DNA of 64,000 nt from Pelagomonas calceolata. Taxonomy: Eukaryota > Sar > Pelagophyceae > Pelagomonadales > Pelagomonadaceae. The stretch lies in the NCBI GenBank assembly GCA_918797485.1, contig CAKKNE010000001.1:1860001-1924000 (forward strand), read 5' to 3'. A program made the position numbers and the translations under genes. The notes beneath the pieces were generated by a model. The model made no database searches. It was not told where the DNA came from and saw nothing but the letters and a program-made list of their open reading frames with translations. This document shows, piece after piece, positions 1 to 64,000 of the stretch; within the stretch, counting starts at the first letter, position 1; every line of letters starts with the position of its first letter.

Positions 1-457
1 GCGCGTCCCAGGCGACGCGCAGCTTGTTCGCTTTCAAGACCTTCGTGAGCTCCTCGCGCACGTGGATCTCGACGATAGAATACGACGGGATCCACCGGAA
101 CATGTTCGCCGGCGACCAGTACCGCCTCCCCCGCAATACCTTCTGGTAGGTGATCATCTGGGCCTCGCCGACCAAATCGAGCCAGCACGCCTCATCAATA
201 AAACCCTGATCAATCCCCGCGCGGACGCACGCGCTGCGGTCGCTCCACACCAAATACTCGGCGGCGGCGGCGGCCTGCTCGTGCAATCGCCCCGTGACGC
301 CCGACGCGACGTCGCTCCGGGCCTTCGTGAACATTAAAATTCCTGTCCCAGCGGTCGACGCCGTGAGGGCGATGGCCCGCGCGCTCGTCGACATGTCCTC
401 GATCTGCTTCATCTTCGACGTGAGCATGCCGAGGAGCATGGCGGTAGATTGCTTCAT
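1..457 (-). CDS. Unknown protein, N-terminal 152 residues (cut by window edge)
   Basis: An open frame runs from ATG at 457 to the left edge without a stop, so the gene continues outside the window. The start MKQSTAMLLGML is Met-rich, and residues 27-43 (AIALTASTAGTGILMF) form a hydrophobic stretch that could be a membrane helix. The rest has ordinary mixed composition with Trp/Tyr-rich segments (YWSPANMFRWIPSY). I recognise no family. The frame has normal codon use for the window and ends upstream at a gap holding the CTAG promoter element (705-725), shared with the plus-strand gene at 1060. Function unknown; that it is a real gene is fairly likely because the frame is long, open and not antisense to another gene. 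Confidence 0.6.
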   Translation of the reverse strand, partial: MKQSTAMLLGMLTSKMKQIEDMSTSARAIALTASTAGTGILMFTKARSDVASGVTGRLHEQAAAAAEYLVWSDRSACVRAGIDQGFIDEACWLDLVGEAQMITYQKVLRGRRYWSPANMFRWIPSYSIVEIHVREELTKVLKANKLRVAWDA

Positions 458-704
458 CGGGCAGCCTTTTTGCCTTCGTAATGCGGCGGCTTTCGAGTGG
501 CGGAGCGCGACGGAGGGCGCCGAGAGTACGACGGGCGCTCGCGACCTTCGGGCAGCGTCGGGTCTCGCGAGAACCACAGCGCACGCAAGTTTAGCAACGA
601 CGAGCACGGGTTTCGTGGCCTCCTGTGTGTATGAGTCCTCGCGTCGACCTCTTTCAGTTGGGTTAGACACAACTTGAGGGGATAGAAGTCGCTCTGATGG
701 CTTG

Positions 705-725
705 CTAGTGTCTTACAGCCGCTAG
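705..725 (+). promoter_or_regulatory. CTAG palindromic promoter element, copy 1
   Basis: Arms CTAGTG and CGCTAG flank TCTTACAGC. It lies between divergent genes, 248 bp from the minus-strand start at 457 and 335 bp before the ATG at 1060. Preceded by CTTG, as in several other copies. Nothing else is seen in the 458-1059 gap. Confidence 0.7.
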
Positions 726-1059
726 CTCGTTGCAAGCGCCGCAGAGCGTTTTTGAGCGAGCCGGCCACTTGCATTTGACTGCGCTGTGAGCGGCGGGACA
801 CTTGTTTGACGGCGCAAGCCACCCAGCCATAAAGCGGTCCGCGGTGAGTCGTCGCAAGCGCTGTTTTCAGCCGGAAGACGCGAGAGGCCTTTTTCTCGCA
901 GCAAACGCGTGCATAGACAGCGCGCGAGCGCGGCAGAGCGCAGCATCTCACTGCGCGCATCGGAGCGCGCAAGAAAAAAGGCTCGCCTCGACTCCCGCAC
1001 GCGAGCGCTCTCGGTGCTCCGCGAAAGCGCTCCGCGCACACCAAGCAAAACACCAAGCG

Positions 1060-2064
1060 ATGACGAAACTCACCTTCACCAAAGACGACCCGCCGCCGCC
1101 GGAGTCCCTGCCCGACGCGCCGCGCGCGCGCGCCGCCAGTGCCGCGACCGCCGCGCCGCCGGAAGCACCCGGCGAGGACGCGGCGGTCGACACGGAGTGG
1201 ACTGAGGAGGACGCGGCGTTCATGGCCGGCTGGGAGCAGAGCGACGAGAGCGATGTTAGTGATGGCGAGCCCTGCCCGTTCTGTGGGGGTCTGGGCCATT
1301 CGGTCGACGACTGCCCCATGCGGCGCGACACCAAGGGCGAGGTAGCTAAGGAGCAGCGGCCGGACCCCGTCGCGCGCTTGGTCGATGTGGTGGCCGACGC
1401 GGTCCTTGATGTGGCCGACGAGAATTTGTCAGCTTTCCTCGCGCGGCTCGCGGCGAACGGGCTGCGGGCGCAGCGGTACAACGACCTGGTCTCCGAATTG
1501 GTACCGGGCATCTGCGCCGACGCGGCGTTTGATCCTGAAATGTTAGCATCGAAATTCGAGGTGGATCCGGAGGGCCTCTTGTTATTGAGGGAGACCGTGC
1601 GGCGGGAGGTCGACAAATTACGGGCCACGCACGCGCTGCACAAAGACGACCTCACTGGTAACCTATCGCCGGAGCAGCTCTCCTCATTCTCTTCCGCAAA
1701 AACCTGGGACGACGACGATACGCGGGAGATGCCCGTGGAGCCTCCACCGCCGCCGCCGCCGCCGCCACCGCGCACCGTCGACCTCCCGGCCCTGGGCATC
1801 CGCGTGTCTGCCGACCCCACCGACGACGACGACGACAACGACGACCGCGACGAGGTCTTCGCGCGGTCGCCGAGCGGCCGCGTCGACTGGCGCGCGCCGG
1901 GCCAGCCCGTCGACGGCGCGTCGTCCGTGCGCCTTGCGCCCGTGCGCGAGGAAGGCGACGACAGTGGTGATGAGGACGACCTCCCCGCTGAGTACCTCGA
2001 GCGGCTCTCGAAGGACCTCGGGCGGTTGGTGGTGCAGGAGGGGCGGAGTCTGGACTCGTTTTAA
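1060..2064 (+). CDS. Zinc-knuckle (CCHC) acidic protein
   Basis: 334 residues, started at the ATG at 1060; an upstream extension of the frame begins at a non-ATG codon and is unlikely to be coding. Residues about 70-83 read CPFCGGLGHSVDDC, a CX2CX4HX4C zinc knuckle typical of RNA-binding proteins. The middle is a helical region (VARLVDVVADAVLDVADENLS), followed by a run of about ten prolines near residue 230 and Asp-rich stretches. An RNA-linked nuclear or cytoplasmic role is suggested only by the knuckle; the family is not recognised. Confidence 0.75.
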   Translation: MTKLTFTKDDPPPPESLPDAPRARAASAATAAPPEAPGEDAAVDTEWTEEDAAFMAGWEQSDESDVSDGEPCPFCGGLGHSVDDCPMRRDTKGEVAKEQRPDPVARLVDVVADAVLDVADENLSAFLARLAANGLRAQRYNDLVSELVPGICADAAFDPEMLASKFEVDPEGLLLLRETVRREVDKLRATHALHKDDLTGNLSPEQLSSFSSAKTWDDDDTREMPVEPPPPPPPPPPRTVDLPALGIRVSADPTDDDDDNDDRDEVFARSPSGRVDWRAPGQPVDGASSVRLAPVREEGDDSGDEDDLPAEYLERLSKDLGRLVVQEGRSLDSF

Positions 2065-2259
2065 TATGCAAGTAGAGTAGTCTTTTGCGCGGCGATGGCG
2101 TTACCCCGGGTTGGAAGACTCCGCGCCTCGCCGGCTCGACGACGGGCCGCGTCTTTCATAACAGCATACTTCCGTCTTATTAGAACCGGCTCAGCACACT
2201 TCCCGGCGATGTTTAGCAACGGTAGTTTAACGTGCGTACAATTCATCAGATTCTGCTTG

Positions 2260-2279
2260 CTAGTATCTTAGCACGCTAG
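2260..2279 (+). promoter_or_regulatory. CTAG palindromic promoter element, copy 2
   Basis: A 20-bp variant with arms CTAGTA and CGCTAG and core TCTTAGCA, preceded by GCTTG. It lies 148 bp before the UROD start codon at 2427, in the gap 2065-2426, where nothing else is seen. Confidence 0.65.
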
Positions 2280-2426
2280 CTAGTTACACTTGCTGCGTCG
2301 TAGGATCGACATTACCGCTGCAAGCTGACCCGGTGCAGCACATCGTTGCGAGCGGTAACAGCCGTGAAACGATAACGCACCGCGTCATTGCAGCAATTAT
2401 CGCTTAACAAAGCTTCAAGCAGCAAG

Positions 2427-3569
2427 ATGCGCCAAGCATTGCTGTGCGCGGCGACGGCCGCAGCGTTACAAGCACCGGCGAACGATTTGGTATTAAGACT
2501 AGCACGAGGCGAGCAAGTAGAGCGGGCCCCGGTCTGGCTCTTCCGCCAGGCGGGCCGGCATATGCAAGAGTACCGCGACTACAAGGCCAAGACGGGCAAG
2601 CACTTCCTCCAGCTGTTAGACGACCCGAAGGACGTCGCCGAGGTGACGATGCAGCCTCTTAGGCGGTATGCGGTCGATGCTGCCATCTTGTTCAGTGATA
2701 TTTTAGTGGTTCCGCAAGCGCTCGACATTCGCGTCGAGATGCCGGGCGGTGTTGGTATTGTGGTGCCGGAGCCGCTGACTTCCGCTGCCATGGCGGACGA
2801 GGCCGCGGCGAAGGCGAGGGCGGATCCTGCTTCACTTGTAGCAAAGCGACTGAAGCATGTGACGCGCGGCGTCGAGGAGATTAGGTCTGCGCAATTGGCC
2901 GAGAACTTAGATAGAACGCTACTCGGCTTCTCCGCGGCGCCCTACACGCTGTTCTTCTACTCTGTAGGTGGTTCTTCCAAGAACCAGGCGCCTGGCGCTC
3001 AATTCAGCAAGGAGAACGCCCAGAGCACACAAAATTTGCTGGAGGCCTACACGGACCTAGTCGTAGAATATCTGTCGGCCCAGGCGGACGCGGGAGCCCA
3101 CGCGTTGCAAGTTTTTGAAGCGATGGGCATGACGTTGGGGGCCAAAATGTTCGAGGAACTCGCTTTACCGCATCTGGAAGCCCTGGCGTCGAAGCTGAAA
3201 GCTAGACATCCGGACGTGCCTCTGCTGGTCTTCGCTAGAGGTGTCGAGGACCCTCTGTCGGTCAACCTGCGACTCCAGAAGGCGGGCTACGACGTCATCA
3301 CGCTAGATGGGGAAGCCCACCGCTCAAAGAGCCGCGATGCGTTAGGTGCTTCCCAAGTGCTCCAGGGCAACTTCGACCCGAAACTCCTGCTGCCGGACTC
3401 GTCTCAAGAAGCCATCCACGCCGAGGTCGTGGCGATGCTCGAGGCGTTCGGGCCGGACAAGCTCCTCGCGAATTTGGGCGAGGGCCTCGGGGGCAAGGAG
3501 GACCAGGGGCTGGTCGACTTCTTCGTGAATGATATTCATGCCACGTCCGCGAAGATGATCTCAGGATAA
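2427..3569 (+). CDS. Uroporphyrinogen decarboxylase, plastid-targeted
   Basis: 380 residues. It would catalyse the four decarboxylations of uroporphyrinogen III to coproporphyrinogen III in haem/chlorophyll synthesis. Family marks: FRQAGRHMQEYR near residue 38, DAAILFSDILVVPQAL with the substrate-binding Asp, the PYTLFFYSVGG region, and LQGNFDP. The N-terminus MRQALLCAATAAALQAP looks like a signal peptide with an Ala-Pro cut, fitting a plastid leader. Odd point: the usual NLGHG near the C-terminus reads NLGEG here, so the conserved His is replaced by Glu; the LDW motif is also LDG. It may be a diverged isoform. The ATG is the first in frame; the upstream extension starts at TTG. Its stop lies 6 bp from the convergent MORN gene's stop. 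Confidence 0.93.
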   Translation: MRQALLCAATAAALQAPANDLVLRLARGEQVERAPVWLFRQAGRHMQEYRDYKAKTGKHFLQLLDDPKDVAEVTMQPLRRYAVDAAILFSDILVVPQALDIRVEMPGGVGIVVPEPLTSAAMADEAAAKARADPASLVAKRLKHVTRGVEEIRSAQLAENLDRTLLGFSAAPYTLFFYSVGGSSKNQAPGAQFSKENAQSTQNLLEAYTDLVVEYLSAQADAGAHALQVFEAMGMTLGAKMFEELALPHLEALASKLKARHPDVPLLVFARGVEDPLSVNLRLQKAGYDVITLDGEAHRSKSRDALGASQVLQGNFDPKLLLPDSSQEAIHAEVVAMLEAFGPDKLLANLGEGLGGKEDQGLVDFFVNDIHATSAKMISG

Positions 3570-3575
3570 ATATAC

Positions 3576-4316
3576 TTATTCCGCCGTCGAGGGCATGTCT
3601 CCCTTCCAAAGGGTTTCGATCACTGCACCGTCGACGTCGACAAACACACCACTTCCGTTCCTCTCGCCCCTCTCCCAGAGTCCTCGGTGGCTCGCGCCCG
3701 ACGCGTAGCGCATCTCGCCGTAGCCGTTCGGCTTGCCGTCGCGGAATTCGCCGTGGTAGGTATCTCCATTCAGCGACACGAGCATGCCCCAGCCCTCGCG
3801 CGTCAAACAGTCGTCGGCGAAATCTCCGAGGTACATCGCGCCGTCGTCGCAGCGACGTCGTCCGTACTTGCGGCCCGCCGCGTCCGTCGCCAGGACGTCC
3901 ACGACGTCGGCGTACATCGGCTCGCGGCGCTGCTTGGGTTCTCGCCGCGCCTCGCGCCGCCGCGACTGCCGGTATTGCTTCGCAGGCGACGGATGATTCG
4001 TCTCGTCCGGCCGCAGGCAGAAGTCGGCCAGGGTAGCACTCATGTCAAAATGTGGGGTTGAGCAGTGGGGAACCGTCCCAGCAGTGCTACGATGATTCGT
4101 CTCGTCCGGCCGCAGGCAGAAGTCGGCCAGGGTAGCACTCATGTCAAAATGTGGGGTTGAGCAGTGGGAACCGTGTCGCCTATGCGATGGCGTCGCGGCG
4201 GCTCGCGTGTCAGTGGTAAAGGCAGCCCCGAGGTCTTTGCTCGCGCGCAGCGACGTGCGCGAAGCGCTGTGCTTTGCGCTGCGGCCCCATCGCAACGGAT
4301 TTTGATTTTCAGCCAT
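3576..4316 (-). CDS. MORN-repeat protein with duplicated start region
   Basis: Up to 246 residues from the ATG at 4316; in-frame ATGs also lie at 4142 and 4043. About three MORN repeats are seen in the C-terminal half (YLGDF..., YHGEFRDGKPNGYGEM, HRGLWERGERNGSGVF). MORN repeats usually bind membranes or scaffold the cytoskeleton; no enzyme domain follows. The N-terminal part holds two copies of MSATLADFCLRPDETNH, spaced 33 residues, encoded by a 99-bp-period tandem duplication (3992-4174). The duplicate includes the ATG and the sequence before it, so the ancestral start was probably the MSATL methionine. Either 4043 or 4142 could be used today. Confidence 0.75.
   Translation of the reverse strand: MAENQNPLRWGRSAKHSASRTSLRASKDLGAAFTTDTRAAATPSHRRHGSHCSTPHFDMSATLADFCLRPDETNHRSTAGTVPHCSTPHFDMSATLADFCLRPDETNHPSPAKQYRQSRRREARREPKQRREPMYADVVDVLATDAAGRKYGRRRCDDGAMYLGDFADDCLTREGWGMLVSLNGDTYHGEFRDGKPNGYGEMRYASGASHRGLWERGERNGSGVFVDVDGAVIETLWKGDMPSTAE
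3992..4174. repeat. 99-bp-period tandem duplication over a start codon
   Basis: Copy one is about 3992-4076 and copy two about 4091-4174. Each is about 84 bp and nearly identical, apart from one G in a G-run, with a 15-bp spacer. The duplication is in frame with the MORN gene (33 codons). Confidence 0.9.
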
Positions 4317-4474
4317 AGGCGTCCCGGAAGCGCTGAATTCAGTCCGAGAGTGGTCCGTCCCTCCTGCCAGCGCTCCCGGTTTCGCGCGGGTGCGGCATAG
4401 CTCGGCTTCTCCCTGCGCCGGCGCCTGGGATCCGCTGCCCCACGGCGCGCCATCGCCGCGAACGTCCCAGCAGC

Positions 4475-5695
4475 ATGGACCGCGTCCTCGCCTGCTTCGC
4501 GACGACGGCCGAGGACGTCGCCGCCATGGTCTGCGGCAGCTTTAGTCACATGGTCCCCCAGGCCTCGGAGCGCTGGCAGCGGCCGGCCGTGAAGGCACTC
4601 GTGCGCACGATCCACCAGGAGTTGTGCGACCCGGAGCTCCTGGGGCGGCTGGCCCCGGTCTGCAAGGAACTCGGGACGGCGGCCGTCGACGAGGCGACGC
4701 GGATGCTAGCAGGCATCGACCTGCCCGTCGTCGAGGTCATGCCGGAAGAACGCGTCCTCACGGACCGGAGCCACCGGCCGAAACCATCCCAGAAACGGCC
4801 GCGGGGCCTCTTTCCGCGGGTAGCCTGCCTGCGCGTCCTCGAGGGGGTTCGGATACGATGTGACGTGAATGAGCTTTCAGAAAGACTCCGGGCGCTGGGC
4901 GCGGCGCTGGTGGCGGGGGACCCGGACCTCGTCGTTTCGCGTGATGAAGCGCCTTCAACAGAGTGGGACGACGACGACCGTTTGATAGGACCCGTCGGCG
5001 TCGGGGCCGACATGCTGCGTTTTTTTGTCTTGGACCCCTGGGTGTCGGAGGAGCGCACGATCAAAAGCGGCGCCGACCTTTCTGAGGAGGAGGTGCGCGA
5101 GCTGGTCGACGGCGGCCGGTCGAGTGCGACCCGGCGCCCGACCTGGACCGCGGAGCACGTCCGGGCCTGGGGGACGGAGGGCGCGCACGGGCTCCCGAAC
5201 TGGCAGGACTTGACTTTAAGGGTTCACACGCACGTACGGAGCGGTGATAGGGTTTACGAGTGGAATTATGGGCTGGGCGATAATGATTATGGCTCCTACC
5301 ACTACGCACCTCAAAAGCTGCCGCGGTCGGCGTCCTTCTACTTCTGCAGGAACAACGATGGAGATAGAGGTCGCGTCGAGGCCGACTGGCCCGACGAGTG
5401 CGACGAAGCCGCCGTCAATGCGATCATCTGGTGTATTGATGCGGATCTCAAGAATGTGGAGTGCACGCCGCTCGTGAGGTTTGAAAATCCCGAGTTCCAG
5501 CACTTCGCGCACAAGGTCGGCTCGTGGGATTGTTTGAGGAAGCGGCGCGCGGCCTGGGCGGCGCGGCTTGAATTAATTCGCGCGTGCGAGGTCTCGGAGG
5601 ACGGGGGCCGCATGGAGGCCGACGAGTACGGCCCGGCCGCGGCATTGGTGCGGGGCATATCGGTCCAGCACTTCCGGGCGTCGCCCTACTACTGA
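4475..5695 (+). CDS. Unknown 406-residue protein
   Basis: Starts at ATG 4475 and ends YY-stop at 5695. It is soluble in appearance, with no signal peptide or membrane helix. The N-terminal 110 residues are helical; the middle is acidic (EWDDDDRLIGP); the C-terminal part is rich in Trp/Tyr/His (VYEWNYGLGDNDYGSYHY, SASFYFCRNN) and looks like a compact fold. I recognise no family. It is divergent from the MORN gene, and the short intergenic region has no CTAG element. Confidence 0.7.
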   Translation: MDRVLACFATTAEDVAAMVCGSFSHMVPQASERWQRPAVKALVRTIHQELCDPELLGRLAPVCKELGTAAVDEATRMLAGIDLPVVEVMPEERVLTDRSHRPKPSQKRPRGLFPRVACLRVLEGVRIRCDVNELSERLRALGAALVAGDPDLVVSRDEAPSTEWDDDDRLIGPVGVGADMLRFFVLDPWVSEERTIKSGADLSEEEVRELVDGGRSSATRRPTWTAEHVRAWGTEGAHGLPNWQDLTLRVHTHVRSGDRVYEWNYGLGDNDYGSYHYAPQKLPRSASFYFCRNNDGDRGRVEADWPDECDEAAVNAIIWCIDADLKNVECTPLVRFENPEFQHFAHKVGSWDCLRKRRAAWAARLELIRACEVSEDGGRMEADEYGPAAALVRGISVQHFRASPYY

Positions 5696-5701
5696 GTAAG
5701 A

Positions 5702-5998
5702 CTATGCATTTACGAGTGCCCGCAACGCCTTGACGACGTCGCCGCCCTGCACGCGCAGCTCGCGGTCCGCGACGGCCCGGTCGACCTCGAGCTCCTGCAC
5801 CACCAGGTCGACGTCGGCCTTGTCGACCTTCACGGCGGCGAGCGCGCGCTCCCGCTCGAGGTTCGCTTGCGCGGCGGCGTCGTCCGCGGTCGCGAGCGCG
5901 GACAGCGCCTCGCTCGCGCGCGCGCCGTCGACGCCTTTGTCTTCCACGAAGTCCGTCACCTTCTCGAGGCCCGCTTTTGCGGCTTCGGCATCCGTCAT
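5702..5998 (-). CDS. HYPK: HYPK-like NatA-associated protein
   Basis: 98 residues from the ATG at 5998. The C-terminal 45 residues match the HYPK UBA-type pattern: VDLVVQELEVDRAVADRELR followed by GGDVVKALRALVNA, where animals have a stretch of the form 'dlelImteMeisr..AersLrehmGnvveALiaLtn'. The N-terminal part is a short Ala-rich helix, as in the family. HYPK binds and regulates the N-terminal acetyltransferase NatA at the ribosome and has chaperone activity. The longer frame upstream starts at TTG and is not needed. Confidence 0.8.
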   Translation of the reverse strand: MTDAEAAKAGLEKVTDFVEDKGVDGARASEALSALATADDAAAQANLERERALAAVKVDKADVDLVVQELEVDRAVADRELRVQGGDVVKALRALVNA

Positions 5999-6189
5999 CT
6001 TGTTTTTGCAGCGATTTACAGGTGCTGCTCCAAATCGAGGCTGCAGCAGCCCACCAGCCAAACTTCTCGCTCCCGCTGTTGGTCGTCAGCGATTCGTCAG
6101 CGATGGTTTGCTGGCAGTGTCTTGCACCTCTCAATGCGTACCACGGCCTAGTTTAACGCTCGAGGAGGACAAAAGCCGCAAAAAACGAG

Positions 6190-6211
6190 CTAGCGTCATG
6201 TAACATACTAG
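6190..6211 (-). promoter_or_regulatory. CTAG palindromic promoter element, copy 3a
   Basis: Read on the minus strand: CTAGTA, core TGTTACATGA, CGCTAG (22 bp). It is one of two elements in the divergent HYPK/methyltransferase promoter, 192 bp from 5998 and 148 bp from 6359. Confidence 0.55.
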
Positions 6212-6233
6212 GAAACACTGGAAATCCCGCGCG

Positions 6234-6261
6234 CTAGCGGCCTGTACAGGTAAGACACTAG
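6234..6261 (-). promoter_or_regulatory. CTAG palindromic promoter element, copy 3b (long spacer)
   Basis: Read on the minus strand: CTAGTG, TCTTAC, then CTGTACAGGC and CGCTAG. The spacer is about 7 bp longer than normal and contains its own palindrome CCTGTACAGG. Preceded by GCTTG. It lies 98 bp before the ATG at 6359. Confidence 0.55.
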
Positions 6262-6358
6262 CAAGCAAAGCAAAAAAGTGAGCGCTGCTCGTCGTCAGAC
6301 CAGCATCGATTGTGAAAGGCGGCGCATCGCACGCCTGGACCAGATAGCCCAGCAATAG

Positions 6359-7318
6359 ATGCTTTCGCTGGACGCCGCACTCGATGCCAGCAGTGATGCC
6401 GAGGACACACCCGCCGGACGCGACGAGACGTCGAAAGAATCCCGCCGCGGCGCGCTCGCGAAGACGCTCGAGACCGTAAGAGCCCGCCGTGAGACTTTGG
6501 CGCGCGAGACGTCGGCCACGCGCCGCGCCGTCGAGGCGGCGGCCGCCGACAAGGCGGAGGGCAGCGATGCCGTCGAGCTGCCGCGCGCCGCACGCCTCGC
6601 AGCGCTGCGCGACGCAGCAGCGCGCAAGCGGAAGGCGCCGGCCGAGGACGGCACGCGGCGCATACGAGTCACGCGCGACGCGAGGGGCGACGAGCAGCTC
6701 GAGCTGTGCGGTGCGCCGGCCGAGGGTGCCTCGTCGGTGGTCATGATGGCCTGGGAGCGGCCCTACATGGAGGCGCTCGTCGACGCGCTCGAGGTCACGC
6801 CGGCGGATACTGTGCTTGAGATCGGCTACGGCCTCGGCTTCTCCTGCGCGGCGATCCAGCGCCGCAGGCCGCGGCGCCACGTCGTCGTCGAGTGCGATCC
6901 TGGAGTCCGCGCACGTATTCCGGACGGCGCGGACGGCGTCGAGGTCGTTGCGGCGACGTGGCAGGCCTACCTCGCCGACGCCAATGACAACTTTCCAATC
7001 CATGAGTTCTCGGCCGTATTTTTTGACGACTTTCCCATCGTCGCGACGCCGTCCCGCGGCAGCCGGTGGCGCAGCTTCCTCGAGGCCCTCGTACCGCACA
7101 TCGCGTGGGCCGCGCCTCCCCGGCGCGTCGTCGGCTACTGCTGCGACGCGGAGCGGCTGAGAGCGGCGCTCCCGGACGGCTACTGGCTCGAGCGCGCCAC
7201 CCCCTTCGAGCTGACGCCGCCCGCCGACTGTCCCTACGTGTCCGAGGCCGCGGGCGACCGGTGCTTTGTCGTGGTTATAGGCTTTGACCCCAACGGCGTC
7301 TACGAGCCGGGCGCTTGA
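6359..7318 (+). CDS. RMT2/GAMT-type SAM-dependent methyltransferase
   Basis: 319 residues from ATG 6359. After a charged Ala-rich N-terminal 125 residues comes VVMMAWERPYMEALVDAL, then motif I VLEIGYGLGFSCAAI with the glycine-rich SAM loop, and FSAVFFDDFP as the acidic strand. The VMM-x-WE signature before motif I is characteristic of the protein-arginine delta-N-methyltransferase (RMT2) and guanidinoacetate methyltransferase group. The substrate cannot be told from sequence. It would act in the cytosol or nucleus; no targeting signal is seen. Confidence 0.8.
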   Translation: MLSLDAALDASSDAEDTPAGRDETSKESRRGALAKTLETVRARRETLARETSATRRAVEAAAADKAEGSDAVELPRAARLAALRDAAARKRKAPAEDGTRRIRVTRDARGDEQLELCGAPAEGASSVVMMAWERPYMEALVDALEVTPADTVLEIGYGLGFSCAAIQRRRPRRHVVVECDPGVRARIPDGADGVEVVAATWQAYLADANDNFPIHEFSAVFFDDFPIVATPSRGSRWRSFLEALVPHIAWAAPPRRVVGYCCDAERLRAALPDGYWLERATPFELTPPADCPYVSEAAGDRCFVVVIGFDPNGVYEPGA

Positions 7319-7356
7319 CGTAACTGTTGTTGAACACACCACAAAAAGTTATCACA

Positions 7357-8031
7357 CTACCGAGCCGTCATCTCCCACACGCGCGCCTCGCCCGCCTCCT
7401 CCACGACCTCGAGCGCGAGCTTGTGCGCGCCGCAGGCCTCGTCGAGCGCTTTGGACGACGCGTCGCCGAGCGCGAAGCTCTGCGCGAGGACGAAGCGCCC
7501 GCCCGGCGCGAGGCTCGTCGCCGCCGTGGTTATTAAAGGCGCCACGACGCCCGGGTCGTAGATCAGGTCGCTGCCGACGACGAGCTCAAACCGCTCTTCT
7601 GACGGGAGACCCCAGGCGCGCCGGTCGAACGTGCACCCCCCGAAGCCGTTCGCCGCCACGCCGCGCCGCGCCAGGTCGAGCGCGCCCCCGTCCCGATCCG
7701 AGAACGCGACGCGCGGGCAGCCCAGCGACGCGCACGTCAGTCCGACGATGCCGCAGCCGCAGCCCAGCTCGAGCACGCTATTCACCGGTGTCCAGCACTC
7801 GGCCACGCGCCGCGCCAGGGTCAATGCCGCCGGCCAGGCGCTGTGGCCGCTGATGTGGTGCGTCGTTGCCGCGTCGTCGTCGGCCAGACAATAATAGTAG
7901 ACGGCGCCGTGGGCCAGCGCGAGGCTCCGGCGCTCGGTGGCCGCGGCCGCGTCGAACATGTAGGCCACGCCCTCGCACTCGTCGTCCTCCTCCGCGGCAT
8001 CGCTGTCGTTGGGTGCTGCTGGGTCTGCCAT
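7357..8031 (-). CDS. METTL21-like lysine methyltransferase family (Methyltransf_16)
   Basis: 224 residues from ATG 8031; the longer frame begins at GTG. Motifs: ATTHHISGHSAWPAALTLA leading into VLELGCGCGIVGLTCASLG (SAM motif I), VAFSDRDGGALDLARR (motif II), FELVVGSDLIYDP (post-motif acidic SDLIY, the family's D/E-xx-Y/F), and LAPGGRFVLAQSF. Members usually methylate lysines on chaperones, elongation factors or other non-histone proteins. The SGHSAWPAA segment matches the family's tag for placing SAM. The gene converges on the RMT2-like gene. Confidence 0.85.
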   Translation of the reverse strand: MADPAAPNDSDAAEEDDECEGVAYMFDAAAATERRSLALAHGAVYYYCLADDDAATTHHISGHSAWPAALTLARRVAECWTPVNSVLELGCGCGIVGLTCASLGCPRVAFSDRDGGALDLARRGVAANGFGGCTFDRRAWGLPSEERFELVVGSDLIYDPGVVAPLITTAATSLAPGGRFVLAQSFALGDASSKALDEACGAHKLALEVVEEAGEARVWEMTAR

Positions 8032-8352
8032 CGATGCCGTTTGATTTGCCGTCGACGAGGGCGTAATTGCCTGTGCAAGGAGGAGCTGTGCAAGCTTCAC
8101 TGCTCTCCGGTGCTACTCCGCAGTGTGATCCAATTGTGCGTTTCCGCACCTCGCGAATTGTGTGAATTGTGGCCCGAGTTTGAGCACAGATAGTACCGCG
8201 CGTGAGGGCTTTGTGCCTTGCAGAGCCGCCTCAGTTTTTGCAGAGCTGCACAGCACACAGAGTGTACTGCGCACGCGAACGCTGGCGCAAACAAGCGACG
8301 GCTACGGGGCCAGGACGCGGATCACGTTCCCGAGCAGCGCAATCCCTGACGA

Positions 8353-9015
8353 ATGGCCGCTCTCACGAATGCACTCCAAGCCCTCGGCGCCAGGGCAAAG
8401 CAGACTGTCATGCGCCAACCGAACGCCGTTAAAGCGCTCCACAACGCGGTGCGCGACGCCGTGGAACACCACGCCTCAGAACTCATAAAACCAGGACCTC
8501 AAATCGACGCACTCCTAACTGCGATGAGCGCCGTCGACGCGGCGGCACTCAGTATAGACGACGTACAAAGGCCAGGCGCATGCACCTACCTAGGTATCGT
8601 GGAACACGCCGACTACGCTATTGCTGCGTTCGTCCTCGCGCCGCATGCGAAGATCCCGCTCCACGACCACCCGAATATGACGGTGCTCTCGAGCGTAATC
8701 AGTGGTTCGATGCGCGTGACGTCGTTTGACGTGGGTGCCGACGGGAAGGCAAGACGCTCAGAAAGCGTGCTCTCGAGTGACGACGGGCCGGCAGCGTTAT
8801 TTCCCTCTGTCAATAATGTGCACGAGTTCCGGGCGGGCGACGGCGGCGCGGTCGTATTGGACGTCATCGTGCCGCCCTACGACGAGGATGCGGGGCGGGC
8901 CTGCCACTACTTCGAGGCCGTGGCCTGCAATGGCGGCGTCTTCAGGTTGAGGGAGGTCCCGGAGCCCGCCGACTTCGAGTGCCTCGGCGCCGTTTATCAA
9001 GGGCTCCGGCCCTGA
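8353..9015 (+). CDS. Cysteamine/cysteine thiol dioxygenase (PCO/ADO family)
   Basis: 220 residues. The core IPLHDHPNMTVLS has the two His ligands of the iron site, and the third ligand is in NNVHEF. GSMRVTSFD and IVPPYDEDAGRACHYFE are also family marks. The relatives, plant cysteine oxidases and animal ADO, oxidise cysteamine or N-terminal cysteine with O2 and act as oxygen sensors feeding the Cys/Arg N-degron route. Length is normal. There is no obvious targeting signal. It is divergent from the METTL21-like gene; the 8032-8352 gap shows no CTAG element. Confidence 0.9.
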   Translation: MAALTNALQALGARAKQTVMRQPNAVKALHNAVRDAVEHHASELIKPGPQIDALLTAMSAVDAAALSIDDVQRPGACTYLGIVEHADYAIAAFVLAPHAKIPLHDHPNMTVLSSVISGSMRVTSFDVGADGKARRSESVLSSDDGPAALFPSVNNVHEFRAGDGGAVVLDVIVPPYDEDAGRACHYFEAVACNGGVFRLREVPEPADFECLGAVYQGLRP

Positions 9016-9073
9016 GTAATTTTCTTGTGTGTATCTACTGTCCTTGCGTCGCCCGTCGTCGCCTCGTTAACAG

Positions 9074-9094
9074 CTAGCGTCTGTAAGACACTAG
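9074..9094 (-). promoter_or_regulatory. CTAG palindromic promoter element, copy 4
   Basis: Minus-strand reading: CTAGTG, core TCTTACAGA, CGCTAG. It lies 222 bp before the channel start at 9316. Nothing else is seen in the gap 9016-9315. Confidence 0.7.
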
Positions 9095-9315
9095 AGCACC
9101 ATTTCGCTGAGCAAAGCGCCGCGCGTCAATTGCAGACGCACTCCGGTCGCGTGCGCGCTGTGCTCCTGCGGGCCGACAGCGACGCACGTAGCACCGTCGA
9201 GGCTGCCCGGCCGAAGGAGCCCCATCGCAGAAAAGCCAGCCCAGTCTGACGGTGGCAACACGGCAGACCGAGCTCGCCTCTCGCTCGTTAAACACGGCCG
9301 AACCACAAGGAAGCG

Positions 9316-12114
9316 ATGTCGTCGACGCGCAGCGCCACGCCGGACTTCGGCGACAGCGGCGACGACGACGCGCCCGCGAGCCTCGGCCGCCCGCCGCAGC
9401 CGGCGCCACCGCGACAACCAGCGCTCGAGGGCCGCCCGCCCCAGCCCCCGGCGGTATCCGATCACGCCCTCGAGGATGATGGCATCGGGCGAGCCTCGAT
9501 GGAGAGGCGACCCGCACCGGCACCGGCGCCGTCGCCGCGGCACCACGGCCTCACGCACGCCCTGTCCTCGGCGGGCCACGAGTTGGTGCACGGCGCCGAA
9601 AGCGCCGTGCATTTTGTGGATCACGCTGCTCATGATGCCGCCCATGCTTTGGAGGAGGGTGCCCGGAGGACGATGAGCTTGGTGAGACAGGTTTCTAGGA
9701 AGATCATGAGCGAGTCGCTGGAAGACGAGGCGTCGGCGACGAAATTCCACAGAAAACCACCCCCAAGACGACGCGCGCGCGCCTTAAAGGAGGACCAGGT
9801 GCCCTTCCCGCCGCGCGAGAAGAATGCAGGTCGAGTCTGGAACCCGATGGCCCGCCCTTCTTGGGATATTCTTATACTAGGCCTGATCTTCGTGGTCATG
9901 ATCCTGGCGCCCTTCGAGATCACGTTTCTACCGGAGGCGACGGGGTTTACGGGCGGGAGGAGACCTCGCCTCGAACGGCCGCAGACGGGGCTCTTCGTGG
10001 TCAACTTATTCGTCGATTTCTGCTTTCTGATGGATATCTTACTCGCGTTGAACACGGCCTATTTCGACGAGGACACGGGCGAGTGGGTCGTCGAGCACAA
10101 GAAGATCTTTCTTTATTACCTGCGGACGTGGATGGTGCCCGACGTCGTTTCTGTGATCCCTTTCGCCTACTTTCCGACGGGAGAATTGAAGATTTTCAAG
10201 CTCGCGAAGTTATTTCGCTTACTTAAGTTGTTGAGAATACTGAAGCAGCCTCGGATCATGTCTCGACTCTCGAAGCACTGTACGATCCGCGCGGAATTGA
10301 TGACGGTGCTCAAGTACGTCGTCATCGTGCTCTTCCAGATCCACTTTGGGGCCTGCTTACTGCGGTACATCGACGGCGTGCTGCTCATGGATAATTGTGT
10401 GGACAAGGACGGCGACAAGTTGCTGAAAGGGATGCATAAAGACGCGACCCAGAAACAGGTGCTGCGGAACGTCGCCATGAGGTACCCGGGCTTTAGGAGT
10501 GACAAGCCGCACTCGCGCGGCGGCGGGGAGGACGTTTTTTACTGCCCGCCGACCGTATTGGGCTTCTACTGGAAGCAAGGGGTAGCTGCGCAGTACTCCA
10601 TGGCCTTTGCGTGGACGCTGGGCTGCATGCAGGGGGAATTGTGGGGCGAATGTGTGGCCGAGCTATGGCTCAACGTCGCGATGACGATGTCGGGGTGTAT
10701 CGTGCTTAGTTTCTTGGTGGGAGACCTGTGCAACGCCGTGACGAACATGGATCCCGTGCGCAACGACTTTGTGCTGGCCTTCGACTCGTTGAACAACTAT
10801 ATTGAAGAAGTGCGGCCGCCGCCGGCGCTGCGGTATAAGCTGCGGGAGTTCATGTCCATGTCCGAGGTCGTGTTTAGGGAGGACTACCATCGAACATTGC
10901 TAGAAAGGTTGTCTCCTGGTTTATTATCAGTAGTAGCACAACACAATCTCGCGAATATAGTGGTCCAATTACCCTTCTATGTAGATACCCTAAAAAGGGC
11001 CTACCAACTCAAAACGGGCATGCGCTTCATCGTGAACACGCCGGCGGACCCGACCGCACCTCGGAAGGACGGCGAAAGCATCACGAAGCGCTGGGCTACA
11101 CTCGTATATGTGCATCGCAAAGGGTTACTGTTGGATGTCATCTATGACGACAAGCTCGAAGGAATTGATGATGAGGACGACCTGGAGGGTGGTGCTCCTC
11201 CACAGTCGGAGGCCGTGTCGCCCTTGGGTGCTTCGAAACGAGGTACGAGGTTAACCGTACCTATATCGTGGGTCCAGCCCGAGTCCTACGGTTCGAGAGC
11301 GACGCAAGATAGATGTAGTCGCGCTTTATATGAAGAGAACCGGTTTGTGGTCGCGCTGACGTGTCGCTTGACCACCAAACTCTTCATGAAGCGCGACACG
11401 CTGATCCGGAACAACTTGAGCGTGGTTTCAGATATGTACGTCGTGCAGTCCGGGAAAGCGGCCGTCTTCGGGCGGCACTCCGTATCATTACTTACTTTGG
11501 GTTTTCGGGAGGTCAATGACGTCATTGGGGACGATATTTGCACCTTAGTTTGCGGCGACAAGGAGACGCGAAGACGGCACTACACCGCTCGAGCATTATC
11601 TGCTTTACAAGTCTACGTCTTAACGGCCGACGCCTTCCGGGAGGTGCACGAGACGGGCATGTTTGATGAATTTGATGTGGGCATGCGGCGGTATGGGTGC
11701 TACTTACGAATTCAAAGAGCCTTTATCGTCCATGCTCGCGCGCGGCTCCGGGGCGCGACGCACCACCTGCACTGGGGCCGGGCCTACACGTTTTCGGACC
11801 AGCACGGGTCCTCAGAAAACCTCAACGTGCAGGACGAGGACGACGTGGAAGACGAGGCCGTCATATCCGCTCTGAGAGACGTCCACGAGGACATCGGGCG
11901 CTTGCTGCAGGCGCCGGCGTCGGCGCAGAAGCACTTCGCGGACCAGAACCCGGAGCTCGTCGCGTTAGCTCCGAACTTCGCGGACCTCAAACGGAGGGTC
12001 GTGAACGCGCTGGGGCACCACCACCGCCAGGCGGCGCACGCGCAGCGGAACGTGATCTCGAATCTGCAGCGCGAGGAGCAGACGCGGTCGCGGGGCTTCC
12101 AGGCGGCGTTCTAG
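9316..12114 (+). CDS. Voltage-gated channel with cyclic-nucleotide-binding-like domain
   Basis: 932 residues, of the EAG/CNG/HCN type. The N-terminus is Pro/His-rich. S1 is near residue 180 (ILILGLIFVVMILAPFEI), then S2 and S3. S4 is clear: GELKIFKLAKLFRLLKLLR has a Lys/Arg at every third position. S5 follows (VLKYVVIVLFQIHFGACLL). S6 (SGCIVLSFLVGDLCNAV) leads into a C-linker and a degenerate nucleotide-binding-like beta domain (about residues 680-780). The pore loop SMAFAWTLGCMQGE lacks a GYG or GFG filter, so potassium selectivity should not be assumed. Nucleotide binding is also uncertain. Likely a plasma-membrane cation channel. Confidence 0.88.
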   Translation: MSSTRSATPDFGDSGDDDAPASLGRPPQPAPPRQPALEGRPPQPPAVSDHALEDDGIGRASMERRPAPAPAPSPRHHGLTHALSSAGHELVHGAESAVHFVDHAAHDAAHALEEGARRTMSLVRQVSRKIMSESLEDEASATKFHRKPPPRRRARALKEDQVPFPPREKNAGRVWNPMARPSWDILILGLIFVVMILAPFEITFLPEATGFTGGRRPRLERPQTGLFVVNLFVDFCFLMDILLALNTAYFDEDTGEWVVEHKKIFLYYLRTWMVPDVVSVIPFAYFPTGELKIFKLAKLFRLLKLLRILKQPRIMSRLSKHCTIRAELMTVLKYVVIVLFQIHFGACLLRYIDGVLLMDNCVDKDGDKLLKGMHKDATQKQVLRNVAMRYPGFRSDKPHSRGGGEDVFYCPPTVLGFYWKQGVAAQYSMAFAWTLGCMQGELWGECVAELWLNVAMTMSGCIVLSFLVGDLCNAVTNMDPVRNDFVLAFDSLNNYIEEVRPPPALRYKLREFMSMSEVVFREDYHRTLLERLSPGLLSVVAQHNLANIVVQLPFYVDTLKRAYQLKTGMRFIVNTPADPTAPRKDGESITKRWATLVYVHRKGLLLDVIYDDKLEGIDDEDDLEGGAPPQSEAVSPLGASKRGTRLTVPISWVQPESYGSRATQDRCSRALYEENRFVVALTCRLTTKLFMKRDTLIRNNLSVVSDMYVVQSGKAAVFGRHSVSLLTLGFREVNDVIGDDICTLVCGDKETRRRHYTARALSALQVYVLTADAFREVHETGMFDEFDVGMRRYGCYLRIQRAFIVHARARLRGATHHLHWGRAYTFSDQHGSSENLNVQDEDDVEDEAVISALRDVHEDIGRLLQAPASAQKHFADQNPELVALAPNFADLKRRVVNALGHHHRQAAHAQRNVISNLQREEQTRSRGFQAAF

Positions 12115-12135
12115 GGGCCTTGCGTAAAATCCAAT

Positions 12136-12520
12136 TCAGTTACTCGTCCCCACGTAGTCCGGGTGTAGCAATGTAAAGGTCTGCCCCGCAAAGACACCTG
12201 GCGGCACCGTCACGCGGCACGCGCCGCGACCGGGCACGTCCACTGGAAAAACACTCCCCGGCCCGAGGCCCTCCGGGACCTGCACGGTCATCAGCGCGCC
12301 CACGGCCACGTCGTTCGGATTCGCCTCGGTCCGGAGCATCGGCGGCCTGTTATCGACGGAGTGTGCCTGATTGTGGACGCATATGCATCCCGCGTAGGCC
12401 GCGCACCCTATGAGCAGTACGACTAGACCGAACGCGCCGACGACGGCGAGGATGATAGCGATGCTCCGTCGCGACCGACCTATATTCCCGCGAAGTAAAT
12501 TTACAAAGCGATAAAAATGT
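12136..12520 (-). CDS. Single-pass membrane protein, 5' end unresolved
   Basis: The frame ends at 12136 and stays open upstream to about 12783, but no ATG occurs before the membrane helix, so the start is not settled (missing 5' exon or a non-ATG start); the 5' boundary given is arbitrary. Visible parts: a basic stretch RSRRS, a helix IAIILAVVGAFGLVVLLIGC, then a beta-like module MTVQVPEGLGPGSVFPVDVP and VTVPPGVFAGQTFTLLHP. The last two are a tandem VPxGxxxGxxF pattern, which in my recollection recurs in many stramenopile and algal proteins. Function unknown. Confidence 0.4.
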
Positions 12521-12580
12521 GCAGGAACCCGATTTGATCCCCGCGCGCGAGAATCACTAAAACGCCCAAACCAACGCAAG

Positions 12581-12730
12581 ATGATCCTCACAACATGCGC
12601 CGCCTGCGCCGCCCCACTGGCCCACACCGCGCCGCGGTGCGTTAGATGCCATACCAGGTACTGCGACGCACGAGCCGTGCTCCGCGCCCGCGAGACGCCG
12701 CCGCCGCCGCCACCGTCATCGAACGTGTAA
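12581..12730 (+). pseudogene. MYND-finger-like fragment
   Basis: A 49-codon ATG frame holds CAACAAP...RCVRCHTRYC, resembling the first half of a MYND zinc finger (CxxC...CxxCxxxYC). The later Cys/His residues and the HW end are absent, and the frame stops after a Pro/Ser run. It could be a decayed gene, or a first exon whose continuation is not found. It lies between the membrane protein at 12136 and the large channel gene. Confidence 0.3.
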
Positions 12731-13049
12731 TGGTAGCAATACAACAATACTCTGGACAGGGTACTCGCCCGAAGACGATGCAACTACGCGTCGGAAGCAG
12801 AGAAAACCCGTTTTGCCTGTGGTTTTGCCGCACCGCAACGCATCAGTCCCCAGAGCCACTACAGCCCTCCCTAGCCCCCCAAATAACCCTCGGACCCCTC
12901 GACGGGCACCTGACAGAATCGGGTGGTTCGCATCACGCGTTGCAACAGCGCCGTGCGGCAGCGCTCGCTCCGAGGCCGAGGGGCCTGCCCGTTCGAGGCG
13001 CAGGGCATTGTACATAATTGTACATAGGGCTGCCGACGCGCACGTAAGC

Positions 13050-16000
13050 ATGGCGCATCTCCCAGCCATGGACACCATCGCAACCCTCAAGTCCCTCAGC
13101 CCCAAGCGTCGGAGGAAGAAGGACGCCCAAGTGATTGTGGACGCCCCACCCCAAGAGCTGCGTGTCGGGGATGTCGTCTTTCTCGGGGATGGCACGGACG
13201 GCTACCTGGCTTCCGACGCGCTCGGCGCGCGCGTGTCGTTCAAGCGCGGCGAGGGCGGCGGCGTCCCGACCTACAAGCTTGGCTGTCTGTGGCAGCTCTT
13301 CCCCGATTCCGACTATCGGCGGCGGGAACGACTTGTGAGATTAGGTGATGCCTTCGAGCTTCGCAAGGCCCTCAAAGCAGCTGCTGTCCAAGAGAAACAG
13401 GAGTCCGACGCCGTCGTGAAGGACGTCGAGAGCGGTGCTTTGAAGGATACGGCGCAGTACGGCGAGGAGTTTCATATTAGGCACGTGGTTACCGGGCGAT
13501 GGTTACGGGGTGATGGCGAGCCCGCAGAAGGTGGTGGCGGTTGTTTGAGGTTATCTCTAGCCACTGATTTAGAGAGGTCAAAATACTGCCGCTTTCGCAT
13601 CGCGCCGGGCTATCGGGCTCGAGGTCTCGGGACGCCGGTCTTCGACGGCGACGGCGTGCGACTGGAGGCCCAGGCTCTGACGCTGTCGCCGAACCATCCC
13701 GCGAGGCTGCAACCGACGTCCGATAACGAGGCCGCATTGGCTCTTGGTAGTACGCACAACTTGACCGTAACGAGGTTCGCGGAGCGCGCCCCGGGCCAAG
13801 CCGCGACAGGTACGGTCGATGCCCTGCAGTTCGTCCGATTGTTCCATCGAGAAGACGATACGTTGTTAGTGGCCTCGACGAATGCTCGCTTGAAGACCGG
13901 CCCGAAACGAGAACCGTACTTACGGCACATCTCGCGGAGAAAAGAATCCCCGGGCAAAGGGCTGTGGATCCTGGAGTTCGAAGATCCGTTGACGGGCGGA
14001 GCGTTCTCTTTTGAGCGGAAGGTGCGACTCAGGCACGCTTGTAGCGACCGGCATCTGGCTGTGGCCTACGGCGAACGCGGTACGAAGGGCCCGGCGGCAC
14101 CAGAACTAGTGGACCTAAAACAGGACGCCAAGAAAGGCGCTCTCGTGAGATCGCTATTCCGGTTGAAGCCCGTGCGCGACCATGAAGCTTCCAGTGGTTT
14201 TGCCTGCCTCATTACTCATGACGTGAGACCGAAGAGTAGAGATGGCGACCGCACGACGTTGTACCTCAAAGCCTCGGAACCAAAAAAGGACCGATCTCGA
14301 CGCATTGTCTTCGAGGACAACTCGACGGTATCGTTAGGGGCCTCGTTAGGCGCGACTGTCGAAGTACATATTGAAATCGGCCCCGAGGCGTTGACGCTGC
14401 AGGCGTTAAAAGCTGCCAGGACCGCGGTGGAAGAACACACGGAGTTCGTGCGGCGAGTCGGTCGCGACGAGGAGAACGTGGATGATTGCGCGGCGCGGGC
14501 GAAGATCCTCCGAGCGGAGAACGCGCTGCGAGGGGCCCTATCTTGCTTGAGAACCTCAAACGATAATGATTTGGAGGCCTTTGCGAACGCGCAGACGGAG
14601 GAGCAGCACAAAGACGACGATGGGGACGGCGTCGACGACGACGTAGAGCTATCCTTCGAGCACACGGGACCGGTGGACGCCGCCGCGCAGTCCATGACGC
14701 GGGAGGTGAAGCTGATCGATGCTTTGGCGAGAGCGATCGCTTGCGTCAAAACTTCCGGAATCAAGTACCCGCCGGCGCCGGGCGAGCAGCACGACCCGCG
14801 CTTCGGACCTTTGGAGGAGTTCCACCAACTCGCGTATGCCGTCTTAGTCACAAGTGTGAGAGACAACCGGCGCAACGAGACCTACTTCGCGAAAGGTAGA
14901 CTGGTAAAAGAGGAAAACAAACCGGAGGCGGGCGCGTTCATCGACCAGGTCATCGCAGAAGTCAGTGAACCGCTCGGCGCGCCGGAGCTGCTGACGACAC
15001 TTATAGCGAACAATTTGGATCTGACGCACCAGTTGGTGGACAAGAGGATGCTGCACCAGCTGGCCGGGTTTGTAGGTGATCACGGCCCGCGACCGGACTT
15101 GGCCCAAATCCTAGCAGCTACCCTATCGTGCCACGGGAAAGCCATACCGGGCGTGCAGGAGATGGTCGTGTCCACTTTATTCACGAAAGACGTCTCAGAG
15201 TTGTTCCGGAGGACGTTCCTCGAGACTAGTGTCGTGCGAGGTGATACGGCGTTCCGAGCCTGCGAGTGGCCCTGCGCGAAGGTCGACGATCCTCCGGATG
15301 GCTTTCTAGGCTATGAGGAGCTCGAAAGGGGCTGCCCGCCGGTCTGCGTGCGGTGGTTAGGGTCTGCTAGTTATCCTGATGACGCATTGTTCTACGACGC
15401 GCAAACTTTAGGATTGAGGACCGATAGCAACGGCTGGGTCGAACTGCGAGAGCTAACGAGGGAGCTCGACGACAAGATCTACCAGCACGCGCTGCGGGGT
15501 GCCAAAAATGAACCGGCCGCGACCGACCGCATCAATCGGAGGAGACAACTCGCGGCGTACTACGTCGAACAGATCAAGTTGGTGGCGCTATGCTGCCAGG
15601 ACCGATCTTATAATGCCATCGATGTCTTCGAGGGGACTTTTTCGTACGGGTGCTGTCTGTGGGTGCTCGCGGATGACACGTATCCCGATTTGCTACGAGC
15701 TGCTTTCGCTTTCTTGTTGAGAAGCTTACATGTAGACAGATCACCGCATCGGCCTCGATGCGGCTATCCGGTCCTACCGAAACGGGCTTGGGCCGTCGAG
15801 ACGCTCGTCGCACCGCAAACACCGCTGGAACATTTACCTAGGTTTGCGACGAATACAAATAACCCCTCGACGAAGTTCTATCTGTTGAAGGAATTCGTCC
15901 GATCCTATCTAGCTGATCGAGATACGTGTACGTTCAACAATCCAGCAAGAAATGCCCTGACGCTGCAGGTCCTGGAAGTGGTGGACGACTTGGTGGACTT

Positions 16001-19000
16001 CGGCTTCTACGCTACTTCTGATCACTTACGCAAATTACTAGGTCCGTTGTTCAGTGTTTTGGCGAGTGACGACCACCAAGCGAGTGAGGCCCAGCAATCC
16101 AAAACAATTATCCTGAGGATCGTTGGTCGCATATTGGGCATGCTCGGGCAATGCCTCATACAAGCTGCTCTCACCGAATTCCTGGCGATCAGAGACGAGC
16201 CTCAAATAGAGGTAAAGAGAAAACGGCCAAAAACTCCCAAAAAACGCAGGGGCTCCTTGTTTAGATCTCGGAAAATAATTCCCGTGGACGAGGCCGAAGA
16301 TCGACGGTCCTCGCAGGCGGAACGGTTTTTGGCTCTGTTAGATCCGCCGGCGCGCAACGAACGGAGCGACGAGGGGCTGTCAAATGAAGCGATACAACTA
16401 GAATTGCGGTTGCGGAAGTCGAGGGCGTTGGCCGAAGCGGTAGATTTAGCAGCGATGTGCGGCAAGTCCGATAGCGAGTTAGACGAGTTGTTGTTACGAC
16501 TTGCGGGTTCGGGAAGTGACGATTTGTTAAGAGAAGTACTCGCAGTGACGAAAGCGCTTAGATGCCCTACGTCACAGTTGTTGAGAATCATGGAGGATTG
16601 TGTGGTTGTCGACAGCGACGCGGCGCGGACCATTTATCAAACGCTGTCGTCGACGGAGCAGATCGACCCGATAGATACCATACCTCATTTATCAGGCATG
16701 ACCGCCGAGCTCTCGGACCTGGCGCAACGTTCCGAGCAGTGGGTCTTGTTGTCGGATCAACGAGCTTTAATGTTTAGACAGCGGGCGGAAGACATCCTAC
16801 GAACGTTGGGCAGACTCCTAGATCCCTCTTTGACAAATGACAAGCTCAAGACCCACCAGCACATCTTACTTAAATGTGGATTAGCTCCATCAATAATGGA
16901 AGCATTAGAAGTAGAAAAACCACCTGACTTGAGTGATGACGGGAGTCTGAGAGCTTTCCACGAGGCTGCCGGCATTGTTGCCAGTCGTTTACTAGCCCAA
17001 CATCCGGCCGCGCAACGAGCGGTAGTAGATAGATTGGCAGCCTCGATGCTCCAGTTGGTCAAAGACGAGTCGAGACTAGAGCTAAAAAAGACGCCGCGGC
17101 GCGCCTCGAACGATGATCTGCGAGCGCCTAAAGAGAAGAGTGACGACCTGCCCTGGAAGGTCCAGTGGCGCCGGGCGGCGAAGAAAGCCGTGGCTATTAA
17201 GGCGATGGCGGCTGGTCAGTCAGTAGTACACGATGATCACGACGACGCGTTTCGCTTAGCCCAATGCGTCTGCGGGACCTTCGGCGGTAACTCGTTGTTG
17301 TGTGAAGAAAAAGCTTCATTGTTCTTCGAGCCTTTAGTTGGAGTTGTTGAGAGACTACTAGAGGACGGCGGTGGGTCGGCGGAGGTCGCGTGCGTGCAGG
17401 CGTTGCAGGTGCTGGTCTGTCCCGGGCCTAGGAGGGAGGATGTCTGTCGTCGCAATCAGAAGCTGCTGGATACGTCGTTGCTCGCTAGGTTACGTGGTTC
17501 GTCGTCGATCGTCGACGCGGTCGTCGTAGATACTCCTGCGAAGCGTCGAGCGGTTTTGAAAGACCAATTGGTCCACTCGTCGTTGATAGCGTTGTTGGGA
17601 TTGGGCTGTCGGTCGCATAATATGCCCGTGGCCGTCGATGTTGTATCGTTGGTACCCTTCAAGCAACTGCTCTGGGGCTTGTGTTATGGGAATGCTTCGA
17701 CGATCAGATCCTATGTCGACGTGGCCAGGGAAGGGCATTTTGATGATGGGTCCATGCACGCGCACCGGTTGGATCTGTATGATGACGTGTTCTGGGGTAC
17801 TGCTTTGAGGTTGTGTGCGTTAGCGCTACCGGCAGATAGACGGTTAGCTTACGTGCGGACGGCCGACAGTCGAAACCGAGGCGACGCCTGGTTCTCCTCA
17901 CTCACACATAGTGAAGGGCAAGCGTGCACGGTCAATGAAATAGATGATTCGATCGACGACGACCGGCTACCGGCGCAAGCTTTACGCTTAGGTCGACCCA
18001 TACATTTAGTAAGGAACTCCCTACCCAGCGTGCGAAAGGCGGCCCAGGGCGCCGTGAACGCGTTCCTAAGAAGACTACTCACGGCAAGAGAATATAGAGG
18101 CTACCGCGTCTCCGACGTGGCCGCGGCGGCCGGCTCCGACACTGCTTTTTGCTTCTCGGACTTGCTACGACGCCTCATCGACGCGGAGGAGATTGATTTA
18201 GATATGCCCGCTTTGCAGGAAGTGTCGAAGATCGCCCAACATATCAGTATGCACGCGAACGGGTCGGATGATGATGTGTCCGTGAGGGACGGCCCTTGTG
18301 GCTTCGGCTCCGTGCAGAACGAGCGGTTCGCGGCGTCCATGGATCGGTACCGGAACATCCCTCCCCAAGTGACGGAGATTTCTGAGGAGAAGCGTCTGCG
18401 ATGCGTCGACTACGCTCGAATTGTGGGCAATCACGATTCCGTGGCGGCGGCCGTCATCGCTGAGGAAAGATCTCTGGTGCGGGCCTACCGCCACGTCGGA
18501 GATATTAGGGATGAAGCCGAATTCCTACAAAGACTTACGGAAGAGGACTGGGAGGTTTCTGATCAGAAATACAGGCGCCCGGGCGACCCGAGAAGTTTCC
18601 ACGACTTGCGAGACGTCGCCCTGGTCCACTTCCCCGAATATTTGATCGATGACGACCCGGACCACTGGAACCGGTTGCAGACGCGACTGTTTGCGTTTGC
18701 AGCTCGACAGTATCAAAAACGGGGCACCGGCGAGAAGTCTGGAGCTCGCGCTTTAATCTTCGACATGCTCTTTGCGCACTTGTGTGAATTGAGAGCGTAT
18801 ACCTGGGCGGCGCGCGACGCGGCGCTCCAAAAGGCCGCGGCCGATCTACAACGGAGGAAGGCCCACAAGGAGTTCGCGCGGTTAAGTGCGGCGCGGAACG
18901 CGTCGTCGGCTCTGAGGATCGTTAATAGCGCCCCGGTCGAGGTCTGCCTGATTTTAATTGTTATTGCCTCCTTCTTAGCTGTTTATGTGGGAGGCAAAGC

Positions 19001-22000
19001 GTATCAGAGAAGTTATGTTGCGCAATTGGCCGTCGGGGTGTCCGTGTCCATTATTTTTTCTCTAGAATTATTATTCAGAGTTGCCGCCCACACGGCCATC
19101 GCCAAATCATTAACAAGAGGTCTCGACGAGTGTTTTAAAGATCCTATCCGGTACATCGACCTGTTGTGTATTGTGTTGGAGCTCGTCGACTTATTGTCGT
19201 TGATAAGTACAAAGGAAAACAGTGGAAGTGGGTTCCGCGGGGCCTGGCTCCGGCTCGTGAAGGTCTTCCGGTTTTTTAAATTTTTAAAAGCGTTGAAGGC
19301 CGTCCGCTTGACGCGATTACTACGGTCGGAGGCCGTGCGCGAGGTGCTCTACAATTTCTATTTGTTCCTCCAGGCGGCGTTCGGCGTCGTCGACGTGATC
19401 CAGGATCATAGCAGCGCGATGACGCGCGCGACGCATCTGCGGGAGAAGCGCACGGCTTTTAGGGATGCGCAGGCGGCCCTGCTCGACGATAGCCCTGGGC
19501 AGTCCGGCGCGCAGGTGCTCATGAGCGTATTACTCGCGAAGCCCTCGGGGCTGCGGACCGCGGCCCTTAGGTTAGCGACGGGTATCGTCGTGGACGCGAA
19601 TAGAACGGCACAAGCGTGGTTCACGGAACGGCTCAAGGATGGAGAAGTCCTACGCGTAGCAGCAGATGAATTCCGAGCGACGTGCAATCACTTAGAGAGG
19701 CACCATCGGCGACGCCGGGCGGGCCAGCACACGGCGTTGGACGAGGAATTATTAAGGGGCTGTGCCTGGACGGTCAAGTTCATCACTTCCCTATTAGTCG
19801 GCCAGCACGGCCCGATGCAGGAGCTGTGCACGCGGCAGGCGTCGATGCTGGCCGCGGTCAACATTTTGCAGGAGCTCGAGCATTTACTCCAAGCCTTGGC
19901 CGATAGCACGTCCGACGACCCGCGTTTATTTTCGTCGCAGCAGTCCTCGGTAGAAAAGTTTCTCGTGGTCGGCGTCATGGAGTGCGTCGCGGCGTCGATG
20001 GACGGCGCCAACGCCGCGAATCAAGCGTTCGTCGCGGCTTCTGGTGTTCCTGACTTGCTGGCGGCCTTCTTAGCCCTACCTATAAATGATGTGATCGGCG
20101 AGGATCATTTAACGGAGATCGCCGCGTATTTGGGGAGGCGGGCGGCCATCGCGACCTTGGATAGCATGGTCGAGGGCTTATCTTTACGAAGCCCGCAAGT
20201 CCAATCATTACGAACGCGGCTCCCGAAGGGCCTGCTGAGTCGCATATTGAATGAATGCGCACCGGTCCATCGGAAGGTGCGCACACCTCGGGCCCAGCCG
20301 CCCTTCGACTACTTCATTGAAAGTGGTGATTTATCATCACCGGAAGCTTTGGAACGGCTCCACAATGAAAAATTAGAGGCCGTCGCCGACCTTGTCGTAA
20401 GGGCTCATGCTTTACGGGTTAAATTGTGGCACTTTGGGGTTTCTGATGGGCCTTTCTCGAATCTGTTGGGGGAGGTCGACGTGCGGTGGCGGGGACGAGT
20501 AGAACGAGTCTTCTTCGAGCTGCCGGAGTGGAGCGGTTCATTAACAACCGTAGCTAGGCAGCGCTTCGAGCAGAACGTGGACTTGACGAGCGCGGAGACG
20601 CGGATGCGGCAGCTCTTCGAGGACGGCGAGGGGATCATAAGGGAGGCGCGGTACCTGTACCGGATCGAGGAGTTGTCGAAGGTCTTCCAGATCGTGAACA
20701 AGAGGTACATTCCCCTGAAATATCGCTTGTACTTCCTGGCGTTGATCTTAAATCTCCACATGATGCTCTCGTCCACGGGCGACGGTGCCATCACCTGGGC
20801 CAATTCTGAGGAAAGAGGCAATAGCACGGCGGCTCTTTGTTTAGCCATCCCCACGCTGCTGGGCTACGGCGCCATGTGCGCGTACACGTTCATCTGCAAA
20901 TTTAAGACGACGGTCGACACGCACGTCGCAAGGACCTTGGAGGAGCGCGCCAACGCTCATGGGTTTGATGAGCGAGTAGAGGACCAGTTCTCCGCTCTGT
21001 TGTTAGGTAGCGCGACCCTCGCCAAGACCCAGCTCAAGTCGGCGATCGGCTTCACGACTGATGTTACTAAGACCATACAAGACACCGCCAAAAATGTCCT
21101 CGCTGACGATGACGACTCCACCGCGAATAGCTCGGCCAAGTGGGTCAACGACATGCTGGGGGAAGATAAAAATATGTTCAAAACTTCGTCGAGTGATGAC
21201 AATAATGTATATGAGCGCATGTCGTGGTGGGAGCCGTGTCTCGCGTATGGTCTCGGGATTGTGGTGTATGGTCTGAAGTTCGGCTGGAGCCTGACCATGG
21301 TATGGGGCACTTTAGTTTTAGTTGGCTTGTGCCTACCGGGAGCTTTCCGGAAAGCTAGAGATGATCCCTATACTACTTTTGATTTGATCGCGATTGCCGC
21401 TTACGATGCTATTACGCAGGATTTAGGTGTATGTGGTAATCTCGTATGTGTGGCTGTCGCGCTGATGGGCTTCAAGTGGCAGTACGTCTGGATCTTGCTA
21501 CTGTTAGATATTTTACTCATTTCTGATGATCTGCAAAATGTGCTCATGTCCGTCTGGATCCCGAAGGCGCAGCTGGTACTGGCGTTCTACTTCACGCTCG
21601 TCAGTATTGGGATATTGTCGGTGATGACGTTCTTCGTCGCCCAACAAGATTCAACAGGAACGATGAGCGACACGCACGACTGGAGTGGAGAAAATTCAGG
21701 AGGCGTCGGTCCGTTACCTGCTCCGGCGCACGTCGATGATGTTTATGATGATGAATATCATCATAACTTTGTGTGTCGTACTCCTTGGACTTGTTTCCTG
21801 AGAGATGTGTACATTGGCTTGATCGACGGGCAATTATTCACGGCGACGCTAGCGATGGAATATGGGGATGACCTCGACCCGTCGGACGCGATGAAGCGGA
21901 AGAATAACCTGGCGCGGATCTTCATACAATTGGTGTTTTTTATAGTGGTTACGTTATTACTGATCAACGTGTTTACGGGTATCATCCTCGATACGTTTTC

Positions 22001-22481
22001 ATCACTGAGGGAAACATTAAACGAGAGGAAAGAAATGATGAACGCCGAGTGTTTTGTTTGCGGCGCCGATCGAGGTACCTTGGAGGAGTACGACATCGAC
22101 AAGGAGGAGCATGAAGGTAGCGAGCACAACAAGTGGAGTTATTTACTTTATCTTGATCACGTCAAGAGGGCGGCGGCGGACGTGGCGCCCGTGACCGGTG
22201 TCGACGCCCACGTCGCGGCGTGTGCTGCTGTGAAGTCGGAAGCTTGGCTGCCCGAGGGTACGTCGTTCAAATTAGAACAGATGATCACCGACGGCGAGGG
22301 CGGTAGGGCGGACGTCGACCATGAATTGAAACCGCTCTATGATGCGATCCAGGAGACAAAAGCGGATGTGGCATCAATGAGAGAGGAGTGGTCCACGAAG
22401 ATCGATTCCATAACCGAGGCTCTTGGGACGAAGGAGGCGGCTTCAAAGAAACCTCCTCTGCAGCGGACGCAGTCCTTCTGA
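13050..22481 (+). CDS. Giant IP3-receptor-like Ca2+ channel with internal voltage-sensor module
   Basis: 3143 residues in one uninterrupted exon; start at ATG 13050 (a second ATG at 13068 is also possible). Residues about 135-340 form MIR-type beta-trefoil repeats (VRLFHREDD, LWILEFEDP, VRLRHACSDRHLAV), as in IP3/ryanodine receptors. RIH-type helical repeats follow (QDRSYNAIDVF near 860). Residues about 1960-2100 form four hydrophobic segments, the last with Arg/Lys at every third position (WLRLVKVFRFFKFLKALK and on). The C-terminal channel spans about 2550-2985, then the IP3R-type zinc region CFVCGADR...EEHEGSEHNKWSYL, and a short coiled coil. It would release or admit Ca2+. The filter differs from GGGVGD. 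Confidence 0.92.
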   Translation: MAHLPAMDTIATLKSLSPKRRRKKDAQVIVDAPPQELRVGDVVFLGDGTDGYLASDALGARVSFKRGEGGGVPTYKLGCLWQLFPDSDYRRRERLVRLGDAFELRKALKAAAVQEKQESDAVVKDVESGALKDTAQYGEEFHIRHVVTGRWLRGDGEPAEGGGGCLRLSLATDLERSKYCRFRIAPGYRARGLGTPVFDGDGVRLEAQALTLSPNHPARLQPTSDNEAALALGSTHNLTVTRFAERAPGQAATGTVDALQFVRLFHREDDTLLVASTNARLKTGPKREPYLRHISRRKESPGKGLWILEFEDPLTGGAFSFERKVRLRHACSDRHLAVAYGERGTKGPAAPELVDLKQDAKKGALVRSLFRLKPVRDHEASSGFACLITHDVRPKSRDGDRTTLYLKASEPKKDRSRRIVFEDNSTVSLGASLGATVEVHIEIGPEALTLQALKAARTAVEEHTEFVRRVGRDEENVDDCAARAKILRAENALRGALSCLRTSNDNDLEAFANAQTEEQHKDDDGDGVDDDVELSFEHTGPVDAAAQSMTREVKLIDALARAIACVKTSGIKYPPAPGEQHDPRFGPLEEFHQLAYAVLVTSVRDNRRNETYFAKGRLVKEENKPEAGAFIDQVIAEVSEPLGAPELLTTLIANNLDLTHQLVDKRMLHQLAGFVGDHGPRPDLAQILAATLSCHGKAIPGVQEMVVSTLFTKDVSELFRRTFLETSVVRGDTAFRACEWPCAKVDDPPDGFLGYEELERGCPPVCVRWLGSASYPDDALFYDAQTLGLRTDSNGWVELRELTRELDDKIYQHALRGAKNEPAATDRINRRRQLAAYYVEQIKLVALCCQDRSYNAIDVFEGTFSYGCCLWVLADDTYPDLLRAAFAFLLRSLHVDRSPHRPRCGYPVLPKRAWAVETLVAPQTPLEHLPRFATNTNNPSTKFYLLKEFVRSYLADRDTCTFNNPARNALTLQVLEVVDDLVDFGFYATSDHLRKLLGPLFSVLASDDHQASEAQQSKTIILRIVGRILGMLGQCLIQAALTEFLAIRDEPQIEVKRKRPKTPKKRRGSLFRSRKIIPVDEAEDRRSSQAERFLALLDPPARNERSDEGLSNEAIQLELRLRKSRALAEAVDLAAMCGKSDSELDELLLRLAGSGSDDLLREVLAVTKALRCPTSQLLRIMEDCVVVDSDAARTIYQTLSSTEQIDPIDTIPHLSGMTAELSDLAQRSEQWVLLSDQRALMFRQRAEDILRTLGRLLDPSLTNDKLKTHQHILLKCGLAPSIMEALEVEKPPDLSDDGSLRAFHEAAGIVASRLLAQHPAAQRAVVDRLAASMLQLVKDESRLELKKTPRRASNDDLRAPKEKSDDLPWKVQWRRAAKKAVAIKAMAAGQSVVHDDHDDAFRLAQCVCGTFGGNSLLCEEKASLFFEPLVGVVERLLEDGGGSAEVACVQALQVLVCPGPRREDVCRRNQKLLDTSLLARLRGSSSIVDAVVVDTPAKRRAVLKDQLVHSSLIALLGLGCRSHNMPVAVDVVSLVPFKQLLWGLCYGNASTIRSYVDVAREGHFDDGSMHAHRLDLYDDVFWGTALRLCALALPADRRLAYVRTADSRNRGDAWFSSLTHSEGQACTVNEIDDSIDDDRLPAQALRLGRPIHLVRNSLPSVRKAAQGAVNAFLRRLLTAREYRGYRVSDVAAAAGSDTAFCFSDLLRRLIDAEEIDLDMPALQEVSKIAQHISMHANGSDDDVSVRDGPCGFGSVQNERFAASMDRYRNIPPQVTEISEEKRLRCVDYARIVGNHDSVAAAVIAEERSLVRAYRHVGDIRDEAEFLQRLTEEDWEVSDQKYRRPGDPRSFHDLRDVALVHFPEYLIDDDPDHWNRLQTRLFAFAARQYQKRGTGEKSGARALIFDMLFAHLCELRAYTWAARDAALQKAAADLQRRKAHKEFARLSAARNASSALRIVNSAPVEVCLILIVIASFLAVYVGGKAYQRSYVAQLAVGVSVSIIFSLELLFRVAAHTAIAKSLTRGLDECFKDPIRYIDLLCIVLELVDLLSLISTKENSGSGFRGAWLRLVKVFRFFKFLKALKAVRLTRLLRSEAVREVLYNFYLFLQAAFGVVDVIQDHSSAMTRATHLREKRTAFRDAQAALLDDSPGQSGAQVLMSVLLAKPSGLRTAALRLATGIVVDANRTAQAWFTERLKDGEVLRVAADEFRATCNHLERHHRRRRAGQHTALDEELLRGCAWTVKFITSLLVGQHGPMQELCTRQASMLAAVNILQELEHLLQALADSTSDDPRLFSSQQSSVEKFLVVGVMECVAASMDGANAANQAFVAASGVPDLLAAFLALPINDVIGEDHLTEIAAYLGRRAAIATLDSMVEGLSLRSPQVQSLRTRLPKGLLSRILNECAPVHRKVRTPRAQPPFDYFIESGDLSSPEALERLHNEKLEAVADLVVRAHALRVKLWHFGVSDGPFSNLLGEVDVRWRGRVERVFFELPEWSGSLTTVARQRFEQNVDLTSAETRMRQLFEDGEGIIREARYLYRIEELSKVFQIVNKRYIPLKYRLYFLALILNLHMMLSSTGDGAITWANSEERGNSTAALCLAIPTLLGYGAMCAYTFICKFKTTVDTHVARTLEERANAHGFDERVEDQFSALLLGSATLAKTQLKSAIGFTTDVTKTIQDTAKNVLADDDDSTANSSAKWVNDMLGEDKNMFKTSSSDDNNVYERMSWWEPCLAYGLGIVVYGLKFGWSLTMVWGTLVLVGLCLPGAFRKARDDPYTTFDLIAIAAYDAITQDLGVCGNLVCVAVALMGFKWQYVWILLLLDILLISDDLQNVLMSVWIPKAQLVLAFYFTLVSIGILSVMTFFVAQQDSTGTMSDTHDWSGENSGGVGPLPAPAHVDDVYDDEYHHNFVCRTPWTCFLRDVYIGLIDGQLFTATLAMEYGDDLDPSDAMKRKNNLARIFIQLVFFIVVTLLLINVFTGIILDTFSSLRETLNERKEMMNAECFVCGADRGTLEEYDIDKEEHEGSEHNKWSYLLYLDHVKRAAADVAPVTGVDAHVAACAAVKSEAWLPEGTSFKLEQMITDGEGGRADVDHELKPLYDAIQETKADVASMREEWSTKIDSITEALGTKEAASKKPPLQRTQSF
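18930..19345 (+). other. Voltage-sensor-like S1-S4 module inside the IP3R-like gene
   Basis: Residues about 1961-2098 of the product. S1 EVCLILIVIASFLAVYVG, S2 VGVSVSIIFSLELLFRVA, S3 DPIRYIDLLCIVLELVDLL, S4 from about 19240 with nine basic residues spaced by two hydrophobic ones. S2 ends ELLFRVA and S3 carries Asp, matching the countercharges of voltage-sensor domains. It precedes a second helical regulatory region and the channel domain by about 450 residues. Confidence 0.8.
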
Positions 22482-23129
22482 GGGGGGAATTCGTAGTAAC
22501 AAGTTATTAGTTGATTCGTCGCGGCGACGGGCGTGCTGGCGTAGTCTTTCTCCGGCGCGCGCGGCGTGCCGGGCAATTCTGGAGCATGGTAAAAAAAAGT
22601 CGGTCAGTCACTGACTGACGATGACGACGGTACGTGCAACTTGCGGGATTTTTTGGAGAATGGTCAAGTCGGTCGATCATGAATCTAATACCGGTTCCTA
22701 TGTCCTGTGTAATAGTGGGGTCGCTGATATATTTTAGGTTTTAATCCCAGCCCGTTTTAAAGACCTTACCCCTATGACGACGGGTCGCGCAGCTTGCGGG
22801 ATTATTTGGAGAATGCTCAAGTCGGTCGATCATAAATGTAATAACGGTTCCTATGTCCGGTGGAATACCCCGCGTCGCTGTAGTCGCAGCTTTGATCCCC
22901 CGTGCCGTTTTAAATACCTTACCTTACCCCTATTACTAACCAGTTAGTAACCAGTTGCTGACCAGTAGTTACTGACCAGTAAGTGAAGAGGGCTACCACT
23001 CCTAGGACGCGAGTGGACGCCGGTAGCGTCACGATTGAGTGAGTTAGTATGAACAAGGTTAGTTTAGCAGTGGGGAAGCGGTCGCGCCGGTTTCCGGGCG
23101 CGGGTCGAGCGAGGATCAGCGTGCGAATT
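22482..23129. other. Gene-free stretch with repeats
   Basis: Between the channel stop and the convergent AsmA-like gene. It starts with a GTCGCGGCGACGG-type sequence near 22511, followed by a 153-bp-period direct duplication (22621-22930) and a cluster of short ACCAGT units (about 22935-22985). No open frame looks coding. Confidence 0.7.
22621..22930 (+). repeat. Two tandem copies of a SINE-like dispersed repeat (U1, U2)
   Basis: Copies start at 22621 and 22774 (period 153). Shared parts: ATGACGACGG, CTTGCGGGAT, AAGTCGGTCGATCAT, CGGTTCCTATGTCC and a GTCGCTG segment, followed by GGTTTTAATCCC in U1 or GCTTTGATCCC in U2, which resemble a tRNA B box (GGTTCRANTCC). The same head and body recur inverted at 44925-45031 and 45230-45321. 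Transcription by RNA polymerase III is inference. Confidence 0.6.
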
Positions 23130-24293
23130 TCATGGTCTCTCGGGCAGGCGATCGTCCGCGGCGACCGGCTCGGCGACCGAGGACGGCGATTTTGAGGGAG
23201 ACGACCGCTTGCCGAAGAAGGACCAGTGCGACAGCACCTCCTTCTCGCGCGCCCACGAGTCCGATAGAGCGGCAGAAACGACTTTTCTAGAAACGGCCCG
23301 CTGGAACTCCAATAGCGTCCCGGAAAAGGCCTCTACAACAGCATGTCTTTCTAGATGAAAAGTGTGCTTCCCCAAGGCAAACGTACAGTTCTGGATCGTA
23401 CATCGCCCGACGTGCATGAGCTCGTGGTTCGCATCAGTAGCTCTGAGAGCCTTGAAGGACTTGGCCATCGCTTTCTTTTCGGACCGACTCTGGAGCAACT
23501 TGTGGTGCTTCATCCGCAATCGATCGTGATGCATTAAAAAGTTCTCTCTATGACTTTTGGCATCGTTCAGATGCGAGTGCACGGCATCAAAAAATGCGGC
23601 GTGCTCCGCATCCCCATGATGTCGATGGTCCCACAGGGCCTCTTCCGCGAGTCGTTCCTCCTCGTCCTCTTCCAGCAAGGCCGCCAGCGTCGTCGCGAGA
23701 TGTGCTTTTTCTTTCTGATCAGACACCCAGCAGAGCTTCCACCTTAGTTCGGCCTCGTGGGCCTTCCGGCCTCGCGCTCGCGTCTTCCGCCGATCGGCCC
23801 GGTCGATCTCCCGCAAGAAATCCGCATTCGAACTACCGGTATGCGACGTTTCTACATAGACCTCCATCCCCGCGCACGTCATGGCGTCGACCATCTTGCC
23901 CTTGAATCCTACAATGAATGGGAGATGTGTCCCTAGATCGAAGGAGACCATGCCCGCGAGCGACGCACACCCGAGCAAGCCGCCGTGGGCCTTGCAGGTC
24001 AGCTTATGAACCTTCATGAAGTACGCGTGTTGCCAGGTCCCTTCGCTCCCTTTCACGATCAAATTCGTCAATCCGAGCTCGCCCCTGATCGGTCTTACTG
24101 TTAACGCTTCGATGCTGATGGGCACGCCTGCCTTGCGCTCCATCTCTCGGATGATCCTCGCTTTCATCATCGTTTCTACGCGCTCCCACTGCCACCGCGC
24201 TATGATGATGGTGACGGCCGCGAGGCCGGCCCAGCTCGTGAGGAGGTAGAGGTGGGTCGCGACCCAGTGGCCGAGGAGCGCGGCGGCCGCCAT
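23130..24293 (-). CDS. Membrane-anchored protein with AsmA-like N-terminus
   Basis: 388 residues from ATG 24293; a much longer frame upstream is out of keeping with the divergent gene at 24760. A membrane segment sits at about 15-38 (LTSWAGLAAVTIIIARW). Then VPISIEALTVRPIRGELGLT and the following NLIVKG give the pattern of the start of AsmA/bridge-like lipid-transfer proteins. The middle is a charged His/Glu-rich helical region (LLEEDEEERLAEEALWDHRH), and the tail is Ser/Pro-rich. A lipid-transfer or membrane-contact role is only suggested by the N-terminus. Confidence 0.65.
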   Translation of the reverse strand: MAAAALLGHWVATHLYLLTSWAGLAAVTIIIARWQWERVETMMKARIIREMERKAGVPISIEALTVRPIRGELGLTNLIVKGSEGTWQHAYFMKVHKLTCKAHGGLLGCASLAGMVSFDLGTHLPFIVGFKGKMVDAMTCAGMEVYVETSHTGSSNADFLREIDRADRRKTRARGRKAHEAELRWKLCWVSDQKEKAHLATTLAALLEEDEEERLAEEALWDHRHHGDAEHAAFFDAVHSHLNDAKSHRENFLMHHDRLRMKHHKLLQSRSEKKAMAKSFKALRATDANHELMHVGRCTIQNCTFALGKHTFHLERHAVVEAFSGTLLEFQRAVSRKVVSAALSDSWAREKEVLSHWSFFGKRSSPSKSPSSVAEPVAADDRLPERP

Positions 24294-24759
24294 GGGGCAG
24301 CTTTGAGTCGTCGAGCAGAGGACGCCGCCGGGAGCGGCGGCGCGGGCGTCGAGCGGGGGGCAGCGACGGGCGCTCGCGCGCGCGGCGTGACCCCCGGGGG
24401 CCACCGCGACTTGGAACAAGGTGGGAGAGCAGCCCCAGATGCTTTGCTCTTGCCTGGCGGTCGTTGAGCCCCGGTTCCTGCCGGACGCGGTCCCGACGCG
24501 TCGCCGGCCGAGCCTTACGCTCTGCGATGCCCCGGTTCGTTCGCAAACCCGAACCGACCGGTAGTGCTGAAGGTTTGTGTCGTTGCCGTGCCTGCCCCAT
24601 CGGTCCGCGCGCCGCCGACGCGCGCAGGACGGCAGCGCCGTCCCTCCCCGGACGCGCCGTCGCGAGCAGCCCCTCCACAAAAGCGCTCGTGCAAGCCCCG
24701 CCGCGGGAGCGCGAAGCAAGGCCCAAGCGCGCCGTCGAGGATCTGCACGCGCAAGCACC

Positions 24760-27108
24760 ATGTACACCCTCCTGGCCGCCCTCGTCGCCTGCGCCGTCCA
24801 AGCGGAAATAGCGGTCGTCTGCGTCGGCGACTCGAACACGGTCGGGAAACGAGCGGCCAGTGGTCATGACTACCCGGCCCAGCTCTCGAGACTACTGGGA
24901 AGTGGTTACTCGGTATACGCTAAGGGTGTGGGCGGCCGGACCATGCATTCGAAGGCCGACGAGCCCTACGAGGACGAGGAGGAATATGATGATGCGCGCG
25001 AGATCGTCGAGGACGCCGACGTCGCTATTGTCGTGTCCATCTTCGGTACTAATGATGCCAAGGCCGTGAATTGGGATACGGTCAAGGACGACTGGGTCGA
25101 CGAGTACAAGAAGTTTATTGAGGTCTTTGAGGCGTTGGGGGCTACGGTTATCATCGGTATTCCCGTACCGTACCTGGGGAATGATGTCCTCCTAGGAAAC
25201 TACGTGGACATGTGGGCGGAGATCGACGTGTGTCCCATCAACAACGTCATGCCGGAGATGATTCGGCAAATAGCTTCCGATAAGGGCTTAGGCTTGGTCG
25301 ACGCGCAAGCTGCTTTTGTGGATGCGTATGGGGCTTCGAGTGTCGACGACTGGGTCACGTTCTGGAACACGGGCCACTGGGCGGATCGGGTCCATCCCCT
25401 GGACCACGGGCTAGGTGTGATTGCGCAAGCGGTCCATGAGAAGGTGCTCGAGGTCGGTGCGGGTTACGTCCCGACGTACGCGCCTACCTACAGACCGTCG
25501 TACACGCAACACCCGACGGCCGATACTCCTAGACCCTCAGTCGCACCCGCACCGTTTCCGACACCAGCTACTCCCGCACCCTTCGCTTTGGTTGAGGATG
25601 TAGAAAAGGACTGCCCCGTGCTGAGTGCCTTGGAACCGAACTTTTGCCCCCTCACCATGTTGGAACTAGATATACACAACTGCCAGACACCCGGCCTCCA
25701 ACCGGGCGACCTATGCGAGGGCGACGGCGAGTGCGGCACGGATCCTGGATTAGATAACTGCGACGACGCCGATATGTATATTGTCCGCGACGCGGCGCCC
25801 TACGTCCCGTCGACGGCGCCCACGCTCAAACGTATTGATGATGCCTGTCCTGTTTTAAGACAGATGGAGCCCAAGGAGTGCCAGGGCTGGACGATGGCCC
25901 AGCTCGACATCGATAATTGTGCCACACCAGGGTTGGTCGAGGGCGATGCCTGTGAAGGTGATGGGGAATGTGGTACGGATCCGGGACTGAACAACTGCCA
26001 GGCCGGCGACATGTACGTCGTCGTGACGGCCTTTTCGGGCGGGGTGGACGTTTCTACCATACATGGTACTTCTACAGCTCGTAAATTAACTACTGGGACG
26101 TTGGAGCAGTCGGACATGTGCACCTACTTTTATGATAACTACGACCGACTCCACGTCGCCTGGGCGCACTTCATCGAGGGGCGGTTGGCGAGTGACTGCG
26201 ACGTCGAGAAGGGAGTGACCGCGATATCGTGTTCCGGTGAAGTGTTGACGTTCACCGTACTCAGTGCGTCGTGCGCCGACGCCGTCAACGTCATCAATGA
26301 AGATTTGAGATCGAAAGATGAGGACCAGGTCGCGCGCGACTTTGCCAATAGTACGGATGTGTCTGAGGAGGTTCACGACGCGTTCATCGAATTCCTTGAT
26401 CTATACCCATTGCAGGAGATGGATGCGGTGATTGTGACGAAGAAGAAGGATCGAGTGACCGATGCGGAGAAGGTTGAAAGGTTGGCCAAGAGGTACTGGT
26501 GGGCGATAGTTATACTAGGTATATCCACTGGTGTGTTCTGCAAGCTCTACGTGATTTATCATTGCCGCCACCACCACGTCAAGAAAAAGTACCGACAGCT
26601 GAAGGTGAAGCACCGCCATTTGGAGTGGCAGCACGGGCGACTCACTTTTGTTGATGACGCGCCACAATCAGAAGATACAACTCAGGAGCCCTTCATCGAC
26701 CGCGACGCGGACGAGTCAGTAGCGAAGCAGGGCTGGGCCGCTATAAGACATGCTGTCAAGGGGACCAAGGCCCAGAAGCTTGGTGGGATTGTGAGAGAGG
26801 CGTCCCGCAAGGACGTGGAGAATCCCGTCCGAAATGAACACCACATCTCCCAGGCCTTGACGGATGCGAAGCGCGAGCACGCGGCGCACCTCCTGAAGAT
26901 CGCGGACTTGGAAGATGAATTGCGCGTGTCTCGTCTGAATGTCACGCCGGACCGAGGGGACTCGGCGAGCGAGTCGGGCTTCACGGAGGCCATGCACCGG
27001 GCGCCGCCGGCGCCGTCGCCGCGCGGGCCGCCGGCGCCGCCGACGCCGCCGCCTCCGGTCCACCGCACGCCGGGCTCGCCGGCGACGCCGCACGTCGACC
27101 TCGAGTGA
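24760..27108 (+). CDS. Secreted/membrane SGNH (GDSL-like) hydrolase with Cys-rich repeats
   Basis: 782 residues from ATG 24760. Signal peptide MYTLLAALVACAVQA. SGNH domain at about 17-240: VVCVGDSNTVG holds the catalytic Ser, VGGRTM the Gly block, FGTNDAK the Asn block, and DRVHPLDHG the Asp-x-x-His pair. A Pro/Thr linker (PTYAPTYRPSYT) leads to two tandem Cys repeats (CPVLSALEPNFC...CEGDGECGTDPGLDNC and CPVLRQMEPKEC...CEGDGECGTDPGLNNC). A membrane helix comes near 580 (YWWAIVILGISTGVFCKLYV), followed by a basic and coiled cytoplasmic part and a Pro-rich tail. Likely a cell-surface esterase or carbohydrate deacylase; substrate unknown. The 24294-24759 gap shows no element I recognise. Confidence 0.85.
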   Translation: MYTLLAALVACAVQAEIAVVCVGDSNTVGKRAASGHDYPAQLSRLLGSGYSVYAKGVGGRTMHSKADEPYEDEEEYDDAREIVEDADVAIVVSIFGTNDAKAVNWDTVKDDWVDEYKKFIEVFEALGATVIIGIPVPYLGNDVLLGNYVDMWAEIDVCPINNVMPEMIRQIASDKGLGLVDAQAAFVDAYGASSVDDWVTFWNTGHWADRVHPLDHGLGVIAQAVHEKVLEVGAGYVPTYAPTYRPSYTQHPTADTPRPSVAPAPFPTPATPAPFALVEDVEKDCPVLSALEPNFCPLTMLELDIHNCQTPGLQPGDLCEGDGECGTDPGLDNCDDADMYIVRDAAPYVPSTAPTLKRIDDACPVLRQMEPKECQGWTMAQLDIDNCATPGLVEGDACEGDGECGTDPGLNNCQAGDMYVVVTAFSGGVDVSTIHGTSTARKLTTGTLEQSDMCTYFYDNYDRLHVAWAHFIEGRLASDCDVEKGVTAISCSGEVLTFTVLSASCADAVNVINEDLRSKDEDQVARDFANSTDVSEEVHDAFIEFLDLYPLQEMDAVIVTKKKDRVTDAEKVERLAKRYWWAIVILGISTGVFCKLYVIYHCRHHHVKKKYRQLKVKHRHLEWQHGRLTFVDDAPQSEDTTQEPFIDRDADESVAKQGWAAIRHAVKGTKAQKLGGIVREASRKDVENPVRNEHHISQALTDAKREHAAHLLKIADLEDELRVSRLNVTPDRGDSASESGFTEAMHRAPPAPSPRGPPAPPTPPPPVHRTPGSPATPHVDLE

Positions 27109-27300
27109 GCGGTGGACATCCCCCTCGACCCTGCCTAATTCGTCTATTGCTGATTCCTGTTGCGGGGCTGAGACTCGTCGAAGTGTGCTTTACGCGTGGA
27201 AAAACCCGTTTTGCTGCCTTCATGTTTTTTTCGACAGCTCTCCCTCTGCTCGCTGTGGCCCGGCCGCTACTCGGTTCGCGTAGAGAGAGAGTAGTTCGCG

Positions 27301-27489
27301 ATGCCCAGGAGCGTTAGAGGTCCCTCAAGATTTACACATAATAGCAAAGGCGATTCCCTCAGGCCTAAAAGGGAGCGACCAATTCCTAGGGCGCCACAGC
27401 TTAACATAGACGTCCCCGCGCTATTTTTTGGGGCCATTATGATCGTGTTTGTCCTCTGGCCGGCGGCGCAGTGGGCGCTCGGCCTCTAA
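27301..27489 (+). CDS. Small 62-residue tail-anchored membrane protein
   Basis: ATG at 27301, stop at 27487-27489, just 2 nt before the next gene's ATG at 27492. Basic, Arg/Pro-rich N-terminus (MPRSVRGPSRFTHNSKGDS) and one C-terminal helix (ALFFGAIMIVFVLWPAAQWAL), so probably tail-anchored. I do not recognise it; it resembles small ER membrane proteins in layout only. With no room for a promoter, the two frames may share one transcript, or this is a conserved upstream ORF. Another possibility is that it is not translated. Confidence 0.5.
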   Translation: MPRSVRGPSRFTHNSKGDSLRPKRERPIPRAPQLNIDVPALFFGAIMIVFVLWPAAQWALGL

Positions 27490-27491
27490 GC

Positions 27492-28530
27492 ATGAAACTG
27501 CTCCTGCTCGCACTCGTCGCGGCGCGAGCCAAGAGGACGGCCAAAACCTGCCGCCACCACAGACGCCTCGAGGACCTCGCGGACGCGCCGACGTTCAACG
27601 CGTCGACAGCGCTCGACGCCGCCGAGCCGCCGGTCGCCGCCGAGCCGCCGGTCGCCGCCAACGCGAGTGTCGCCCTCCTCTCCGTCGGCCAGCCCCGCGG
27701 AGTCGTAGAGCACCCGGTCATCGTCCGCCAGTTCCGGCTCATGCGGAGCGGACTGCCTCCGCATGATTTATTTCTGACGCTCGTGGGTGATGGCACGCTC
27801 CGCAAACCGACGCACCGCACGGCGAAGCAGCTCAAGAGTCTCTACGGCGCGCGGGGCGTCGAGATCCTCCCAAAAGATGCGCCGCGGCCGTGCTTCGGGA
27901 AGACGCGTATGGATCACGACAGCGCTCGCCGGTTTGTGGCCATGGTGATGCACTTCCGCGCGGGCTACCGGCTCGTAGAAAAGTACGAGCGGCGGCGCGG
28001 GACGCGTTACGACGTCGTCGTCAAAGTACGTCCGGATTTGATTTACTTCGCCCCGTTCCCCGACATCGCGGCGGTGGCGGCGCGGGCCGTGGCGCACGGC
28101 GTGATGACGCGGACGGGGCGGTTCCAACCTGTGTGGAAATGATTAGTGAGGTTATGCGGCGAGCAGGCGTGGGCCGTCCGAAATTTGATTTCCGCACAGG
28201 TTCCAGCGCCTGAACGACCACATCTATGTTTGCCGACGGGAGGCGTGCGGCTCGTACTTCGAGCACCTCCCGGGGCTGTGGGACGCGTGCGACGCCGCCG
28301 TGCGACGGTTCGCCTTTCCTCCCCAGAAGTACCTGTTCCCGGACGGCGCAGAAACGGAGAACGCGCTGCTCGACGTGGCCTACACGCTCGTGCGCCCGGG
28401 GCCCTGCGTCGAGTGCCACCGCGTCGGTGGCTGCGACGCCGCCGGGCAGGGCTGCCGCACGAAGGCCCTCCTCCCTTATAGAACAACGTGCCACCGGCTC
28501 GCCGCCGAGATAGATAATACTAGGTCTTAG
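27492..28530 (+). CDS. Secreted/ER unknown protein, glycosyltransferase-like (two exons)
   Basis: Exon 1 27492-28120, intron 28121-28199, exon 2 28200-28530, joining in phase 2 to give TGRFQRLNDHIYVC. About 319 residues. Signal peptide MKLLLLALVAARA. The core FLTLVGDGTLRKPTHR, YDVVVKVRPDLIYFAPFP and DHIYVCRREACGSYFE looks like algal type II glycosyltransferase-like proteins (the VKVRPDLIY segment is typical of that group), but I cannot name the activity. Cys pairs in the C-terminal third (CVECHRVGGC) suggest a disulphide-bonded lumenal protein. Without removing the intron the frame stops after PVWK. Confidence 0.75.
28121..28199 (+). mobile_element. Introner element as intron, with 8-bp target duplication
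   Basis: The element is 28129-28199 (71 bp), with ends CTGTGTGGAA and TTCCGCACAG that are near inverted repeats. It is flanked by GTTCCAAC (28121-28128) and GTTCCAGC (28200-28207), an 8-bp duplication with one mismatch. The intron is the left duplication plus the element, using the duplicated GT as donor and the element's terminal AG as acceptor. Confidence 0.85.
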
Positions 28531-29608
28531 GCGTACAGGTCAGCACGACGCTCTCGCCCTCGCCCTCGAGTTTGTATGTAGCCCCCGTGAACCGCGAGGC
28601 GAAGTGCATCACCGTCTCCAAATGTCTACATGAAGGCTTTGGCAGGCGTAGGCGCGAGGGCCCAGATGCAAACGCCATGCACAGCGCGAGCTGGTCCGCC
28701 GTCTGGTCGTCGACGCCGCCGCCGGCTCTTGTGTGTCGCTCTTTGAGCGCCGCGACGAGTTTCGTGCAAAGAGCTTCAATATGAGGCCGCTTCGAACCGT
28801 CGAGAAAGTCCGCGCCGATCGTCGCGCCGCTCGACGTCGTCAACGCGAGCTGCGCGCCGAGCGTGCCTCTACTCTTCTTCACGGATGGGGCCCACTCCAC
28901 TCGAACAATCACGAGGCAGCCGGGAAACGCTCGGCTGAGTGATGACGAGAGCGCCGCGCGGAGGCGATTGCCTCCATTTTCATCGCCGCGCCCGAACACG
29001 ACGCCGTCGATGCGCTCCGGCGACGCCTCTGTCGCGTCCAGCACGATTGGTTTAATACCATCAGATGAGATCGTAGCTTCAAGAGTCCCACCGCCCTCGG
29101 GCATGAAGCCCCTTTTCACGCAGGTCACGTCCAAATTGACACCCATGAGTTTCAGGTTCGGCGCCAATACGAGACGCGCATGATCTAGACCGGGCGAGAA
29201 GGGCACGTTCGTTCCACCCTTCAGCCTCAGCCTCGTCGTCAATGTAGGCCGTCGCAGCAAACACACCGGCAGCGACGCCTGGAGCATCAATGTCGTACTT
29301 CCTGCGGTCCCCGCGTCCGCTTCAAAAACGTCCTGGTTTATGTCCGTTGCTTTCGATCCACATACCGTGATCTCGACGGCGCCGACGCCGCCCGCCACGG
29401 AAACACCACCGACGGCCGCCGCCACCCTTAGGGACGCGACGTGCTGCGGTCTTAATCCAGGCTTGCTCCGCGCCGCCCTTATGTTCTTGACTCGCACGTC
29501 CTTGCCCAGGCCGACGCCGAGCGCCACGGCGACTCTTAAAAGTTGGCCGCCTCCCTCCAATGTTGCGCCGTCGACGTCTTCGACGGCTGTTGCTGCGAGC
29601 TCTGCCAT
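28520..29608 (-). CDS. RTCA: RNA 3'-terminal phosphate cyclase
   Basis: 362 residues. RTC family marks: LEGGGQLLRVAVAL, VKNIRAARSKPGLRPQHVAS, GTAGSTTLMLQASLP, ADQLALCMAFASG, and PSCRHLETVMHFASRF, where the His corresponds to the adenylated nucleophile. It converts RNA 3'-phosphate to a 2',3'-cyclic phosphate using ATP. Length matches the family. It overlaps the 3' end of the previous gene by a few bases in convergent orientation and is divergent from the FKBP gene. Confidence 0.94.
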   Translation of the reverse strand: MAELAATAVEDVDGATLEGGGQLLRVAVALGVGLGKDVRVKNIRAARSKPGLRPQHVASLRVAAAVGGVSVAGGVGAVEITVCGSKATDINQDVFEADAGTAGSTTLMLQASLPVCLLRRPTLTTRLRLKGGTNVPFSPGLDHARLVLAPNLKLMGVNLDVTCVKRGFMPEGGGTLEATISSDGIKPIVLDATEASPERIDGVVFGRGDENGGNRLRAALSSSLSRAFPGCLVIVRVEWAPSVKKSRGTLGAQLALTTSSGATIGADFLDGSKRPHIEALCTKLVAALKERHTRAGGGVDDQTADQLALCMAFASGPSRLRLPKPSCRHLETVMHFASRFTGATYKLEGEGESVVLTCTPKT

Positions 29609-29805
29609 CTTTCGTGGCTGTGCTTGAACGTTTGCTTACACTGCCGCGGGCCCTGGGAGAGCACTGCTCAGTTTCCGCGTTTTGCGCTGGCTGAACCTAA
29701 ATTTTTTGCAACCAACGTTTCAAATGGGTCGTTTGCCGCTGCACGCGCGCGTCAGATGGCGCCTGTTGAATCGCTGCGGCCGCAACAGCGATTTTGCGGT
29801 GCTTC

Positions 29806-29827
29806 CTAGTGTCTTACATGCCGCTAG
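29806..29827 (+). promoter_or_regulatory. CTAG palindromic promoter element, copy 5
   Basis: CTAGTG, core TCTTACATGC, CGCTAG (22 bp). It lies between the divergent RTC (198 bp) and FKBP (126 bp) start codons. Nothing else is seen in 29609-29952. Confidence 0.7.
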
Positions 29828-29952
29828 CGTCGTCGATTTCGCGGGCTCTCCCGGCTTTTTAGACGGTCGCAGCGGTCTAATTCTTGCAATCTGAAACTGC
29901 ACACGTCGCCAGCAGTCCACAGCGACCGCCGCTGCAGCCACCACCAGAGACC

Positions 29953-30984
29953 ATGGCCCTCTCGAAGGGAGAGCAGTTCCTCCAGGACAACAAGTCCAAG
30001 GAGGGCGTCATCACGCTGCCGAGCGGGCTCCAGTACAAGGTTTTGGTCGAAGGCTCGGGCCTGAAGCGCCCCTTGGTCGACACGCCCTGCGACTGCCACT
30101 ACCTGGGAACGTTGATTGATGGGACGCAGTTCGACAGCTCCTTCGACCGGGGCAAGCCTTCGACGTTCGCCCCGAACCAAGTGATCAAAGGCTGGACCGA
30201 GGCCATGCAGCTCATGGTCGAGGGCGACAAGTGGGAGATGTACATTCCTTATCACTTAGCCTATGGTGAACACGGCAAGCCGCCCAAGATCCCCGCGAAA
30301 AGTACCTTGATCTTCATCATGGAGCTGGTCAAGATCAAGGGGACGTCCAAGCCGGTCGAGGACTTTCCCCAGTGGTCTCCTGAGGACTTGACCCTGTGGA
30401 CTGAGAAGGACCAGGCGGCCTGCGACCAGTGGACCGAGAAGAAAGTTAATGCATATGATGCAGGTGACGCGAAACTCACGGCGCGGTTTTCAGATAGAGC
30501 CGCCCTGGACACGTGGACGGCCCAGCAGTCCCAGAAGACGAAGGACCAGGCCCTCTGGAAGCGCACGCGCGGCGCGCGGCGCAAGGCCAAGGCCGCGCAG
30601 TTCAATGCGAAACCAGTAGACTCGACAGTGACGCCGCCACCCGCACCGTCCCCAGCAAAGATGGACCCCAAGACGGCGCGCGCCATTTTGGACGCCGCGT
30701 TCGCCCAATTCAAGGCCAACAAGGACTCGCTGACGAAGACGATCCAGGACATCGAGAATTCGCCAGGTGACGCGTCGTCCAAACAAATGCAGAAGATGCT
30801 CCAGCTCCTCCCGAAGGTCCAGCAGCTCATGGCGCCCGCCTTGACTGAGCACGGCTTCAAGGCTGATGAATTGATGAGCGTCGTCATGAAGATCCAGGCC
30901 TGCGCGGCCGACGATCCGACGATTGCGGCGGACACGATGAAGCTCATGAAGGCGGCGCAGGGGGACATTTCCGAGCTGGTCTAA
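29953..30984 (+). CDS. FKBP-type peptidyl-prolyl isomerase with helical C-terminus
   Basis: 343 residues from ATG 29953; the longer frame starts at TTG. The FKBP domain is at about 1-130: CDCHYLGTLIDGTQFDSS, the VIKGW segment, MYIPYHLAYGEHG and STLIFIMELVKI cover the active-site Tyr, Phe, Asp, Val-Ile and Trp positions. It catalyses proline cis-trans isomerisation. A second part (WSPEDLTLWTEKDQAACDQW) and a C-terminal helical region of about 100 residues are not recognised. No targeting signal, so it is probably cytosolic. Confidence 0.92.
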   Translation: MALSKGEQFLQDNKSKEGVITLPSGLQYKVLVEGSGLKRPLVDTPCDCHYLGTLIDGTQFDSSFDRGKPSTFAPNQVIKGWTEAMQLMVEGDKWEMYIPYHLAYGEHGKPPKIPAKSTLIFIMELVKIKGTSKPVEDFPQWSPEDLTLWTEKDQAACDQWTEKKVNAYDAGDAKLTARFSDRAALDTWTAQQSQKTKDQALWKRTRGARRKAKAAQFNAKPVDSTVTPPPAPSPAKMDPKTARAILDAAFAQFKANKDSLTKTIQDIENSPGDASSKQMQKMLQLLPKVQQLMAPALTEHGFKADELMSVVMKIQACAADDPTIAADTMKLMKAAQGDISELV

Positions 30985-31014
30985 TTTTATCACTGGTTTC
31001 TCTGGCTCCTTGGT

Positions 31015-31131
31015 GCCGCGTCGATGGCGTATAGACGGTGTGGCCGCGTCGATGGCGTCCACGACGCGTCCGAGTCGACTTGAGTCGCCCGTAACGCCGT
31101 CGACGCGCTCCCCCATAACGCCATCGACGCG
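31015..31131. repeat. Inverted cluster of the GTCGATGGCGT core
   Basis: Between two convergent gene ends: two forward copies of GCGTCGATGGCGT (31015-31031, 31045-31058) and two reverse copies, TAACGCCGTCGACGCG (31092-31107) and TAACGCCATCGACGCG (31117-31131). The set can fold into hairpins. The same core is found inside introns and after other stop codons. Confidence 0.65.
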
Positions 31132-31168
31132 CCACGAAAGAAGTCCTCCGGGATAATACATCATATAC

Positions 31169-32998
31169 TTAACCTAATCCCAGAAACCGCAGGAACCCTC
31201 CACTGCTCTCGGGGGGCGGCGCGCACTCGTCGCCGACCTCTTGTGTCGAGCCGCAAACCGCTGGGGTTCGCACAATAGCTTGATAGACGCAGGTCCGCGG
31301 CTCGTCGACGCTCACGAGCTCATTCGCGGCGCCGCACTCGAGGTTTACTATCAAAGACCGCGCGGGTCCGTTCCAGCAGTACTCGCCGCCGTCGTACGTT
31401 AGAACGCTCCCGTCGGTCGACCGGTAGTCGCCGAGTCTCGTACTCCCTTGCCGGGCGTTCTTGTAGAAGCAGACCTCGTACAGGTAGCCCTGCAGCGTTC
31501 GGGAGACGCATTTATCTCGTAACGCCCACCTTGCGCCGTCGTCACCATAGTCGGCGTCGCCCAACGCAGCTTTACTCTCCCTCAGCTTATCCTCATTGTC
31601 GTCGCGCGCGCGCTCCAACTCATTTAGCGTATCCTCCAGCGCCTCCAGCTTTTTACGTTTCGAGGACGACAGGTAACTTTCTTCACTATCACGGTACGTC
31701 TCCAGAGCCAGGCGCGTATCGCCCTCGTCATACGAATAGTCATCATCATAACTTGGGGTAGGGGGATACTCGTCCGGGAAGACGTCGTCCGGTATATCGC
31801 CGTACTCGTCGTCGGCGAAGTCCTCATCTTCCAGATCCGCGAAGGTGCCCTCTCGCTCTTCGTCGTCGTCGTAGTCGGCGTCGCCCGGGAAGTCGTCGTA
31901 GTCGTCGTAGGCGTGGTCGTCGAAGTCCTCATCGAAGCCCTCGTCGAAGCCCCCGTAGGCCTCGTCGGCGGCGGCATCCGCGTCGGCGCCAGCCTCGGCC
32001 TCCTCCTCGGCGGCGTCGAACTCCGCGAAGGCGTCGTCGTCGTCGGCAGCAGCGGCGTCGTCTTCGGCGTCGGCCGCCGCCTCGGCGGCGTCGAGGTCGC
32101 TCTCGCCCGGCAGGTCGTCTCCGTCCTCGTCCTCCAACTCCAGCGTCTGCACGTACTCGCCGTCGGCGTCCTCGAGCGTCCGGGCGAAGGGCTCCTCCGC
32201 TTCTTCCGTCGACGCGGCGTCCTCCTGCTCCTCCGCCGGCGCCGCGGCCTCCGGCTCCGGCTCAGGCTCGGCCTCGGGCTCGGCCTCGGGCTCGGGTTCC
32301 GGCTCCTGTTCAGCCTCGGGCTCAGGCTCGGGCTCCTCCGCCTCCGGCAGGCCGTTCGCGACGCGCGCGAGCCGCACGAGCGCGTCGCCCTGATTTGCCT
32401 CGCGCGCGAGGTCCACAACCAGCCCCCGAAGTTGGTCTGCCGTCAGCGCGTCTAAGTGGAGCGCCCTGTACATCTCCTTCGCCGCCGCCGCGTCCCTTAA
32501 TTCGTCCGCCTCGGCGCGTGCCGCGTCGCGCTTCTCCCGCGCGGCGTCGATCTTCGCCTGCATCCCATCGAGGTCGCGCTCGGACGCGGCGAGCTGGCGC
32601 CGCGCCACCTCCCGGCCGCGCTTCGCGGCGCAGGCCATGTCCTTCCGCGCGGCGACGCCCGCGGCCTCGGCTGCTCTCTCGGCCTCCTCTTTCTCGCGCG
32701 CTTGTGACCGGCGCGCCTCACAATCATCTTCACACCCACTCACCTCGTCCGAGCCGTCGCAGCAGTCGCAGACGCCGTCTCCTATTCGGCTCGCCGGAAT
32801 CAGTGTGGTGCCGGAGCCCTCGTCCGGGCATTCAAAGCGCCTCGCGGCTGCGACCGTTGAGCAGGCACTGGTGTTTGGCTCGTCGCAGCCATCGGGCGAG
32901 TCGCAGTAGTCGTCGTTGATGCGGTCCACGGGCACGCCGCAATCTTCGGCTGCAGCCGTGACCCACAGCAGCGCCAAAATGCACGCATTCCTTCTCAT
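31169..32998 (-). CDS. Glucosidase II beta subunit (PRKCSH-like)
   Basis: 609 residues from ATG 32998. Signal peptide MRRNACILALLWVTAAA. An LDL-receptor-A-like pair follows (VDRINDDYCDSPDGCDEP and IGDGVCDCCDGSDE), then a coiled coil (KEEAERAAEAA...), a very long Glu/Asp-rich region, and a C-terminal MRH domain (CFYKNARQ, GGEYCWNGPARS, CVYQAIVRTPAVC) with the mannose-6-phosphate-receptor-type Gln, Arg, Glu and Tyr. The complex trims glucose from N-glycans in the ER. Odd: it ends FLRFLGLG, with no KDEL/HDEL retention signal, and the acidic region has 30 or so Glu-Pro/Glu-Ala repeats. Confidence 0.93.
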   Translation of the reverse strand: MRRNACILALLWVTAAAEDCGVPVDRINDDYCDSPDGCDEPNTSACSTVAAARRFECPDEGSGTTLIPASRIGDGVCDCCDGSDEVSGCEDDCEARRSQAREKEEAERAAEAAGVAARKDMACAAKRGREVARRQLAASERDLDGMQAKIDAAREKRDAARAEADELRDAAAAKEMYRALHLDALTADQLRGLVVDLAREANQGDALVRLARVANGLPEAEEPEPEPEAEQEPEPEPEAEPEAEPEPEPEAAAPAEEQEDAASTEEAEEPFARTLEDADGEYVQTLELEDEDGDDLPGESDLDAAEAAADAEDDAAAADDDDAFAEFDAAEEEAEAGADADAAADEAYGGFDEGFDEDFDDHAYDDYDDFPGDADYDDDEEREGTFADLEDEDFADDEYGDIPDDVFPDEYPPTPSYDDDYSYDEGDTRLALETYRDSEESYLSSSKRKKLEALEDTLNELERARDDNEDKLRESKAALGDADYGDDGARWALRDKCVSRTLQGYLYEVCFYKNARQGSTRLGDYRSTDGSVLTYDGGEYCWNGPARSLIVNLECGAANELVSVDEPRTCVYQAIVRTPAVCGSTQEVGDECAPPPESSGGFLRFLGLG

Positions 32999-33382
32999 CT
33001 TTCGCCAGCGCACGAATGCGATCGATGTGGATCTGCGAGGCTGCGATGCACTGCGTTAACGCGCGCGCGCGTGCCTGGCGCGACCTCGGCGGCGACCTCG
33101 ATGTCTTGGGTCTTGCGCGGCCGCCGCCCTTATCCGTCTGGTCGCTCTGGTGGCACTGGTCCTTCGCCGACGCTTCCCGTCGCGAAACGACGTGTGCTAG
33201 AATTCGAAGGCATTGGCAAACTGGCTGGCATCGATTTTCATAGCCCCACTGCTCGCCCGCGAATCGACCAGGGACTGACGCAGTCAAGGAGAGAGCTGCT
33301 CCGCACAAGCCATCGCGGCTGCCAAAGTGCGAGACATCACCGAAGCGCCCAGACAGAGAACAAGCCAAAAACCACTGCCATC

Positions 33383-34633
33383 ATGCGGATCATATTGCTG
33401 GCGTGCGCGACGACGCACGCCCTGATAGCCCCGCAGCGGCGGCAACCAGCCAAAACGATTCGCTACGTGAAGGTCGACACGGACAACTTTTTCTTCAAGG
33501 CGCTCGACGGCGCGAAGGAGCTCGCGTTCAGGGCCGGAGATTTGTTGGAGGACGCGGGCGACGTGGCGAAGGACGCGATGGACCGCGCGAAGGAGGCCCG
33601 GGCGCCGAAGCCGCCCGCCGATGCCGCAGCTGCGAAGGTACCAGTCAAGAAGGCGCCGTTCGACCTCGCGAGCGCGTTCAACAAGGCACCAGCCGCGCTG
33701 AAGGTCGCCGCGCCGCCGGCCGCGCCGGTCGCCAAGAAGAAGGCGCCCTTCGATTTCGGCGGCCTCGCGAGCGCGGTGCAAGCGAAGAAGCCGAGCGCCA
33801 AACAGGCGCCATTTGATTTCAAGGCAGCGAACGAGGCCTCCAAGGCGCGCGTCGACGCCGCGTTCGCGTCCCTCGACGCCGCGACCGACGCGCTCCAAGC
33901 GGCACCGGAGGCCGCCGCGGAGACGGCCGCGTCGTTCCTGAAAGCGCTACAGGGCGCCGCCGCGGCCGTCGCCAAGGCGCCCGACCAAGCCAAGGAGGCG
34001 CTCGACGCGACGACCGCCGCCGTCGAGGCCACGGCCGAGTCGATTGCGGCCCTCCCCGACAACGTCAAGAGTACCGCGGACAGCGTCGGGTCCGCGGTCA
34101 CGGGCACCGTCGACGCGGTCGCGTCCATCCCGGAGAACGTGAAGAACACGGCGGACAGCGTCTCGTCGACGGTCAAGTCGACGGCGGACGCCGTGGCTTC
34201 CATCCCGGAGACCGTAAAGTCGACGGCCGAGGCCGTGGCGGCCGTACCAGAGAAAATTGGAAACGCCGTCGACAGTGCGGTGGCGACGGCCGAGGCCGTG
34301 GCCGCGGTGCCGGGCAAAATTGCGGACGGCGTCGCTGGCTTTTCCGCGTGGCTCCAGAGCGTCCTGCCCAAGGGCCCGCCGCAGCTGCGGCCACCGCCCG
34401 ACCAGCTCCGGTCGGCGCAACCTGCACCAAAGAAGAAGTGGGGCCGGCCGATGGAGCTTCCAAAGGAGGAGCCGGTCGCGGCGCCACCAAAGGCCTCACC
34501 GACCGCCGCCCCGGTCATCGACGTCGAGGCCTACGTCCCCGCGGCGACTTCCGAGACGGAGTGGGCCGAAATGGAAACCAAGGAGCGCTCGGCGAAGAAG
34601 CCGGCGCCTACGTCGTATTTGGACGGGCTCTAG
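33383..34633 (+). CDS. Repeat-rich plastid protein of unknown function
   Basis: 416 residues from ATG 33383. The leader MRIILLACATTHALIAP fits a stramenopile plastid presequence. Residues about 90-160 hold three KAPFD(L/F) repeats (VKKAPFDLASAF, KKKAPFDFGGLA, KQAPFDFKAAN), each with an Ala-rich tail. Residues about 210-320 hold a run of amphipathic 20-odd-residue repeats around V-x-S-I-P-E-N-V-K-x-T-A-D-S-V, similar in style to LEA or lipid-droplet coating helices. The tail is Pro/Lys-rich. A role in coating a plastid membrane or lipid body is speculation. The gap 32999-33382 shows no CTAG element. Confidence 0.7.
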   Translation: MRIILLACATTHALIAPQRRQPAKTIRYVKVDTDNFFFKALDGAKELAFRAGDLLEDAGDVAKDAMDRAKEARAPKPPADAAAAKVPVKKAPFDLASAFNKAPAALKVAAPPAAPVAKKKAPFDFGGLASAVQAKKPSAKQAPFDFKAANEASKARVDAAFASLDAATDALQAAPEAAAETAASFLKALQGAAAAVAKAPDQAKEALDATTAAVEATAESIAALPDNVKSTADSVGSAVTGTVDAVASIPENVKNTADSVSSTVKSTADAVASIPETVKSTAEAVAAVPEKIGNAVDSAVATAEAVAAVPGKIADGVAGFSAWLQSVLPKGPPQLRPPPDQLRSAQPAPKKKWGRPMELPKEEPVAAPPKASPTAAPVIDVEAYVPAATSETEWAEMETKERSAKKPAPTSYLDGL

Positions 34634-35000
34634 GCCCTCGTCCTTTTCTTCCGGGGTGTGTTAATCGTTTTTGTGAGATCTCTAGTCTCCTGTCGTCGTC
34701 GCGGCGACGGCGTGCTGGTGGGATAGGGAGCTGCCTGGGTGGCAGTTGGAGCATCTAGTGGGAGCACCTGGCCCGCGCCGGGCCGGTACCGGTTTCTCGT
34801 GCAGCCAAATACCGAACCCGCCGTCCATGCTTCAAGATAGAGCTCCTCCGGTGTTGCAGCAACATGATACGCGTGATACGTGTGCGCTATGACCCGCACC
34901 CGCACCATCTGAGCTCATGAAGATCATGAAGAGATAATCATACGGTGTCGAGCCATTATCAGTGGATAAAACTCGTGGGTAACAGCTGCCAGGGTCAAGT
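34634..35000. other. Intergenic stretch
   Basis: Holds GTCGTCGCGGCGACGGCGTGCTGG at about 34693-34716 in pieces also seen at 22511. A 92-codon minus-strand frame is present but has no visible domain. No other signal seen. Confidence 0.4.
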
Positions 35001-36076
35001 ATGATCAGCTGCTCGAAGTTTTGCGTAGCAGTTTGGCTCGGGACGGCGCTGGCATTGCGCACAGCCACTCTGCGCACCACCCCCCGGCGCTGGCCGACGC
35101 GCACGGCTGGAAACGGACGTGGCTTCGTGACGCCGCAAATGGCTCTCGATGGAGGCCCGAAGCCGCCGCAGCGGATGCCTCAAGCCGCCCCGGACGCGAC
35201 GCAGCCGCTGGAGACGACGCGGCGCACGGCGCTCTACGCCGCCGGCGCGTGCGCGTGCGGCTGTGGCCTGTATCTCGCGACGAGCGATGACGAAACGTTC
35301 GTCGACGCCGCGCAAATCAAGCTCAACGACGCCGCAAAGGCGAGGGACGAGCGGTTCGCGCGCGTCATGAGCTGTGTGGAATCAAATTGTCGCGGCGCGT
35401 CTCGAATCATGGCCTCCACGCCATCGACGCGACGTTCACACAGGTCATGAGCGGTGGGATGCGCGACTATGAAGGTTGGGAAGAAGTAAGGGCGTTCAAG
35501 ACCGACCTCTTCGCCCACGTCCAAAAAAACGACGACGTCGTCGAGATTGGGATAGGCAGCGCGCCGAACCTCCAGTATTATGGCTCCAAAGCGAAGCGCG
35601 TGCGCGCCGTCGAGCCGAACGCGGCCTTTTTTGACTTGGCGGCGACGCAAGCCCAGTGGGAAGACACGACGCTCGACGTCGTCCAGGGCGTCGCCGAGGC
35701 GATGCCTTTTGAAGATAACTCGGTCGACGTGGTCGTGGGCACGATGGTCCTCTGCTCCGTCACCAGTGTAAGGAAGGCCTGCGAGGAGGTGAAGCGGGTC
35801 CTGAAGCCCGGGGGCCGGTATTTATTTACGGAGCACACGCGCGCGCCGGAGGACTGGCGGTTGCTGAACGCGGCGCAGACGGTCATGGACCCGCTCCAGA
35901 ACGCTTTGGCGAACGGCTGCCACTTGCGGCGGGACCCGCGGCCTACGATAGAACGGGTCTTTGGCACGGGAAATGTTGATGCGCGGTCGTTCGTGCTCTC
36001 CAATACCCAACGGGGGCCGCCGTGGCCGCCGCACTTTTTGCTGGCGCCGCATCTGGTGGGGGTCGCGCGGGTATAA
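35001..36076 (+). CDS. Plastid class I SAM methyltransferase (METTL7/UbiE-like), two exons
   Basis: Exon 1 35001-35363, intron 35364-35443, exon 2 35444-36076, phase 0, giving ERFAR joined to VMSGGMRDYEGW. 331 residues. Leader MISCSKFCVAVWLGTALALR, with a second hydrophobic stretch (TALYAAGACACGCGLYL) preceded by RR, which may be a thylakoid-type signal. Methyltransferase marks: DDVVEIGIGSAPNLQYYG (motif I), RVRAVEPNAAF, NSVDVVVGTMVLCSV, LKPGGRYLFTEHT. The EHTRAPEDW and DPLQNALANGCHLRRD segments match the METTL7-like branch. Substrate unknown. Confidence 0.85.
35364..35443 (+). mobile_element. Introner element as intron, perfect 8-bp target duplication
   Basis: The element is 35372-35443 (72 bp), with ends CTGTGTGGAA and TTCACACAG. 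Flanks GTCATGAG at 35364-35371 and GTCATGAG at 35444-35451 are identical. The body contains ACGCCATCGACGCGACG. Splicing at the left GT and the terminal AG restores the pre-insertion frame exactly. Confidence 0.92.
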
Positions 36077-36090
36077 TTATTTATTCTATG

Positions 36091-36108
36091 TTCGCGTCGA
36101 TGGCGTCT
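36091..36108 (+). repeat. GTCGATGGCGT core just after a stop codon
   Basis: TTCGCGTCGATGGCGTCTT begins 15 bp past the methyltransferase stop. Same core as in the introner elements. Confidence 0.5.
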
Positions 36109-36327
36109 TGGGGTGCGTTGCGCGCGGCCGCGGCCGGCGGAGATTTCTTCCTCCGACCTGTACAAGTGAGTAGGCACTGCTCTTCGGAGTGTCACCACGT
36201 CTTTCGAGCCGTTGCTTCGGCCGGAAGTTGCGGGGCGACCTGTTTTTTGGTGTGGGCATCTCACAACTTTTTTTGGACCTCCTGCGACCACCTCATTGCA
36301 TATATACGTCGTAAAACCACATCAGAA

Positions 36328-37306
36328 ATGCGTAACGTCTTGCTTATCCTCGCCTGCGGCGCCCAACTCGCCGCCGCGCACGATCTACAAGCAAAAACTG
36401 AGCACATTGTCCATCTCTCCAGTGAAAAGCACCACGATTCGCTCGCGAGAGACTATCCCAATGCACTCCACGCCATCACGCACCTGCCGTCGGTTCCAGC
36501 TCTGATCCTCGACCTAACGCCGGCCGAGGCCACGGCGCTCAAGCGCGACGACCGCGTCCGCGCCGTGGACGAAGCCGCAACGGTTTCGCTCCCGGACACG
36601 CCGACGCGGAGACAGCTGGCCGACGCCAACGCGACGGACGTCGAGGCCCTCGTCGGCGGCCGCGCCGGCAACTACTGGTTCGACCGCTCGCACTCGCTCG
36701 GCGAGCCCTGGAACTTAGGGAAGACGGACTGGTACGACAAGAGCCACAGCCAGGGCAAGCCCTGGAATTTAGATAGGATCAACGGCCGCCTCGACGGCGA
36801 CGACTCGACGAAGCTCAGTGGAAAAGGTGTTAACATCTTCGTCCTCGACACTGGTTTAGATACAACACATCCGGAATTCAAGGTGTGCGGCCTCGGCGTC
36901 TTCCTAGCCTGAGCAAGCGATTGCTCTCTTATCGTCCCCTTTTCCCCGGCGGGACCGTCGCCTGTACTGGCTCACGTCCTGCCCCCTTCCCATCCCTTCC
37001 CGGCGGAACCGTCGCCTGTGATTGGCTCAAGTTCCGCCCCCTATCCCTTTTTGATGTGCTATCGTAACTAGTCTATCGTTCTTTACGCGTCGCGTCGATG
37101 GCGTCGAGGCCTTATTTTTCTCTCTCGTCGACGGCCCGCAGCGCTGGGTCTGGGCTTACGTCTGCCGGTCGAACTACGCGCCGACGCCGCGGCCCGTGGC
37201 CGCGCCGAAGAGCAGCGGCAACTACGCGCCGACGTACCAGCCCACCGAAAACCCGGACCGGCGGCTCGCGGGCGCGCCGACGCTCCGCGGCAGCTACTCC
37301 GCGTGA
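36328..37306 (+). pseudogene. Subtilase (S8) gene lacking its catalytic core
   Basis: Exon 1 (36328-36882) has a signal peptide (MRNVLLILACGAQLAAA), an I9-type propeptide (ILDLTPAEATALKRDDRVRAV) and the start of a subtilisin domain: WNLDRING and VFVLDTGLD-type sequence with the catalytic Asp (NIFVLDTGLDTTHPEF). A splice from 36883 to the acceptor ending at 37141 would join in phase 0 to a 54-codon tail (YAPTPRP, YAPTYQPTENP), stopping at 37304-37306. The catalytic His and Ser segments are nowhere nearby. It is either a decayed gene or a stand-alone propeptide. The unspliced frame stops at 36912. Confidence 0.55.
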
Positions 37307-37618
37307 GTAGACCTTCCACCACGACCTCCCCCTCCCCCGGCGGGACTGCCGCGCTTTATTGCGCTCAGGTCTCGTCCTCCCCCCTCTCGGTGCTGTCGCG
37401 CTTTACGGAGCGCTCAGGTGCCGTCCTTCCCTCGTCGTTTGGCGCGCTCTTACACTCGACTCGCGTAATGAGCCGCTCTCTTGTTGAATTCTTGTGTTTT
37501 TCTGGTCGTCGGTCGACGGCGTTCTTGTTGTACTGGAAGTACCGACACCGTCGAGGGCGGCTCGACGATTTTTGGGGCGCGGCCGCCGAAGAAGTAGTAT
37601 ACAGTACAAATCAATTAC
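36913..37618. other. Repeat-bearing spacer after the subtilase remnant
   Basis: Three or four units of the form CCCCGGCGGGACCGTCGCC...GGCTCACG..., about 55-60 bp each, occur at about 36940-37045 and again at 37330-37440, with a GTCGATGGCGT core at 37090-37105. Apart from the possible tail exon (37142-37306), no coding frame is convincing. Confidence 0.5.
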
Positions 37619-39322
37619 TTAATAAACCCGACCATTGCGGTCCCGCTCCGCCTCGACGCCCGCATAGTAGGCGTCGTTGTAGGCGGGCTCGGCTTGGGGG
37701 AGCGCTCGGACGTCGACGAAGCGCCGGCCGTTCGGGAGAGGGGCGCGCCCGACGAGCTGCGCGCCGCTCAGGCGCGGCCCGAACACCTGGGGGAAACCCT
37801 CCACGCTACAGTAGGGGTAGAGGCGCAGCACCTCGAACTCACCGCTCACGTACCACTCAATGTACGACGGGAGGCCCGCGGGCCGGCCGCCCCCTTTGTA
37901 GGGTCGGACGAGCGACGCCCCGCCCGCCATGCCGTCGTAGAGCGTCTGCCAGGGCGGCCGCGGCGGCTTGGGCTTGGGCTTGGGCTTGGGCTTGGGCGTC
38001 GGCGGTTTGGGCGGCTTCGGCGTCGGCTCCGGGTCCGGTTTCGGCTCCGGGTCCGGTTTCGGCGTCGGCTCCGGTTTCGGCGTCGGCTCCGGTTTGGCGT
38101 CCTCCAGCGCGTGCGGCCCCACCGCAAACGTGTCGAGGCAGGACTTGACCTCCCGGTCATGCTGCCCGTCGTAGCCCGACGGCCGCGGCAGCGGCGCGTC
38201 CAGGAACGCGTTGGACCAGACGCCTGCGTTGTTGTACATCATGTACATCAACAGGAAGACGCGCCACTCGGGCGTCTTGATGAGGAACTCGAACTGCGGC
38301 TCCGATATCCCTAACACGCTGCCCTTAGACCTTGTGAGCGTCGACACCGTCTTCCACACGCCTTTGACTTTCCCTAGGGACCGCTCACCAACATACAAGA
38401 GCGGGGAGGGTTTCATCTCCGTGGTGTTGTCAATCATATCAAAGACGAGCTGCCACCCGCCCGCCGCGAAGTGGGCCATGAGCACGGGCGACGCAGTCCG
38501 CAACTCCAACAGATCCTGCTTCATTGACGACTCGTACTTCCTCTCGAGCTGGCTGTACGCGGTCGGATTCTCAACAAGTTGGGCCACGCTGTTCGAGGAG
38601 AGCACTATCAGCTGAATCCAGCGACCATAGAAACAGCTCGCAGACCCTAATGGACCCAATCCGAGATCTAGGGAGCGTTTGACCGCGGCGGCGCGCGACG
38701 CCGCGTCATCGAGGGCCATGGTGATACAAAACATCGTAACCGCGACTGGGTGAACCGAGACCTTCTTGTCGACGTGCTTCGAGACCTTCTCATGGATCGG
38801 CCCAGCGAAGTAGAGTCCGGGCGTGTCGGCCGTAGTGGGGAGAATACATTCCAGGTCCGTCAAAATGTCGAAGAAGCAGCCCGTGATTTTTCTCGCGTCG
38901 TCCCTCACAGATCGGGGTAACTCCATGACTGATGCAGCCGCATCATCGTCGGCCAAGCCGAGTAATAGTTCATAGATGAAGCCCCAGAGCCGGAGGCGCT
39001 CCGGGCCTTGTTTCGAGCCCAGCGAGAAGCCGCGGTCCCGCGCGATGGGAATAAGGGTGTTGTGCAGCTTCCATGCGCCCTGGCTGATCAACAACGGAGA
39101 CAGCTTCACGCCGACCGCGCGGCACCACTTTAGTGTCTTCTCGCGGCTGCCGTGCACCGCGTCTTGGTAGCTGAGCCACTCTTCAATACCGTAGCTCCCC
39201 CCCTCGGTGCAGGCCAGGTAGCAGCTCGGCGAAATCTCCACTCCTTCCTGCACGAACGCGTGCGCGCCGCCGTAGGTGTCCAGGAATTGGAGGCTCAATT
39301 TTGGCTTGGCCCCTTTGCCCAT
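37619..39322 (-). CDS. Unknown 567-residue protein with PEP/PKP linker
   Basis: ATG at 39322, MGKGAKPKLSLQF: Gly2 could be myristoylated. The first 390 residues look helical and globular (KLHNTLIPIARDRGF, FCITMALDDAASRAAAVKR, MMYNNAGVWSNAFL). A low-complexity linker of PEPTPKP and KPKPKP repeats (about residues 405-450) leads to a C-terminal part with LPSYIEWYVSGEFEVLRLYP. No family recognised. It is divergent from the WW/zinc-finger gene across CTAG element copy 6. Confidence 0.72.
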   Translation of the reverse strand: MGKGAKPKLSLQFLDTYGGAHAFVQEGVEISPSCYLACTEGGSYGIEEWLSYQDAVHGSREKTLKWCRAVGVKLSPLLISQGAWKLHNTLIPIARDRGFSLGSKQGPERLRLWGFIYELLLGLADDDAAASVMELPRSVRDDARKITGCFFDILTDLECILPTTADTPGLYFAGPIHEKVSKHVDKKVSVHPVAVTMFCITMALDDAASRAAAVKRSLDLGLGPLGSASCFYGRWIQLIVLSSNSVAQLVENPTAYSQLERKYESSMKQDLLELRTASPVLMAHFAAGGWQLVFDMIDNTTEMKPSPLLYVGERSLGKVKGVWKTVSTLTRSKGSVLGISEPQFEFLIKTPEWRVFLLMYMMYNNAGVWSNAFLDAPLPRPSGYDGQHDREVKSCLDTFAVGPHALEDAKPEPTPKPEPTPKPDPEPKPDPEPTPKPPKPPTPKPKPKPKPKPPRPPWQTLYDGMAGGASLVRPYKGGGRPAGLPSYIEWYVSGEFEVLRLYPYCSVEGFPQVFGPRLSGAQLVGRAPLPNGRRFVDVRALPQAEPAYNDAYYAGVEAERDRNGRVY

Positions 39323-39447
39323 GATTTATGCGGGATCTTCGCTGCTGTGGCCTGGGCTGCACTGATGCGATGCTGGTGCTTACGTGCTGTGTGCCGAAAG
39401 CCGTTGCAGATGGAGGCTTTTGCCGGCGACGGGCAAATTGTCGCGGG

Positions 39448-39468
39448 CTAGCGTCCGTAACACACTAG
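39448..39468 (-). promoter_or_regulatory. CTAG palindromic promoter element, copy 6
   Basis: Minus-strand reading: CTAGTG, core TGTTACGGA, CGCTAG. It is almost midway between the divergent starts at 39322 (126 bp) and 39585 (117 bp). Confidence 0.72.
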
Positions 39469-39584
39469 AGAGCCTTTTTTTTGCGTGAAAAGACAGTAAA
39501 GACAGTCTCTACCGGTAGCAGCGATCGATATCACACTCGCATCGCTCCAGCAGAGCCTCTAGCACAACGCTCCAGCGTCGCACG

Positions 39585-41150
39585 ATGGGCCGCGGCAGGA
39601 CTACGCGCCAGCTGCAGAAGGCCATCAATTACCCCGTGGGCGCCAGCGGCGACGACGACGCCGCGGCGACGGCGCCGGCCCCGAGAAGGCGCGCCGCGCC
39701 GACCGGGCGCCGTGTGCGAAAAGGCCGGCGCGACGGGACCGTATTCAAGGCCGACAGCAGCGACGAGGACGCCCCCACGACGCCGACGGGCTCGCAAGCG
39801 CCCGGCGTCGTCTCGATCGCGCACGTCGCTAATGATCAGCAGAAGAAGACGCCGGGCTTGCGCCGGAAGCGCCAAAACGCGAGGGATGGTGAAGAGGTCG
39901 AAGAAGACGCGCCCATGGAGGCCGTAGAAGATGGCGAGACCGCCGAGGTCCCGCCGAACATGCGCGAAGAAGTCGGCGGCGGCGGGCCCTTCGACAACGT
40001 GCCCCTAGATCCGCCCGCGCCCGCGCCCGAGGTGCTCACCGACCAGCTCGGAAAACGCCTCTCGATCAGCAAGGACGCGGGCGGCTCGGACGCGAGCATG
40101 AGCGACGACGAAGAGGAGGAGAGCGAGGAGGAGGCGCCGATCATGTGCCCGAACCAAGGGTGTGGCAAGGGCCCCTTCAAGAACGCTGCGGGGCTCAGGG
40201 CGCACCAGGGCAAGTGCAAGTGCCCCGCGCCGCCGCTCGTGCCGGTCGACGACGAGGCGGCGGCGGCGTTGAAGGAATTTGAGGAGGGCCTGGCGGCGGC
40301 CACGAACAAAGTAAACTTCGTTTTGAAGGAGCTCGGACTGTACAAAGACCTCAATAAGAAACCTGCGAACAAGTGGGGCAACGCGAGGAAGCTCGAGGAG
40401 TTGCGCAAGCTCATTGCAAGTGGTGCGGAAAAGTTGGAGAAGAAAGAAGGCGCTGGCATTTCAAAGCCGGTCGTGGTGTGGTGCGCGGATGAGGGCCTCG
40501 ACGCTCAAGTGCTTTTGTGTTTGGGCGGAGTGCGGCAGGCTTCGAAGTTGGAATCCCTTGATTTCGCGGGGAAGGTCGATGCGGGCGTGGACGCCATCCG
40601 TAAATTGATAAAGGCCGTCGCGGACGGCACGGAGAAGCACGACATCATCGGGGCGCGGTGGCCGACGGATGACGACTGGAAGGACGCCACCATCACCAAA
40701 GTCGCCCCCAATAAGCACGGCGGTAGCAGGCTCATTGGCCTGGGCCAGATCGAGCAGGAGCAGGCGGACGACCGCGCCACGCGCGCGAAGGACTTGGAGG
40801 CGAGGGCCGCGGCGGACGCGAAGCAGCACCGGGACTGGTGCCAGGTCGCCCACGCGACGCCCAACGCCGGCGCGCCCGTGTGGACGCGCCACGTCGATAA
40901 GGCGAGCGGCCGGCCCTACTGGTACAACGCGGCGAAGGGGCGGACGACATGGGACGACCCCTCGGCCTTCGTGGCGCGCTCGCGCGTCGAGCTCCCGGCG
41001 GACCCCGAGGAGCAGAAGCGGGCCATTGCGGCTACGTTTGCCCGCCGGCAGCGGGGTCGCGGCTTGGGCGACTTGATCTCGCCCGACCCTGCCGCGCGGG
41101 CGCGGGCCGTCGCGGCTACGACTGGCGATCACACGTACGACGCTTCGTAA
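39585..41150 (+). CDS. Zinc-finger and WW-domain protein, likely nuclear
   Basis: 521 residues. The basic N-terminus (RRRAAPTGRRVRKGRR) could be a nuclear signal, and acidic patches follow (DDEEEESEEE). A zinc-finger-like element CPNQGCGKGPFKNAAGLRAH with KC after it (C..C..H..C spacing) lies at about 187-209. A helical region follows, and a WW domain at about 425-460 (VWTRHVDKASGRPYWYNAAK, then TTWDDP), which binds Pro-rich ligands. The pairing suggests an adaptor in transcription or RNA processing; the partner is unknown. Confidence 0.82.
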   Translation: MGRGRTTRQLQKAINYPVGASGDDDAAATAPAPRRRAAPTGRRVRKGRRDGTVFKADSSDEDAPTTPTGSQAPGVVSIAHVANDQQKKTPGLRRKRQNARDGEEVEEDAPMEAVEDGETAEVPPNMREEVGGGGPFDNVPLDPPAPAPEVLTDQLGKRLSISKDAGGSDASMSDDEEEESEEEAPIMCPNQGCGKGPFKNAAGLRAHQGKCKCPAPPLVPVDDEAAAALKEFEEGLAAATNKVNFVLKELGLYKDLNKKPANKWGNARKLEELRKLIASGAEKLEKKEGAGISKPVVVWCADEGLDAQVLLCLGGVRQASKLESLDFAGKVDAGVDAIRKLIKAVADGTEKHDIIGARWPTDDDWKDATITKVAPNKHGGSRLIGLGQIEQEQADDRATRAKDLEARAAADAKQHRDWCQVAHATPNAGAPVWTRHVDKASGRPYWYNAAKGRTTWDDPSAFVARSRVELPADPEEQKRAIAATFARRQRGRGLGDLISPDPAARARAVAATTGDHTYDAS

Positions 41151-41229
41151 GCGCCGACGTGGTCTTAGATGTGTAAGTTCAATAACTGACAAACACAAAA
41201 AGCGCCTCGTGGCGGGGGAGATCTAGCCC

Positions 41230-41541
41230 GCGCTACAACTTGGGTGGCGAACGTGCTACGTCACGGTCGGCCAGGCGTCCGAAGTCTTATACGCTGTCGC
41301 CGGGCAAGGAGGCGCGCCCGACGTCGTCGACGTGCTTTTGAGGGCTGGCGCCGAGCTCCGACCGTTCGACGGCCGGACCGCTCTGCACGCTGCGCTGAGC
41401 AACGGCCACGAGGAGGTGGCCACTGCACTCGTAGCCGCAGCGAGTCCCGACGTCGTGACGACCGCTCTTCAGCTGGCGCGGGCGAACGACTTCGGGCCCA
41501 TCGCGCGACGCATCGAGGCGCGCGTTCGACCAGCGAGCTAA
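41230..41541 (+). pseudogene. Ankyrin-repeat fragment
   Basis: A frame after the TAG at 41224 reads PALQLGWRTCYVTVGQAS, then ankyrin-like VLYAVAGQGGAPDVVDVLLR and DGRTALHAALSNGHEEVATA, ending ARVRPAS-stop. No ATG precedes it in frame. It is either a terminal exon of an unseen gene or a leftover of an ankyrin gene; the short space between two complete genes favours a remnant. Confidence 0.45.
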
Positions 41542-41582
41542 TGTTCTTGTTTTTGTAGACAATTCTTATACAGACAGACACC

Positions 41583-42422
41583 TCAGCGCCCGCCGAGGAC
41601 GCGCCCGCCGCCCCAGTTATGCCCTCCTCCCGGCGCTGCGGGCGGCGCCGCGCGAGGAGGCGCCGCGCGAATACTCCTGAACGGCGGGAAATAGCCGCCC
41701 GCCGCGAGCCAGGCCTCGAAGCACACGCCGAGCTCCTCGCGGCGCTGATGTTCAATTTCCTTGATATATCTAATCATAGCGCCCGCGTTGAGCTTCTTCT
41801 TCTCACCCGGCAGGCTGAAAGTGTTCTGGTGGTACTCGCCCGACGGCTTGCGGTGCCACTGGTAGCCGAACTCGTAGGCGCGGCGCAGCCCGCCGCACAC
41901 GTTGGCCAGGCGATCCAACACGATCTCGCACTTGACAGAGCAGCCGCCTCTCCCTCGGCCGACGGCTCCTAATGTTGGATGGTGAAACGTCCGCCCGCCG
42001 CAGCCGCGGCCCGGGAGGTTGTGCGTCGCCCAGCGCGGGTCGACTTCGTGGACGTCGACGCCGGCGTTAACCGGGCGCGCCGCACTCGTTGGCGGCACGT
42101 TGCGCGGCGCGTCGTCGTCGTCTGCGTCGACGTCGATGACCACGTGAGGCTCTGCTGGCGGCGCGGCGGCGGGTGCTTTCGTGCGGCGGCGCTTTGGCTT
42201 CGGCGGTGGCTCTTCATCCTCCACCGCTTCGCTCACGCGAGGAGGTGCGAATTCCTCGGAGTAGCGCTTCGTGGGCACGGAGCGGCGGCGTGGCGCCTCC
42301 GGTGCCTCGCGCAGGCCCGGAGCATTGTGGTTTTTGTAGCCGGGTGCACGGACTGGTGGTGCGCGGTCCTCGTCGTCGCTGGCGCTGTCGAATGTGAGGT
42401 CCAGCACCTCGGGCTCTGCCAT
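41583..42422 (-). CDS. Unknown nuclear-type protein, 279 residues
   Basis: ATG at 42422. The N-terminal half is disordered and mixed acidic/basic: DLTFDSASDDEDRAPP, a bipartite-like basic run KPKRRRTKAP, and VIDVDADDDD, which resembles a SUMO-interacting motif (VIDVD followed by acids). The C-terminal half is more ordered, with Cys and His (GRGCGGRTFHHP, GGCSVKCEIVLDRLANVC, YEFGYQWHRKPSGEYHQNTF) that might bind metal. Family not recognised; nuclear location is inferred. Confidence 0.7.
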   Translation of the reverse strand: MAEPEVLDLTFDSASDDEDRAPPVRAPGYKNHNAPGLREAPEAPRRRSVPTKRYSEEFAPPRVSEAVEDEEPPPKPKRRRTKAPAAAPPAEPHVVIDVDADDDDAPRNVPPTSAARPVNAGVDVHEVDPRWATHNLPGRGCGGRTFHHPTLGAVGRGRGGCSVKCEIVLDRLANVCGGLRRAYEFGYQWHRKPSGEYHQNTFSLPGEKKKLNAGAMIRYIKEIEHQRREELGVCFEAWLAAGGYFPPFRSIRAAPPRAAPPAAPGGGHNWGGGRVLGGR

Positions 42423-42575
42423 ACTCAGCTAAGCTCGCTCCGTGTGGCTTTCTGTGTGGGCTGTTTGCCAGAAGCGCTGTGCGGCACTGCCGCGCGCGGT
42501 TTAACGAGCTTTTCGGGTATGTAACGCACGCACAGAGGCATGCACTGCATCGATCCTAAATTAATCGAGAGCTTG

Positions 42576-42596
42576 CTAGTGTGTCTCAGGCGCTAG
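42576..42596 (+). promoter_or_regulatory. CTAG palindromic promoter element, copy 7
   Basis: CTAGTG, core TGTCTCAGG, CGCTAG, preceded by GCTTG. It lies 154 bp from the start at 42422 and 331 bp from 42927. Nothing else is seen in 42423-42926. Confidence 0.65.
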
Positions 42597-42926
42597 TTCG
42601 GAACCCGCACGAAGCAATGTACGTCTTGAGCGGTCCATAGCGGCGGTTCACGTCTCGAGATACACCTCAGAGTCCTCTACGCGCAAAAAAGTTGCCACTC
42701 ACGTCCTGAGCGCGCACATTTTGAGCATCGACGCTGTTTACGCTGTAGCTCGGCCACCACCGACGTTACATAGTCCACACAAGTTCTCTGGCCTCTCAGC
42801 TAAGGGTCGCAGCAGACTCCGCGCGAACGCTCTTCACGGGTGTGTAAAAAGCGGGAAACAGGCACACAGAGCGTAACCCCCAAAGTCCCCGATAAGCGCG
42901 CGACCGAAGAAGTCACATCGAAAAAG

Positions 42927-44314
42927 ATGAACAACCAGCCGCCGCAACGCCCGCGAAGCCCGCCGCGAGGTGGTCAGGCGCCCCCGATGATGCCGCCGTC
43001 GCCCAAGGTGGCCAAGATGGGAGGAGCGCCGCCGGCCGTGATGCGCCCGGCCGCCGCGCCGCCGATCGTCCCGCCCATCGCGGCGCCGCGGCCTCCCCAG
43101 CCGCCCGCGCCCAAGCCGGCCGCGCCGCCCGCCGCCAAGCCGCCGCCGTCGCCCCAGATCGACCCGGCCGCCGAGGCTAGAGCCCGGGCCGAAGCCCAGA
43201 AGGCCGCCGCCGCGAAGGCCCGCGCCGCTGCTGAAGCCAAGGCCCGCAAAGAGGCGGAAGCGGTGTCGCGCCGTGTCGAATCAAACTTCACGCGGCCCAC
43301 GCCATCGACGCGACGTTGTCACCGTAAACGCGCATGCTCGATGGACGAGACTCACACTGAGGTTGATTTCTACACAGATTGCTAAGGCTGAGGAGGATGC
43401 TCGCAAGAAGCGCGCCGCAGCGCTCGCCGAGGCGTTCGGAGCGGTGTCCCGAATTTTCGATCGTTGTCCTACTCGAGCTCAGATGTGATTCACACACAGG
43501 GAGGCCGCGGCCAAGAAGAAGCTTCAGGAAGAGGCCGCCGCCCTCGCGAAAGCTCACGCCGAGGCCGCCGCCAAGGAGAAGGCTGCCGCCGAGAAGCGCA
43601 AAGCTGAGGAGGAGAAGGTATGTGGAACCGAGTCCGATGTGACGGTCGCGCCCATGTCACCGGTCCATTGCCCCGCAGGCGCGCAAAAAAGCGGAGGAAG
43701 AAGCTAGGAAGCGCGCCGCCGCCATTGCGAAAGCTGAGGCGGAAGCTAAAGCTGCGGCAGAGGCGCGCGCCGCGGAAGAAGCCAAGGCCAAGGCCCAGGC
43801 CAAGGGCCTCGTGGCCGCCGTCGCCATAAAACAAGCCAAGGATCAAGAGGCGGCGGTCGCCGAGGCGTCGAAGAAAGCGGAGGCGGCGGCCGCCGCGGAG
43901 GCCGAAGCACAGGTCGCCGCCGAGGCCGCGTCGCGGGAGGCCGCGGCCGCGCGCAAGCGGGCGGATTCGGAAGCAGGGACGCTAGCGGAGCTCAAGCGCA
44001 AGGCGTCGGCGTTAGAAAAGGACGCCAAGGCCGCCGGCGCGACGATCCCGGACCTCGACAAGCCCGAGCCGAAGAAGCCCGCCGCCAAGAAGGGCAAGAA
44101 ATCGTCGGGCGGCTCGAAGAAGCGCAAGTCCGAGGCCATCTCCGAGGAGGAGCCCGCGGCGGAGGCGGCGGGCGGCGACGACGCGATGGATATGACCGCG
44201 GTGAACAAGCTCACAGCCGACAAGTTGAAGAAAGAGCTGAAAAAGCGCAAGCTTGATGACAAGGGCAAGAAGGCCGAACTCAAAGCGCGGCTCGTCGAAG
44301 CACTCGGACTCTAG
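42927..44314 (+). CDS. SAP-domain protein with long Ala/Lys/Glu coiled coil (four exons)
   Basis: Exons 42927-43262, 43378-43433, 43500-43617 and 43679-44314; phases 0, 2 and 0 keep one frame of about 381 residues. The N-terminus is Pro-rich (PPRGGQAPPMMPPSPKV). The middle is a continuous charged helix of AEAKARKEAEA type. The C-terminus is a SAP module (VNKLTADKLKKELKKRKLDD followed by KGKKAELKARLVEALGL), a helix-turn-helix that binds AT-rich DNA or RNA. A basic stretch (KPAAKKGKKSSGGSKKRKSE) is a likely nuclear signal. A role as a chromatin or RNA scaffold is plausible. Exon 2 is only 56 nt. Introns 1 and 2 fit the introner rule. Confidence 0.75.
43263..43377 (+). mobile_element. Introner-like intron 1 of the SAP gene
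   Basis: The intron begins with the octamer GTGTCGCG, then the element from 43271 (CCGTGTCGAATC) to 43377 (CTACACAG). It contains CACGCCATCGACGCGACG. The downstream octamer ATTGCTAA does not match, so any target duplication has decayed. The predicted phase is right. Confidence 0.65.
43434..43499 (+). mobile_element. Introner-like intron 2 of the SAP gene
   Basis: Octamer GTTCGGAG, then the element from 43442 (CGGTGTCCCGAA) to 43499 (TTCACACACAG). Splicing here gives phase 2 and continues the Ala/Lys helix. No clear target duplication. Confidence 0.6.
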
Positions 44315-44419
44315 GCGCTCGGCCTCTGAACATCGGGGTGGTAGCCTCCCCCTCCCCATCCCTGTCCGTGATCGGTGAGCTAGGATCCCTTCGGTAAGCT
44401 CTGCTGGTTGAATACACGC

Positions 44420-44451
44420 CTCGACGCCATCGCCGCGTCGACGGCGTCGAG
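44420..44451. terminator. Possible 3' hairpin after the SAP gene
   Basis: CTCGACGCC and GGCGTCGAG form a 9-bp stem with a 14-nt loop about 105 bp past the stop codon. It carries the ACGCCATCG core. That it acts in transcript ending is a guess. Confidence 0.35.
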
Positions 44452-44924
44452 CGAAGCCTGAAATTCGGGGCTAGCGTAATCGACTTACTAGCAAATTCAA
44501 AAATACGCCTCGATAGCGTCAAAAGAATGACCCAAATTCAGAATACACCCCAGTCGATCGCCGCGACCAAAGATTTCAGAATAGCTGCCCGGGAACATAC
44601 CCTCGCGCCTCCCGGAAGGCACCGCCCGCGACATTCACGGATGACCCTTACGGCTCGCCAAAATACACCAGCGATTGACAGCGCCATTTCCCATCCAAAT
44701 AAGACATTATATCAACTCCAGCCCAGTTTTCATACAAGTTCGACGGAACCGGAGCCGACGGCCCGCGCTCGGAGGGCGGGAACAGAATTCTACTAGACAA
44801 CTCTCGCGTTTATGTTCGTTTCCTTCCGTTTGTTGGTGGTAGAGTCCATCTAACCCGCATCAGCGACCACTGAGCTATTTTAGATGTTCCGTTAGAGCCG
44901 CGCGAAACGACGAATCCGTGACCC

Positions 44925-45031
44925 TCCGTTTTTAACAAGGCGGGCTCGTAGCCTGGACCCGCGAGTATCAGCGATCACACTACCCCAATGGACCATAACG
45001 CCGTTGTTCTATTCACGATCGACCGACTTGC
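44925..45031 (-). repeat. SINE-like dispersed repeat, copy U3
   Basis: Minus-strand reading: GGGCAAGTCGGTCGATCGTG, then GGCGTTATGGTCCATTGG, GATCGCTGATAC and GCGGGTCCAGGCTACGAG. Matches U1/U2 at 22.7 kb in order and spacing. Confidence 0.55.
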
Positions 45032-45229
45032 CCGTTCTCCGCGGGCGACGGTACGTTGACGGAGCACCGGAAAGGCCCCAGACCAGTGGTTTGTAAAGTA
45101 AATTTACGTTTCAGGCGCTTTAGTTATGGGACGGGCCAGATAACTGGCCTGATTGTGTACTACATTGCTCCGAGACCCAAAGATGCTCGGCGCGGGTCGT
45201 CGGTCTCGCGAGCCCACGATCTGGTGTAA

Positions 45230-45321
45230 AGGAGCTCTAGACCTGGACCTGCGACCATCAGCCCGTCTACCATCACCATGGACCATAATGCGATCATTTG
45301 TTTCATGACCGACCGACTTGT
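45230..45321 (-). repeat. SINE-like dispersed repeat, copy U4
   Basis: Minus-strand reading: ACAAGTCGGTCGGTCATGAA, then CGCATTATGGTCCATGG, GGGCTGATGG and CAGGTCCAGGTC. About 300 bp from U3 in the same orientation. Confidence 0.55.
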
Positions 45322-45927
45322 GCGAGGTCCAGATCAAGATGTTCACGTCCCGAGCGTGGTCGGCCAAAAGTACCCTTCTTATAGTGTAGATGTCATATAC
45401 TTGTAATTGACTATCGGTGGGGTAGTATGGGGTCCAACGAGACCGCTACGGCGACTACTGGGGCCCCTAAAAAATTAACGTTTTTTACGGGAACGGGGCG
45501 CCATCGGGCCCAAATTATTTACTTTTTTCGGATGTAGAACGGCTTCTGAACCCCCTTTGGGGTAGATCTGGTGGTGGGTAGTCGCCTACACCGCATGCGC
45601 AGGCGCTTGTGGGTCCCAGAGGGCTCTGAAAGCAAAACTTGGGGGATTACTGCCCAAGCCAGATGCCTGGCTGAGCACCTGTACTGATATGTCTCTACCG
45701 ATGGAAGCCCTCGCGCTTGCGGCGTAGGCGCTTGCCCACGTCTAGTATCGATCCCAGGCGACTCCAGGGAGACCCCCGGACCACGAATTGACAGGATTCC
45801 AATTTTTTTTTTTACTAGTAGGCGCGCAACACCGGGTCCGCCGCCCAAGTACGCCATCAATGCAACGGTCGCGGCGATGGCGCCCCGGTAGATTGGGAGT
45901 CAAACGACGATAGTTAGTCACAATACG

Positions 45928-46713
45928 CTATCGCGCAGGCACAAGCGCGGGCCACCGCTCCCTCAATGAAGACGCCTCCGTGTCGCGCGATGCGAGCAGT
46001 TCAGAAATCGACGGCGCCGGCGCCGCCCCCAGGTGCAACGACGGCACAAGAGCGGCAAGAAAAGCATCCCAGGCCGGCAGCGACCACTCCTCCACGTGCC
46101 GCGTCACTAATCCATTTTCATCGAGCGTAAACGTCGTCCGGCCGACGAACGGCTTTATGGATGGCTTCCACGGCAGCCCTAATCGCCCAGCAAGCCGCCA
46201 CTCCGCCACAATATCATCCCCGACCAGGCGCGGCTCCTCGAGCAACTCGAGCGACGAGCTCCGCCGATCAAACAAGCCCTTCAGCGCGGAAGCAAACACT
46301 TCCGGCGACCGCACGGGCATGTCCGGGTCCGGACTATCAAAAAAGCAGCGCGGGTGGTAGTGGTCCAAGCTGAGTCGGCCGGTCACGTAATAGCGGTTCA
46401 TAAAATCCTGTTTTATTGCCGAGAGCGTCTCTTCCCTCGTCCAAACGTGAGTGGGCGCTTCCACAGTAGAAGTGTACATGAAACCGAGGATGGACTTGTG
46501 CCGCGCCGCGAGCCATGCCGTCGACTGGCGCGCGGCGTCGGCGGCGTCGAGGAAGCGGCGGCGGAAGAACGGGCATTTTAGGGATTCGGCCTTCGCCTCC
46601 AGTTGGTCGGCGAGGGGCGCGGCGTGGAGGCGCGTCGACGGGCGTTGCGGCGCGAGCGCGCAGCTGGTCTGGAAGAGCAGTGCCAAGAGGGATATGCGCC
46701 CTGGGGACGGCAT
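45928..46713 (-). CDS. Plastid SnoaL/DUF2358-like protein
   Basis: 261 residues from ATG 46713. The leader MPSPGRISLLALLFQTSCALAP has the signal peptide plus Ala-Leu-Ala-Pro cut of stramenopile plastid proteins. The body IKQDFMNRYYVTGRLSLDHY, CFFDSPDPDMPV, IVAEWRLAGRLGLPW and FTLDENGLVTRHVEEWSLP follows the NTF2-like/DUF2358 plan (a Tyr-rich helix, F-x-D-P, a W-R strand, and an 'ENGLI..H.E.W' end). Plant relatives are thylakoid-associated proteins of uncertain role. No catalytic activity can be assigned. Confidence 0.75.
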   Translation of the reverse strand: MPSPGRISLLALLFQTSCALAPQRPSTRLHAAPLADQLEAKAESLKCPFFRRRFLDAADAARQSTAWLAARHKSILGFMYTSTVEAPTHVWTREETLSAIKQDFMNRYYVTGRLSLDHYHPRCFFDSPDPDMPVRSPEVFASALKGLFDRRSSSLELLEEPRLVGDDIVAEWRLAGRLGLPWKPSIKPFVGRTTFTLDENGLVTRHVEEWSLPAWDAFLAALVPSLHLGAAPAPSISELLASRDTEASSLRERWPALVPAR

Positions 46714-46924
46714 CTTTGCTCGCAGGCCCCTTGGATCTGTTAAGAAGCCCTCCGAAACGGCCGCTGCACCAGTTCTGCGGTGGGTGTGTAGTCGTCGTTC
46801 CGGCCCCTTGAACGCCGAGCCTGGCGTTTTGGGCTGGACGAGAAAGGCCCGCGCGGATGGGCACGCACGCTTGCTAGCGCCTCGGAAAGCGTGGTAGACG
46901 ATTACAGGCGTATTTCGCGTCAGG

Positions 46925-46946
46925 CTAGTGTCTTACCGGACGCTAG
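46925..46946 (+). promoter_or_regulatory. CTAG palindromic promoter element, copy 8
   Basis: CTAGTG, core TCTTACCGGA, CGCTAG (22 bp). It lies between divergent genes, 212 bp from 46713 and 269 bp from 47215. Nothing else is seen in the gap 46714-47214. Confidence 0.7.
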
Positions 46947-47214
46947 GCGGTATTTTAATTTGGCAAGCAGCGAGGCACGCTCGTAGTTACACGTACTTAC
47001 GCCTACATATCGTCTTAGTGGTGCCCTCGCTGCTGTGCACCGGCACGCCATCGCTGCGGCACGGCAACAGTCGCTGCAAGCTCATACACTCATCTGCTGT
47101 AGTTTAGCGCGGTGCGCAGCGCGAGCCGTAAGCGATTGCCAGGGTAGAGCCGACCGGACACCTCACACTGCAGGAAGAAAAAAGGACAGCTCGCACTGCA
47201 CGAAAAAAAAAGGG

Positions 47215-47691
47215 ATGGCCGACGCACCAATAGCGCGCCTGCGAGCCAAGGCCCGCGTCATCCTCACGTCGATCCAGGGCCTCGTCGTGCAGGCCCAGAC
47301 GACGCTCGACCGCGGCGAGGTCCTGGCGCAGTTCGCGACCTTGCAGAGCCAGTTCGATGAACTACGGAACGACATCGCGACGAGCCGCGTGCTGCAGTAT
47401 TTCGCATTCGTGCCCGGGGAGGACCCGGGGCCCGCCGCGGGCGAGATCCCCAACTTATTTAGCGTGCGCGAGACGCCGGCCATGGAGGCCCAGGCCGCCG
47501 AGGAAGCGCAGCTCCCGCCCGCGAACCTGTCGGCCTCGCGGATCCACGACCACAACCGGCTCGTCGACGATGTTGTTCAATTATTAGCGGAGAGGCCGAA
47601 ACGCGGCGAAAAACGACGGCGCGCGAACGATGGGGCGAGTAGCGCGCCAGGGGGGGACGAGGTCGCGACGGCGTGGCCAGAGAACTTGTGA
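47215..47691 (+). CDS. Possible Mediator subunit 8
   Basis: 158 residues from ATG 47215. It is helical: an N-terminal helix pair (LRAKARVILTSIQGLVVQAQ, LAQFATLQSQFDELRNDIA), then IPNLFSVRETPAMEAQAAEE, which resembles the MED8 segment with 'lLrtKp.PEvE', and RIHDHNRLVDDVVQLLAE, resembling the following helix. The tail has a basic run (KRGEKRRR). If correct it is part of the Mediator head module in RNA polymerase II transcription. The match is weak and rests on pattern only; a generic coiled-coil protein is the alternative. Confidence 0.5.
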   Translation: MADAPIARLRAKARVILTSIQGLVVQAQTTLDRGEVLAQFATLQSQFDELRNDIATSRVLQYFAFVPGEDPGPAAGEIPNLFSVRETPAMEAQAAEEAQLPPANLSASRIHDHNRLVDDVVQLLAERPKRGEKRRRANDGASSAPGGDEVATAWPENL

Positions 47692-47714
47692 CACATGTAG
47701 TAAACTTAGTAAAC

Positions 47715-48893
47715 TTAAACATTGGCTAACCGAGCCGCCTTCACACACGCCGTCGAGCAGTAGTAGATCCCGCACATCTCGAAGTAGTCCGTCATTTTGC
47801 CCGGGAGGCCCGTGTCGCACTCGGGACACCTCACGGCGGCCGCGCGGACGGCCTCGGCGTGGCGCTCGGCAGCTTCTGCTTTTTTTTGGGCCTTCGCAGC
47901 CAGGGCCTTCTCGGCCGCCTGACGCTTCTTTTTCTCTTTGGCCCGCTGCCGCTCGCGGGCCTTCTTCTCGCGGCGGCGCTCTGCGGCCAGAGCGGCCTGT
48001 ATGGCGGCATCAGCTGCGTCGCGGTCCGCGCCGAGCGCCGCCAGCCGCGCGGCGGCCGCATCGACGGCGTCGGCGGCGGCTGATGCTTCACGTCGCGCCT
48101 CGGCGCGGGCGGCGTCGCGCGCGGCGTCTGCGGCGGCGTCGGATCGCTTCTTCGCGGCGGCCCAAGCTCTAGCTTCTGCAAGCGCGTCGCGCCGCTTGCG
48201 TTCGTCGTCTCGTCTTCGTTGCGCCTCGGCCTCCGTCCGCGCGGCGACGGCTTCCCGGCGAGCGGCCTCGGCGGCGATCCGCCGGGCGCCTTTCTCGGCC
48301 TCGCGCGCCGCGCGCCGCCGGTCCGCCGCGACGGCAGCGGCAGCGGAGCGCCGGGCCGCGGCGACGGCGTCTTCCTCGCCGCGCTGCCGCGCCAAATCCG
48401 CGAAGCCCTCATTTTGCACGGTCCTTGGCGGCGGTGGCGGCCGGTCCACGAGCGACGGGAATGCCTCCTCCGCCGCGTCAGCCTCGGCGTGGACGAACGG
48501 CGCCTCGTCGTCGTCGACGACTCGCATGCCTCCACTTGAGCGATTCCGGCTGTAGTAGTCGAGGAGCGCATTCGTGACGACGGCCGCCTCGCGATCCGCG
48601 CCGGCCGACTCCTGCGCGTGCAGCGCCTCGACGCGTCGCGAGCCGTCGCCCACGTGTTCGTCCAGCGCGCGGCACACGGCCCGCGACAATGGAGCGCGCG
48701 TGCAGGGGTTCTCCAGCCTCCCGGTATCGATCAGGTAGCCGTGCAGGCTGTCCGCATCAAAATAGCTGCCGTCTAAAAAGAACGGGGCCGTGGTCATCGT
48801 GTTGATCGGCTCCAGCGTGATCGGACACTCGTCTTCGATGCGGGCCCACCAGCGCATCTCCGGCGGCGTCTCGGCGGCGTCAAGGGTGCCCAT
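47715..48893 (-). CDS. RING/U-box-like and Ala/Arg coiled-coil protein
   Basis: 392 residues from ATG 48893; the frame starts upstream at TTG. The N-terminal domain DECPITLEPINTMTTAPFFL, SYFDADSLHGYLIDTGR and ENPCTRAPLSRA follows the U-box/modified-RING plan, so E2 binding is possible. A long charged helix of A/R/E residues fills about 170-350. The C-terminus has CPECDTGLPGKMTDYFEMCG and YYCSTACVKA, four or five Cys that likely bind zinc. Possibly an E3 ubiquitin ligase. Its 3' end is 23 bp from the convergent MED8-like gene. Confidence 0.72.
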   Translation of the reverse strand: MGTLDAAETPPEMRWWARIEDECPITLEPINTMTTAPFFLDGSYFDADSLHGYLIDTGRLENPCTRAPLSRAVCRALDEHVGDGSRRVEALHAQESAGADREAAVVTNALLDYYSRNRSSGGMRVVDDDEAPFVHAEADAAEEAFPSLVDRPPPPPRTVQNEGFADLARQRGEEDAVAAARRSAAAAVAADRRRAAREAEKGARRIAAEAARREAVAARTEAEAQRRRDDERKRRDALAEARAWAAAKKRSDAAADAARDAARAEARREASAAADAVDAAAARLAALGADRDAADAAIQAALAAERRREKKARERQRAKEKKKRQAAEKALAAKAQKKAEAAERHAEAVRAAAVRCPECDTGLPGKMTDYFEMCGIYYCSTACVKAARLANV

Positions 48894-49887
48894 AGCTGTC
48901 TGCACAGTCCGCAATGGGCCAAAGCGCTGCTCGCGCGGTGCACGTGTGTAGGCAGCGGTCCTCCGACAAACCAGCGGCCCCCAATTCAGTCTGTGGCGGC
49001 CACTGTCCTGAGCTAAAGTTTGTTGTGCTTGCCTAGCCTAGCCTCTGCTTAACCGACGGGTTTTTGCGCGCGGTCTTGCGGGACCCCCCCAGGCGGATCC
49101 TGCTCCCAGACCCGACGGTGAAGACGTGACGCTGGATTCGGACCTTTAGAGGCCTGGTTCTAGTCGTCCATCCCCCCTGAGCTAGGCTAGCGTTCCCAAA
49201 ACCGAGTAACTAGTATATATACTTTCTTGCGGGACCCCTCCCCGCCCCAGGGGACTCGTCGCAGAGGTCGTGCAGCGATGTGCGGGAAAAAAAAGGGGAA
49301 CCGCCGCCGCACAACCTTGGTCTGCTGAACGCGGACGCGAAGGCGCTTTGCTTGAGACCCGACCCAGAGCTAGTCAAGGTATTCCGGATCCCGCCGCGCC
49401 GCCGCTCCGTGGAGTCGTGCCCGAGTGCCGCCGCCGACGAGTTGCCCGCGGCCCGCCGCCGGCCCGCCGCCGCACCCGCGGGTTAGTCACGAAAAACACT
49501 CCCGCGGTTGCAACATTGCGCCGACGAAGGACCCGGGGTGTAGTCATCGGAAGCAGCTTGAATTGCTGGGGTGAGTCAACATCGCCAATGAAGGCCCGTC
49601 GACCCGTTGAATTGCGAGGAAGCCGAGGATGAATCGCCTACTTGCCCAACATGTCACGCCGCTGCTTGCTAGGCTTGGATTCCTAGTGTGTTCAGACCGC
49701 TAGCTGCACAAAAAGACCCAGCGCCGTAGGAGCGCCGTACAGCTGTGCAGAGGTCAACGCCGACCGCTCATCATTTCTACTCAGTGGTACGCTGCGCTTG
49801 AGTAGCGTAAAAGCACCGCTCGAGCCACGCAGCAGCTTTGCTCTCACAGTGCAGGCTGCTGCAGCGCTGCAAAACACAGCCTCAGAG
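48894..49887. other. Long upstream spacer of the TRM13-like gene
   Basis: About 1 kb with no convincing gene. It has two CTTGCGGGACCCC stretches (near 49073 and 49227) resembling the CTTGCGGGAT head of the SINE-like repeat, a TATATATA run near 49214, CTAG element copy 9 (49683-49703), and a short direct repeat reaching into the next start codon. A 68-codon plus-strand frame at 49280 shows no domain. Confidence 0.5.
49683..49703 (+). promoter_or_regulatory. CTAG palindromic promoter element, copy 9
   Basis: CTAGTG, core TGTTCAGAC, CGCTAG. It lies 185 bp before the ATG at 49888. Confidence 0.65.
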
Positions 49888-49921
49888 ATGGATAGCGCTG
49901 CAAAAACAGCCTCAGAGATGA
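49865..49921. repeat. Short tandem duplication over a start codon
   Basis: AGCGCTGCAAAACACAGCCT then CAGAGATGGAT, repeated at once with CAGAGATGAAT. The unit is about 30 bp, so an in-frame ATG occurs at 49888 and again at 49918. Confidence 0.8.
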
Positions 49922-51873
49922 ATAATGACAGTGAAGGAACGGACAGAGCAGCCATCCTAGCCGCTCGCAAGGAGCGCAAGGCCGCTGCAAAAGCGGCAAA
50001 AAAGGACAAGAGTGCGAGGCCGCGGCGCGGCCCGTCGCGCAAGGGCTGCGGCGTGCCGCCGGCCGTCGTCGACGCCATCGATGCGCTGGAACTCGCCCCG
50101 GTCTCCATCGAGGTGGCCCCGCATGCTGCCGCAGCACGAGCATTCACCGCTGCGACCGCGAAGCACCGACGCACGTTCCAGACGACGAATAGGGCGACGC
50201 ATCAGCTGCAGATCGAGTCCCTGGCGTCGCTCGTGGAACGGCGCGGCCTGCTCGAGGGTCACCGCGTGGTCGAACTCGGCGCGGGCAAGGGCCTGCTGGG
50301 CGGCGTCCTGGCGGCGCTCTCCGACACGAAGGCCGTCGCCCTGGACCGGCGGCGAGCGCCGACGACGACCTACAACGACGCGCACATCGTGGCCGACGTC
50401 GAGAAGTGCGACATCGAAGCCGTCGTCGGCGCGACGGGCGGCGAGAAGATCCTGCTCGTGGCCAAGCACTTGTGTGGCAGCGCGTCGGACGCGGCAGTCC
50501 GCGCGGCTGTCAAGCTCGGGCCCCGGAGGGCGTCCCTCGTGCTGGCGCCGTGCTGTCACCCGCAGATCGCCTGGGAGACCTACGCCGGGCGGGCGTGGCT
50601 GGAAGGCCACGGCATTGGCGTGGAGGCCTTCGGGGTCCTGCGCGACGTCGTCCGCGCGACGCGCGCGCCGCGGCCCGAGGACCGGCTTTTTCTCCGGTCC
50701 GGCGATCGCGGCACGCTCGACGCGCGAGAAAGCCGCCGCGTCGGCGTCGTGGCTAGAAGAGCGATCGAAGAAGGTCGGCGCCGCGCGCTCGTGGACGCGG
50801 GATTTGCGGTTCAGGTGGTGAGGTACGCGCCGTTCGAAGTGACGCCTGACCGGTTTGTACTCATAGCGGTCGAGGCGCCGACGCCACCGCGGCCGCCCCC
50901 GGCCTTCGTCGTCGACGACGCCCCTCTCACGGGCTGCGCGCTCCACACGGACAAGATTCTAGGTGCGGACTGTGCGCAACGTGTTGCGGAATACGTCTTG
51001 GAGCGCCACGCCTCGGTCGCGACGACGGCATGGGTGGCGCATCTCCCGGAGCCTCTGGATGCCACTGTGCCGGGCGCGTTCGCTGCGGAGCGGTCCTTCC
51101 CCGTCGTACTCGTCGGTGGTGATTCCAGACGCCTCGTCGCCGCGCTCTCGGCGGACGAGGTCTTATGCCACCGCGCCGATATGATAATACCCTTCGACCG
51201 GCGCGCGTCATCAGCGGCGGAGGTCGTGGCCGCGCTCTCTACAGAATCGTCGACGCGCGTCTTTTGTTTGCCGCGGCAGGACGAGAGCGGGGTCATCGCC
51301 GCCGCTACTGACAGAGGCATAGCTCTGTCGCCGACGCAATTCGCGACGACGGCGTCAATTCTGAGGCTCGATGACGACCAGTGGCTCTTTTCGACGCTCA
51401 GCCGAGCCGAGTGGGACCCCATCGCCTGGCGCGTCGAGCGCATGGGCACCAAGACGCCGGCGTTCCACCCGTGGGCCCGCGAGGCGGTCGCGCGACTGGT
51501 TGGCGATCCACAATGCGCCATCGCCGTGGGTGATAATGGAGGGGCTGTCTCCGAGGCCCTCGCCGCGGCCGGCGTGCTCGTCGCCGTCGCGGGCGGGCCT
51601 TCACCGGACCTCGTCGTCGCGGCGGGCCCGCGCGAGGAGGCTCTTGAGGCGCTCGAATCATTTTGCGAAGCGCGCCAGGCCGACGGGATCCGCTGCCTGG
51701 CCCGCTTACGCTTTGGAGGTCGTATGCCAAGTATGGCCGCGGTCGCCCGGTCCTTGCAGGAGGTCTACGACGACGTTGAAATCGTCCACCTGCTCACGGA
51801 CGCGAAAGCCGAGCGGACGGTGGTGATGACGTGGCGGGACACTTGGAGAAACGAAAGCTACGAGCTAGGATAG
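49888..51873 (+). CDS. TRM13-type tRNA 2'-O-methyltransferase with extra C-terminal domain
   Basis: 661 residues from ATG 49888; the longer frame begins at TTG. A basic Ala/Lys N-terminus precedes the TRM13 domain: VVELGAGKGLLGGVLAAL (SAM motif I), VAKHLCGSASDAAV and VLAPCCHPQIAWETY are family signatures. TRM13 methylates the 2'-O of position 4 in certain tRNAs. The usual N-terminal CHHC zinc finger is not seen. After about residue 330 there is another 300 residues with no recognised family (VVLVGGDSRRLVAALSADEV, FSTLSRAEWDPIAWRVERMG). The first lines hold a tandem repeat, so MDSAAKTASEM is followed at once by a second start-like MNND. Confidence 0.82.
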   Translation: MDSAAKTASEMNNDSEGTDRAAILAARKERKAAAKAAKKDKSARPRRGPSRKGCGVPPAVVDAIDALELAPVSIEVAPHAAAARAFTAATAKHRRTFQTTNRATHQLQIESLASLVERRGLLEGHRVVELGAGKGLLGGVLAALSDTKAVALDRRRAPTTTYNDAHIVADVEKCDIEAVVGATGGEKILLVAKHLCGSASDAAVRAAVKLGPRRASLVLAPCCHPQIAWETYAGRAWLEGHGIGVEAFGVLRDVVRATRAPRPEDRLFLRSGDRGTLDARESRRVGVVARRAIEEGRRRALVDAGFAVQVVRYAPFEVTPDRFVLIAVEAPTPPRPPPAFVVDDAPLTGCALHTDKILGADCAQRVAEYVLERHASVATTAWVAHLPEPLDATVPGAFAAERSFPVVLVGGDSRRLVAALSADEVLCHRADMIIPFDRRASSAAEVVAALSTESSTRVFCLPRQDESGVIAAATDRGIALSPTQFATTASILRLDDDQWLFSTLSRAEWDPIAWRVERMGTKTPAFHPWAREAVARLVGDPQCAIAVGDNGGAVSEALAAAGVLVAVAGGPSPDLVVAAGPREEALEALESFCEARQADGIRCLARLRFGGRMPSMAAVARSLQEVYDDVEIVHLLTDAKAERTVVMTWRDTWRNESYELG

Positions 51874-51958
51874 CGAGACGACGTCGACCCGGGCGGCGCG
51901 GTGAGAGTGTTGTATGTGTAAAAACTTATCGATAAAAACACGAAGCGAGCGACCGAGT

Positions 51959-54709
51959 CTAGAAAAACGAGCGAGTCTTGGCGCGTGCACGCCGCGCGCG
52001 AAGCTTCCGCTTCTGCACGAAGGGGTCGCCGAAGGGCAGGAACTTGTACCTCTCAGGCCAGTACTTGCGCTCGACCTCCTCGCGGAGCGAGGGCTTCGCG
52101 TGCTCGTCGTCGGAGTACTCCGACGAGTCCGAGTCCTTCTGGGGCTTCTTGATGTCGTCGCCCAGATCGTACGCGCGGCGCTTCGCCGGGTCCGAGAGCG
52201 TGTCGAAGGCCTCGCGGACCCTTTGAAAAGCGAGCGTGCTGCCCGTCTTTTTGTCTGGGTGGTATTTCAAAGAACGAAGCCGATACGCCCGTTTCAATTG
52301 CGCCTCGGTCGCGTCCGCGCTGACACCGAGGACCGTGTACAAATCAACGTGCTTGGTCTCGTCAAGAATGTCATCGACGGTCGCCGCAGGTGCAGACGAC
52401 GGCGGCGGCGGCGGCATTGTCGGCTCGCCGTTCGCCCGGCGGCGCTCCCTCGCTTCGGCCCGCGCGAGCCAGTCGACGAGGTCCGGCCAGTTTCGGTCGA
52501 AACGCACGACGGCCACGAACGCATCGACGGCAGGTCTATCCAGCTCCAGTAGGACGCAGGCGCGACGAAACAACGCGCGGGCGTAGCCGGGATACAGCTC
52601 CAAGGCTCGATCGCAGTCCTCCAACGCGGGCACGAGGTCGCGCTTCCTCCGGCGGCAGGCCGCGCGGTTGGAGTAACATACCGCCACAAAAGCCGAGTCC
52701 TCGGATGGAGCCGTCGCGATCGCGTCGCCGTAAAATTCGATCGACGAATCGAGATCTCCCCGCAGATAGGCGTCGTCGGCTTTGTTCTTGAGCGACGCGG
52801 CGCGCGTGCAGGCTCGCAGAACCGACGCCGCCCGCGCGGCGCCCCAGGCGCCCGCCGGCGCCTTTGTTGACGCGGCGCAGAGCGTGGCACTTTTCAGCGT
52901 CACGAGCGCGCTCGTGCGCTGCCGCGGTAGCTCGAGTAAGCCCAAAGTCGTCAGGGCCGCGGCGTTGGTGGACTCTGCTTCGACCGCCCTCAGGGCCTCC
53001 GCGAGCGCCGCCTCGCGTCGGCGACACGCGTCGTAGGCCGCCGCCAGGGCGCACCTCAGTAGCACGGCGTCGCCCTCCTCTAGGGAGGCGAGGCCTCTCG
53101 CGCGCTGCAGCTCGTCGGCGACGACCTGTGCGTTTATGTGTTATCATTATCCGTCGCAAACCATCAATACGCCATCGACGCGACTCGCGGCACCACGGAC
53201 ACGGGATATGACCTGCTTGAGCGCCAGGGCGCCCCGCGCCGCCGCCTCGATCGACGAAGAAAACGCCGCTTCTGCCGCGTCGGCCGCTCTTACACCACAT
53301 ACGCCGCCGCGCACGAGCTCCAGCGGCGACCGGCCCGCCCAGGCGTCGCACGACGACGAAGCTTCGTAGCTGGTCGCCGCACCGTAGTCCTCTAGGAGAT
53401 TATCACGTGCGCCGCGAATCAACTCCTCGTCGACGGCCGCTGCGCCGCGCACGAGCCGCGATGCATACGCCGCGTCCCGCGCTGCCGCCCGGTAGGCGGC
53501 GTCGATCACGGCGCCTTTGGACGGCATCACGTCTCTCGGGTCCAAACCCAGCAACTTGTGGTCGGCGCCGCCGTCGCCGCCGTGAACCTGCCAAAACGCC
53601 ACGGATACGGTGCGGTCATCAACCGCCACGGTATAGCGGCCGGCGCTCCGCGGCTTACCACAAACTCCGGTGCGGCCCGCGAGCTCGAATCCAGTCAGTA
53701 GTTCACAGGAGTCGCCGACGGCCAGATCCCTTGCTCGTTGCGCGGGCACGATCGGCGGCGGCTCCGCCCTCGACGGTTCCTCGGCGTCGTCGTCCTCTTC
53801 GCCGACGATTTCAGCGGCGCCCTCGCCCTCGATGCGGGCCTCGAACGGCCGATCGAAGACAGTGTCGGCTTCGACTTCGTCGGGCATCGACGGCGCCGCG
53901 GCGTGCGGGGCCGCCTCCGACGCATCTGCGGCCCGTAGCCACTTGCCGTCCGCGCGCCGGAGCCACTCGCCCTCCTTCTCGACGATTCTCGCGTAGCGAT
54001 TCGGGGCGAGCGACCCGCACCGGCGGCCGTCCGGCGCCGCGAAGAGCTCCGCGCCCTCGGGTCCCGCGCGGTAGAGCCAGCCCGCTTCCTCTTCGTCCGC
54101 GGCAGCTATCGCTTCGAGTGACGCGGCGGCCAGCCTGGGCAGGTCCTGGCCCGTGCGCGCGCGCTCGACTTTATGCTCGCGCCAGGCGTGGGAACGTAAC
54201 AAGTCACGCGTAATCGCGGCGTCGAGGAGAGCTATCAATTGCCACGGCAACTCGTCCTCGAGCTCCTCCTCGGACTTGCCAGCGACGAGGCTCGTGGCGT
54301 CCGGGATGTGCCCGTCGCCGACAGCACCACTCGTAGCATGAGACCAGCGCACCCCGGCGCCTGGAATCAACGTGTCGCCCTCGTGCGTGAACCGGTCCAC
54401 ACGCTGCGCATCGATGAAGCGCCACTCGTACGTATCGTCCTCATAATCACTGGAGTCATCGTCGTCGCCCCCCGTCGCGCAGAGCGCCAACGTCCAGCCG
54501 CCCTCCTGGTGCGCGTAGGCCATCGCGACGTGGTGCCGCGGGAGAACGAATCTATTTGTCCGGACGTAAATGCCGTTCAAATCATCGATCGACGAGCCGG
54601 CGACGAAGAAGCCCACGGCCGGGTCGTCGACGTAGACGCTGCCTCTGGCTCGTCTGCCTCGACTTGGTGCGCTGTACTCCTGCAGGGCGCCGGGGCCAAC
54701 CAGGGCCAT
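51959..54709 (-). CDS. TPR and J-domain co-chaperone with long N-terminal extension (two exons)
   Basis: Exon 1 54709-53213 (499 codons), intron 53212-53126, exon 2 53125-51959; phase 0, 887 residues. The first half has beta-rich segments (GIYVRTNRFVLPRHHVAMAY; SH3-like 'GSLAPNRYARIVEKEGEWLR' and 'GDSCELLTGFELAGRTGVCG') of unknown family. The second half has TPR-type helices (ALKNKADDAYLRGDLDSSIEFY-like, with YSNRAACRRRKRD and ALELYPGYARALFRRA), then a J domain (DLYTVLGVSADATEAQLKRA, KYHPDKKTG) with the HPD that activates Hsp70. It resembles DNAJC7/DNAJC3 in layout. The two ORFs look separate only if the intron is overlooked. Confidence 0.82.
53126..53212 (-). mobile_element. Introner-like intron of the J-domain gene
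   Basis: In gene sense: octamer GTCATATC (53212-53205), the element from CCGTGTCCGTGG to AAACGCACAG (53204-53126), then GTCGTCGC. Five of eight target positions agree, as expected of an older insertion. It contains GTCGCGTCGATGGCGTATTG, the reverse orientation of the core seen in the 35.4-kb element. Confidence 0.7.
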
Positions 54710-54855
54710 TGCTGCTCTGCAGCACTTCGAAGAGGTGCCGAGAGCTGCCCACAGCCGAGAGCTGCTCACAGTAGGTGCCGAGAGCTCCTCACGGCCAATC
54801 TTTTCAATGAATGCTTGCCCTGAGCGCGAGTTTAAGCTGCCAAAAGCCGGGCCTG

Positions 54856-54876
54856 CTAGTGTCTTACAGCCGCTAG
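54856..54876 (+). promoter_or_regulatory. CTAG palindromic promoter element, copy 10
   Basis: Identical over all 21 bp to copy 1 (CTAGTG, TCTTACAGC, CGCTAG). It lies 147 bp from the J-domain gene start at 54709 and 397 bp from the U-box start at 55273. Confidence 0.75.
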
Positions 54877-55030
54877 CCTGCGAGGCCCGGGTTAAGTTTT
54901 TTTAGGCGTCGTTATCACGCCACTTGCGCGCGGAGCGACACCCCTCGTGTGTCTCTAAATCAACGACAAAACACGCGGCCCGGCCCGCGCGACATCAAAA
55001 CTAGTTACTGGCATTTTTGGCTGGCATAGA

Positions 55031-55261
55031 TTAATGAACGCCGCGGCGAGGGACGAGGAAGTCGACGAAGCCGTAGCGGCCGTCGCCGGCCACGCGCACG
55101 TCGCGGCGGGCCGGCCCGACGTACGCGAAGATCACGCGGAGGGCGACGCGACCGCGCGCGAGGCGCTCCTCTTCGCGGGCGCGCGATAATCGAACTAGGC
55201 GAACCGCTCTTTTGGGCGAAGCTCGCGCGTTTCTTTTGGGAACTGCTATGTCTGATAGCAT
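55031..55261 (-). CDS. Doubtful 76-residue ORF in the divergent promoter region
   Basis: ATG at 55261. The C-terminal part VALRVIFAYVGPARRDVRVA, then GYGF-like GRYGFVDFLVPRRG, reads like real protein, but there is no family and the frame overlaps the upstream region of the U-box gene. A 51-codon plus-strand ATG frame (55034-55189) occupies the same DNA. At most one of them is real. Nothing else is seen in 54877-55030. Confidence 0.2.
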   Translation of the reverse strand: MLSDIAVPKRNARASPKRAVRLVRLSRAREEERLARGRVALRVIFAYVGPARRDVRVAGDGRYGFVDFLVPRRGVH

Positions 55262-55272
55262 CCGGCGTCTCC

Positions 55273-57054
55273 ATGGCTTACGCCGCGATGCGGCCCGGAT
55301 TCCTACCGTTCGTGCTCGGCAGTGCTTGCGGCGGCGCGGGCGTCGTGATCTGGGGCTGGGCTAGAATACGCAACGCCCGCCGCAAAGCACAGAGAGACGT
55401 CCGGGAGGCGGAGGACACCGTCGCAAAACACAAGGCCGCGGCAGATGATGCTAGGAAGGCCCGCGAGTCAGCAGACGCGCGGGCGGCCGCGGCCGTCAAG
55501 GACGTGGCGTCTGCCGAGGCGCGGCTCCGCGCGGCCGAGCTCGCGCGAGACGACGCCGTCGCGCGGGCCGCGGCCGAGGTCGCGCGGGCCGACGACGGCA
55601 CCGACGGCGCCGAGCGCTGGGCGGCAAGGTTGGCCGAGGCTGATATACGCCGAGCCGCCGAGCGCGAGAAGCTGTGCGAAGACGTCGCGGCGGCACACGC
55701 GGAGCGCGACGCCGCCCGTGCGGCTCTGGTCGGCCGCGCCGAGCTCGAGCCGCGCCTCCGTCTAGCACTGGAACGGCGCAAGCTCGGCACCGTTGCGGAC
55801 AAATTTGTGGTTGAGGGCATCCTCGACGCGACCGCGGCGCGGCGGCTCACGGACGACGACTTCCAACGGTTCGGCTACTTGTCGTTCTCGTTATCAAGCG
55901 GGCCCGTCGCCGACATCCGCGCGGCCGTGAACGAGGCGTTCGGCGCCGATTTGATCCTGGATGCCGGCGATCCGCCCAAGGATCTATTATGCCCGCTCAC
56001 TTTAGATTTGTTCGAAGATCCAGTGGTCGCGACCGACGGCCACACCTACGAACGCGCGGCCATCGAGAAGTGGTTCGCGAGCAAGACGACGTCGCCGCTG
56101 ACGAACGCGCGCATCACGACGGAACTCGTGCCGGCCCATTGCGTGCGATCTTTGGCTGATAGATATCGCGTGACGGTCGCGGATCCGCCCGCTCCGGCGC
56201 CGGCGCCGGCCGCGCCGGACTTCACGACGCCGCTCCTGGCGAACAGCCGCGCGCCATCGCGCGCCGTCGAAGCGGCCCGGGGTCGCCTCGAAGCGGCCGA
56301 GCGTGTCGCCGAAGCGACCGGGCGCGGCCTCGAAGAGGCCCGGCGTCGCCTCGAAGCGGCCCGGCGTCGCGTCGAAGCGGCCGGTGGCGTCGAGGCGGCC
56401 GGGGGTGGCGCCGCCGCGCCCGCGCCGGCCGTGGCGGCGACACCCGCGATCGTCGATCAAGAAGAGGAAGCCTCAAGCTCAGGGTCGTCAGTGGGCATGT
56501 ACACCATTGAGGAGTCTCAGGAATGGAGCCGCGCCGAAGAAGAGCACTTACGCGGCGGCGGCGGCGCGCCGCCGCCGTTGAGCGAGCTCGGCCTGCCCTC
56601 GGACTCGTACGAATCAGACGACTCGGGCGGCTCGTCGTCGTCGGCGCCGTCCTTGGTGCCGATCCCGTCGGCGGCTGATCGAAGCGCGGCGGCGGGAATT
56701 TCGGACACGGACGCGGACTCGTCCGCGAGCACGGACTCGAGCGACTCCGGCTCGTCGTCGTCATCAGCGCCGGCCGCGGCACCGCTGGCCTCGCCGCGCT
56801 CGCGGCGGGCGGCCCAAGCCGCGCGGGCGGCCGAGCTGCGCGCGCTGGCCGCGGCGACGAACTCCGAGGTCGACGTACCGGTGCGCGACGCCGCCGCGCC
56901 GGCGACGCCCGCGCCGCGGCCGCCGGCCCAGCTCGTCATGGGCGGACCGCTACCTAGACAACCGGCGCGGGTCGCGAGCGACCCCGAGCTCGTCGTCGGG
57001 ACGGACCCGGAGATGGAGCACCCGCCGGCCGTGACGCCTGACGCTACGAACTAA
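55273..57054 (+). CDS. U-box E3 ubiquitin ligase, membrane-anchored
   Basis: 593 residues from ATG 55273. An N-terminal hydrophobic segment (FLPFVLGSACGGAGVVIWGW) is a likely membrane anchor. An Ala/Arg/Asp coiled coil follows (about 35-165), then a SAM-like helical part (RKLGTVADKFVVEGILDATA, DDDFQRFGYLSF), then the U-box at about 235-300: LLCPLTLDLFEDPVVATDGH, TYERAAIEKWF, SPLTN. It probably passes ubiquitin from an E2 to targets. The C-terminal half is low complexity, with Glu-Ala-Arg repeats (RLEAAERVAEATGRGLEEAR) and Ser/Asp runs. Confidence 0.88.
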   Translation: MAYAAMRPGFLPFVLGSACGGAGVVIWGWARIRNARRKAQRDVREAEDTVAKHKAAADDARKARESADARAAAAVKDVASAEARLRAAELARDDAVARAAAEVARADDGTDGAERWAARLAEADIRRAAEREKLCEDVAAAHAERDAARAALVGRAELEPRLRLALERRKLGTVADKFVVEGILDATAARRLTDDDFQRFGYLSFSLSSGPVADIRAAVNEAFGADLILDAGDPPKDLLCPLTLDLFEDPVVATDGHTYERAAIEKWFASKTTSPLTNARITTELVPAHCVRSLADRYRVTVADPPAPAPAPAAPDFTTPLLANSRAPSRAVEAARGRLEAAERVAEATGRGLEEARRRLEAARRRVEAAGGVEAAGGGAAAPAPAVAATPAIVDQEEEASSSGSSVGMYTIEESQEWSRAEEEHLRGGGGAPPPLSELGLPSDSYESDDSGGSSSSAPSLVPIPSAADRSAAAGISDTDADSSASTDSSDSGSSSSSAPAAAPLASPRSRRAAQAARAAELRALAAATNSEVDVPVRDAAAPATPAPRPPAQLVMGGPLPRQPARVASDPELVVGTDPEMEHPPAVTPDATN

Positions 57055-57081
57055 GTACTTTACACACGAGTCGACGAACGA

Positions 57082-57561
57082 TCACATAACCTCACAGCAG
57101 AACCCCATCCTCCCATGCATTTTCAATTGATCGGACTGCGACGGCGTCGTCTCCGCGATCAACCGCCGCCACAGGTTGACCGCCGCCCGCAGCTCGTCGC
57201 GCGAGATCGTCTGCTCGTCGCCGTCGATATCGACCTCGCCCAGGATGAAATGCGCGTCGGCCAAGGACGGCCAGCCCGGCCGCTTCCCCCTCCGCACGTG
57301 CGGCGGGATGAAGTGCTCCAGTAATTTGACGAGCTCGTCCGCGTCGATTAAGTTGTTGTGGTCCGTGTCATACCTCGCGAAGAGCGCGTCGAGCTTATCG
57401 TCGAAGGTCGGCTCCGGCGCGACCTTGTGTATACCTAAAAGCTTCCGCGACGACTCGCGCAACTTTTGGAGGCGCTTTCTTAGTCTCGCGTTCTTCGAGA
57501 GTTCTGCTTGCTTTCTTCGTACCCTTACGACGCGGACGCCGACTTGCGCTGGGGCGGGCAT
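57082..57561 (-). CDS. EF-hand Ca2+-binding protein
   Basis: 159 residues from ATG 57561. A basic N-terminal helix (RKQAELSKNARLRKRLQKLR) precedes two EF-hands: YDTDHNNLIDADELVKLL, with a canonical 12-residue loop, and VDIDGDEQTISRDELRAAV, where the loop is one residue longer and may bind Ca2+ weakly. It ends MGFCCEVM. It could be a Ca2+ sensor with a basic target-binding tail; the partner is unknown. Confidence 0.82.
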   Translation of the reverse strand: MPAPAQVGVRVVRVRRKQAELSKNARLRKRLQKLRESSRKLLGIHKVAPEPTFDDKLDALFARYDTDHNNLIDADELVKLLEHFIPPHVRRGKRPGWPSLADAHFILGEVDIDGDEQTISRDELRAAVNLWRRLIAETTPSQSDQLKMHGRMGFCCEVM

Positions 57562-57769
57562 GGTCTTGGCTCACCGATGCGGCGATGGCGTGCTGCTTGT
57601 TGCCAGGCGTTGTGATGTGCTGTGGTTGTGTGGACTGCTGTGCGGGGGCAGCCTCTACTGCCTACCGCGGCGGCAGGGCAGCTCCAACGACACCGTGCGG
57701 ACGGCGTGGGGCCGAGACTCTGAGCTCACGCTGCGTGCACGTGGACAACGCCGGAAAAATGATGGGAAA

Positions 57770-57789
57770 ATAGTGTGTCAATACGCTAG
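57770..57789 (+). promoter_or_regulatory. CTAG promoter element, degenerate copy 11
   Basis: ATAGTG, core TGTCAATA, CGCTAG: the first C is changed to A. It lies between divergent genes, 209 bp from 57561 and 254 bp from 58043. Nothing else is seen in 57562-58042. Confidence 0.5.
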
Positions 57790-58042
57790 TTAATTCCTGA
57801 TTTGACTCGCGCCGATTGCGCCATAAACGCGAACCGGTTATCGCAGGGCTTGCCGCGGAATCTCTACGCTCACTACAGAAGCGCTGTGAACACCTGCACC
57901 TGTGTACGGACTGTACACACTTGCTGCTCTCAAGTGCTGCTCTGGCACTGTGCCTCGCCGCAGCGCTAAGCACGCTGCCGCGACGAGTCATCACAAGCTG
58001 GCTCGCGTCGCACTCCTCGCAACGTCGGCCGCCGCCCTCAGC

Positions 58043-58837
58043 ATGCAGTCGTCCCCAGCATTTTCAAGAAATATAGAACCAATAGCCGACGCCATGGCCG
58101 CGCAGGGCTTTGATAGATGCGAGTTCCTGTTAGAACTAGGCTGCGGCCCCGGCGAGCACGTCGTAGAATTCGCAAAGAGATGGGAGGAACCGTTCTTCCA
58201 GCCCACGGACTGTAGCAGGGCAGCCATTACGTCCACGGATCTGCGCGCGAGGGAGGCGGGGCTGCGCGCTACGAGAATCTGTCCCGCGCGCATCGTCGAC
58301 GTGGCGGAAGATGAATGGCCGCAGGTCGAGGGCGATCCACCATATGACGGTATCTACTCAATAAATGTGGTACATATCATGGCGAAGACTGCCATTCCTT
58401 CGTTCTTCGCGGGCTGCGGCCGGAATTTGAGGCCCGGAGGTCTCCTTGGATTGTACGACACCTGGACGTTTGATGGTGAGTTCGTGGGGCCGAACAACCA
58501 GCGCTTTGATCAATCATTACGCTCACAGGGCTACGGCGGCGTCTCTTCGATTGAAGAGTGTGATCAAGCGGCATCAAAGGCGGGCCTGGAGAGAATTGAC
58601 GTGTCATATTTGCCGGCGAACAACCAGTTCGTCACGTACCGCAAGATTGACGACGGTGATATTACACCCGCGTCCCTCGAGTTCCGGGAAGCGGTCATGA
58701 GGGCGGATCTGCAGGAGGAGGATGCAAGGGCTCCTCCCCTACCGATGGGTCCATCCCCAGATGACTACACGGGCGAGCTGCCGGTCGCCGGCGCCGAGGG
58801 CTTCGCCGACGGTGTGGGTGGCGAGGACGATCTGTGA
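58043..58837 (+). CDS. DUF938/METTL26-like SAM methyltransferase
   Basis: 264 residues from ATG 58043; the longer frame starts at GTG. Family pattern: FSRNIEPIADAM, FLLELGCGPGEHVVEFAKRW (motif I), FFQPTDCSRAAITS, IYSINVVHIMAKTAIPSFF, LRPGGLLGLYDTWTFDGEF, NNQRFDQSLRSQGY, AGLERIDVSYLPANN. These are the conserved blocks of the UPF0585/METTL26 group, whose substrate is not known to me. The last 50 residues are an acidic, Pro-rich tail not typical of the family. Confidence 0.88.
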   Translation: MQSSPAFSRNIEPIADAMAAQGFDRCEFLLELGCGPGEHVVEFAKRWEEPFFQPTDCSRAAITSTDLRAREAGLRATRICPARIVDVAEDEWPQVEGDPPYDGIYSINVVHIMAKTAIPSFFAGCGRNLRPGGLLGLYDTWTFDGEFVGPNNQRFDQSLRSQGYGGVSSIEECDQAASKAGLERIDVSYLPANNQFVTYRKIDDGDITPASLEFREAVMRADLQEEDARAPPLPMGPSPDDYTGELPVAGAEGFADGVGGEDDL

Positions 58838-58842
58838 CTGTC

Positions 58843-58862
58843 GTCGACGCCGTCGACGCGAC
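58843..58862. repeat. GTCGACGCCGTCGACGCGAC near-palindrome after stop
   Basis: Begins about 5 bp past the DUF938 stop and is nearly self-complementary. Variant of the core found after other stops and in introns. Confidence 0.45.
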
Positions 58863-58935
58863 AAAAAATATAACTAAGTTTTCCTGTTTTTTACTTGTAT
58901 GCCACTGCGCTTCTCGCAGTAGTCCTACTCGTCGT

Positions 58936-59934
58936 CTACTCGTCCATGACGAACGCCGGCGCGCCCTTCTTGCGCTGGCGGATCTCGCGTTTGGTGGACG
59001 CTTTTAGGGGAGACGCGGCTTCCTGTCGCGTCGACTGCCACTTGTCGAAGTTCTCCTTGAGGTAGCATTTTGTGGAGAGCAACTTGTGCTGCTCGCTCCC
59101 GGACAGCGCGTCCCAGGCATCCGCACCTCCTAAGTAGCCCTCGATGACCTCCTGGGCCTCGTCGGCGTCCAGCACTTGACCAGAGGCGATCTTCTTCTTC
59201 AGCTCCGAAGATCTAGCCCCGGACTTGAACATGCTGAGAGGATACAGAGCGACCTTGACGAATAAATTGTCTCTCAACGAGGGAAAGGCGTACTCATCAG
59301 GTAGCTCTGATTTGGCGACTAATTTCTGTAACGTTTCCTTGAGAAACGCCTTTTCCTCTTGGGACGTCATTTTTGTTTTTTTGCCCTTCTTTCGCTTTTT
59401 GCTCTCCTCGGCCACAATCTCGTCGGCCTCCTTCCGGAACACGGCACCTTCGGGCGCTCTCGCTAATGCTGCTTTCACTAAAGCTTTGGTGTACTCCTGG
59501 TACTTGCTATATTGGAGCGCCGGCTGGACCAATGCCGCGAACACTAGTAGGATGAAAAGGACACCCTTCAGACTGGTTTTAGGAGCGTAGGAGAAGTCGA
59601 CGAAGGTACCATACAGCGACCAGTACTCGGACGGGTTTTCCGTGTAGTAGTCCAATTTTTTGCGCTGCTCGTCGTCCGTGAGCACCTCGTTGGCCCGCGC
59701 GACGCGGTTGAACTTCCTTAATGCCCTCTGATCACCGGGGTTCTTGTCCGGGTGGAACTCGAGACTGAGGCTTCGGTAAGCTCGTCGGATCTGCGCCTTC
59801 GTCGCGTTCGGGAAGAGACCGAGCTCGGTGTAGCAGTCGGGCACGCCGCAGAACTTCTCCCACTTGTCCTCGAACTTCGGGGTCGCCGCGGTGGCCGTGG
59901 TTATTAATGCGGCTAGCGCCGCTACCCGCCTCAT
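58936..59934 (-). CDS. ER membrane J-protein (DNAJC25-like)
   Basis: 332 residues from ATG 59934. Signal peptide MRRVAALAALITTATA. J domain near 28-100: DCYTELGLFPNATKAQIRRA, SLEFHPDKNPGD with HPD, and FNRVARANEVLTDDEQRKKL. Then a membrane helix (GVLFILLVFAALVQPALQY), a basic linker (KKRKKGKKTK), and a C-terminal part. J domain at the lumenal N-terminus followed by the NEVL...YY...Y segment and a single helix is the DNAJC25 layout. It would recruit BiP-type Hsp70 in the ER. The gap 59935-60308 shows no CTAG element. Confidence 0.85.
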   Translation of the reverse strand: MRRVAALAALITTATAATPKFEDKWEKFCGVPDCYTELGLFPNATKAQIRRAYRSLSLEFHPDKNPGDQRALRKFNRVARANEVLTDDEQRKKLDYYTENPSEYWSLYGTFVDFSYAPKTSLKGVLFILLVFAALVQPALQYSKYQEYTKALVKAALARAPEGAVFRKEADEIVAEESKKRKKGKKTKMTSQEEKAFLKETLQKLVAKSELPDEYAFPSLRDNLFVKVALYPLSMFKSGARSSELKKKIASGQVLDADEAQEVIEGYLGGADAWDALSGSEQHKLLSTKCYLKENFDKWQSTRQEAASPLKASTKREIRQRKKGAPAFVMDE

Positions 59935-60308
59935 TGTAGCTGCGGTAGCAGTGTGTTTCACTCCAAAGCGGCGGCGCGCGCGGCTGGTGGCGACGGCTCG
60001 CCTGTTCTACTGCTGGGACGCGTTGCCACGCCTGTCCTCGAGAGCTGGCACTGCGTGTGCAGCCCGCAGCGGCTCCAAGTGTCGTCTCGCCGGCAGCAAC
60101 AAGTCTGCCTGAGAGCCTCAGCGATGCGGGTCTTTTGCTCAATCTACGCCGTCTGCAGCAAGCAAGAGGGCTCCCTGGAGACGCCTCGGCCCGGGACGGC
60201 TATCGTGCAGAGGGACACTAGCTGCGATTGCATGCCTGCCTCTGCGACTCAGCCTTGCTTTTTGCTGCACGAATAGCTGACCTGTGCAAGTAGCGCTCGC
60301 ATTGCAGG

Positions 60309-60788
60309 ATGGCCGGCGATAAGCCCAACCCGACGCAGCGCCCGGCGCCGGCGCGAGGGCCTGGCGGCGGCGCCCTCCAGCAGCGCAAGCGCCCGGCGCG
60401 GACCGCCAGCGGCGGCCGGCGGCCGCAGCAGCAGCCCGGCATCCTGCGCTTCTACGCCGAGGAGACGCCGGGCCTCAAGATCGGGCCGACGACCGTACGC
60501 GGCCGCGTCGCTTTTATTTTTATTGCAGTTTATTGCAACCGTGGCCTTATCATTCGCATCGGAGGGACGCATCGATGGCGTGGAGGTGGTGGAGATCCCA
60601 CCGGCACGCCATCGCCGCGACCGTCGCCGAATGCACCTCACGCGACGCACGCGCAGGTTCTGGTGATGTCCGTCATGTTCGTCGGCTTTGTGGTGCTCCT
60701 CCACATCTACGGCAAGCTCACGGCCGTGCCCGACGCGGTCGACGAGGACCCGATCATGCCCGAGACCCCGGGCGCTGAGGGCGCCTAG
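60309..60788 (+). CDS. SEC61B: Sec61 translocon beta subunit (two exons)
   Basis: Exon 1 60309-60494, intron 60495-60656 (162 nt), exon 2 60657-60788; phase 0; 105 residues. The join gives LKIGPTT then VLVMSVMFVGFVVLLHIYGK, matching the strongly conserved 'GLKVGPxxVLVMSLxFIxxVxxLHIxGK' of Sec61 beta. The Pro/Arg-rich cytosolic N-terminus and single C-terminal helix are normal; the acidic tail after the helix (about 20 residues) is longer than usual. It is part of the ER protein-conducting channel. The intron begins GTACGCGG and contains the core in both orientations (CATCGATGGCGTGG, CACGCCATCGCCGCGACC). Confidence 0.93.
   Translation: MAGDKPNPTQRPAPARGPGGGALQQRKRPARTASGGRRPQQQPGILRFYAEETPGLKIGPTTVRGRVAFIFIAVYCNRGLIIRIGGTHRWRGGGGDPTGTPSPRPSPNAPHATHAQVLVMSVMFVGFVVLLHIYGKLTAVPDAVDEDPIMPETPGAEGA
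60495..60656 (+). mobile_element. Possible older introner element in SEC61B
   Basis: GT...AG intron with the core motif in both orientations about 45 bp apart, able to fold. Flanking octamers GTACGCGG and GTTCTGGT do not match, so the insertion signature is lost if it existed. Confidence 0.4.
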
Positions 60789-60807
60789 GGACTACTAAGA
60801 TTCTTCG

Positions 60808-62115
60808 TTAGTTACCGCGCGTGCCGAATTTCTGCGCCCACTCGTCGTAGCGTTCGAGCAGAGATGCGTCCGCGCTCGGCTTGATGACTCTCAAAGCCTT
60901 GGCGAAGTCCGTTTTTTTGCATGGGCGCACATCCTTGATATTGATAGATGCGATGCGCTCGCCGAGTTCCCGCAAAGGCTCCTGGACGGCGTCCTCCGCG
61001 AGCAATCGTAGGTCGGACGCTGAGTAATTTTCAGTGGCATTGACGATCGCGGCCCGGTCGGCCGCGGATATTTTTTGGGCGACGTCGCCCCGATCAAGGA
61101 GACCATCCAAGATGACCCTTCTCGCAGTAGAATCAGGCAGTGGTATGAGGACCCGTCTAGGTACGCGTCGTAACAAGGCATCATCGAGGTCCCAGGGACG
61201 GTTCGTCGCGGCCATAAACAAAATCCGATCTTCCCTGGAAGTGCCGGCGCCGTCGAGCTGCACAAGGAACTCCGTCTTCATCCTCCTGGAACTCTCCTGG
61301 TCGCCGTCGCCGCGCGCCGACAGTAATGAGTCGACCTCGTCGAGGAAGATGACCGAGGGCTGGCGCTCCCGAGCGATCCGGAACAGCGCGCGGACCATTT
61401 TTTCGCTTTCACCCACGTACTTGGACGTCAGCGACGCCGCAGATGCGGCGAAGAAGCTCTTAGCGTTGGACTCCGTAGCGACGGCCTTGGCCAAGAAAGT
61501 CTTGCCCGTGCCCGGCGGCCCGAAGAGGAGCACACCCCGTGGTGGCGCCCGGAGCCCTCGGTAGAGGTCCGGTCTCAAGTTCGGCAACACAACAGCTTCT
61601 TTCAGAGTGCGTTTGGCAGCTTCCAACCCGGCCACGTCCGCCCACCTAACAGCTGAAGAACCGTCGAGCATCTCCTGGAGCACGCGCGCTTCGAAGGGGT
61701 CGCGCACGATGTTCTCTGGCGCGGCTGGCGGCGGCGGCGAGGTGCGGCGTCGCGGCGCTTGCGGGGACGTGCGGCGGACCGGTTTTCGTGGAGGCACCTT
61801 CGGCGGCCGCGGCCTGGCCCCATAATTGTCGTGGTCGGGGCGCTTCGCCTGCGCGAGCTGCTTGCACCGCTCCGCGCGCGCCATGTACTCTTCGACGGTC
61901 TTCAGGATGACGGCCCGCTTCGGCTCGTCACTCTCAGATTGATGGCGCTCTATTAGTAATCTCAAGCCCTCCTCGTAGAGCATCACTGCTGTCGAGTACT
62001 GCTTGCTATCATCAAAACGGCGCGCGTCTTTCAATTTGGCCACGGCCGCCTCCACCTGGCCGTTGTCTTCATTTTGTTTCGGCTTCGACCGCATGCGTGC
62101 CAGGAGGGAGCTCAT
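60808..62115 (-). CDS. SPAST: Spastin-like microtubule-severing AAA ATPase
   Basis: 435 residues from ATG 62115. The N-terminal 70 residues form a MIT-type three-helix unit (QYSTAVMLYEEGLRLLIERH). A basic Pro/Arg linker follows (PRPPKVPPRKPVRR), as in the microtubule-binding region. The AAA domain has VRWADVAGLEAAKRTLKEAV, Walker A FGPPGTGKT, SAASLTSKYVGESEKMVRAL, Walker B VIFLDEVDSLL, MAATNRPWDLD, and the arginine fingers (LLRRVPRR). The LPNLRPDLYRGLRAPPRG block is diagnostic of spastin/fidgetin over VPS4 or katanin. No N-terminal hydrophobic hairpin is seen, so it resembles the short isoform. Confidence 0.92.
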   Translation of the reverse strand: MSSLLARMRSKPKQNEDNGQVEAAVAKLKDARRFDDSKQYSTAVMLYEEGLRLLIERHQSESDEPKRAVILKTVEEYMARAERCKQLAQAKRPDHDNYGARPRPPKVPPRKPVRRTSPQAPRRRTSPPPPAAPENIVRDPFEARVLQEMLDGSSAVRWADVAGLEAAKRTLKEAVVLPNLRPDLYRGLRAPPRGVLLFGPPGTGKTFLAKAVATESNAKSFFAASAASLTSKYVGESEKMVRALFRIARERQPSVIFLDEVDSLLSARGDGDQESSRRMKTEFLVQLDGAGTSREDRILFMAATNRPWDLDDALLRRVPRRVLIPLPDSTARRVILDGLLDRGDVAQKISAADRAAIVNATENYSASDLRLLAEDAVQEPLRELGERIASINIKDVRPCKKTDFAKALRVIKPSADASLLERYDEWAQKFGTRGN

Positions 62116-62276
62116 TGTTGTTGTCTCCTGTGCTGATCTCAGCGGTGCGCGTCGACTGGCGTGAAAGTGCTACCAGCTGGTCCAGGCGGTTGTCTGGGCT
62201 TCCTCTGGTGACTTTGGACCTCAGAACGATTCGTAGGCGATGCAAAGCCGCCGCAAAGCCACGAAAGTTGCTTGCG

Positions 62277-62298
62277 CTAGTGTGTCACAGGACGCTAG
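62277..62298 (+). promoter_or_regulatory. CTAG palindromic promoter element, copy 12
   Basis: CTAGTG, core TGTCACAGGA, CGCTAG (22 bp). It lies between divergent spastin (162 bp) and PX gene (214 bp) starts. Nothing else is seen in 62116-62511. Confidence 0.7.
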
Positions 62299-62511
62299 CT
62301 TCGCGGCCTGGGCTAACCTTTTTGCGGGCTGTATCGCGGCAAACCAGGTCGCGTTTCACTGTCAGCGCTGCTTCGACACTCCTACGGTGCCACCTGAACG
62401 CGCCGGACGAGCGCTGTACGCCACAGGAGAGCTCGCAGCCCCAATTCACCTCTCAGCCAAAACCAGTCCATTGCAAGGCGGGGATACGCTCACAAACTAA
62501 AAAAGGAAAAA

Positions 62512-63195
62512 ATGCCCCGCGTCGCGAGAATACGAGTCCCAATCTACCAGGAGACGGGCAAGCACACCCTGTACCGAATAGAAGTGACGACGGACGACGG
62601 CCGAACTAGAAAGGTAGAGCGCCGCTACAGAGACGTACTAAGGTTCCACGGCACGCTCTGTAGGGCCGCCCCGCACCCGAAACTGGAACAATTCGACTTC
62701 CCGCACAAGAGCATATTAAACACGAACGCGGAGTTCACGAAGGAACGAAGGAGATCAGGCTTCGAAGCGTACTTCGCCCTGCTGTTGTCGCTGGGCCCGA
62801 ACTACGCGCCCTTCGTCGAGACCTTCCTCAAGGCCGACGAGCGGGCTTTAGATGATTCGGGCCACTCGCGGCCGGCGACACCAACACCTGTTGCAGCACA
62901 ACCGGCGGTCGTCTTCGACGACGACGAGGACGACGACGACAGTACCATCGCCATCCAGCAACCACCACTAGTTCTAGAAAAGCCGCGGTCGCTGACGCAC
63001 TGGGCGCTGTGCTTCTACCTACCGGTGGCCTTAGTGACCTACGCGCACTGCTGCGTCCTCACGTTGTTAGGAGCTCTCCACACAGAGGACTGGTCGAAGG
63101 GCCAGGCCTGGCTCGCCGTCCTATCGGCGCCGCTCGTGCTCTGTGTGGCTTTGGCATTACTGGCGCCGGCCGTCGACGACTCCGAGGAGTACTAA
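62512..63195 (+). CDS. PX-domain protein with two membrane helices
   Basis: 227 residues. A PX fold at about 5-110: RIRVPIYQETGKHTLYRIEV, TRKVERRYRDVLRFHGTLCR with the Arg-Arg-Tyr phosphoinositide site, FPHKSILN, and ERRRSGFEAYFALLL with the second basic site. An acidic linker (DDDEDDDDS) leads to two helices (HWALCFYLPVALVTYAHCCV, AWLAVLSAPLVLCVALALLA). It likely sits on endosomal-type membranes and binds PI3P. Tail-anchored helix pairs are unusual in sorting nexins. Confidence 0.85.
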   Translation: MPRVARIRVPIYQETGKHTLYRIEVTTDDGRTRKVERRYRDVLRFHGTLCRAAPHPKLEQFDFPHKSILNTNAEFTKERRRSGFEAYFALLLSLGPNYAPFVETFLKADERALDDSGHSRPATPTPVAAQPAVVFDDDEDDDDSTIAIQQPPLVLEKPRSLTHWALCFYLPVALVTYAHCCVLTLLGALHTEDWSKGQAWLAVLSAPLVLCVALALLAPAVDDSEEY

Positions 63196-63200
63196 TGTAG

Positions 63201-63941
63201 TTAATCCCACGATTCTCTAGACGCTTTGACCCGATCGAAGGCGGAAAACCGCCGCGCGTCGCCAGCGTGGACCATCGAATCGATCTCCCGCGGGTCCTTC
63301 TCGACAAAGTGCCGCCGCGTCTCCGTCACGAAGCGGTTGTCCTCGCCCAAGGCGATGGCGTCGGCGACGTTGTGCGACCGGAAGAGGTCCTGCCTCGTTC
63401 TAGAAGCCGGTGGCCGGTGGCCCGTGCCGTGATTCTTGTGCGCGTCGCGCATTTGCGTCACGAAGCGATCTTCTTCGCTGTCGGATCTAAAAATGCGCGT
63501 GTGGAACTGGAGGTCCTTGGACGTGAGGCGCATCTGGGGCGTCACGCACGTCGGGCCCGCGCGCCCGGAAGGTTGTCTATGCTTCGGCCGCGCGCCGTGC
63601 GCTCGCAACGTCTCCGCGTAATTCCTATCAGTCGTCGACGTCAGCGCTTTCTCGGTCACATGCGGTGCAATAGACGACCGCTGCAGCATCTCCGTGCTCA
63701 GCGTCGGCTTCTCCGCGTTCCTCGAGACAACAGGAGCGTCGAACGCCGCTTGCGACTGTGACTTATAGTCCCTGGGCGCCCACTCGGGGTGCTGCGCGAA
63801 GGGCTCGTGGCGCTGCAAGGCCGCTGACTTCTTGATGCCCCGCGTTTCCTTGGGGAAGGCCTTGCGCAGGCCCGCCCTTGGCACCGGTGGGGCCGGTGTC
63901 GGGGCATTCGCCTGCTTGAGGACGTCGCCGAGCGACGGCAT
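63201..63941 (-). CDS. Unknown 246-residue basic protein with repeat motif
   Basis: ATG at 63941; the longer frame starts at GTG. Basic, Pro/Ser-rich, with no membrane or enzyme motif. A loose repeat is visible: TDRNYAETLRAHG, EDRFVTQMRDAHKNHG, DNRFVTETRRHFVEKD (D-R-[FY]-V-T-x-x-R). Such short spaced repeats occur in microtubule-associated or axonemal proteins, but this is only an impression. Its 3' end is 5 bp from the convergent PX gene's stop. Confidence 0.7.
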   Translation of the reverse strand: MPSLGDVLKQANAPTPAPPVPRAGLRKAFPKETRGIKKSAALQRHEPFAQHPEWAPRDYKSQSQAAFDAPVVSRNAEKPTLSTEMLQRSSIAPHVTEKALTSTTDRNYAETLRAHGARPKHRQPSGRAGPTCVTPQMRLTSKDLQFHTRIFRSDSEEDRFVTQMRDAHKNHGTGHRPPASRTRQDLFRSHNVADAIALGEDNRFVTETRRHFVEKDPREIDSMVHAGDARRFSAFDRVKASRESWD

Positions 63942-64000
63942 TTTTGTTGTTGGTGGCGCGGCGGCGGCGTCGAGCGTGTTCACCGCCCAACTGTTGTTGG

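Follow-up and report, generated by a model that had tools for sequence, protein, structure and literature searches.

The general regulatory factors of yeast, Reb1, Abf1 and Rap1, have sites at many unrelated promoters, including divergent ones, and these sites act independently of orientation. The retrotransposon R2 reads 28S DNA. Core promoter elements located around the transcription start are reported for oomycetes, which are stramenopiles, from genome-wide sequence analysis (PMC3599244), and the retrotransposon TRE5-A of Dictyostelium is reported to target regions near tRNA genes (PMC5391098; PMC5911963). Here we describe a motif in the pelagophyte Pelagomonas calceolata that resembles these systems in part. 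In agreement with the original prediction, which knew of no motif of this form, we found no description of one in the open-access literature.

The analysis started from a 64,000-nucleotide stretch of the P. calceolata genome (hereafter the window), for which a promoter element had been predicted at thirteen coordinates. All thirteen carry a sequence of the kind described, nine of them matching the strict pattern CTAGYG-N..-CRCTAG and four representing relaxed forms. Across the 32.4-Mb genome the strict pattern matches 4085 times, compared with 63 for the reversed pattern, so that the element is more abundant than first noted. The exact 22-mer CTAGTGTCTTACAGGCCGCTAG occurs 386 times genome-wide (control 0), and allowing up to three mismatches in the 22-bp form gives 2385 matches versus one in the control. 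In 200 first-order Markov simulations of the window, strict matches averaged 0.08, with a maximum of one. With a weight matrix derived from the sites and a cut-off score >14, 52 matches were identified in 194 kb, made up of the window and 21 further loci, and none in the reversed sequence.

The element is bipartite, with a consensus of approximately GCTTG-CTAGTGTCTTACA-N1..3-CGCTAG-CT and an information content of about 27 bits (flanks excluded, prior to any gap penalty). It had been predicted to be a palindrome with an arm spacing that varies by one base. Total length actually ranges from 20 to 23 bp among 52 sites (20 bp, n = 11; 21 bp, n = 12; 22 bp, n = 27; 23 bp, n = 2), and the arms are unequal, with CTAGTG in one, CTAGCG in the other and a TCTTACA-type core confined to one side. 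Given the fixed base that distinguishes the arms and the one-sided core, the idea of a simple palindrome bound by a symmetric dimer is unsupported; symmetric arms, counted by eye, are found in 3 of 100 strict matches among those listed genome-wide, and in one of the local sites. After whole sites were masked, most half-sites were at background level (CTAGTGT, 4 versus 7 in reversed sequence; TGTCTTAC, 1 versus 1), with CTTGCTAG (5 versus 1) as an exception, and the idea of free half-sites was set aside. A long-spacer form is represented by 29 forward and 29 reverse rows (controls 0 and 1); as judged by eye, about 26 of these 58 are consensus sites interrupted at TTAC^AGG by short, related inserts of the CTGTAC, CTGAAGTAC or CTGTAAGTAC type, which may be either excision footprints or tolerated variants.

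Strict sites in divergent gaps of the window are located at 705-725 (forward strand, score 32.7), 29806-29827 (forward, 33.8; between RNA 3′-phosphate cyclase and FKBP genes), 39448-39468 (reverse, 29.6), 42576-42596 (forward, 27.0), 46925-46946 (forward, 31.4), 49683-49703 (forward, 22.8; upstream of a TRM13 gene), 54856-54876 (forward, 32.7; upstream of a U-box gene) and 62277-62298 (forward, 30.3; between MIT/AAA (VPS4-like) and PX-domain genes), and another strict site, at 9074-9094 (reverse, 32.7), precedes an ion-channel gene in a tandem gap. The copies at 705 and 54856 are, as predicted, identical over 21 bp; their alignment extends to 28 bp at 96% identity and stops there. The relaxed sites include one with a CTAGTA arm at 2260-2279 (forward, 24.3), which precedes a uroporphyrinogen decarboxylase gene in a tandem gap, another with CTAGTA in one arm at 6190-6211 (reverse, 30.0), in a divergent gap, and a degenerate copy (ATAG) at 57770-57789 (forward, 21.9), in the divergent gap between EF-hand and DUF938 genes. 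The fourth, at 6234-6261 (reverse), shares a gap with the 6190 site and is 28 bp long owing to a short insert at TTAC^AGG; it is followed by GCGCGCGGGATTTCC, which by eye also comes after other sites. The weight matrix leaves the 6234 site unscored and adds to the predicted ones two weaker intergenic sites, at 44471-44491 (reverse, 15.3), whose gap is classed as convergent, and at 60200-60221 (reverse, 17.8), where DnaJ and Sec61-beta genes flank a divergent gap.

Gene starts and coding calls were taken from a self-trained gene model, which is distinct from the published annotation. By this model, none of 93 sampled sites is coding (locus L037, a duplicate of part of L022, was excluded from the count), although about 75% of bases are called coding in the 194 kb containing 52 of these sites; the sampled copies are thus intergenic, as originally proposed, and are not spread over exons. 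The 93 sites comprise 49 in divergent gaps, 32 in tandem gaps, 3 in convergent gaps (3 of 84 classified) and 9 at sequence ends. Since all loci outside the window that enter these location figures were chosen for holding sites, the figures describe sites and not all promoters. In the window itself, the gene model places a site in 11 of 16 divergent gaps, where eight sites between divergent genes had been predicted, in 2 of 10 tandem gaps and in 1 of 12 convergent gaps (Fisher p 0.002 for divergent versus convergent, p 0.04 for divergent versus tandem). Within divergent gaps, sites lie near the middle (fraction sd 0.157, KS p 0.003), and in tandem gaps they lie closer to the end of the upstream gene than to the start (p 0.005). 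The median distance to a modelled coding start is 211 bp, with 68 of 130 distances at 150-250 bp and most scattered over 50-400 bp, consistent with the predicted upstream placement. Both orientations are used, 18 versus 14 in tandem gaps, without clear bias, and 200 versus 186 by strand among the exact 22-mers, which argues for a DNA rather than an RNA element. A palindrome or RNA hairpin was rejected on the grounds of the unequal arms and neutral orientation, and Rfam gave no match at gathering thresholds for the 64-kb window and nine loci. As for sites of general regulatory factors, the motif is found at the promoters, as placed by gene models, of many functionally unrelated genes, and judging by orientation counts it would serve in either orientation. 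It is not universal, since 24 of the 42 gene starts modelled in the window have a site and 18 do not.

The comparison with another pelagophyte that the original prediction called for was provided by diverged pelagophyte sequence located within a ‘Spirochaeta’ MAG. Segments of this relative (MED672) that align to the present genome are mostly 76-94% identical, and for eight of its nine strict sites the orthologous gap here also contains a site. Six are kept at the aligned place. A same-gap counterpart is weaker evidence than these six because many gaps hold a site; among the nine, the counterpart of L004 5353 is flipped, that of L001 7907 is shifted, and that of L008 8487 has a different core and spacer, whereas L004 462 is the one site that lacks a counterpart. 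This test covers strict sites, with the relaxed L008 5364 and L009 2686 outside it; it omits a strict match on contig C92 of G001 (same MAG), which has symmetric arms and was taken as chance, and also L002, which is nearly the same species, part of it being 90-96% identical to this genome. A bacterial origin of the motif was considered on the basis of four matches in MAGs labelled Spirochaeta and rejected, as the parts tested are pelagophyte DNA. A viral origin was likewise rejected, as no viral contig carries the strong pattern; the sole relaxed-pattern match (L031) was put down to chance, given that it lies within a long, phage-like-looking coding frame and that this sequence has 42% GC and nothing else above score 8 in 13 kb.

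A family of repeats, retroposon a, is inserted beside the motif with a marked bias. Its copies have one constant end and another that is variably truncated (20 copies), and 16 of 36 show a clear repeat of the target, as in 5′-truncated non-LTR elements; the 164-aa C-terminal frame had no Pfam match, and its matches to PDB were weak and unconvincing (best E 0.083). The 36 copies were read from 39 rows, leaving out C6:2246149 together with C1:48383 and C1:25749, the latter two as presumed duplicates of C5 copies. Counting whole motifs inside equal-sized windows, we found one on the truncated side, no farther than 150 bp away, in 22 of 36 copies and on the other side in none, where about 1 of 36 would be expected from background (32 of 1272 background windows). 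Overall, 30 of 36 copies have a motif, four of these with scores between 8 and 14; if a score >14 is required, 26 of the 36 copies still have one, 19 of them within 150 bp on the truncated side, and no copy has one on the opposite side. The gap from the end of the target duplication to the motif is 0-21 bp in 13 of the 16 copies with a clear target repeat, including L138, which has a weak motif (8.4); the others are L127 (gap 135), L131 (gap 103) and L129 (beyond the motif). In the window, a weak (67%) match to this family at 2113-2195 (forward, E 5e-4) is flanked at its truncated end by the 2260 motif.

The upstream position of the motif, its conservation and its role as a retroposon landmark suggest that a promoter-organizing protein probably docks there, and on sequence grounds we consider it likely to be bound by one abundant sequence-specific protein, similar to a general regulatory factor, whose role would be to mark or open promoters, bidirectional ones in particular. 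The original prediction of a promoter element for a dimeric or core factor is well supported insofar as the motif is promoter-associated, orientation-independent and predicted to bind protein, and is unsupported as to the symmetric dimer palindrome. Its location ahead of gene starts and its high information content would also suit a core promoter element, initiator-like or replacing TATA, that lies at the transcription start and directly positions RNA polymerase II, but this is unlikely, as the directionality of the TATA/Inr class is not seen in tandem gaps, one motif is common to two divergent genes, and the distances to coding starts are widely spread. A chromatin boundary, insulator or replication origin, confined to gaps through exclusion by genes, would be compatible with the preference for divergent gaps and the independence of orientation; it appears more doubtful still, because convergent gaps are nearly empty, which would not be expected of a simple spacer element, and because the distance to starts is constrained.

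Some sites do adjoin dispersed repeats (retroposon a, and repeat b at 4 of 94 sites in three loci, the 94 being the 93 sites plus the 28-bp site at 6234), and the interrupted long-spacer sites might likewise recall a transposon end or MITE remnant dispersed through the genome. This origin is nevertheless highly improbable: at 78 of the 94 sites neither 300-bp flank is common to another of the set, several of the 16 that share a flank are neighbors within one locus, and the flanks generally do not extend into a shared element, contrary to what a longer repeat would produce. Counterparts in a second species and the lack of coding copies also argue against it, as does a comparison of L004 2199 with L030 8100, in which the repeat is missing from this genome next to a conserved motif; at least one of the repeats abutting the motif is, by this alignment, a later insertion beside it. 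The short insertion distance could instead mean that the motif is read by the retroposon’s own endonuclease rather than by a host factor, in the manner of R2, yet this accounts for the insertions only. Gaps of 0-21 bp with both motif orientations are unlike a fixed-cut endonuclease, and thousands of sites contrast with a few dozen element copies among those listed, making this explanation improbable as well. If the motif is a protein-binding site, as we favor, one abundant, sequence-specific DNA-binding protein or complex would recognize the bipartite site and act in either orientation, from a position roughly halfway between two divergent starts or, where genes are in tandem, about 200 bp ahead of the gene. 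We infer that such a protein would mark and open the promoter as a nucleosome-depleted region, with activation of transcription on one or both sides, and that tethering could arise if either the protein on its site or the DNA word itself served the retroposon as its landmark for integration, often within about 20 bp of the motif. A bolder possibility, which we offer tentatively, is that in pelagophytes one lineage-specific factor with a site of 20-plus bp at about half of gene starts replaces the familiar core-promoter words, and that a retrotransposon evolved to land alongside it with its 5′ end facing the motif.

If this reading is correct, a single strong motif at about half of the gene starts in the window would anchor promoter annotation, and it would also serve synthetic promoters, start-site mapping and, as bait, the search for the factor. 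The retroposon bias would be a natural record that the living alga recognizes the motif, and possibly an instance of integration being targeted to the promoters of protein-coding genes.

Like the sites of Reb1, Abf1 and Rap1, the Pelagomonas motif is a specific site upstream of many unrelated genes, independent of orientation and present at divergent promoters; it differs from them in sequence and is longer. It also resembles animal motifs of the ZNF143, M1BP and NRF1 type, which are high in information and occur at thousands of housekeeping, often bidirectional, promoters, although we know of no sequence similarity between them. As with the reported oomycete elements (PMC3599244), it is a putative stramenopile promoter element recovered from genome-wide sequence analysis, but in contrast to those start-centered elements it is unbiased in orientation and typically some 200 bp away from coding starts. 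Unlike that reported for TRE5-A (PMC5391098; PMC5911963), the landmark here is a motif near protein-coding genes, and the element is known only from truncated 3′ ends; the likeness is that, in a compact genome, integration would occur at a set place beside genes bound by transcription factors.

The bipartite word with arms CTAGTG and CGCTAG is abundant in the Pelagomonas calceolata genome. Scanned genome-wide, as originally proposed (32,445,274 bp in eight contigs, the window lying at C1:1860001-1924000), the strict pattern CTAGYG-N..-CRCTAG occurs at 4085 sites, compared with 63 for the reversed-pattern control; because the strict pattern equals its own reverse complement, counts on either strand denote identical places. 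The exact consensus was found 200 and 186 times on the two strands (control, 0), and the fixed 22-bp form with up to three mismatches 1226 and 1159 times (control, 0 and 1). The published genome comprises 16,667 genes, with six nuclear contigs, one plastid contig, and one mitochondrial contig (PMC9481584). Within the window, sequence inspection bore out every one of the 13 copies first described, and a weight matrix trained on motif sites identified 14 sites, two of them new, with the 28-bp site at 6234 receiving no score. Across the window and 21 fetched site-holding loci (L010-L030; 194 kb in total), 52 matches scored above 14 and 63 above 8, vs. 0 and 6, respectively, in reversed sequence.

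Sites in the window and these 21 loci, 52 in all, served to derive the composition of the motif. It reads CTAGTG, T, C or G, T, mostly TAC, free bases, and CGCTAG, with one to three free bases between position 13 and CGCTAG (four in two of the 52 sites); lengths of 20, 21, 22, and 23 bp are represented by 11, 12, 27, and 2 sites. The left 13 positions carry about 17.5 bits of information and the right six 9.6 bits, and the preferred flanks are GCTTG on the 5′ side and CT on the 3′ side. Cores of a second class, such as TGTCGA or TGTCAA, were seen by eye chiefly in the shorter forms. After whole sites were masked, half-sites such as CTAGTGT or TGTCTTAC fell to background level, with CTTGCTAG still at 5 vs. 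1; because half-sites are thus mostly at background, the main unit is the whole word. Several sites (e.g., at loci L055, L083, and L085) form a sub-class, recognized by eye, with an additional CTAG ten bases upstream, reading CTAG-GGATGC-CTAGTG or CTAG-GCATCC-CTAGTG. Split consensus sites were also observed at window positions 6234-6261 and about 25 further places, broken at TTAC^AGG by short, mutually related inserts of the types CTGTAC, CTGAAGTAC, and CTGTAAGTAC. Where inspected, the flanks of these sites are mostly unrelated, L088 and L089 being one duplicated locus. The split sites may be either footprints left by excision or a variant in which a long spacer is tolerated.

Genes were called with a simple three-periodic coding model trained on the analysed DNA, and these calls are separate from the published annotation. 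Pfam matches above the curated cut-off were obtained for 16 of 27 window frames, most of which were picked to agree with the model, and support the strand calls of those 16. The original observation that every copy is intergenic held, as none of 93 sites falls in a modelled coding segment: divergent gaps account for 49, tandem gaps for 32, and convergent gaps for 3, with 9 at sequence ends. By the same model, a site is present in 11 of the window's 16 divergent gaps, in 2 of its 10 tandem gaps, and in 1 of its 12 convergent gaps, and 24 of its 42 modelled starts have an upstream site. The median distance from site to modelled coding start is 211 bp, with 68 of 130 values between 150 and 250 bp. 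Sites in divergent gaps are nearer the centre than uniform placement predicts (KS p 0.003), and those in tandem gaps are farther from the start (median 210 bp) than from the upstream gene end (median 119 bp; p 0.005), with orientations of 18 vs. 14. The adjoining genes are varied, including those for uroporphyrinogen decarboxylase, an ion channel, RNA 3′-phosphate cyclase, FKBP, TRM13, a U-box protein, an EF-hand protein, an MIT/AAA ATPase, DnaJ, and Sec61-beta. One 3222-aa open frame spans 12813-22481 of the window, which also contains local direct duplications of 85 bp (99% identity; 3992-4174), about 150 bp (80%; 22621-22923), and 139 bp (73%; 34017-34230).

Strong motifs were also present at four places in MAGs labelled Spirochaeta, within which pelagophyte contigs occur (the MED672 contigs L001, L003, L004, L007, L008, and L009). 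Aligned segments of L001, L004, L007, L008, and L009 mostly match the P. calceolata genome at 76-94% identity, indicating a diverged pelagophyte as their source. Scanning two of the MAGs for the pattern yielded nine motif-like strict sites on MED672 contigs, one chance-like strict match being kept out and the relaxed sites L008 5364 and L009 2686 left out of the comparison. For eight of the nine, the orthologous P. calceolata gap holds a counterpart: at the aligned place for L004 2199, L004 4291, L007 9065, L008 2004, L008 8487, and L009 586, at about the same place in reversed orientation for L004 5353, and shifted in the same gap and orientation for L001 7907. No counterpart was found in the orthologous gap for L004 462. 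Since many gaps hold a site, the six same-place sites carry more weight as evidence than a site retained somewhere in the orthologous gap. In several orthologous gaps the motif is an island amid poorly alignable DNA, and L008 8487 and its counterpart differ in core and spacer while both fit the motif. Separately, L002 (CAJWEZ010000013.1) is 90-96% identical to P. calceolata over 2043-3615; it looks like a chimera, the remainder having bacterial-looking frames.

Insertions of a repeat also mark the motif. The repeat at L004:299-455 gave 39 hits in the P. calceolata genome, belonging to a family, retroposon a, with constant end TGTTACGGTGCTAGGACTAGTGGGC and a variably truncated opposite end. We inspected 36 copies (among L095-L138) with 150-432 bp of flank on the truncated side, counting motifs that scored above 8. 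Clear 8-15 bp target repeats, the mark of target-primed retroposition, occur in 16. A motif is present in the truncated-side flank of 30 of the 36 copies and lies whole within 150 bp of the truncated end in 22, vs. none within 150 bp of the constant end; the background rate (32 of 1272 ordinary 150-bp windows) predicts about one per side. In 13 of the 16 clear-duplication copies the motif, found in both orientations beside the family, starts 0-21 bp past the duplication; the other three do not fit. At L004 2199 the element adjoins the motif in the relative, and P. calceolata has the same motif without the element; therefore, either the motif is older there or the element was lost in P. calceolata. 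In our view, this insertion bias independently argues for recognition of the motif, or of its binder, in the living cell. An open frame of 164 aa or more, for which no Pfam match was found, ends in the 3′ part of the element. A second dispersed repeat, GGAAGCCGCGCCCCGGGGACGG...CTCCTCAAACTGGCTCATTGCCG, was seen near the CGCTAG end at L046, L054, and L055, and at the insert-bearing loci L078, L080, L081, L087, and L092; it lies beside 4 of 94 sites, at three loci. A stretch in the relative (L001) resembles it by eye, and L046, L054, L055, L078, L080, and L081 had no Rfam match.

The analysis shows where the motif lies, that it is conserved, and that insertions are biased toward it; factor binding, promoter opening, and activation are what we infer. 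Most likely, the bipartite word, lying between starts, is bound by one abundant putative factor; once bound, this factor would open the promoter, and polymerase could then start on one or both sides. We know of no described motif that matches, and the literature matches listed include no description of it. Searching the main texts of three P. calceolata papers (PMC9481584, PMC13284251, PMC12054182) for "motif" and "promoter" found neither term. A parallel to retroposon a, at tRNA genes, is Dictyostelium TRE5-A (PMC5391098, PMC5911963). For the motif itself, the closest functional parallel is with the yeast general regulatory factors, whose defining features are a bound factor and nucleosome depletion; this likeness does not imply membership.
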